A DNA stretch of 25,468 bases from a virus. The translations under genes were made by a program, and so were the position numbers. Positions 1-25,468 of this stretch are shown here, piece after piece; the stretch's first letter is position 1, and every line of letters begins with the position of its first letter. The DNA lies in the IMG/VR virus record IMGVR_UViG_3300043543_000470, positions 1 through 25,468 of that record; one strand, written 5' to 3'. Under the pieces are notes generated by a model. That model saw only the letters and a list, made by a program, of their open reading frames with translations, had not been told where the DNA came from and ran no database searches.

Positions 1-108
1 AAACCCGCCGGTCTCAATGTCGAACGCTACCCACGTCTCGATGCCGTCGAACGCTCGCACCGCCTCTTCGGCATCTGTAATTACTGGAATACCTTGTACC
101 ACCCGCAC
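1..108 (-). CDS. DNA polymerase I-like (family A), N-terminal fragment, cut by window edge
   Basis: This is the beginning of a DNA polymerase reading leftwards off the window. The minus-strand frame is open from a stop at 123-121, with GTG start candidates at 117, 114, 108 and 102. I chose 108 because a GAGG stretch lies about 10 nt upstream. The 36 visible residues end in VAFDIETGGF, the ExoI motif (Asp and Glu metal ligands) of a DnaQ-type 3'-5' proofreading exonuclease. The minus-strand fragment at the right edge starts just before ExoII (GHNLAAFD) and continues as a family A polymerase in a compatible frame, so both are probably one gene on a circular genome. The distance between motifs is too short if the edges join directly: 27 residues from the ExoI Asp to the ExoII Asp, against about 60 in T7 and E. 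coli polymerases. A short piece is probably missing. The start overlaps the zinc-ribbon frame upstream. Confidence 0.72.
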   Translation of the reverse strand, partial: MRVVQGIPVITDAEEAVRAFDGIETWVAFDIETGGF

Positions 109-266
109 CGGCACCACACCTCAAAACGTTTCAAATCCGTCGAGAACAAGTATTTCCCGCACTTCGAGCAGACGACTTCAGTCCCGGATTTGGACGTAGT
201 AGTATTCTTTTCCCCGGAAGTCCCTGTAGTGCGGGAGTTTTTCGAGCGCGACCTCGATGACGTCAC
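81..266 (-). CDS. Com-like zinc-ribbon protein (start uncertain)
   Basis: The last 33 residues of this frame carry C-S-K-C, then K-Y-L-F, then about a dozen residues on C-R-C-G. This is the layout of Mu Com-type zinc ribbons (CxxC, K-x-L-F, E-(I/V)-x-C-x-x-C), here with a CxC second knuckle. Mu Com binds mom mRNA and activates its translation, but no mom-like gene is seen here. The start is the problem. No ATG, GTG or TTG exists in frame after the upstream gene stops at 178. The nearest candidate is GTG at 266, preceded by AAAGGGGG at 7 nt spacing, which gives 61 residues with a Ser/Thr/Arg-rich head and an 89-nt overlap with the upstream gene. The alternative is a +1 ribosomal frameshift near the end of the upstream gene, which would append the zinc ribbon to it. 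The stop overlaps the polymerase start. Confidence 0.5.
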   Translation of the reverse strand: MTSSRSRSKNSRTTGTSGEKNTTTSKSGTEVVCSKCGKYLFSTDLKRFEVWCRCGWYKVFQ

Positions 267-546
267 GACAGAACCCCCTTTCTTGCAGCCGTAGAACGAG
301 TGTCTCGCGGTCGACAGGCTCGACAACGTCGACCTGAGCGAGCACCGCTTCGACCGACGCCTCGGTGCGTGCTCGATTCTGCAGCCACCGTGCAAACGCG
401 ACGGCTCGCTCAGGTAGCGGTCGATTCTGTCGAGCCGCTTTGACCCACTTCTGCAGCACCTGCGGCGTAGCGCCGAATTTAACGGCGAGCCCCGACAGCT
501 CTCCGTAACCAGGATTCCAGTATACCAGTATCTGCCGTTCATCCAT
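178..546 (-). CDS. hypothetical protein, helix-turn-helix/winged-helix-like
   Basis: The protein is 122 residues and I recognise no named family. The N-terminal half (about residues 14-50, GELSGLAVKFGATPQVLQKW) reads like a helix-turn-helix: small residue, Ala-Val, Gly turn, second helix. The C-terminal half (about 75-120) could form a small winged helix that ends in a charged and Tyr-rich strand. The start ATG at 546 has an AGGAGG ribosome site close upstream and overlaps the stop of the zinc protein before it (539), so the two are translationally linked. It lies in the replication operon between a zinc protein and the polymerase. It may bind DNA as a transcription or replication accessory factor, which is inference from fold appearance and position. 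Its 3' end overlaps the Com-like frame. Confidence 0.7.
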   Translation of the reverse strand: MDERQILVYWNPGYGELSGLAVKFGATPQVLQKWVKAARQNRPLPERAVAFARWLQNRARTEASVEAVLAQVDVVEPVDRETLVLRLQERGFCRDVIEVALEKLPHYRDFRGKEYYYVQIRD

Positions 547-736
547 ACTGCATCCTCCTGTTCTTCCTTCTGATTATGGTCCACCACGCCTCAAGGCTCA
601 TATCCCCGGGGGTGATGGACACGTCCTCCGGTTCAAGGTAGGCAGGGAACGACCGCTCGGTGCTGCAGACCCGGCACCTAGCAGAGAGCCACTCCCTGCC
701 ATCCGGCGTCTCGATCACCCACCAATGAGCACACAT
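539..736 (-). CDS. small zinc-binding protein (C-x-H ... C-x2-C)
   Basis: The protein is 65 residues, with the ATG at 736 preceded by GGAG at 8 nt spacing. The first half holds Cys2, His4, then WWVIE, an Asp-Gly turn and Cys21-x2-Cys24, followed by R-S-F. This fits a compact treble-clef or ribbon zinc site. From memory, little proteins of the form C-x-H-(H/W)-W-V-I...G-x-C-x2-C-G are common in Chloroflexota genomes and their phages, so it is a weak hint to the host. The C-terminal half is a basic amphipathic stretch (SLEAWWTIIRRKNRR) that could contact nucleic acid. It sits 2 nt after the gene upstream and overlaps the next one, so it is part of the replication operon. Its function is unknown. 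Confidence 0.68.
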   Translation of the reverse strand: MCAHWWVIETPDGREWLSARCRVCSTERSFPAYLEPEDVSITPGDMSLEAWWTIIRRKNRRMQYG

Positions 737-738
737 CG

Positions 739-1302
739 TCACGACTCCAGCTTGATTGTCGGTATATAAAATTTCCGTGACCCCTTCTGCACTAAAGCGG
801 CTCCAATCTCGACGGTGAGACCAAAACCACGGGTTTTGAGCGCCAAATTGAGCTGCGAAATCTGACGCCACGCAGAGCGCTGTGAAAAGCGCACAACGAC
901 CGGAAAACCGTCGTCGAGTGCGAGGACGTACTCGTACGACAGGCGGCACTCCGGGGGAGTGCGATCCATCCACTTCGCGTACGAACAAGTGTCGCACTCG
1001 CCGGTAACGTCTTCCGGCGCAGCCTCGCGCGGCGTTGCGGTCGCTCCATCGAGGGAGAAGCACACGAGCGCGTCGTTGAGGAACAGCGCGCGAGTTTTTC
1101 GCATAGCGAGCACCTGTCCGCGCAGCGTGGAGCGGGTGCTGCCGTCCGGCAGGATCCACTGACCAGGCTTCACATCCCCGGCTGCCACCTCAGGTGTGGT
1201 CGCCTGCGCAAGCCTAGCGCGGGGGAGTTGGATGTCCTCGACGTCGAGGGCATCGGCGTCGCTGGCAAAGCCAGCCTCAACGGGGATAGGGAGATTGTCC
1301 AT
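739..1302 (-). CDS. replication-region protein, possibly ssDNA-binding
   Basis: The protein is 187 residues. The ATG at 1302 has a perfect AAGGAGG ribosome site about 6 nt upstream, and a TTGACA promoter lies inside the end of the preceding gene. The layout is an acidic N-terminus, then LPRARLAQATTPEV and GDVKPGQWI (about residues 28-57), a middle with D-x-C-x2-C near residue 118 (GECDTC) and a further Cys (PPEC), and a C-terminal Ser/Arg/Phe-rich section (VVVRFSQRSAWRQISQLNLAL). This order is common in a phage family placed next to replication genes and sometimes labelled single-stranded DNA-binding protein. I recognise the layout but not a diagnostic motif. Three or four Cys could hold zinc. 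It follows the primase-helicase and probably works with it. The ssDNA-binding role is inference. Confidence 0.72.
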   Translation of the reverse strand: MDNLPIPVEAGFASDADALDVEDIQLPRARLAQATTPEVAAGDVKPGQWILPDGSTRSTLRGQVLAMRKTRALFLNDALVCFSLDGATATPREAAPEDVTGECDTCSYAKWMDRTPPECRLSYEYVLALDDGFPVVVRFSQRSAWRQISQLNLALKTRGFGLTVEIGAALVQKGSRKFYIPTIKLES

Positions 1303-1333
1303 CAGACGCCTCCTTACAACTGGTCTAGAACTG

Positions 1334-1362
1334 ATGCTACACCCTATCGGTGGTTGTGTCAA
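1334..1362 (-). promoter_or_regulatory. sigma-70-like promoter for the ssDNA-binding-like gene operon
   Basis: On the minus strand a perfect -35 box TTGACA (1362-1357) is followed by exactly 17 nt and then TAGCAT (1339-1334) as the -10 box. It lies across the stop codon of the primase-helicase gene and points into the gene starting at 1302. It would let the downstream replication genes be expressed apart from the primase. Confidence 0.6.
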
Positions 1363-3469
1363 CACCCCGCCACCGTATTCCGCGGTAGACCTTGGTCGGC
1401 CTGCCTCCGAGGCGCTGTAGATTCGACTTGCCATCGACGGTGTACCGCCGCATCTCCCGACCGAAGGCTTGCCGCGAGGGGAGGGGGAGACCTTCGTCCG
1501 TGCACCATGCCTCAAAACGCTCGTAGATCTCGGCGCACGGAATGACGTCCTCGGCATCGCCGGTCACGTCGCAGAGCAGTGCGAGGAACGATGCCACGGG
1601 ATCCACTTCCGTGCGCACCGAGGAAACGTACTTCCGCGACTCTTCGGTGTCGAAGACGAATCCGTTGGCGATGAACGCCTGCGCGCCGCGAGCCATCCAA
1701 GAGAAAATGGCATCCCGTTCGGATTCGAAGCGCTCCATAAACTCGTGGAACGGAAGATTCTCATCCTCAGGAATCTGAACCTCCCACGGCAGTACCGACA
1801 CACGGCGCCACGTCCCCTCGTCGTTTGAGTCGAATTCCGGGAGATTGTTCGAGGTCACGATGAGTGTCGCTTGTGGTCGGAATTGGAACGGCACGCCATA
1901 GATCTGACGTGCTGTGATGGTGTCACCAGACAACAGCGCCTTGAGCACAGCAGAGCGAACGTTGTACTTCGTCAGGTCCTGCACGATTGCGAGGCGTTTG
2001 CCGCGCATCATTGCGAGGCGGTACTGCGACTCGGCAGACCGTATGTCAAACAACGCCTCGTCGACCTTGAGCACCAGCGGCGCCAACACCGATTCGATTA
2101 CGTACACCGTCGCTGACTTGCCGTTGCGTCCCTTACCGTACCACCAGCTCAAACTCTGTGGCACGACACCTAGCAACGCGCTGCCAAGGAGCCGCTGCAA
2201 ATACTGCCGCTTCCACGGTTCTGGCAGTACGCGTTCTAGATGAGCAAGCCAGTGCCGAGGTTCATCCTCGACGTATTTCACGCTCAGCGAATAAGTGAAC
2301 CTAGCTTCGTGCTCGACGTATGCCAGCTTGGATAGATCGAATACGCCGTAGTCCGTATTCACGAGGTACGGTGGCGCATCGAAATCGTCGAGCGAGGCGG
2401 TGTGGTTCTTCAATACGATGGGTGCGATGTTATACAACTTCGTGCGTAAATTCGCGATGTCCACGATGTGGTCGGGGAATCGCTCGGCAGCGATGACCGA
2501 GACAAAGGAGTATATACCCTGCCGCGCGAAAACGAAACGGTTGCCCTCGCGTCGGTACCATCCAGCCTCGGTGTAGACGTGATTAGGACTAACGTATGTC
2601 GCGAGTTCGGTTAAAATCTCGTTCTCTGTCGAGCGCTGCAGCTCCTTGAGCCGCTGCCGCTCCTCCCGTTCCTGCTGTTTCTTTTCTTCCAACCCCTTCA
2701 GCCTCACACCGATGTCACGCTCGTTGTTCATCCAAGCCAGTACACGAGGCGGTAAGAGCTCCTTCAGCGCGGAGTACCCTACAACAGCCTCGCCGCGCTG
2801 TAGCCTCGTGTACGTATCCTCGACGGCACGGACTCGATCGTATACCTCCTCGTCTGCTACCGCCGCAGCAACCGCGCGTACGAACCGGCGAGCATCGTCA
2901 CGAGCGAAGCCGCTTTTTGCGAGGTACCCTGCTGTCGCGAGTGCCAGTTCGTGGCGCACGCTCGGCAGCCACGCGTGCGCTAGCGCCGTGAGAAACGCGA
3001 GCAACGAGCACGAGCGCCGTAGAGTGTCGGCGTCCACCGCTGCCACCCGGTCGAGGAGGTCGTCTAGCACTGCATTGTCGTACTCGTCCCACTCGTACTG
3101 CTCTCCCGAGGGATGGGTGCTCGGGGGAACGACGGACTGCGCACCGGACGAGCGCAGCTCAAGGAGCAGCGCGCCGTTCGGCAATTTCCACTTCGTGGTG
3201 TCGATGCTGCCATCGTCGAGGCGGTAGAGGTAGTGGGAACGCCGCCGAGACTGTCTGCCGTACGTGAGCGTGTACGGCAGTACCTCCGGCGCGATACGCG
3301 CTGCGAGGTCGTCGTCGAGGTCGACGTCTACGAGGTCGTCGCCGAGCAGAACCCCGACGTTGTAGTCGCCTCGACGTACGGCTTCCCAATCCGGCGCCAC
3401 CGGCGGGAGGGAAGTCCACCCCCGCTGCGCCGGCACCTTCGAGCGGCTTTTCACGAGAACGTAGTGCAT
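1337..3469 (-). CDS. PrimPol / superfamily 3 primase-helicase
   Basis: The protein is 710 residues. It primes and unwinds DNA at the phage replication fork. The N-terminal 100 residues show the bifunctional primase-polymerase pattern: W in the first 20 residues, N-V-G-V-L-L-G then LVDVDLD (about 37-51), and SHYLYR. A charged coiled stretch (about 240-270, rich in Glu, Arg, Gln) links to a D5-type helicase. That part has a Walker A loop GKGRNGKS near residue 445, an acidic second motif (LAIVQDL), LKALLSGD, the SF3 motif C (LIVTSNNLPEF) and an arginine pair (WRRVSVLPW). I start at ATG 3469 with AAGGAG 8 nt before it; the preceding TTG codon at 3472 is less likely. Length and domain order are normal for phage primase-helicases. 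It is the first complete gene after the iteron region, which fits an initiator/helicase job. Confidence 0.93.
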   Translation of the reverse strand: MHYVLVKSRSKVPAQRGWTSLPPVAPDWEAVRRGDYNVGVLLGDDLVDVDLDDDLAARIAPEVLPYTLTYGRQSRRRSHYLYRLDDGSIDTTKWKLPNGALLLELRSSGAQSVVPPSTHPSGEQYEWDEYDNAVLDDLLDRVAAVDADTLRRSCSLLAFLTALAHAWLPSVRHELALATAGYLAKSGFARDDARRFVRAVAAAVADEEVYDRVRAVEDTYTRLQRGEAVVGYSALKELLPPRVLAWMNNERDIGVRLKGLEEKKQQEREERQRLKELQRSTENEILTELATYVSPNHVYTEAGWYRREGNRFVFARQGIYSFVSVIAAERFPDHIVDIANLRTKLYNIAPIVLKNHTASLDDFDAPPYLVNTDYGVFDLSKLAYVEHEARFTYSLSVKYVEDEPRHWLAHLERVLPEPWKRQYLQRLLGSALLGVVPQSLSWWYGKGRNGKSATVYVIESVLAPLVLKVDEALFDIRSAESQYRLAMMRGKRLAIVQDLTKYNVRSAVLKALLSGDTITARQIYGVPFQFRPQATLIVTSNNLPEFDSNDEGTWRRVSVLPWEVQIPEDENLPFHEFMERFESERDAIFSWMARGAQAFIANGFVFDTEESRKYVSSVRTEVDPVASFLALLCDVTGDAEDVIPCAEIYERFEAWCTDEGLPLPSRQAFGREMRRYTVDGKSNLQRLGGRPTKVYRGIRWRGVDTTTDRV

Positions 3470-3548
3470 CAAGCGACTCCTTTAAGAGGAGGGTGTATCA
3501 CGAATCGTACCACGCCGCCGCCGCTCCTGCGAAACCCCCCAGGGGTAC

Positions 3549-3569
3549 GTAACCGTGTAACCGTAACCG
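3549..3569 (+). repeat. left iteron cluster, three GTAACCG units
   Basis: Direct units GTAACCG start at 3549, 3557 and 3563. The first two extend to GTAACCGT, and the second and third overlap by one base. They face the right cluster in inverted orientation across about 100 nt. Confidence 0.75.
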
Positions 3570-3669
3570 ATGTACTATCTTTATATATCTATGAGAACCT
3601 GATTGCGTTTGCGTGCAGCACGCCGCGCCACGCCTGAGATCGAGGTATTGTTTTTAAGTAATACTATAG

Positions 3670-3689
3670 GGGTTACGGTTACCGGTTAC
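3670..3689 (-). repeat. right iteron cluster, inverted copies of the same unit
   Basis: CGGTTAC occurs at 3676-3682 and 3683-3689, with a one-mismatch copy GGGTTAC at 3670-3676. On the minus strand these are GTAACCG (or GTAACCC), so the cluster is an inverted counterpart of the one at 3549-3569. The segment GGTTACCGGTTAC is also partly self-complementary. Confidence 0.75.
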
Positions 3690-3712
3690 GGCTCAGCCGA
3701 CCGCCTCGCGGG

Positions 3713-4357
3713 TCAGATCTTCACGGCGCGCGCCCTCTGCGAGCGCTCGTTTTTTATGTAGTGCGCCTCGTCGACGATGAGGAGGTCGCATGCGAGCCGC
3801 TCGACGTGGCGGCTCGCCACGTCATAGTTAACGATGAGTACGTCAGCGTCTGGCATATTGTTGCCGGCGATGACACCGACGGTGAGCGGGAGCGTCGACC
3901 ATCGCTTCCACTCGTACACCCAGTTCAGCTTTACCGACGCCGGACAAACGACAACTACGCGACGAGGACGCAGTGTATTCGCGACGAGAATCGCCTGCAC
4001 TGTCTTGCCGAGTCCCATCTCGTCGGCGATGAGCACGCCTCGACCCTCGGCGAGGGTGTGGAGCGCGTACTTTACTCCAGCGAGCTGAAACGGATATGGG
4101 GTTAGACCAGCAGGAACAGGTACGTCGATGTCGGCAGCAGAGGCTCGCGATTCGTTGATGCGTTGCTCCAGCTCTGCGATGCGAGCCGTTGCGGCGTCGT
4201 CGAGCCATCGGACTATTGGCTCGACGTTGTGAAGTGCCGTCGTGTGCCATATACGACGAGCGGGGTCCCATCGGAACCCTGCCGCCTTGAGCGCCTCGCG
4301 GTGGGGGTAGGTGTTCCCCGCCGCAACAAATTCGCCGCTGCGGAACGTGATGTGCAT
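3713..4357 (-). CDS. SNF2-family helicase, truncated after motif II
   Basis: The protein is 214 residues. The ATG at 4357 has AGGAG 7 nt upstream. Residues 1-55 form the small N-terminal domain often found before phage SNF2/SMARCAL1-like helicases (FRWDPARRIWHT). Then come LTPYPFQLAGV (about 85-95), Walker A DEMGLGKT (112-119), motif Ia VVVCPASVKLNW (135-146) and motif II DEAH (196-199). The protein stops 15 residues after DEAH, just where motif III (TGTP) would follow. The whole second RecA domain with motifs IV-VI is absent, and I cannot find it in any frame of this window. Full phage members have about 430-500 residues. Alone it may bind ATP but should not translocate on DNA, unless the other half is supplied separately. 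The break borders the iteron region, which suggests a rearrangement there. It could be a pseudogene. Confidence 0.8.
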   Translation of the reverse strand: MHITFRSGEFVAAGNTYPHREALKAAGFRWDPARRIWHTTALHNVEPIVRWLDDAATARIAELEQRINESRASAADIDVPVPAGLTPYPFQLAGVKYALHTLAEGRGVLIADEMGLGKTVQAILVANTLRPRRVVVVCPASVKLNWVYEWKRWSTLPLTVGVIAGNNMPDADVLIVNYDVASRHVERLACDLLIVDEAHYIKNERSQRARAVKI

Positions 4358-4376
4358 ACTACCTCTCCTAGGCGTA

Positions 4377-4405
4377 GGAGTAGACCGTCGCGCCGTATGT
4401 GTCAA
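4377..4405 (-). promoter_or_regulatory. leftward early promoter
   Basis: Minus strand: a perfect TTGACA (4405-4400), 17 nt spacer and TACTCC (4382-4377) as a poor -10 box, 20 nt before the start of the SNF2-like gene. It has the same design as the rightward promoter at 4581, so the two form a divergent pair. Confidence 0.6.
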
Positions 4406-4439
4406 CCCCCTGCAGAAAATACGTTGCTTATACTTGGGG

Positions 4440-4502
4440 CCGGTCAGCCAGTCCCCATATCCGACCGGTTTTTGACGCGCGCTCGCTCCTTCGGGGACTG
4501 GC
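4440..4502. promoter_or_regulatory. two overlapping, mutually exclusive hairpins in the divergent control region
   Basis: The 282 nt between the divergent genes (4358-4639) hold no credible gene. Two inverted repeats overlap here. Hairpin A pairs CCGGTC (4440-4445) with GACCGG (4463-4468) and is followed by TTTTT on the plus strand, like an intrinsic terminator. Hairpin B pairs a 10-bp arm (4447-4456) perfectly with 4493-4502. B's left arm is in A's loop and A's right arm is in B's loop, so both cannot easily form at once. No gene visible in the window would be terminated here. An antisense or leader RNA, or an operator for a dimeric protein, are possible readings. Confidence 0.4.
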
Positions 4503-4580
4503 CAGATGCCGAGGGGGCTGGTGTGAGTATGCCGCCATCGCATCTCCTCGCAAGGTTCCCGTTTCTTTGCCTACTGCCAG

Positions 4581-4609
4581 TTGACACCCTTAGGTTGAGG
4601 CGCTACTCT
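4581..4609 (+). promoter_or_regulatory. rightward early promoter
   Basis: Perfect TTGACA at 4581-4586, exactly 17 nt, then TACTCT at 4604-4609. It is followed 30 nt later by the ATG at 4640 with a GGAGGAG ribosome site. It drives the right arm and is the partner of the leftward promoter at 4405-4377. Confidence 0.65.
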
Positions 4610-4639
4610 ACGGCTAGACCACCCAGTGGAGGAGCGCCG

Positions 4640-4843
4640 ATGGAAGAGGCAGTGCGGAAAGCGGCGGCAATGGCGAAGGACATAGCACCGCTCATCGACG
4701 GCAGCCGGTTCAGCGCCGCGCTCAGCTGGCTCGCCGACAACAAGCCTGACCGCAAGACGGTCAGGCACCACCTCCAGATTGTGGAGGAAGCCATCGAACG
4801 ACTTACCGAAATTCGTAAAACTCTCAAGGAGGTGCTTCGGTGA
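4640..4843 (+). CDS. hypothetical small helical protein, first gene of the right arm
   Basis: The protein is 67 residues. The ATG at 4640 follows GGAGGAG at about 6 nt, directly behind the strong TTGACA promoter. It has no family that I recognise. The sequence predicts nearly all helix: an Ala/Lys-rich first helix, a middle SALSWLADNKPDRKTVRHHL, and a last amphipathic helix VEEAIERLTEIRKTLKEVL with a heptad of Ile/Leu, so a two- or three-helix bundle that could dimerise. The stop overlaps the GTG start of the next gene, so the two are co-translated. First genes after an early promoter in phages are often host-takeover or anti-defence factors; that is only positional inference. Confidence 0.65.
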   Translation: MEEAVRKAAAMAKDIAPLIDGSRFSAALSWLADNKPDRKTVRHHLQIVEEAIERLTEIRKTLKEVLR

Positions 4844-5244
4844 CGGTCTTCGCATACAATATCGCCGCAGAAGAAGTACGAGACGTCTGCGCAAAGGGGT
4901 TCGGATACCCGATAGTGCAGCTCAAAGACGCGCCGCGCGTCGGTGTGGCGGTCGCCGAGTCGTTTGAGGAGGTGCGGTCGCACCTTCTAAAAAACGGCTC
5001 GATGATCCGAGACCTTGTTGTAGTCGTGCCTCAAAGTGTGCATGAAATTCGAGCTGGTTCTCTCGTATGGTGCGCGTGGATGCTCGTCGTGACCGGTACC
5101 GAGCCGCCGGTCGTCGTTCTCCGCCTCGTCTCTGCGGTTCGAATGCTGCGGCGCATGCCGCTCGTCGTAGTGACTCCATACTACGATCTGGAGAAAACGA
5201 TGGTCGAGGCAAACGTGAGGACTTTCCCGCCGGTGAGGGAGTAG
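4840..5244 (+). CDS. hypothetical protein of the early right arm
   Basis: The protein is 134 residues. The GTG start at 4840 overlaps the previous stop (GTGA) and has AAGGAGG 7 nt upstream. I do not recognise the family. It alternates short hydrophobic strands (LVVVVPQ, WMLVVTG, PPVVVLRLVSAV, MPLVVVTPYY) with helices, the look of a small alpha/beta fold of the Rossmann or P-loop-less type, and there is no nucleotide-binding loop. The string of Val-rich strands and the single-domain size would fit a small regulatory or decoy protein. The TAG stop is in the same frame as the open frame that follows (zinc-finger protein), separated by only four sense codons and a TTG, so readthrough would make a fused protein. 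Confidence 0.62.
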   Translation: MTVFAYNIAAEEVRDVCAKGFGYPIVQLKDAPRVGVAVAESFEEVRSHLLKNGSMIRDLVVVVPQSVHEIRAGSLVWCAWMLVVTGTEPPVVVLRLVSAVRMLRRMPLVVVTPYYDLEKTMVEANVRTFPPVRE

Positions 5245-5256
5245 CCGTACGAGCCT

Positions 5257-5802
5257 TTGGGGGATACTGGACGATGCCGCTGGTGCCTCGTGCCACTCGA
5301 CGACCACGACGTTATCTGCACACGGGGGTGCGCGGTCGACTGCGGCGGCGACGCTGCCGCGGAGAAGCGGGGTTCGACTCCCCGCCGCCTCCACCACCCC
5401 GACATGCTCGTGATGTCGCAGGAGGCTGAAATGATTACGGAACTTGAATATGGAGCGCCACTCGCTACGTTTCGGTTCTGGCAGAAGGTAGATACGAGCG
5501 TACCGCCGGTCGTGGCGTTACTAGCCGGCGACCATTTCGCTGGTTTCCGCCGCGTGATACTATCGCGTGCCGAGGGTTCCATCGCGCTTGTGGAACTGGA
5601 GCTGTGGTCGGTAGAGGCGATCGAGGCGTTCTTGCCTCAGTACACAGCGGCTCTTGAGTATGCTTACGTCGCGGACGGCTTCAACCCTTACTTGCTGGCG
5701 GTTGATTCCCCAGACCCTGCCATCCTCGCGCAGATAGAAGCCTACCTTGCTGCGTATGGCGTGTCTGTCGCCAAACTCTGCGATAGGTTAGGGTGGAACT
5801 AA
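5257..5802 (+). CDS. hypothetical protein with N-terminal CxxC-xxP-x-DDH zinc finger; alternative start 5431
   Basis: The frame is open from just after the stop at 5244 to 5802. Its first residues, GRCRWCLVPLDDH followed by two more Cys, closely match both halves of the small zinc protein at 8346 (GRCPRCLDPIDDH and GVCTTCGRPLDDH), so this part is very probably translated. The only start is TTG at 5257, without a well-placed ribosome site. A much better start is ATG 5431, with CAGGAGG just upstream, giving a 123-residue protein (MITELEYG...) of mixed alpha/beta content that I do not recognise. It has an Ile/Val/Leu-rich core and ends in a helix before RLGWN. Either one long protein, two proteins from one frame, or readthrough from the previous gene could occur. 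A tRNA-T-arm-like element (5367-5396) lies between the two parts. Confidence 0.55.
   Translation: MGDTGRCRWCLVPLDDHDVICTRGCAVDCGGDAAAEKRGSTPRRLHHPDMLVMSQEAEMITELEYGAPLATFRFWQKVDTSVPPVVALLAGDHFAGFRRVILSRAEGSIALVELELWSVEAIEAFLPQYTAALEYAYVADGFNPYLLAVDSPDPAILAQIEAYLAAYGVSVAKLCDRLGWN
5367..5396 (+). other. tRNA/tmRNA 3'-end-like element (T-arm plus acceptor strand ending CCA)
   Basis: GCGGGG, loop TTCGACT, CCCCGC forms a perfect T-arm-like hairpin with the invariant TTCGA loop. It is followed by CGCCTCC, A, CCA as in a tRNA or tmRNA 3' end. GGGGGTG at 5324-5330 could pair with CGCCTCC with two G-U pairs. However, the 73 nt between cannot give a normal D-arm and anticodon arm, and the stem is one pair too long. 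It may be a remnant attachment site copied from a host RNA gene, a tRNA mimic, or chance in G+C-rich coding DNA. No integrase is seen. Confidence 0.35.
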
Positions 5803-6338
5803 TGCTGAGAAGGCAGCTAGTCATCATCGAAGGACCGAACGGGTGCGGCAAGACGACGTTCGTCCGCCGCATCGAAGAGCTGTACCCCGGTCACACGTGT
5901 ATCGTCCATTGGCGCTCGCAGACACCGCACCATTACGAGTACGCATTCCAGGCTGCGCGCTTCCTCATCGAGGCGGAGGTGCTCGTAGTGTGGGACAGGA
6001 GCTGGTTGTCGAACCTCGTCTACGCACGCCTCGGAAGTAACACGCTGGAGTACTCAGATAAGGATCTTCGCCGCTTTCATAGAGTACCGGCGCTGCGCAT
6101 CGTCGTGGTTCCGCCGGCGAGGCTTAGACACGACGACGCTACCGACCCTCACGAGAAAGACTACGAGCTGGAGCGTATGGCATACCTCGACGAGGCGAGG
6201 CGATGGGGGTGGAACGTGATTGATCGGTACTACGATACTGACGAGGTGGCGCGCGAGGTGGTAGACTTTATGACATGCCGAAGGGATGTCGTCTCATCGA
6301 TAGTGACATTGCCATCGAGACCATCATCGCGTACCTAA
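5802..6338 (+). CDS. thymidylate/deoxynucleoside-monophosphate kinase-like protein
   Basis: The protein is 178 residues. It should phosphorylate a (deoxy)nucleotide for phage DNA synthesis. A Walker A loop GPNGCGKTTF lies at about residues 10-19 after a hydrophobic first strand (QLVIIE). A second acidic strand (VLVVWDRSWLSNLVYAR, about 62-78) has the D-R-(S/W) signature of thymidylate kinases, and a lid region rich in Arg/Asp/His follows (RLRHDDATDPHEKDYELERM). The length is a little below the usual 200. I start at ATG 5802, which overlaps the preceding stop (TAATG); GTG 5793 is in frame but weak. The C-terminus runs 64 nt into the small terminase gene and its last 20 residues look poorly conserved. 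The specificity for dTMP is inference. Confidence 0.75.
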   Translation: MLRRQLVIIEGPNGCGKTTFVRRIEELYPGHTCIVHWRSQTPHHYEYAFQAARFLIEAEVLVVWDRSWLSNLVYARLGSNTLEYSDKDLRRFHRVPALRIVVVPPARLRHDDATDPHEKDYELERMAYLDEARRWGWNVIDRYYDTDEVAREVVDFMTCRRDVVSSIVTLPSRPSSRT

Positions 6339-6700
6339 GCGCCGGTCATTTCGTCGATACTGCGGCGAAAGCTGCCGGTGTCGACCCTGAGACCGTGTCT
6401 CGGTACATCAGAGCATACGAGACCGGCGAAGGCGACGAGGCTTCGCGAGAGCTTGGTAAGATGTTCGCGGAAGCCATTGCGAAGGCTGAGGTTAGTATTC
6501 TCGGGAAATGGATGCAGGCGTTCGATAAAGACTGGCGAGCCGTGGCGGCTTTTCTCGCTAAGCGGTTCCCTGACCGCTATAGCGCCGCACTAAAGGAGCT
6601 GTCCAATGCAGACTTAAACATTCGGTTCGAAATCGTGGATTACGACCCCGCAGAGCATGGGAAGAAGGGAGGACGACCAAGAAAGAAGCGTGAGGCATGA
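6275..6700 (+). CDS. terS: terminase small subunit
   Basis: The protein is 141 residues, which would recognise the packaging site on phage DNA and recruit the large subunit. The N-terminal helix-turn-helix IAYLSAGHFVDTAAKAAGVDPETVSRYIRAYETG (about residues 13-46) is the typical terS or Nu1-like DNA-binding region. A long helix follows (LGKMFAEAIAKAEVSILGKWM...WRAVAAFLAKRFPDRY), which in this family forms the oligomerisation ring, and then a basic tail GKKGGRPRKKREA. The start at 6275 overlaps the kinase gene by 64 nt and has only a distant ribosome site, so a later start is possible. It lies one gene before the large subunit, the usual order. Confidence 0.82.
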   Translation: MPKGCRLIDSDIAIETIIAYLSAGHFVDTAAKAAGVDPETVSRYIRAYETGEGDEASRELGKMFAEAIAKAEVSILGKWMQAFDKDWRAVAAFLAKRFPDRYSAALKELSNADLNIRFEIVDYDPAEHGKKGGRPRKKREA

Positions 6701-6719
6701 ACGGCTGGGGTTTAGAGAC

Positions 6720-7085
6720 ATGTTATACTCAATGTATCATCGAACGCTCGCGGAGGAGCTGCATTACATCGATATTGATGCCGTCGAGTATTGCGCCGAA
6801 TGCCGCACGCCGATTGCATTAATCGAGACAGTCCGAGATGTGGGACAGAATCTGTTAACGAAGTCCTACACAGTGACGCGTCGCCTAGCCTTGATGGCCG
6901 GACTTCCTGCGTTCGTCGTCGCGTACAGAGCGGGTCTTGACGAAGATACGAACGACGAATACATCGAGACGCTTCGAGTGCGGCAGGTGTCGCCGAGCGT
7001 AGACAAGTATTTCACCGTAATGGCGCCGGAGGAATACGAGCAATGGCTTCTAAGCCTAAGAAAAACTCACTCGTGTACAAAGTAA
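6720..7085 (+). CDS. hypothetical phage protein between the terminase genes
   Basis: The protein is about 121 residues from ATG 6720 (GTG 6690 and ATG 6732 are in-frame alternatives; none has a strong ribosome site). The pattern D-I-D-A-V-E-Y-C-A-E-C, then P-I-A-L-I-E-T-V-R-D-V-G-Q, then T-V-T-R-R-L-A, P-A-F-V-V-A-Y resembles a family I associate with terminase neighbourhoods in phages of G+C-rich bacteria. The D...ALIE layout followed by a hydrophobic strand (AFVVAYR) could be a PD-(D/E)XK nuclease-like core whose Lys has been lost, but that is speculative. C-x2-C could bind a metal. It overlaps the large terminase by 43 nt. A role in packaging or genome end processing is suggested only by position. 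Confidence 0.6.
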   Translation: MLYSMYHRTLAEELHYIDIDAVEYCAECRTPIALIETVRDVGQNLLTKSYTVTRRLALMAGLPAFVVAYRAGLDEDTNDEYIETLRVRQVSPSVDKYFTVMAPEEYEQWLLSLRKTHSCTK

Positions 7086-8221
7086 CAAAGGCGCAGCATG
7101 AGTTCGTCACCGCCGAAGAGGATGTAGTACTTTTTGTCGGCGGCATTGGCTCTGGCAAGACCTATGCCGGAACCCTCCGCTGTATGCGGTTCTTTACCGA
7201 CACTACTCCTCGCACAGGAATTGTCGTTGCTCCTACCTACCGTATGCTCGTCGACGTCGTTGAACGGACTTGTTTGGAGCTGTGGAATCCCATCGAGTAC
7301 CACCGCACGCTACACGCCATGCGAGTTGGTCCGCACCTCGTTCTTTTTCGGAGTGCAGACGAGCCGGATCGGTTGAGAGGGATTAACGCCTCGTGGGTAT
7401 GGGTGGACGAGGCGGCGCTAGTGCGCAAGGAGGTTTGGCTCATTTTGCTCGGTCGCCTTCGTGAGCACGGAGAACGAGGTAAGGCGTGGTTGACGACCAC
7501 GCCTAAGGGTAAGAACAACTGGGTGTACGAGGTGGCGCACCAGCCGGGGGTGCGCGTCGTGCACGCGCGGACCTCGAGCAATGTGTTCCTCGACGAGTCG
7601 TTCGTCGAGATGCTGCGGCAGGAGTATACGAACAGATTCCAGCAGCAGGAGCTGGAAGGCGAGTTCATCGACATGGATGACGCACTCATTGACGTCTCCC
7701 GCATTCGGTGGATTGACGGCGTAGACGAGTCCGAAGTCGTCGACTCTGTGCGATACTGGGACCTCGCGGTATCGATGAGGTCGACGGCTGACTATACGGC
7801 CTCGGCGCGAGTGGTGAGGCTTCGTGACGGCAGGTACGTCGCCACCGCTCCTATTCGGCGGCGCATTCCGTACCCCGAGCTTCGCGAACTAATCGTACAG
7901 ACGCATCTAGCAGAGCCGTCTACGAGAGTATATGTCGAGGCGAACGCCTTCCAGCTCGCCGCTGTGCAGGACCTGCAGTCCGACCCGCGAGTGGGGTTTG
8001 TGGAACCTATTATCGTCGATCGTGATAAAGTAAGTCGAGCTATGCCGTGGGTAGCGAGGCTGGAGCAGGGAGTGCTGGCGTTCGACTCGTTGTACGACTG
8101 GCGAGACTGGATCCGCGAGTTTTCTCAGTTCCCGGAGGGGGAACACGACGACACGGTAGATGCGTTGAGCGGCGCCTTTTTGGCGCTGTCTAAACCGAGG
8201 CGTAAGTTGGAGGTGTGGTAA
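7043..8221 (+). CDS. terL: terminase large subunit
   Basis: The protein is 392 residues, the ATPase-nuclease motor that cuts and packages phage DNA into the prohead. The N-terminal ATPase has Walker A GGIGSGKT (about 33-40), a PTYRM element and Walker B WVWVDEA (about 116-122), followed by the coupling motif LTTTPKG. The C-terminal RNase H-like nuclease has its first Asp in RYWDLAVS (about 237), an acidic central strand (VYVEAN) and the last acidic motif EHDDTVDALSGAF (about 367). It is slightly shorter than the usual 420-550 residues but complete. The start ATG 7043 lies inside the preceding gene, with GGAGGA 10 nt upstream. The stop overlaps the start of a tiny membrane protein. Confidence 0.95.
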   Translation: MASKPKKNSLVYKVTKAQHEFVTAEEDVVLFVGGIGSGKTYAGTLRCMRFFTDTTPRTGIVVAPTYRMLVDVVERTCLELWNPIEYHRTLHAMRVGPHLVLFRSADEPDRLRGINASWVWVDEAALVRKEVWLILLGRLREHGERGKAWLTTTPKGKNNWVYEVAHQPGVRVVHARTSSNVFLDESFVEMLRQEYTNRFQQQELEGEFIDMDDALIDVSRIRWIDGVDESEVVDSVRYWDLAVSMRSTADYTASARVVRLRDGRYVATAPIRRRIPYPELRELIVQTHLAEPSTRVYVEANAFQLAAVQDLQSDPRVGFVEPIIVDRDKVSRAMPWVARLEQGVLAFDSLYDWRDWIREFSQFPEGEHDDTVDALSGAFLALSKPRRKLEVW

Positions 8222-8349
8222 TGCATCGCATGAGAGATACTGTTTACACGGCGGTGCACGTGCACGCTGCCATCGTGGCTGCGGTGCTGTTAGTATTACA
8301 TTCCGCTGCTGCTGTATACCATGCCTTGCGAGTGATGGAGGATAGATGA
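8221..8349 (+). CDS. 42-residue single-pass membrane protein
   Basis: This is a short frame from ATG 8221, overlapping the terminase stop (TAATG), to TGA 8349. Its stop overlaps the next start as ATGA, where GGAGG inside this frame is the ribosome site of the next gene. After a basic N-terminus (MHRMRDTVY) one hydrophobic helix of about 22 residues runs from VHAAIVAAVLLVLHSAAAVY, then a short charged tail. The tight coupling on both sides supports translation. It may be a membrane-acting lysis accessory (pinholin-like) or a superinfection factor, but no family is recognised. His residues at both ends of the helix are unusual. Confidence 0.55.
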   Translation: MHRMRDTVYTAVHVHAAIVAAVLLVLHSAAAVYHALRVMEDR

Positions 8350-8546
8350 CGACGCCGCCCGGTCGTTGTCCTAGGTGCCTCGATCCGATTGACGACCACA
8401 GAGGCGCGGAACCTTGTCGCCTCGGGAAGAAGACAAGGGTGCGATACCTGACGTTCTCCGGCGGTGTTTGCACAACGTGCGGCCGACCGCTTGACGACCA
8501 CGCTTCACACCAGGACGGTCTTTCGTGTCCACCAAATCAGGCGTAG
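8346..8546 (+). CDS. double zinc-finger protein with CxxC-xxP-x-DDH repeats
   Basis: The protein is 66 residues. The ATG at 8346 has GGAGG at good spacing and overlaps the previous stop. It contains two copies of one module: GRCPRCLDPIDDH with a following Cys (about residues 6-24), and GVCTTCGRPLDDH with a final Cys (about 41-60). Each could bind one zinc through Cys-x2-Cys, His and the trailing Cys. The same module forms the N-terminus of the protein at 5257. Apart from the fingers it is Gly/Arg-rich without a catalytic motif. A DNA- or RNA-binding or partner-binding adaptor is likely, but the function is unknown. Confidence 0.68.
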   Translation: MTTPPGRCPRCLDPIDDHRGAEPCRLGKKTRVRYLTFSGGVCTTCGRPLDDHASHQDGLSCPPNQA

Positions 8547-8558
8547 AATGGTGGTCCT

Positions 8559-8768
8559 ATGATCGTCATCTACGACGCACACGACGGAAGTCTGTTGTGG
8601 GATGTATACGAACAGCGCGGCATATATGTAAACTGCCGCACTGTCGAAGTGATGGACTATGCGCGCGCCGTGAGATGGATACGCGAGCGGGGGTGGTCTG
8701 AGCTTCCGCTGACGTGTGAGTGTTACGCGTGCCGTGCGAGCCGTGCGAGCCGAGACACTTCGAAATGA
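8559..8768 (+). CDS. hypothetical protein with C-terminal C-x-C-x2-C
   Basis: The protein is 69 residues from ATG 8559, after a weak GGTGG ribosome site. It begins with a hydrophobic strand (MIVIYDAHDGSLLWDVYE), has a helix ARAVRWIRERGW, and ends in CECYACRASRASRD, so it is another possible zinc or metal binder in this cluster of small proteins. It is not recognised. The end of the gene overlaps by 46 nt, tail to tail, the end of the minus-strand prohead protease. The overlap contains the 9-nt direct repeat GCCGTGCGA twice, which encodes R-A-S repeats here and R-L-A repeats in the protease. Confidence 0.55.
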   Translation: MIVIYDAHDGSLLWDVYEQRGIYVNCRTVEVMDYARAVRWIRERGWSELPLTCECYACRASRASRDTSK

Positions 8769-9634
8769 GCAACGCTGCGGAGTGCGTCTCGTCGTTCGAG
8801 ATCTTCCAGCTGCTTTCGCACTACAATGAGACCGCGTTCGCTCATCTCTGGAGGCTCGGCGTCGAACTCCTCGTAGTGCTGCGCGAGGTGCTGGTAGACC
8901 TCGTCGCGATCGTTGTCAGGGATATCGACACCCCCTCGCGCCTCGAGGAGAGCAGCCATCGCGGCGACAACCCCTCGCCAATGCGCCGGACCAACTCCCG
9001 ACTTTTGCGGTACGTGGTGCGGCAATTTGAGGTCGTCGAATCTTTCAGGCGGCCACGCCGCGCTCCAGGCGAAATGGCGACCGATCCGCCGCCGCTCGGT
9101 TGTGTCGAGTTCGTCAAATCGCATGTCGGTGAAATCGCTCAGATTAGGACGAGACCACGAACCTTCTCGGGTAGTTCCTTCGCTTCGGAACGGAACCGCC
9201 ATTTTGACCGAGATGGTGCTGGTTAGCGGCTGCGCGGGAACGCCGACAAGGGAGATCTCGTACACCGTTGCGCGCTTGATGACGCGCACGTCCTTATCGT
9301 AGCAGTGTTCATTAATGATGAAGCCGAACGACCATTTTGCTTTAGAGCCGAGCGCCTTCACTGTCTCATAAGCCTCCTTGCCGGAGGCGGTATTCAAGAA
9401 AAACTTCCCCCGCACCGTTGCAAGGTCACCTCTAATGGAAGGCACTCCAATGCCGATAGGAAGTCCGCTGTGGTTGGCGAGGAGAGGTACCTCGGAATCG
9501 ACGAACTCAAGACCGGAGACGTCAACGATGTCGCCGACTAAGTCGGGAGCCCCGCCGACAGCAAACACCGCCTCGAAAACACCCTCATCGTCGAGTACTT
9601 CGAGGTTCTTAGTGGAAAGCGTGACGTATCGCAT
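8723..9634 (-). CDS. prohead (HK97-type, S78 family) protease, isolated on the minus strand
   Basis: The protein is 303 residues, which cleaves scaffold/delta parts of the capsid protein during head maturation. The serine-protease core is residues 1-150, with His55 in LLANHS, Ser102 in the conserved W-S-F-G-F, and EISLVGVPA (Glu126) ending the core. A C-terminal extension follows (about 170-275) of the kind fused to many phage proteins, with RWH-like AWSAAWPPERFDD, LPHH, GVVAAMAALLEARGGVDIP and VYQHLAQHYEEF. The ATG at 9634 has GGAGG 7 nt upstream. It lies between plus-strand genes for terminase accessories and tail tube, opposite in direction and about 10 kb from the portal and capsid genes with which this protease normally sits. 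It shares a divergent control region with the tail tube gene. Confidence 0.9.
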   Translation of the reverse strand: MRYVTLSTKNLEVLDDEGVFEAVFAVGGAPDLVGDIVDVSGLEFVDSEVPLLANHSGLPIGIGVPSIRGDLATVRGKFFLNTASGKEAYETVKALGSKAKWSFGFIINEHCYDKDVRVIKRATVYEISLVGVPAQPLTSTISVKMAVPFRSEGTTREGSWSRPNLSDFTDMRFDELDTTERRRIGRHFAWSAAWPPERFDDLKLPHHVPQKSGVGPAHWRGVVAAMAALLEARGGVDIPDNDRDEVYQHLAQHYEEFDAEPPEMSERGLIVVRKQLEDLERRDALRSVAHFEVSRLARLARHA

Positions 9635-9656
9635 TCGTTGCTACCTCCGGCTTGTA

Positions 9657-9688
9657 TTGTACCACGAGCCTACTATGTGGTATAGTAG
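9657..9688 (+). promoter_or_regulatory. promoter of the tail operon with a perfect palindrome
   Basis: TTGTAC (9657-9662), 18 nt, TATAGT (9681-9686) points to the tail tube gene at 9709. Overlapping the -10 box is a perfect inverted repeat CTACTAT-gtggt-ATAGTAG (9670-9688), which would suit a dimeric regulator. The divergent protease gene starts at 9634, so such a regulator could act on both. Confidence 0.5.
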
Positions 9689-9708
9689 TCATGCATGGAG
9701 GTGCTTAG

Positions 9709-10254
9709 ATGTCGACTTCTATCGTCGTGAAGCCGTTTCTTGCGTATATCGCAGACGTCGGCACAACATTTCCTGCTCTAGGCTCTGCTCCTGGCGCGGG
9801 GTGGACGAAGATCGGCGATTCTGAGCTTTGTCAGGACGACGACGGTCTGACCATCACCATCTCTCAGAATGTTGAGTACTTCCGAGGTCAGAATACCGGT
9901 CCGATGAAAGCGTGGCGCACCGAGGAGACGGTTGAAATTGAGTTCAACCTCGCCGATTTCAGCGCCGAGGTCGTGGCTGCTGCGCTTGGCACCACGGTGA
10001 CGACTGGCACGAGCAACAAGAGCGTCGCTCTTTTCCGCGGCATTTCAATGAGGGAGAAGGCTCTCCTCGTGCGTGGCGTCGGCGCCTCACCATACGACCA
10101 GACGAAGGACGTTCAGTACGAATTCCCGCGCGTAGTGGCCAGCGGTGAGCCAGAGCTGGTGCACTCGAAGTCCGGTCCAGTCATTGTGAAGGTGAAATAC
10201 ACAGTGATCTGGGATTCGACGAACGGTTTCGGCGTCGTGCGTATGGCGACATAA
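9709..10254 (+). CDS. major tail tube protein
   Basis: The protein is 181 residues, which would stack as rings to form the phage tail tube. ATG 9709 has GGAGG 7 nt upstream. It contains the beta-rich pattern of siphovirus tail tube proteins: KIGDSELCQDDDGLTITISQNVEYFRGQNTG near residues 35-62, an EETVEIEFNLADFSAEVVAAALG block (about 74-96) and a C-terminal strand with IVKVKYTVIWDS. The length matches the family. It lies first in the tail operon, followed by a BppU-like protein, the chaperones and the tape measure, the expected order. I assign it by pattern and position. Confidence 0.85.
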   Translation: MSTSIVVKPFLAYIADVGTTFPALGSAPGAGWTKIGDSELCQDDDGLTITISQNVEYFRGQNTGPMKAWRTEETVEIEFNLADFSAEVVAAALGTTVTTGTSNKSVALFRGISMREKALLVRGVGASPYDQTKDVQYEFPRVVASGEPELVHSKSGPVIVKVKYTVIWDSTNGFGVVRMAT

Positions 10255-10267
10255 TAGGAGGCAGTCG

Positions 10268-10621
10268 ATGAGCGGTAAGACAAGCGCGCAAATCGACGGC
10301 CAGGTGTTCTACATCAAGCGGAACGACACCCTGCCATCTTTGCAAGCCACGTTGACGCGGTCAGGCAGCGCCGTCAACCTCACCGGTTTGTCGGTGAAGT
10401 TCCACATGCGCGACGCGTACACCGGCACAGTCGTCATCAATTCCCCTGCAACGATTGTTGACGCGGTGAATGGCATTGTCGAGTACCTGTGGGAACCAGC
10501 CGACACGGTCGCTGCCGGTCTGTACGAAGGGGAGTTTGAGGTCACCATCGCACCTGACAAGGTGATGACATTTCCAAACGACGGACACATCCTAATACAT
10601 ATTGTCGACGACATCGCGTAG
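10268..10621 (+). CDS. BppU N-domain-like / Ig-like phage protein
   Basis: The protein is 117 residues. ATG 10268 follows TAGGAGG. It shows the compact beta-sandwich pattern of the BppU N-terminal domain: a polar first strand with RNDTLPSLQATLTRSGSAVNLTGLSVKFHMRD (about 19-50), IVDAVNGIVEYLWEPADT, GLYEGEFEVT and a C-terminal strand DGHILIHIVDD. In lactococcal phages BppU attaches receptor-binding proteins to the baseplate. As a stand-alone domain next to the tail tube gene it more likely decorates the tail tube or head. It is a small, complete gene. Confidence 0.75.
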   Translation: MSGKTSAQIDGQVFYIKRNDTLPSLQATLTRSGSAVNLTGLSVKFHMRDAYTGTVVINSPATIVDAVNGIVEYLWEPADTVAAGLYEGEFEVTIAPDKVMTFPNDGHILIHIVDDIA

Positions 10622-10631
10622 GAGGTAGCAC

Positions 10632-10985
10632 ATGGCTAAGCTTGCTGAGCTTTGGACGAACAGCGTTCTGGAGCGCGACACTATCGTAATTGACGGCAAG
10701 GAGTTCGAGATAAAGAACCTCGACGACTTGTCGTTCGATGACCAACTTGTGATTGCACGGAGTGCACGAGTCGCCGAGATGGCGACTATGCCGAACTCGA
10801 CAGTAACAGGTAAACAGCTACGCGACGCGCTCATCACCATCGCAAAGACGCTTCTCCTTGACAACGAGAAGAAAGAGCTTACACCTACGCTTGAGTCGAT
10901 GAAAGATATGGCGCTCGTACAACTCTTCAACACTTTTTTAGACGGCACGACCTTCAAGGCGCTTCAGCGGCGGAGTACCAGCTAA
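10632..10985 (+). CDS. tail assembly chaperone, short form (gpG-like)
   Basis: The protein is 117 residues, which in siphoviruses binds the tape measure protein during tail assembly. ATG 10632 follows TAGGAGG. The N-terminal EFEIKNLDDLSFDDQLVIARSARVAEM and the helical rest are typical of the G-type chaperone. Its last codons contain the slippery heptamer at 10934-10940. Most ribosomes stop at 10985; those that slip back one base enter the frame read on to 11302 and make a fused protein of about 223 residues. Confidence 0.85.
   Translation: MAKLAELWTNSVLERDTIVIDGKEFEIKNLDDLSFDDQLVIARSARVAEMATMPNSTVTGKQLRDALITIAKTLLLDNEKKELTPTLESMKDMALVQLFNTFLDGTTFKALQRRSTS
10934..10940 (+). promoter_or_regulatory. 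programmed -1 ribosomal frameshift site (T TTT TTA)
   Basis: The heptamer TTTTTTA is in register X XXY YYZ with the chaperone frame: the codon before it ends at 10934, then TTT (10935-10937) and TTA (10938-10940). After a -1 slip the next codon is AGA at 10940, and the frame is open to 11302. It reaches AEYQLTADEVWYIVARL before the GTG at 10997. This is the classic signal between the two tail chaperone genes. Confidence 0.88.
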
Positions 10986-10996
10986 CAGCCGATGAG

Positions 10997-11302
10997 GTGT
11001 GGTACATCGTCGCGCGGCTGACGCGTATATACGGCGGAACACCGGACTACTGGCTCAAGGCACCAATGCGAGTTGTACGCAACATGTTCGAACAGATTCA
11101 GCGAGTCGAAGCCGAGGAGGCGCTTCGCGACATCACGACGACAGCCGTCGGAGTAGGCTCGGTGAAGCGCGGCGTCGCGCGTGACATTATCGCGAAACTG
11201 CAGCGAGCGGCTGAGCGAAAGCGTGATACAATCGAAACGAAGGAAGCGCTGCCGGTATTGCAGACAGTATTCTCAGTCGTGAAGGAGTCGAGCAATGGCT
11301 GA
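10997..11302 (+). CDS. tail assembly chaperone, frameshift extension (T part of gpGT)
   Basis: This region is 101 residues from the GTG at 10997, but it has no ribosome site there. The same frame is open back to 10940, and the residues before the GTG (EYQLTADE) look like part of the protein. It is therefore almost surely made only as a -1 frameshift fusion to the preceding chaperone (total about 223 residues). WYIVARLTRIYGGTPDYWLKAPMRVV and the long helix with the MFEQIQRVEAEEALRD block match the second tail chaperone frame of siphoviruses. It is adjacent to the tape measure gene, whose ATG at 11295 overlaps the stop. Confidence 0.85.
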   Translation: MWYIVARLTRIYGGTPDYWLKAPMRVVRNMFEQIQRVEAEEALRDITTTAVGVGSVKRGVARDIIAKLQRAAERKRDTIETKEALPVLQTVFSVVKESSNG

Positions 11303-13271
11303 GAACACCATCGGTACAGCGGTCATGGAGATTACCGCCGACACGAGCGGCGTGCTTCGCAGCGTCGATGAGCTTGGCACTTCTTTGCGGCAGCGCCTCG
11401 GACGGATTGGCGCCGACATCGGTAAGGCAGGCGGTGTGTTCAGCGGTCTAATCTCGCTTCCTGTTGCCGGGTTCTTTATGAGCGCCGCGACGACTGCGGG
11501 TGATTTCGAAAAAACACTCAACACGCTCGGCGCCGTCAGCGGCGCGACCACGGAGGAACTGAAGCGGCTGAAAGACCAGGCGCTAGAGCTTGGTCAATCT
11601 ACCAGCTTCTCTGCCACAGACGCGGCGCAGGCGCAGGTCGAGCTGGCGAAAGCGGGACTGTCGGTAGAGCAAATCCTGGCGGCGATGCCGTCGGTGCTCC
11701 AGCTCGCGGCGGCAGGTCAGCTTGACGTTGGCGAGGCGGCGTCGATTGCTGCCGCGATGATGAACACGTTTGGTTTGAGCGGCGAGGGGCTGGCGCGCGT
11801 GAACGACGTGCTGGCTGCGGCGGCGAACGCTTCAGCAACCGGTGTGCGGGAGATAGGCACTGCGATGGCTTACGTCGGTCCGGTGGCGTACCAGCTCGGC
11901 GTTAGCTTCGAGGAGACGACCGCCGCCATCGCGCTCCTGTCTAACGTAGGCATAGACGCCTCGCAGGCTGGCACAGCGCTTCGCGGCGCTCTCTCGACGC
12001 TCATCAACCCAACGCAGCAGCAGAAAAAAGTGCTAGATGAGCTCGGAATCTCGGTTTACGACTCGCAGGGACGGTTCGTCGGTTTGATTGAGATCATTCG
12101 GCAGCTTGAGCAGTCGGGTGCCGACACTGCACAGATCTTGGCGATTTTTGGCGACCGCGCCGGTCCTGCGATGGCGGCGCTGCTGCAAATCGGTTCCGAC
12201 TCGTTGGGGGAGATGACGAAACAGCTAGAGAATTCGGGCGGAACAGCAGAACGAGTCGCCAACTCGCAGATGGCAGGATTCCGAGGTCAGCTTGAAGAGT
12301 TAAACGGCGCACTTGAGACGCTAAAAATCCGGCTCCTTATGGACACCGGTCTCCTTGAGAAACTAACGCTAGTACTTACTAAGGCGGCAGACGCCGTGTC
12401 AAAACTCACCAACTGGTTTGCGCGCCTTGACCCCAGGGTGCAGCGGCTCCTCCTCGGGTTCCTCGGCGTGTTCGCCGTTCTAGGACCGTTGATGGTGCTC
12501 ATCGCGGGAACTATTCTAGTGCTTAGCGTACTCGGTAGCACGGTAGCTATGGTCGGCATCATAATTGCGAGCCTCGTCGTCATCGGCTACGCATTGTATA
12601 CAATCTTCTCGCTGTTGTGGCCTGAGATTGAGAACTTTTTCCGCACTGTCGGCACGAAGGCGCGGGAATTCGGTAACGATGTTCGCAACGCCTTCGAGAT
12701 GGTGAAAGGTTGGTTGGAGCGCAATTGGCCGCTCGTGGCTAGCATTATCCTCGGTCCGATGATGCTCGTTGTGTCGCCTGTGCTTGCGGCTGTCAACATG
12801 ATTGTCGGCGGCTTCTTCATGCTGAAAGACCGCATAATCGGCGCGTTAGAAACGGCTTGGGGGTTCATCAAGTCGTTCCCTGACCGCCTCTACAACGCCG
12901 GTCGTGAGATGATTGACAAGCTCATTTCCGGCATTTCATCGAAGTTGCCGAGCTTGAGCGGCACAGTCGACAGAGCGTTCAACACGTTAAAGAAACTCAA
13001 CCCCTTCGCACGCTTCTCACCGTCCCTGGTCGACCAGGTACGGCGAGGGACGCATGAGATAATGCAGCTATACACGCGAATGGATGTGAATCTTCGCAGT
13101 ACGCTTGAGGGGGTGAGGGAGAACGTCATCCTGGCACCGAGCGCTGTTCCTGCTGGAGCGGCGGCGCCGGTATATGTGAACGTTGAGGGACCGGTACTCG
13201 GCGACCTCGGGTTCGACGAGTGGCTCGCGCGGCGGCTGCAAACGCTGCTTCGCCGTGAAGGGAGGTTGTGA
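11295..13271 (+). CDS. tail tape measure protein
   Basis: The protein is 658 residues, which sets tail length and is ejected with DNA. It overlaps the chaperone stop (ATGGCTGA). Residues 60-320 form the TP901-type tail measure domain, with SAATTAGDFEKTLNTLGAVSGATTEELKRL and FGDRAGPAMAALL as its recognised landmarks. About residues 382-440 make a cluster of two or three strongly hydrophobic helices (LLLGFLGVFAVLGPLMVLIAG and following), which likely insert into the host membrane. The last third is amphipathic. By the usual rule of about 0.15 nm per residue, a tail near 100 nm is expected. The stop overlaps the start of the tail hub gene. Confidence 0.93.
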   Translation: MAENTIGTAVMEITADTSGVLRSVDELGTSLRQRLGRIGADIGKAGGVFSGLISLPVAGFFMSAATTAGDFEKTLNTLGAVSGATTEELKRLKDQALELGQSTSFSATDAAQAQVELAKAGLSVEQILAAMPSVLQLAAAGQLDVGEAASIAAAMMNTFGLSGEGLARVNDVLAAAANASATGVREIGTAMAYVGPVAYQLGVSFEETTAAIALLSNVGIDASQAGTALRGALSTLINPTQQQKKVLDELGISVYDSQGRFVGLIEIIRQLEQSGADTAQILAIFGDRAGPAMAALLQIGSDSLGEMTKQLENSGGTAERVANSQMAGFRGQLEELNGALETLKIRLLMDTGLLEKLTLVLTKAADAVSKLTNWFARLDPRVQRLLLGFLGVFAVLGPLMVLIAGTILVLSVLGSTVAMVGIIIASLVVIGYALYTIFSLLWPEIENFFRTVGTKAREFGNDVRNAFEMVKGWLERNWPLVASIILGPMMLVVSPVLAAVNMIVGGFFMLKDRIIGALETAWGFIKSFPDRLYNAGREMIDKLISGISSKLPSLSGTVDRAFNTLKKLNPFARFSPSLVDQVRRGTHEIMQLYTRMDVNLRSTLEGVRENVILAPSAVPAGAAAPVYVNVEGPVLGDLGFDEWLARRLQTLLRREGRL

Positions 13272-14728
13272 TGTCGCTCTCGGGTACTCCAATTACGTCG
13301 TTTGGCGTAACTGTTTTGTGCGACTGGAATGCAGATGGTAATTACGAGGATGTGATTGAGCGGCATCGATTGAAGTCACTAGAGGTTGAATTTGGCCGCA
13401 GCGTGGCGAGCGCGCTGTTTGGCGCGGCGAATATTCCGAGGTGTGTGCTGACGGTCGAAACATACGACCGGCGGTACGTGCCGTGGTACACTGGTTCACC
13501 GTTGTACCCGAATGTGTCAACAGGAGCGCGTATTATTGTGTCGGTTCAATTCAATTCAAACTCATTCGTGCTGTTTACTGGCTATGTCGCGCGGGTGAAA
13601 CCATCAATGTCCCGTCCCACCGAGGTCGAAATTGAATGCGAGGGCTCGATGAGTCGCCTTGCGCGAACGTTTCCCGTGTTTCCACCGTACCGACGCGCCC
13701 GCGTGCCAACAATTATCGATGACATTTTGTCGACAATTCCTGGATTGAACTATTTTGTTGATGAAGAAGGGCTCACTGCTGAAGTCGTGCATTACGCGGC
13801 AGATGGTACCCGCAGCGCACTTGAAATCATCCGCGAGCTTGAGCGAATCGGCGATGGATTTTTCACAGAGTTTCCGGATGGCAAGCTGTACTACTTCGGC
13901 GGGAGGCCGCCGAAACTAACTGGCTCGCCGCTGCGTATTGACGATGGCTCGCCAAATGCGGACTTCATCTACCGTGAGATGCAGGCGGTCGACGAAACGT
14001 TCGTCACGCGAATGTCGTACGGCGGAGTGCATGAGTCGAAATTTATCATTAGAAAAGTGCTTGAGCTCGCAGGACCATTTGCTATCGGCCCGCAAGAGAG
14101 CCGCGAATTTGGAATCGAAATGTCAGAGGGGCTGCTGTGGTCCATTACCGGCGTCGAGCTGGACGGTGTAGGCGCGTTCACGTATAATGTACCGTACAAC
14201 GACGGCTCGAAGGCGGCGCTTGTCATTACGAACGCGTCAACGACGTCGACGCTTGTCGCGCGGCGCCTAAAAGTCAGCGGTCTCGTGCTGCTCAGCACGA
14301 CGAGGCGCGGAGTCGCGGAGAACACGGCGGCAATCAACCGCCTCGGTTACCGTGAGGTTCAGTTCGACGCTTCGGTTATCCCATACTACACTGCAAAAAG
14401 CCGCGCCGAGTTCATGACCGACAAGTACGCAGCACCGTATCCCATCATTGAGGTAACATTCGACGGCTTGGTGAACGCAGAGCACGCGCGGCTGCCGTTG
14501 TACCTGCGGCAGAACGACGTCGTCTACTTCGGCTCATACCTGCTCGGCAGTCAAGTACTGCCGTGCTATGTCGAGGGGTTTCGTGTTACAATTGCAAACC
14601 ACGCGACATATAGAATCACATACACACTGACAAAATACGTCAACCAAGCAGAAAACGTCTGGTACCTTGGAAGCAGCCAGCTTGGTAGTGGAACAAGATT
14701 GTGGTACTTGACGAACGAACTCTCGTAG
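13271..14728 (+). CDS. distal tail / baseplate hub-like protein
   Basis: The protein is 485 residues. I start at ATG 13271, which overlaps the tape measure stop (TGATG) and has GGAGG 5 nt upstream; GTG 13268 is possible. It begins with an Asp-Trp-Asn-x-Asp-Gly-x-Tyr-Glu-Asp Ca2+-loop-like motif (DWNADGNYEDV, about 17-27). It continues with beta-rich segments (LEVEFGRSVASALFGAAN and TEVEIECEGSMSRLAR) and a late part with RRLKVSGLVLLSTTR and a tail-hub-like beta domain. Position right after the tape measure and before the fibre genes indicates a distal tail or hub protein. The family name is inference from position and style. Confidence 0.75.
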   Translation: MSLSGTPITSFGVTVLCDWNADGNYEDVIERHRLKSLEVEFGRSVASALFGAANIPRCVLTVETYDRRYVPWYTGSPLYPNVSTGARIIVSVQFNSNSFVLFTGYVARVKPSMSRPTEVEIECEGSMSRLARTFPVFPPYRRARVPTIIDDILSTIPGLNYFVDEEGLTAEVVHYAADGTRSALEIIRELERIGDGFFTEFPDGKLYYFGGRPPKLTGSPLRIDDGSPNADFIYREMQAVDETFVTRMSYGGVHESKFIIRKVLELAGPFAIGPQESREFGIEMSEGLLWSITGVELDGVGAFTYNVPYNDGSKAALVITNASTTSTLVARRLKVSGLVLLSTTRRGVAENTAAINRLGYREVQFDASVIPYYTAKSRAEFMTDKYAAPYPIIEVTFDGLVNAEHARLPLYLRQNDVVYFGSYLLGSQVLPCYVEGFRVTIANHATYRITYTLTKYVNQAENVWYLGSSQLGSGTRLWYLTNELS

Positions 14729-14738
14729 GAGGCGCGAG

Positions 14739-15818
14739 ATGCCATTTCCAATTCCAGTGCTGAAACACTATGATATGGTGACCAGCTCTTGGCTGAACAC
14801 CTATCTTCGCGACAACCTCAATTTTCTGTTCAACAATGATTTGACACTATTTGGATTGAGCCCGGTACAGACACCGCCGAGCGGGTTGAACGGCACATTG
14901 AAAGCGTACACCTTCCGCATCAAACCGCGGGGGATCAGGGAAGGAACGTTCTATAAACTCGCAGCAATGCAGCTCGAGGCGCCTGTCATCGCGTTCGTGC
15001 GTCATGGAGGTAAGGTTCAACGGTTCATGTTCATGACACGGACAGGCGCGACCGCTACGCCGCAGGTCGTGCCGCCGGAGTATACGGTCGGCGAAGAACC
15101 CGGCGCTGCGGCAATGGCGGTCGTGTACGAGTCGACATCAAGCGTGTGGGTTGGGCTGTTCATGAAGCCGAGCGACCCAATCGCCTTGTCTGGCGAGTAC
15201 GAAGTCGTGCTCATCACTGACCAAACGAAGGTGCTCAGCGCCGTCGACGAACCGGCGCCAGTCGATGTGCCGTTCGGAGTGCAGAAATTCTCGTGGGGGC
15301 AGGGGCAGGACATCGCGTATTTCGGACACACCACAAGCGCGGCGACTCCCGGCAGCAAGCAGCTGAGCATTGAACTGCGCGATTGGAACATGACCGACAA
15401 CGAAGGCGAATTCGGCTTTGCACGCCTTGACGGGTACGTGATAGGCACCGCTAACGGAGACCTCTATATGTCGTGGACGTCCGACCCGAGGGGCGACCAG
15501 CTGTGGCGGGTGCGGGCTCTCGTTGCTGACGGCACAGTGGTGTCACAGACATCATCAGGAAGCAGTGCGAACCCGGCCATCATCAGCCGCGTGCAGCAGA
15601 ACATGCCGACATTTTTCCGCGTGTTCCTGTGGAAGTTCGGCTTCGATGTCTCTACTATTGTCACGTCGACATACCTCACCTCATCAAACCCCTCGTTGTT
15701 CTTGAGCTCAGGCTGGCAGGCACTCCGCCAGAACGCCGCGTACGACACCATCTACTTCACACCATCCAATGGATTCTTTGTCGAGGGCGCGGTGACGGCA
15801 TTCTGCACGAATTGGTAA
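14739..15818 (+). CDS. tail tip/fibre protein A
   Basis: The protein is 359 residues. ATG 14739 follows GTAGGAGG. An N-terminal helix module (YDMVTSSWLNTYLRDNLNFL, about 11-30) is followed by beta-rich, Gly/Ser/Thr-rich sequence. It ends with TPSNGFFVEGAVTAFC. The next gene has the same layout (LN-x3-x-NL-x-x-L in the first 40 residues, beta-rich body, ALSGSVFACI at the end), so the two are diverged paralogs. Such proteins form tail tips or fibres that contact the host surface. I see no enzymatic motif. The exact role, such as receptor binding, is inference from position between the hub and endolysin genes. Confidence 0.7.
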   Translation: MPFPIPVLKHYDMVTSSWLNTYLRDNLNFLFNNDLTLFGLSPVQTPPSGLNGTLKAYTFRIKPRGIREGTFYKLAAMQLEAPVIAFVRHGGKVQRFMFMTRTGATATPQVVPPEYTVGEEPGAAAMAVVYESTSSVWVGLFMKPSDPIALSGEYEVVLITDQTKVLSAVDEPAPVDVPFGVQKFSWGQGQDIAYFGHTTSAATPGSKQLSIELRDWNMTDNEGEFGFARLDGYVIGTANGDLYMSWTSDPRGDQLWRVRALVADGTVVSQTSSGSSANPAIISRVQQNMPTFFRVFLWKFGFDVSTIVTSTYLTSSNPSLFLSSGWQALRQNAAYDTIYFTPSNGFFVEGAVTAFCTNW

Positions 15819-15839
15819 AATTGAGGAGAGGGTAGCGCA

Positions 15840-16868
15840 ATGGTATGGTATCCCCCTAAAACGTGGAGCAACGGCGAAATTGTTGCTGCACAAAGCCTCA
15901 ACGAGCAGATTGTTGAGAACCTCACACATCTGCTCGAACAGAACTTCGCGTGGCTCGGCACCGCCGGTGCGCCGTTCACACCGCCGACCTCGTGGAAAGC
16001 GATTCGGCTCAACCGCGCGATGTCGGCGACGACGAACGCGTTTAACAACCTCGGGTACTTCACGAACGGCACGCACGTGATGGCGTACATCTGCGACACG
16101 TACCACATTCGAGAGTACGACTTCGTGCTGCAGCACCCAGGCGTGGCAGATACTTATGTCATCTCACCGCGAAGTGTGGTTGGAACGAACCATCATACAT
16201 ACTGCGTGCTCGAGGCGGTGTTCACCAGCAGTTCAAATGACCCAGTGCGCTTGCGCATTCGGCAGCACCGCAACCTTGCGGGCGTGGGGTCGCGCACTAT
16301 CAAGGTGCTGCTGTTCGTGAGCGCGCCGCCCGTGCTCATCGATAATGACGCCATTTTCACGGGTAGTACGAACACGAATATTTACCCATTCGTCGGTCCT
16401 GGCCGATTGTTTGACGCGTACAACGTCTACACCTCGTCAGCGACGTCGCTGTCCGTCTTTCCGTGCATCGAGCGCGGTGAGACGTTCGAGCTGATGGGAT
16501 TTATTCAGGCGAGCAGCACGTCCTCGTGGGAGCTGCGGCCGAACGGCGAGGGGTCGTCAACGGGCTGGATTCGGCAGCTGCTCATTGCCGACGGCACGTC
16601 GGTATCCGCGAGCCGGTCAACAAATATGAACACGCTCGTCACAACTGCGACCGCCGAGGGGGTAGGGTTCTACTACCTCGGCTCCCTGACGAACAACGGC
16701 GAATTGGTGCTGACCGGCTCACGAACGTATAACATTTTGAACCCCTTTATCGTGCACCAAGCGGTGACGAAAGGCGGGGCCTACAATCCGGTCTACTTAC
16801 TCTCACTCACCGGCGGCACAGCGCTGTCGGGAAGCGTGTTTGCGTGCATTCGGCATTGCAGGTTTTGA
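15840..16868 (+). CDS. tail tip/fibre protein B, paralog of the preceding gene
   Basis: The protein is 342 residues. ATG 15840 follows GAGGAGAGGG. The N-terminal module TWSNGEIVAAQSLNEQIVEN and following LTHLLEQNFAWLG matches the preceding gene (LN, NL and L-F/W-G in register). The body is again rich in strands with Thr/Ser/Asn turns, and the C-terminus ends GSVFACIRHCRF with two Cys. It most likely pairs with protein A in the tail tip; host-range variation would be expected in these two. The function is inferred from order and composition. Confidence 0.7.
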   Translation: MVWYPPKTWSNGEIVAAQSLNEQIVENLTHLLEQNFAWLGTAGAPFTPPTSWKAIRLNRAMSATTNAFNNLGYFTNGTHVMAYICDTYHIREYDFVLQHPGVADTYVISPRSVVGTNHHTYCVLEAVFTSSSNDPVRLRIRQHRNLAGVGSRTIKVLLFVSAPPVLIDNDAIFTGSTNTNIYPFVGPGRLFDAYNVYTSSATSLSVFPCIERGETFELMGFIQASSTSSWELRPNGEGSSTGWIRQLLIADGTSVSASRSTNMNTLVTTATAEGVGFYYLGSLTNNGELVLTGSRTYNILNPFIVHQAVTKGGAYNPVYLLSLTGGTALSGSVFACIRHCRF

Positions 16869-16886
16869 CGATGAGCGACGGACAGC

Positions 16887-16946
16887 TTGTTCGCCTGCGT
16901 GCGGCACTGTAGAATGTAGGAGGAGGAGGAGGAGGAGGGGGAGGCA
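16887..16946 (+). promoter_or_regulatory. lysis gene promoter and extended GGA-repeat ribosome site
   Basis: TTGTTC (16887-16892), 17 nt, TAGAAT (16910-16915) is a plausible promoter just ahead of the endolysin. It is followed by a purine tract of five or more GGA repeats (about 16918-16943) that ends four nucleotides before the ATG at 16947. The repeats offer several overlapping Shine-Dalgarno registers. The stretch 16869-16946 otherwise holds only a 13-codon frame. Confidence 0.45.
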
Positions 16947-17813
16947 ATGGGAATCGTTCTCGACATCAGTAATCACGACTACTCAACGTTCAACGCAGAA
17001 TGCTTTCGCAACAACGGCGTAGAGCGAGTCATCGTCAATGCATGGGACTGCCGTATCAGCGAAGACATGATTCGCAAATGCCGAGCGTTCGGCATCGCAA
17101 GTGAAGACATCTATTGTTTCCTCTACTTCGGACTGCCTCACGAGCGGCGTGAGGTTTCTAACGCACTCGCTCTGGCAAAGAACCTCGGAGGCATCAAACG
17201 CATCTGGCTCGACGTCGAAGCGACGCCTCCTAACGAGGCGTCGGACATGACGCCGCAAAAGCGCATCAACGTCGTTGCAGAGTGTGCCGCAGAGATCGAG
17301 CGAGCGGGGTACGGCGTCGGCATCTATACAGGACGATGGTATTGGGTGCCGTACATGGAGAACACAACAGCATTCTCGAAGTACCCCCTATGGCTCGCGT
17401 ACTGGGGCAAGAACGATGGCACGCAGCCTCCTATCAAAATTGTTGACTTCGGGGGGTGGCAGCGTGTGTCTGTGCATCAATTCACCTCACGATTCGCTCT
17501 GTGCGGCAGATATCGCGACGCGAATTACTGGATGCTGAACGAAGGAAAGGAGGAACATATGACGCCGCAGGAGATCGTCAACGCCATCCTCAACGACAAT
17601 GACGCGCGCAACGCTCTCATCGCCGCCATCATGGCTGATGGACCCATCCACCTCGAGCTTGACGCCGCAAAGCGGGAGGCGTGGCAGCGCGTGCTCCTCT
17701 CACGACTGAACGAGGTGCTTCAGCGGCGGTTCGAGCTCATGCGACTGGCGCTTGAAACGAACGCGGCAGTGGTCGAGGACGCCGTTCGCAAGCTCAAGCA
17801 GTCGAAGAACTAG
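16947..17813 (+). CDS. GH25-type endolysin (muramidase) with C-terminal extension
   Basis: The protein is 288 residues, which cleaves host peptidoglycan for release. The GH25 fold is indicated by DIS near the N-terminus (LDISNHD, Asp6), a WLDVEA strand with Asp89 and Glu91 as catalytic acids, GIYTGRWYW, PLWLAYWG and HQFTS, covering about residues 1-195. Residues 205-288 form a separate helical domain (TPQEIVNAILNDNDARNALI ... LKQSKN), probably for wall binding or assembly. A strong AAAGGAGG followed by ATG at 17559 inside the gene marks a second start that would make this domain alone. The gene is the last in the right arm; its TAG stop shares CTAG with the opposite gene's stop. Confidence 0.88.
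   Translation: MGIVLDISNHDYSTFNAECFRNNGVERVIVNAWDCRISEDMIRKCRAFGIASEDIYCFLYFGLPHERREVSNALALAKNLGGIKRIWLDVEATPPNEASDMTPQKRINVVAECAAEIERAGYGVGIYTGRWYWVPYMENTTAFSKYPLWLAYWGKNDGTQPPIKIVDFGGWQRVSVHQFTSRFALCGRYRDANYWMLNEGKEEHMTPQEIVNAILNDNDARNALIAAIMADGPIHLELDAAKREAWQRVLLSRLNEVLQRRFELMRLALETNAAVVEDAVRKLKQSKN
17546..17561 (+). promoter_or_regulatory. internal ribosome binding site and ATG in the endolysin gene
   Basis: AAAGGAGG at 17546-17553, 5 nt, then the in-frame ATG at 17559 (residue 205). It stands at the linker between the GH25 domain and the C-terminal domain, so an 84-residue C-terminal product is likely made as well. Such secondary products take part in endolysin oligomers in some other phages. 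Confidence 0.6.
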
Positions 17814-18199
17814 GGTTCGTCAAGGCGCAGCTGCACCTGGAACGTCGCGGAGACGAACTCCCACTCCACCTCAGGCTCAACGCCGTAGATAGGACCGGAG
17901 GTCTTCGTCGCCGCGAGCACCGTCACGGTGCCAACGGACACCAGGTACGCCGAGTGCAGCGCCTCCACGACCGCGCGATATGTCTCCAGCGCCTCGACCG
18001 AGTCGGCGCCATAACATCGCACTTCGATCGTCTCTACGTCAACCTTATAGTGCCATGGCGTTGGAGCACCGCCCTGTGGGACGACGCTCGCGACCTTGCG
18101 CGGCATCGTACGCACTACCCCGTCGGGGAGACGCACACCATACGCCTCGACACCTGCGTTGGTGAGGATCGTCCTGACCGCACTCACAACATCACTCAT
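17810..18199 (-). CDS. tail terminator / head-tail completion protein
   Basis: The protein is 129 residues. It shows the small alpha/beta layout of tail-completion proteins: an N-terminal helix (VVSAVRTILTNAG), a central helix SVEALETYRAVVEALHSAY, and beta strands to a C-terminal FQVQLRL. It would cap the tail tube and join the tail to the connector. The start ATG 18199 overlaps the stop of the preceding gene (18196). It is the last gene of the left arm and meets the endolysin tail to tail with overlapping stops (CTAG, 17810-17813). The assignment rests on order and fold look, not on a catalytic motif. Confidence 0.7.
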   Translation of the reverse strand: MSDVVSAVRTILTNAGVEAYGVRLPDGVVRTMPRKVASVVPQGGAPTPWHYKVDVETIEVRCYGADSVEALETYRAVVEALHSAYLVSVGTVTVLAATKTSGPIYGVEPEVEWEFVSATFQVQLRLDEP

Positions 18200-18573
18200 A
18201 GACGACTCCTCAGATAGTCATAGAAGCGGGGGTACGTCTCCTCGGCGGCCCCTCGCAGAAAGCGCCGACCAGGATAGAACCCCCCACTGCGAGTGCGGAA
18301 CCCCATCTCCTGGTACAGCGCGTACCGCACATCGAACGACCCCCATAGGATGCGGAACTTGCCTTTTCCGAGGCGTTGTGCTCCTCGATGTTGAATGCTC
18401 GACTGCAGCGTGCCGGTGCGCACAGGCATGCGAGGGCGCCGTTTCGCTAGGATGACAGCCTCCGAGGCGGTCTTCTCCAGTGCGTAGACGATAGCGTCCT
18501 CTACAACACGCTCGAACGTCGGGTTCGTGCGCACTTCCTTCACGCGAACCTGAATACCTTTAACTGGCGGCAT
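18196..18573 (-). CDS. HK97 gp10-like head-tail joining protein
   Basis: The protein is 125 residues. I prefer ATG 18573 with GGGGAG upstream; ATG 18597 is in frame and adds eight residues. The pattern of the family is clear: a long first helix (about 20-45) followed by RPRMPVRTGTLQSSI, which is the hallmark P-x-x-T-G-x-L-x-x-S-I, then YALYQEMGFRTRSGGFYPGRRFL (aromatic, E-x-G) and a last helix FYDYLRSRL. It closes the connector ring next to the tail. It lies between the connector and tail terminator genes. Confidence 0.85.
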   Translation of the reverse strand: MPPVKGIQVRVKEVRTNPTFERVVEDAIVYALEKTASEAVILAKRRPRMPVRTGTLQSSIQHRGAQRLGKGKFRILWGSFDVRYALYQEMGFRTRSGGFYPGRRFLRGAAEETYPRFYDYLRSRL

Positions 18574-18931
18574 AGACGACCACTCCCCTCCCCACATAAT
18601 ACATCGTCGGTCCTGGCGAGAACGACACGTCGAGGAGTCTGACCTTGTCGTAGTATACCGTGCCGTCTCGTCCTCGAATGTTGCGAAGTTCGTCTCCTCG
18701 CTGTGGGATGCCGTAGCGCGAAGGTATTAGTACGACAACGCGCTCTGTAATGCGTTCCTTATCGGCGTCGAGTAGCGTAGACGTTGCTGGGGTTGACAGC
18801 TCCTCAACCCCCGAGACGTGCACAGCAATAGTCTCCTTGTGCAGCACGTACCCGCCGACGCGCTCGTGACCATGAGCGTTGGTAATGTACGTTGGTCTGT
18901 ACCAGTCGGCGAGCAACATTAGGCTGCGCAT
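18560..18931 (-). CDS. head closure/stopper-like connector protein
   Basis: The protein is 123 residues from ATG 18931, 2 nt after the previous stop. It is beta-rich, with a first helix-less part (LLADWYRPTYITNAHGHERV), a VVVLIPSRYGIPQRGDEL strand-turn (about 68-86) that fits the stopper (gp16 or Stf-like) family, and RDGTVYYDKVRLLDV near the end. Its place between adaptor and gp10-like genes fits a head-closure stopper that holds DNA in the filled head. The family is inferred from position and layout. Confidence 0.68.
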   Translation of the reverse strand: MRSLMLLADWYRPTYITNAHGHERVGGYVLHKETIAVHVSGVEELSTPATSTLLDADKERITERVVVLIPSRYGIPQRGDELRNIRGRDGTVYYDKVRLLDVSFSPGPTMYYVGRGVVVYAAS

Positions 18932-18933
18932 GA

Positions 18934-19419
18934 CTACACAACCTGTACGTACCCGAGCTGATGAAGAAGCTTGCGCTTCTCTTGCGTGATGTCGAGGCGT
19001 TCGATGCGTACCTGACCGGACGAAGCCGCAGCCACACCTTGGTCCGAGACATCGAGCAGACACATCTGCACAAGAATCAGCCTACGCTGAACAATGTCAT
19101 TGCGAGGGGTGTACGTGACCTCGACAGTGTTCCTGAACACTCCCCAGTTCTTCGCGTAGATGATGCGACCGACGGCTCTGTAGTCGGTAGGAGACATCGT
19201 AACGCCGTCATTGACAATGGTAGAAACGCTATCGATGGGGCGCTCCACTACAAGCCTAGTCGCCGGAGGCCAAACTTCGTACGTCTCGGTCAAAGTAATC
19301 GGGGGATGTTCTCCAGCGTAACGACGAATCAGAGCATCGTTTGCGTCGATTATGCGCTGCAACGCCTCATCAGGTAAGTCCGTAACAACGTGCTGCCGCA
19401 GCTCTGCGACTGTGAGCAC
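18934..19419 (-). CDS. head-tail adaptor (gp6-like connector) protein
   Basis: The protein is 161 residues. The GTG at 19419 has GGAG 8 nt upstream. It has the adaptor pattern: N-terminal helix with LRQHVVTDLPDEALQRIIDANDALIRRYAG (about 6-37), then a beta region (RLVVERPIDSVSTIVNDG, YRAVGRIIYAKNW, VEVTYTP) and a C-terminal helix (RRLILVQMCLLDVSD). It binds under the portal ring. It follows the holin-like gene in the left arm with a 3-nt gap. Confidence 0.8.
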   Translation of the reverse strand: MLTVAELRQHVVTDLPDEALQRIIDANDALIRRYAGEHPPITLTETYEVWPPATRLVVERPIDSVSTIVNDGVTMSPTDYRAVGRIIYAKNWGVFRNTVEVTYTPRNDIVQRRLILVQMCLLDVSDQGVAAASSGQVRIERLDITQEKRKLLHQLGYVQVV

Positions 19420-19422
19420 CGC

Positions 19423-19665
19423 TTACGCTCCAAAAGTTCTGTCGTACCACCCGTCGTACGCTGCAAAAAGCATATGCGACACAATGACGATAGTGGGGGA
19501 CAGCGAAGCCAGCAAGTTTAACTTCGTATTGTCGTCGAGCGGTGTGAAGATTAGGACTACGTTCACAATACCAGTGAGCGCGGCAACGAATGTGCCTCGC
19601 GTTATTTCGACTTCAGACGACGTGGACGAGCCGTTGTTTAGGAAGGCATTTTTCGCGCGCCGCAT
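19423..19665 (-). CDS. holin-like two-helix membrane protein
   Basis: The protein is 80 residues. ATG 19665 has GGAGG at good spacing. After a polar, Ser-rich head there are two hydrophobic helices: TFVAALTGIVNVVLIFTP (about 24-41) and LLASLSPTIVIVSHMLFAAY (about 51-70), joined by a short charged turn (LDDNTK). This is the size and hairpin topology of small phage holins. Holins normally sit beside the endolysin, but here the gene lies in the head module of the other arm, between capsid and adaptor. The holin function is inference from topology. Confidence 0.6.
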   Translation of the reverse strand: MRRAKNAFLNNGSSTSSEVEITRGTFVAALTGIVNVVLIFTPLDDNTKLNLLASLSPTIVIVSHMLFAAYDGWYDRTFGA

Positions 19666-19684
19666 CGTATCCTCCGTAGGAAAG

Positions 19685-19709
19685 GGAGGGGAGGGAATCC
19701 CTCCCCTCC
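19685..19709 (-). terminator. perfect 12-bp inverted repeat after the capsid gene, attenuator-like
   Basis: GGAGGGGAGGGA, one base, and its exact complement, placed 10 nt after the capsid stop codon. On the minus strand it is followed by only CTTTCC, so it is a weak intrinsic terminator. It would lower transcription of the connector genes relative to the capsid gene. Confidence 0.55.
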
Positions 19710-19719
19710 GTGCTGTTTG

Positions 19720-20940
19720 TTACACTCCGCTATGCACCATCACAAAGGCGCTCGGCCGATAGACCGCCAAAGCCGCGCGGAGGCTGGCTCGCACAGCTTG
19801 ACGACCTCTCACGAAATCGTCGTTGATATACCCCGCCTCAATCTCGACCCCCTGCCGGAGAACGAGCTCGGTGTACCCACGGAACGCGCCGACGAGCGCG
19901 TATACCGTATTGGGGGACGTAGGCAGCGTGCTCACCGGTACGAGCGGCCGACCCCACAGCGTCGTGGTAGGCGACTGTGCGGGGTTACCGAAGAGGTACA
20001 CGCCGTTAGCGTCCTTCGCGCCTACAATTGCTTCCCACGCCTCGATACTGATGACGATGGCGTCGGCGTTTACGAACGCGACTTTCCTTGCGAGCGTCAA
20101 CGCGTTGAGGATCTTGTCGAGCAGATTCGCCGGAGTGGCACCGGTCACCTGCTGCACGCCGACGCGATTCAGAATACCGTTCAGGTTTGGCGCAGTGCCG
20201 TTGCCAACGAGCACCTGCCGATCGAGCCGTTCGCGGAGGAAATAAGTTAGCCGGTTGTCTAGGAGACTCCTCATGCGGTCGTTGTCGCGCAGCACCTCGT
20301 CCGTGACGGGAAGCCACACAGAAATTTTCCGCACCGGCTCAACCACCTCGTTGAAATCAAGCGACCCCTCAGGGTAAATAGAGCCTTCAGCAGTCTCAGC
20401 AGCCGCGTTCGTAGTTACCAGCTCCTCCATATACGGCACAGCCGCCTGGCTAGTTGCGCTCGTAGGGATGAGATCGAGAAGCTCAATCGGCCGCCGAGCG
20501 GCCTCAGCGATTGTTCCGGTGCGCACGCTCTCAGGCGGGAACTCAACCGTGCTGAAAAGCGCCTTCACATCAAACGGCACCTCCAGCGTCACGAGTCCCT
20601 TGGCACCGCGACCGACGAACGCCTTGTACTCGTCGAGGGAAACAAGCGCCTCGCCAATACCGCGAGGGGCCGTCTTTGTCTCGGTCTTAGGTACGTCAAT
20701 CGGCGCGCGAAGCCTAGCCCGCACTGCGTCGGAAGCGTCGCGAAGCTCCTTGATTTCCTTCGCGAGCTTATCCAGCCTGTCGTTGATTTCGCGGAACTTG
20801 CCGACCTTCGCCTCGACCGTACCGTCGCCAAAGACGGTCACCTTGGAGAAATCGATGTCCTCGCCAGCTTCGGCGAGTGCCTTCTTCGCGAGTTCAAGCA
20901 GCTCGTCGTACTCGCGTTCAAGTTCATACAGAGACGTCAT
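19720..20940 (-). CDS. major capsid protein, HK97 fold
   Basis: The protein is 406 residues, which builds the icosahedral head. The first 75 residues form a charged coiled coil (LEREYDELLELAKKALAE...KEIKELRD), the scaffolding delta domain, which is followed by a Pro-rich linker where the protease would cut. The mature part has the HK97-type strands and turns: EVPFDVKALFSTVEF, IPTSATSQAAVPYMEEL, VEPVRKISVWLPVTDEVL, then FLRERLDRQVLVGNGTAPNLNGIL with the conserved G-N-G, and the C-terminal VRASLRAALAVYRPSAFV. It is the second gene after the portal, with its own promoter in the 55-nt gap. The protease that should process it is elsewhere (8723-9634). Confidence 0.95.
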   Translation of the reverse strand: MTSLYELEREYDELLELAKKALAEAGEDIDFSKVTVFGDGTVEAKVGKFREINDRLDKLAKEIKELRDASDAVRARLRAPIDVPKTETKTAPRGIGEALVSLDEYKAFVGRGAKGLVTLEVPFDVKALFSTVEFPPESVRTGTIAEAARRPIELLDLIPTSATSQAAVPYMEELVTTNAAAETAEGSIYPEGSLDFNEVVEPVRKISVWLPVTDEVLRDNDRMRSLLDNRLTYFLRERLDRQVLVGNGTAPNLNGILNRVGVQQVTGATPANLLDKILNALTLARKVAFVNADAIVISIEAWEAIVGAKDANGVYLFGNPAQSPTTTLWGRPLVPVSTLPTSPNTVYALVGAFRGYTELVLRQGVEIEAGYINDDFVRGRQAVRASLRAALAVYRPSAFVMVHSGV

Positions 20941-20961
20941 TGTACCACCTCCATCGGTTTC

Positions 20962-20990
20962 ATTATAACGCTGCGCGTTCTGTAATGCAA
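20962..20990 (-). promoter_or_regulatory. capsid gene promoter
   Basis: Minus strand: TTGCAT (20990-20985), 17 nt, perfect TATAAT (20967-20962), 22 nt before the capsid ATG, with GGAGG between. It allows extra capsid transcription separate from the portal gene. Confidence 0.6.
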
Positions 20991-20995
20991 CACCA

Positions 20996-22921
20996 CTACG
21001 GAACCCACGGCGCGAAGTTTAATGTGCCATTCGGATGTTCTGCCGCTATTTCACGTTCGGCTTCCTCAAATGGCACTACTTTGCCGTCACGAGCCATGCA
21101 CACGAGGTCGTTGTAGTCGGTTTGATTATCGAACAACACTACCGCAGTCACTTCCTTGGCTGACTTATACGCAGTAAGCGCCGACACTCTGTAGGCATGT
21201 AGTGTCTCCGTACGAGCGATGGTACGCGCTCGTGCAGCAGGAGAACCAAACCGACCGCTCGGCACGAGACGAGCGATGCGAGGCGCGATATCTAGCGGGT
21301 TCAACCCCTCTTCACGACCCTGCAGGATGACCTCGAAAAGTCTCCGCTTTGTAGAGGAGGGGAGATCCAGCAATCCTACTCGTCTGCCGCCTTCGCGGAC
21401 TACCTGCCGAGCCACCTCGTCGGGGAGGTTCACTGCAAGGCCATATGTCGCCGTCAGAGTCGACGTCACGGAGGACAACGAGGCGCCATACAGCTCCTCA
21501 TACGTCTCGGTCATCCTGTCGATAGCATCAGCAACAATAGCAGCGAACACCGAGTCGTAGAGCATTTCGAGCTGTGCCTCAAGGCTCTTCCTCCGCAACG
21601 ACTTCACCTCGGCGCGGTACGCGTCGGCGAGCTCGTTCCCCATACCCCGCAGCACTCGCTCAATCTTCGCTGTGTACTCTTCAATGTGCTGCTCCTGCTT
21701 ACGGCGCACGCTCAACAGGAATCGCTGAGCCTTGCGAAGAGACTTCACAGCGAACGTCTTCTCCTCGTTCGCAGATACCGTCTCTAGACCGAGCATTTCG
21801 CGTGCTTCCTCGACGGAAATAACCCCCGCCTGCAGCAGCGCAATCGCTCGCTGCGCCGCCGCGCTGAGGTCTTCCTGCAGGATGCGAACGTTTGACAAGT
21901 CGAACGAGACGTTGTACTCCATCACATTGCGCTCGAATTCCGGCAACAACTGGAGCTCCAACTCGTTAGCGATGAGCCGCTGGATAGGGATTACAGTCTG
22001 CTCGTATGCCGCCTCACGAGCCTCGCCGTAGTTCGCGAACGTAGAGCGCTCCAAACCGGCGCCGAAGCCGACGACAACAGCAGGCACACCGAGGACAGCA
22101 GCGACACGCTCCTCCGGAACTCGCCGGACTTCGCGAAGCTCGAACTCTTCCGGCGAAAAGGACAATCGTTCCACCTTCACGTTGCCGGATAAGAAAATAG
22201 GTTCTCCTCTCAGATCTCCAGTAAGCTTCTGAGTCCACCGCTGGACTAGTGCCTCGGCGTCTTCTTTCGTCAATTCGATAGAGCTGTCCGCCGGTGAGAT
22301 AACGACCCCCGGCACGCCAAGGTTGCGCAACAGCGCCGCTACGTAGTTGGAGGCTTCCTCGTCGACGGACAGCTCTCGCCACAGCGGCTCAAGTGGGGAT
22401 TCTCCGAGCACGCCGTCTCGGTGGCTCAACCGATAGCGAAAATGCACGAGGTCTTCTGAACGCAGCTCTCGGTCGCGAGTACGATAGCGCACAGAACCGT
22501 CCTCGTCTACGATGGCTTGCACGACTTCGGCAGGCAGGTACCACAGACCAACGACACGACCACTCGGCGTACTTCGCTCTTTCAGGAGGTATGCGTTTCC
22601 ATGGATGTACAAATCCCGAACGACCGCCTGCACCATGGCGGCGCCGGAATACGACTCGTTAGGTCGGTCGATAAGTTGTGCAAGAGGATGACCCTCGACG
22701 AGAGACCACGTACGAGACGATCGCTCCCATTTAAGTACGACGACAGGGGCCTCAGTCACCGCCTTCGCCACCCACTCAACGATCGCAGCCACTAACGTCG
22801 ACAGCCGCGCATCTTTGATGTCCGAACGATAGTCATACCACGTGCGAGGTAGGTATACGAACGACGGCGCAGGAGACGTCAGCTGCTTCTCCGCGCGTCG
22901 CTGGAACCAGAATCGAGGCAT
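20996..22921 (-). CDS. portal protein fused to MuF-like head morphogenesis domain
   Basis: The protein is 641 residues. Residues 1-390 are an HK97-type portal protein: VYLPRTWYDYRSDIKDARLS, HPLAQLIDRPNESYSG, RDLYIHGNAYLLKERS and LGVPAVVVGFG with FANYGEAREAAYEQTVIP. The portal ring is the DNA gate and the platform for the terminase. After a helical linker (about 400-480), residues 480-641 are the Mu F-like minor head domain, with PSSTKRRLFEVILQGREEGL, the hallmark R-A-R-T-I-A-R-T-E-T, and the end EHPNGTLNFAPW. In most phages these are two genes, so here they are fused in one frame with no internal start that looks strong. ATG 22921 has GGAGG. Confidence 0.92.
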   Translation of the reverse strand: MPRFWFQRRAEKQLTSPAPSFVYLPRTWYDYRSDIKDARLSTLVAAIVEWVAKAVTEAPVVVLKWERSSRTWSLVEGHPLAQLIDRPNESYSGAAMVQAVVRDLYIHGNAYLLKERSTPSGRVVGLWYLPAEVVQAIVDEDGSVRYRTRDRELRSEDLVHFRYRLSHRDGVLGESPLEPLWRELSVDEEASNYVAALLRNLGVPGVVISPADSSIELTKEDAEALVQRWTQKLTGDLRGEPIFLSGNVKVERLSFSPEEFELREVRRVPEERVAAVLGVPAVVVGFGAGLERSTFANYGEAREAAYEQTVIPIQRLIANELELQLLPEFERNVMEYNVSFDLSNVRILQEDLSAAAQRAIALLQAGVISVEEAREMLGLETVSANEEKTFAVKSLRKAQRFLLSVRRKQEQHIEEYTAKIERVLRGMGNELADAYRAEVKSLRRKSLEAQLEMLYDSVFAAIVADAIDRMTETYEELYGASLSSVTSTLTATYGLAVNLPDEVARQVVREGGRRVGLLDLPSSTKRRLFEVILQGREEGLNPLDIAPRIARLVPSGRFGSPAARARTIARTETLHAYRVSALTAYKSAKEVTAVVLFDNQTDYNDLVCMARDGKVVPFEEAEREIAAEHPNGTLNFAPWVP

Positions 22922-22943
22922 GCGTTATCCTCCAGCAATACAC

Positions 22944-22972
22944 ATTATAACACCGAGGAGACGTGCGGTCGA
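22944..22972 (-). promoter_or_regulatory. promoter of the portal gene / head operon
   Basis: Minus strand: TCGACC (22972-22967), 17 nt, perfect TATAAT (22949-22944), 22 nt before the portal ATG. It is in the gap behind the nuclease gene, so the head genes can be expressed without the replication genes. Confidence 0.6.
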
Positions 22973-22994
22973 ACCTTCGAAGCTTGACAATCAT

Positions 22995-23933
22995 TTACTC
23001 AACCTTCTTAACGACCTTAGCATAAGGTTTCCTATCCCGTTCTGTCATATACAGCATATGACAATCTGGGTGCTCGGCTTCGTGCCGTTTCAAGTCGAAC
23101 GTCCTTGCCTTCGTTGTCTCGACCCACACGACGTATCCTCGATTACCGGCAACGCGCTCATGTCCGTAAACATCCTCCAGACGCCGCAGAAGAGCCTCGC
23201 GTTCCTGCTTCAGCCGCTCCATCTCCTCCTCAATTTCGATGAGCCGATCCACAACGGCGTCGTTAGGCATGGTCACGTCTACCACCTCACTCGTCTTAGC
23301 ATCTTTGCAGTAGCCGCACTCGCAGGGAACGAGGATACCGTCTCGCGCTGCGTCGACTACCGAGTGCAGCAAATCGTGTAACTCCGCCTTCGACAGCAAT
23401 TCGCTGCTATCTAAAACCAACGAGTGTGTTTCGCCAGTATCTCTATGGTGCTCAAGTAGTACGGGAGTCATCTGAACGCCGAGCATGTGTTCGATGCCTA
23501 CCAAGTACGCCGAAATCTGCCGCATCCAGCGGTAACGAATGTTCGAAGCGCGGAACGCACCGCTGACGGTCTTCACCTCGACGAGAAAATCCCCCACAAT
23601 CGCGTCGACGTGTCCCTCGAGGAAAAGTGACAGCGAGCACTCCTCTCCGCACAGCGGCACGATGACCTTTTTCTCCTTCTCGACAGCGTCCTGGTGGTAC
23701 CCGATGGACTCGACAAACTCCTTGACGATTCGATCTTCGTTCTCGATACCGTACTGAGCGGCGTCTAAGAGCGCCTGCGAAGGCGGCTCGTATTCGTACA
23801 CAGTACCATTGAACAGCGTATCCAAGTCCTGCGATAGCTTGCGCAAACAGCCGCTCAACGAAGACGCACGAATGAAGAGCTTATCATTAAGACGAATGAC
23901 CGACTGTCGCTTACGATACGTAGGGAGAGTCAT
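22995..23933 (-). CDS. Cas4/RecB-like PD-(D/E)XK nuclease with a possible Fe-S site
   Basis: The protein is 312 residues. I start at ATG 23933 with AAGGAG 5 nt before it; the GTG at 23939 overlaps the polymerase stop. The nuclease core is seen in GHVDAIV (Asp110), LVEVKT (Glu119, Lys121) and RQISAYL (Gln139), as in the RecB/Cas4 exonuclease group. Cys29 in the N-terminal region and Cys204, Cys206, Cys209 (CECGYC) after the core give the one-plus-three Cys arrangement that holds an iron-sulphur cluster in Cas4 and AddB, although the spacing differs. A charged coiled coil (about 230-260) and a C-terminal basic domain follow. It lies directly after the polymerase, so a recombination or genome-end processing role in replication is likely. 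No cas1 or CRISPR array is seen. Confidence 0.82.
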   Translation of the reverse strand: MTLPTYRKRQSVIRLNDKLFIRASSLSGCLRKLSQDLDTLFNGTVYEYEPPSQALLDAAQYGIENEDRIVKEFVESIGYHQDAVEKEKKVIVPLCGEECSLSLFLEGHVDAIVGDFLVEVKTVSGAFRASNIRYRWMRQISAYLVGIEHMLGVQMTPVLLEHHRDTGETHSLVLDSSELLSKAELHDLLHSVVDAARDGILVPCECGYCKDAKTSEVVDVTMPNDAVVDRLIEIEEEMERLKQEREALLRRLEDVYGHERVAGNRGYVVWVETTKARTFDLKRHEAEHPDCHMLYMTERDRKPYAKVVKKVE

Positions 23934-23935
23934 GA

Positions 23936-25468
23936 TCACTCCTTCAGCCAGACTTTGTTGATTACAGCCTCGACACGAGGTGGGATAGGAACCTCGATGG
24001 CGTGGCCTTGAAGCGCCTCTACCATACCTAAACGCATCGCCTCCATTATACCGTGCTTCACCTCCTCCGCTTCCGCCTCGTCGACCTCAGCCACGATTTC
24101 ATCGTGCACAACGGCTCGCACTCGGTCAGCTAGTCCCATCTCCTTCAAATGAAGAAGCGCACGCTTCAGTCCGACCGCGGCAGTACCCTGAACTTGTGTG
24201 TTCAGCGCTCGCGAGAGAGTCAGAGAATCGCCGAACAGCGTACGGTCGACACCATACGCGCCGGTCGTCACGCGCAAACCAGAACCGGAAAAGCGTCTCT
24301 GCTCGACGAGCTTCGCCGTACGTGACACCCAGAGGAACAGCTCGCGGTACTTAGAGAAGTACTTCGCCTTCACCTGCGAGGCTTCCGCAGGCGTCAGCTC
24401 TATACCGAGTTGGTGCGCCGCGCGACGCAAACCGGGAATACCACCTCCGAAAATAAGCGTGAACGATGCCGCCTTCGCGGCTTGCCTTCGGTCTTTCGTC
24501 ACACTACCGAAAACCGATTGCGCGACTTCCGAGTGCACGTCCCCCTCAACGGTCGCACGCAGCAGCGACTCCTCTCCTGCGAGCGCTGCGGCAACGTAGA
24601 TCTCAATCTGCGAGTAGTCGGCGATGACGAACGTCTTCCCCTCAGGAGCACGGAACATAGTTCGGTGCGTGCGCGGAATCTGCTGGAAGTTCGGCTCAAA
24701 GGAGCTGAACCGACCCGTGTCGGCTCCTATCTGCCAGTACCGAGCGCGCACACGATGGTCGGGGTCGACGTACTTCTCCCACCACTGCTCGTCGTACATC
24801 AACCGCTTTCGCGCTTCCCTCGTTTCCAGTACCGCTCGCACAGCCTCACGAAGCTTAGGCGGAGTCTCTGGCGCTGAAAGCAGGTCTTCAAGCGTCTCAG
24901 CTCTAGTATCGGCGACGTCGACTCCGAGGCGCCGAAGCCACGCCAACACCTGCTTTGGGGAGTCGACGGCCAGTCCGGCGTCGCGAAGCGCCTGCTCGCG
25001 TTCCATCGCCGTACGACGAGCCTCCGTCAGCAGACGGAAAAACTCCTTCTCCTCGATAGGCATCCCAGACGCCACGATACCGGCAGTTACAGGTACGAGG
25101 CTCATCTCGGTAAGGAGCGCATCCTGTTTACCATCACGCACCAATTCAGTTGTCTGCCTCGACATCAAATCGAGGAGGTACCTAACGTCGTTTACGCAGT
25201 AGAGGAGCGCCTCGTCCGTTAGCTCACTCCCCCATGCACTATGTTCCGCTAACGATTTGTCGATGGTACGACGCAACCGCCGCTCCACGACGGATGCCAA
25301 ATCCGCCTTCACGTTGCGGCGGTCTGCCTTCAAGGCGAGACGCTCGCCAATCAGGGTATCGTACGCCGCTGCCACCTGCACTCCTCGGTGGAGGAGAAAT
25401 GGCAAGTCGAATGCCGCTAGGTTGTGTCCTACGAGCCGCTTCCCCTCCACGAGCCGCGCGATAAGACT
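23936..25468 (-). CDS. DNA polymerase I-like (family A), C-terminal part, cut by window edge
   Basis: About 510 residues are visible, open through the right edge. It begins with exonuclease motif ExoII (GHNLAAFDLPFLL) and ExoIII-like sequence (a Tyr/Asp segment near LLYCVNDVRYLLDL). It continues with the polymerase: motif A DYSQIEIYVAA (near 24602-24620), motif B RRQAAKAASFTLIFGGG (near 24440-24490) and motif C VVHDEIVAEV (near 24093-24115). All catalytic Asp/Glu residues are present. The O-helix ends in F-G-G where most family members have Y-G. Its missing start lies at 1-108. It is in the left-arm replication operon, with the nuclease start overlapping its stop. Confidence 0.95.
   Translation of the reverse strand, partial: SLIARLVEGKRLVGHNLAAFDLPFLLHRGVQVAAAYDTLIGERLALKADRRNVKADLASVVERRLRRTIDKSLAEHSAWGSELTDEALLYCVNDVRYLLDLMSRQTTELVRDGKQDALLTEMSLVPVTAGIVASGMPIEEKEFFRLLTEARRTAMEREQALRDAGLAVDSPKQVLAWLRRLGVDVADTRAETLEDLLSAPETPPKLREAVRAVLETREARKRLMYDEQWWEKYVDPDHRVRARYWQIGADTGRFSSFEPNFQQIPRTHRTMFRAPEGKTFVIADYSQIEIYVAAALAGEESLLRATVEGDVHSEVAQSVFGSVTKDRRQAAKAASFTLIFGGGIPGLRRAAHQLGIELTPAEASQVKAKYFSKYRELFLWVSRTAKLVEQRRFSGSGLRVTTGAYGVDRTLFGDSLTLSRALNTQVQGTAAVGLKRALLHLKEMGLADRVRAVVHDEIVAEVDEAEAEEVKHGIMEAMRLGMVEALQGHAIEVPIPPRVEAVINKVWLKE

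Follow-up and report, generated by a model that had tools for sequence, protein, structure and literature searches.

Siphoviruses keep a strongly conserved gene order from packaging through head to tail, which may reflect timed expression or descent. A 25,468-base virus record from IMG/VR (hereafter the window, meaning the whole stretch of DNA that was analysed) raises the question of how such an order can be broken, since its head genes and its tail genes lie on opposite strands. Is this layout a product of evolution, of replication or of assembly? We consider it probable, at roughly 80%, that the window is a near-complete, circularly permuted (or circular) siphovirus-type genome in which an ancestral one-direction cassette was broken by real rearrangement in the lineage, giving what would be two outward transcription units.

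Gene content and two-strand layout

Open reading frames (ORFs) and family searches describe a complete-looking small siphovirus-type genome. An HK97-fold major capsid protein (MCP), a portal, an S78 prohead protease, a large terminase subunit (TerL), a tape measure protein (TMP) and a tail terminator are all present (PF05065, PF04860, PF04586, PF03237, PHROG 1533 and PHROG 123), which places the window in the Caudoviricetes with an HK97-type head and a siphovirus-like tail module. The features are given below, arm by arm; L029, L092 and L086 are relatives described in later sections.

4377–4405, minus: outward promoter-like element TTGACA-N17-TACTCC at the start of the minus arm (pattern search)
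3713–4357, minus: SNF2-family helicase, N-terminal lobe only (Pfam PF00176, PHROG 62)
3547–3691, no strand: GGTTACGG-like repeat cluster in intergenic DNA of higher AT content, a candidate for an origin or regulator site
1337–3472, minus: PrimPol/D5-type primase-helicase (PF09250, PF08706, PHROG 1156)
1–177, minus: N-terminal part of PolA, with the Exo I motif FDIETGG
23936–25468, minus: C-terminal part of DNA polymerase A (PolA), continuing from 1–177 over a short gap (PF00476)
22995–23939, minus: nuclease, RecE/Cas4-like (PHROG 434 and 1706)
20996–22921, minus: portal protein with a MuF-like C-terminus (PF04860, PHROG 2662)
19720–20940, minus: MCP (PF05065, PHROG 10)
19423–19665, minus: small conserved ORF behind the capsid gene (L029 and L092 have a 45–54% identical ORF at this position)
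18934–19419, minus: head-tail adaptor (PHROG 442)
18560–18931, minus: connector-region ORF, probable stopper (by position only; without family match)
18196–18597, minus: tail completion/Neck1 protein (PHROG 5)
17810–18199, minus: tail terminator, end of the minus arm (PHROG 123)
4581–4609, plus: outward promoter-like element TTGACA-N17-TACTCT at the start of the plus arm (pattern search)
5793–6338, plus: P-loop (thymidylate-kinase-like) protein (PF13521, weak PF02223)
6275–6700, plus: terminase small subunit, TerS (PHROG 4102)
7043–8221, plus: TerL (PHROG 2, PF03237)
8723–9634, minus: prohead protease, inverted in the plus arm (PHROG 80, PF04586; same place and orientation in L086)
9709–10254, plus: major tail protein, MTP (PHROG 117; 77% identical in L086)
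11295–13271, plus: TMP (PHROG 1533)
13268–16868, plus: three tail/tip ORFs at 13268–14728, 14739–15818 and 15840–16868 (by position; L086 homologues in the same order)
16947–17813, plus: GH25-type endolysin, end of the plus arm (PF01183, PHROG 291)

The plus-strand arm (4640–17813) begins with small early ORFs and the P-loop kinase-like ORF, followed by TerS, TerL, two small Cys-containing ORFs, MTP, tail ORFs, TMP, three further tail ORFs and the GH25 endolysin. The minus-strand arm runs from 4357 down to 1 and then, across the contig ends, from 25468 down to 17810, in the order SNF2 fragment, PrimPol/D5 primase-helicase, PolA, RecE/Cas4-like nuclease, portal-MuF, MCP, small ORF, connectors and tail terminator. 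These gene calls reproduce the arm coordinates of an earlier note on this DNA, which had also assigned head and connector genes to one arm and tail, terminase and lysis genes to the other. By protein family that division holds but for one gene: the prohead protease, a head gene on the minus strand, sits within the plus arm between terminase and tail. Every identified structural gene is single-copy in the window, with the portal, MCP and connectors on the minus arm only and TerL, protease and MTP in the plus arm only.

The two-strand layout of head versus tail genes is real. The single-direction order TerS-TerL-portal-protease-MCP-connector-tail, which is usual for siphovirus-type Caudoviricetes without being strictly defining, is absent from the window: the portal, MCP and connectors have moved and lie opposite, and the protease is inverted.

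Switch points and contig ends

Two outward TTGACA-N17-TACTCY elements flank the divergence, as claimed earlier under the name of paired promoters. They are promoter-like: a pattern search gave three matches in the window, with 0.01 expected, the pattern having been written after the sites were seen. A stricter sigma-70 scan called neither element, and it called no promoter at the divergence or in the protease–MTP spacer. An iteron-rich AT island was also said to lie beside the divergence. The repeats and the lower GC are there, as five GGTTACGG-like copies (0–1 mismatch) within 145 bp, in an island at 3.47–3.71 kb between the primase and SNF2 genes where GC falls to about 48–53%; the position, however, is about 0.65 kb inside the minus arm rather than at the divergence itself. 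The cluster could serve as an origin or be bound by a regulator. Where the arms meet, the endolysin and tail-terminator genes do have the overlapping stop codons noted before, a common 4-bp CTAG at 17810–17813, and a terminator scan at this convergence (17.8 kb) returned no terminator-like site.

PolA is split across both contig ends in the correct orientation and its halves join in frame; the molecule is therefore circular or circularly permuted. In the joined protein, Exo I and Exo II are 16 residues apart, compared with 45–109 (median 61) in 25 relatives, a shortfall of about 30–45 residues. This short spacing indicates that approximately 0.1 kb is missing at the contig ends. The closed circle on which the arms were drawn is thus supported by the joining halves, but the closure is inexact.

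Relatives and the derived state

At the DNA level, megablast against 50,697 phage records gave no match to the window, and IMG/VR scans with single proteins (the portal and the primase) gave no close relative. In protein searches, the portal and MCP were nearest to Microcystis phage Mwe-Yong1112-1 and two Sinorhizobium phages, at 32–36%. Alignment-based IMG/VR scans with the portal, TerL, MCP, MTP, PolA and protease yielded several hundred loci, on which all window proteins were mapped. Ninety distinct loci hold at least one head gene and at least one packaging or tail gene, and 88 of them carry every homologue on one strand, following the textbook order. The two exceptions are the contig L086 and the B3-like phage Mwe-Yong1112-1.

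Two collinear relatives, L029 (3300022554_000043) and L092 (3300036768_001421), share with the window homologous TerL, portal, protease, MCP and connector ORFs (about 33–54% identical), together with MTP in L029 and PolA in L092. Unlike in the window, the homologous genes all lie on one strand in textbook order, with early or replication genes co-oriented (in L092, PolA runs with the structural block). L029, the best collinear relative, reads TerL-portal-protease-MCP-small ORF-adaptor-neck-terminator-MTP at 33–53% identity (TerL 47%, portal 42%, protease 45%, MCP 43% and MTP 46%). Given the 88 co-oriented loci and these two collinear relatives, the window layout is an unusual, derived state, and it does split the usual one-direction structural block, as had been proposed.

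The viral scans returned no record in which a head arm adjoins polA/nuclease. In one scan against bacterial genomes, the protease drew weak matches to prophages of thermophilic Firmicutes, of a Chloroflexota MAG and of further genomes; any second homologue that turned up beside it was co-oriented.

A second contig with the same plus arm

L086 (IMG/VR contig 3300044959_000086; 9,961 bp) is an independent record and the only match with the same plus arm among the alignment-based viral scans. Its order, TerS-ORF-TerL-ORF-protease (minus)-MTP-...-TMP-tail, follows the window plus arm gene by gene in order and orientation, at 41% identity for TerS, 59% for TerL, 60% for the protease, 77% for MTP, 48% for TMP and 28–57% for the other tail ORFs. 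As in the window, neither portal nor MCP lies between TerL and MTP. Unlike the window, L086 is a fragment that ends before the head arm and the lysin. The protease–MTP spacers of the two align poorly.

Because L086 repeats both the inverted protease and the absent portal and MCP, the disruption of the block is real and not purely an assembly error. The earlier note would have taken co-oriented relatives as the sign of an assembly inversion; such relatives were found, but this independent contig carries the same two changes. Both the displacement of the head block out of the TerL–MTP interval and the inversion of the protease are older than roughly 40–50% protein divergence. The joining of the head arm to polA/nuclease and its convergence with the lysin are seen in the window contig only.

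Split structural modules in other phages

Split or two-arm structural modules are already known in B3-like and P2-like phages, and neither group makes the split of the window. B3-like transposable Leptospira prophages consist of two arms transcribed in opposite directions, and some groups keep the TerS-TerL-portal block or the whole head block apart from the tail (PMC8705779). These prophages and the B3-like Mwe-Yong1112-1 (MZ436628), whose portal and MCP are homologous to those of the window, resemble it in their opposed arms and split structural genes. However, Mwe-Yong1112-1 is split elsewhere (TerS-TerL-portal-protease versus MCP-tail), and these phages are 37–40 kb long and replicate by transposition. 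In place of transposition genes the window has PolA and PrimPol/D5; no DDE transposase A, ATPase B (MuA/MuB type) or GemA was found among the scanned window ORFs, which covered part of the short ones.

In the P2-like phages KS5, KS14 and KL3, portal Q and terminase P lie on the strand opposite scaffold O and the genes that follow it (PMC3091744). Head genes are divided between strands here as well, but the terminase stays with the portal, whereas in the window TerL is on the plus strand and the portal on the minus strand. In addition, the P2-like tail is a myovirus tail and the portal belongs, by annotation, to another family. In the open-access literature we found only these B3-like and P2-like cases and no siphovirus with the same split.

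GC skew and alternative explanations

Bidirectional replication, co-directional with transcription, had been expected to leave a cumulative GC skew minimum near 3.5–4.6 kb and a maximum near 17.8 kb. The extremes lie close to these positions, at 3107 and 17573, but their cause is mostly coding. Purine skew turns over at 4624 and 17857, nearly coinciding with the changes in gene orientation. The G-C of the plus arm (protease left out) amounts to +598 at codon position 1, -225 at position 2, +30 at position 3 and +54 in non-coding DNA (sum +457), and that of the minus arm to -538, +206, -145 and -36 (sum -513). Across the protease region the skew is flat (net -9). An excess of G at first codon positions is usual. 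As codon position 1 dominates, the V follows gene orientation and is expected from two opposed blocks under any replication mode. After this split by codon position, skew was rejected as proof of bidirectional replication, and it is no good evidence for an origin. More generally, where a phage has two opposed gene blocks, a V in its GC skew is not enough on its own to place a replication origin.

A weak signal is left at silent sites. The fourfold-site skew of the counter-oriented protease, on its coding strand, is -0.126 in the window (n=103) and -0.231 in L086 (n=117), compared with averages of +0.07 to +0.12 for genes oriented like their arm. A drop this far below the other genes of the same genome is seen in 4% of the proteases of GC-matched collinear relatives. 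Collinear proteases alone average -0.19 with wide scatter, and per-gene values in the collinear L029 range from -0.2 to +0.36. This residue is suggestive of an effect that follows the arm, not the gene, and it is compatible with replication or arm-wide transcription alike.

Replication could have shaped the architecture if bidirectional replication from 3.5–4.6 kb, terminating near 17.8 kb, had favoured arms that run with it. The positions of the skew extremes, the repeat cluster near the PrimPol gene and the arm-following silent sites of both inverted proteases, rarely matched among the GC-matched collinear ones, are in its favour. Yet the V arises mainly at codon position 1 and flattens over the protease, silent-site values scatter widely from gene to gene in L029, and collinear proteases are themselves negative on average. 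Moreover, head genes have moved, not replication genes alone, and the protease runs against its arm. We regard this explanation as unlikely. Still harder to sustain is an assembly artefact in which the minus arm (from 17.8 kb by way of the contig ends to 4.4 kb) was put in the wrong way round and all genes but the protease truly run in one direction. The longest exact repeats in the window are 18 nt (direct) and 15 nt (inverted), with 10 nt the longest inverted repeat between the switch points, so repeat-driven misassembly is unlikely; both switch points also fall exactly at gene boundaries (the 4-bp stop overlap, and between the outward promoter-like elements). Reversing the minus arm would indeed bring almost every gene onto a common strand, the arrangement of most relatives, and the head-arm junctions are known from a single contig. 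Yet even then the head genes would lie outside the TerL–MTP interval and the protease would be inverted, which is the situation in L086.

The opposite strands of the arms might also be read as a chimeric contig of two co-occurring phages, one supplying the head/replication arm and the other the packaging/tail arm. This we find highly improbable, the least credible of the three: the single-copy gene sets of the two arms are complementary, the codon usage of the head, tail and replication blocks correlates (r about 0.88–0.91), and one collinear relative, L029, matches genes of both arms at similar identity.

Proposed history of the lineage

To the observed layout, the homologies and the plus arm shared with a second contig, the preferred reading of a real rearrangement in the lineage adds putative transcription units, a predicted protease promoter and a presumed order of events. 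The ancestral cassette would have read TerS-TerL-portal-protease-MCP-connectors-MTP-tail-lysin in one direction. After rearrangement, the portal, capsid and connector genes would have come to lie behind the replication genes on the minus strand, with TerS/TerL, tail and lysin forming the plus arm and the protease keeping the head strand, alone between TerL and MTP. Most likely, two long transcription units would start outward near 4.4–4.6 kb and meet tail-to-tail at 17.81 kb, the minus unit yielding replication proteins and then heads and connectors, and the plus unit yielding terminase, tail and lysin. The protease would presumably have its own minus-strand transcript from the approximately 75-bp protease–MTP spacer, unless read-through on the minus strand extends over the entire tail block. 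The outward promoter-like pair speaks for this reading; the single contig for the head-arm junctions, the inexact closure, the sigma-70 and terminator scans and the poorly aligning protease–MTP spacers speak against it.

On this basis, we tentatively suggest, with the odds against it, a small siphovirus-like lineage in which head assembly is placed on the replication transcript, packaging, tail and lysis on the opposing one, and the protease on its own switch, the three being timed separately. A lineage with a broken block and a protease alone on the opposite strand, partly conserved, is a natural test of what gene order is for. The step from the collinear to the window order takes four to five inversions, or two to three events when block moves are allowed, the count varying with the orientation of the ancestral replication genes, opposed to the structural block or aligned with it.

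Repeat island and the SNF2-family gene

3547-3691, GGTTACGG-type repeats between the primase and SNF2 genes
3713-4357, SNF2-family gene (Pfam SNF2 match)
8346-8768, two small conserved Cys-containing ORFs between the large terminase subunit (TerL) gene and the inverted prohead protease gene

The island consists of an AT-richer core flanked by inverted groups of GGTTACGG-type repeats, and it marks the point where the SNF2-family gene ends. This gene retains the N-terminal lobe alone (positions 1-149 of 290 in Pfam SNF2) and may be either a truncated helicase or a helicase with a new role.

Surroundings of the inverted protease

In the B3-like transposable phage Mwe-Yong1112-1 of Microcystis (MZ436628), the TerS-TerL-portal-protease block and the MCP-connectors-tail block lie on opposite strands. 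The first of the window's two small ORFs at 8346-8768 is DUF6011-like and can be aligned to L086, a related contig sharing the plus arm and inverted protease; an ORF similar to the second was spotted there by eye. The divergent spacer between the protease and major tail protein genes contains a palindrome (CTACTAT-GTGGT-ATAGTAG, 9669-9687), possibly an operator or two-way promoter, which is not evident in the corresponding spacer of L086. The protease C-terminal region (8845-9155; ..GDLKLPHH..SGVGP..W.GV.AAM..) also occurs in thermophilic Firmicutes prophages and a Chloroflexota MAG, which hints at a thermophilic host.

Contig ends

Both ends (1-177 and 25468) fall within polA, which is in frame when joined across them and lacks about 30-45 exonuclease-domain residues.
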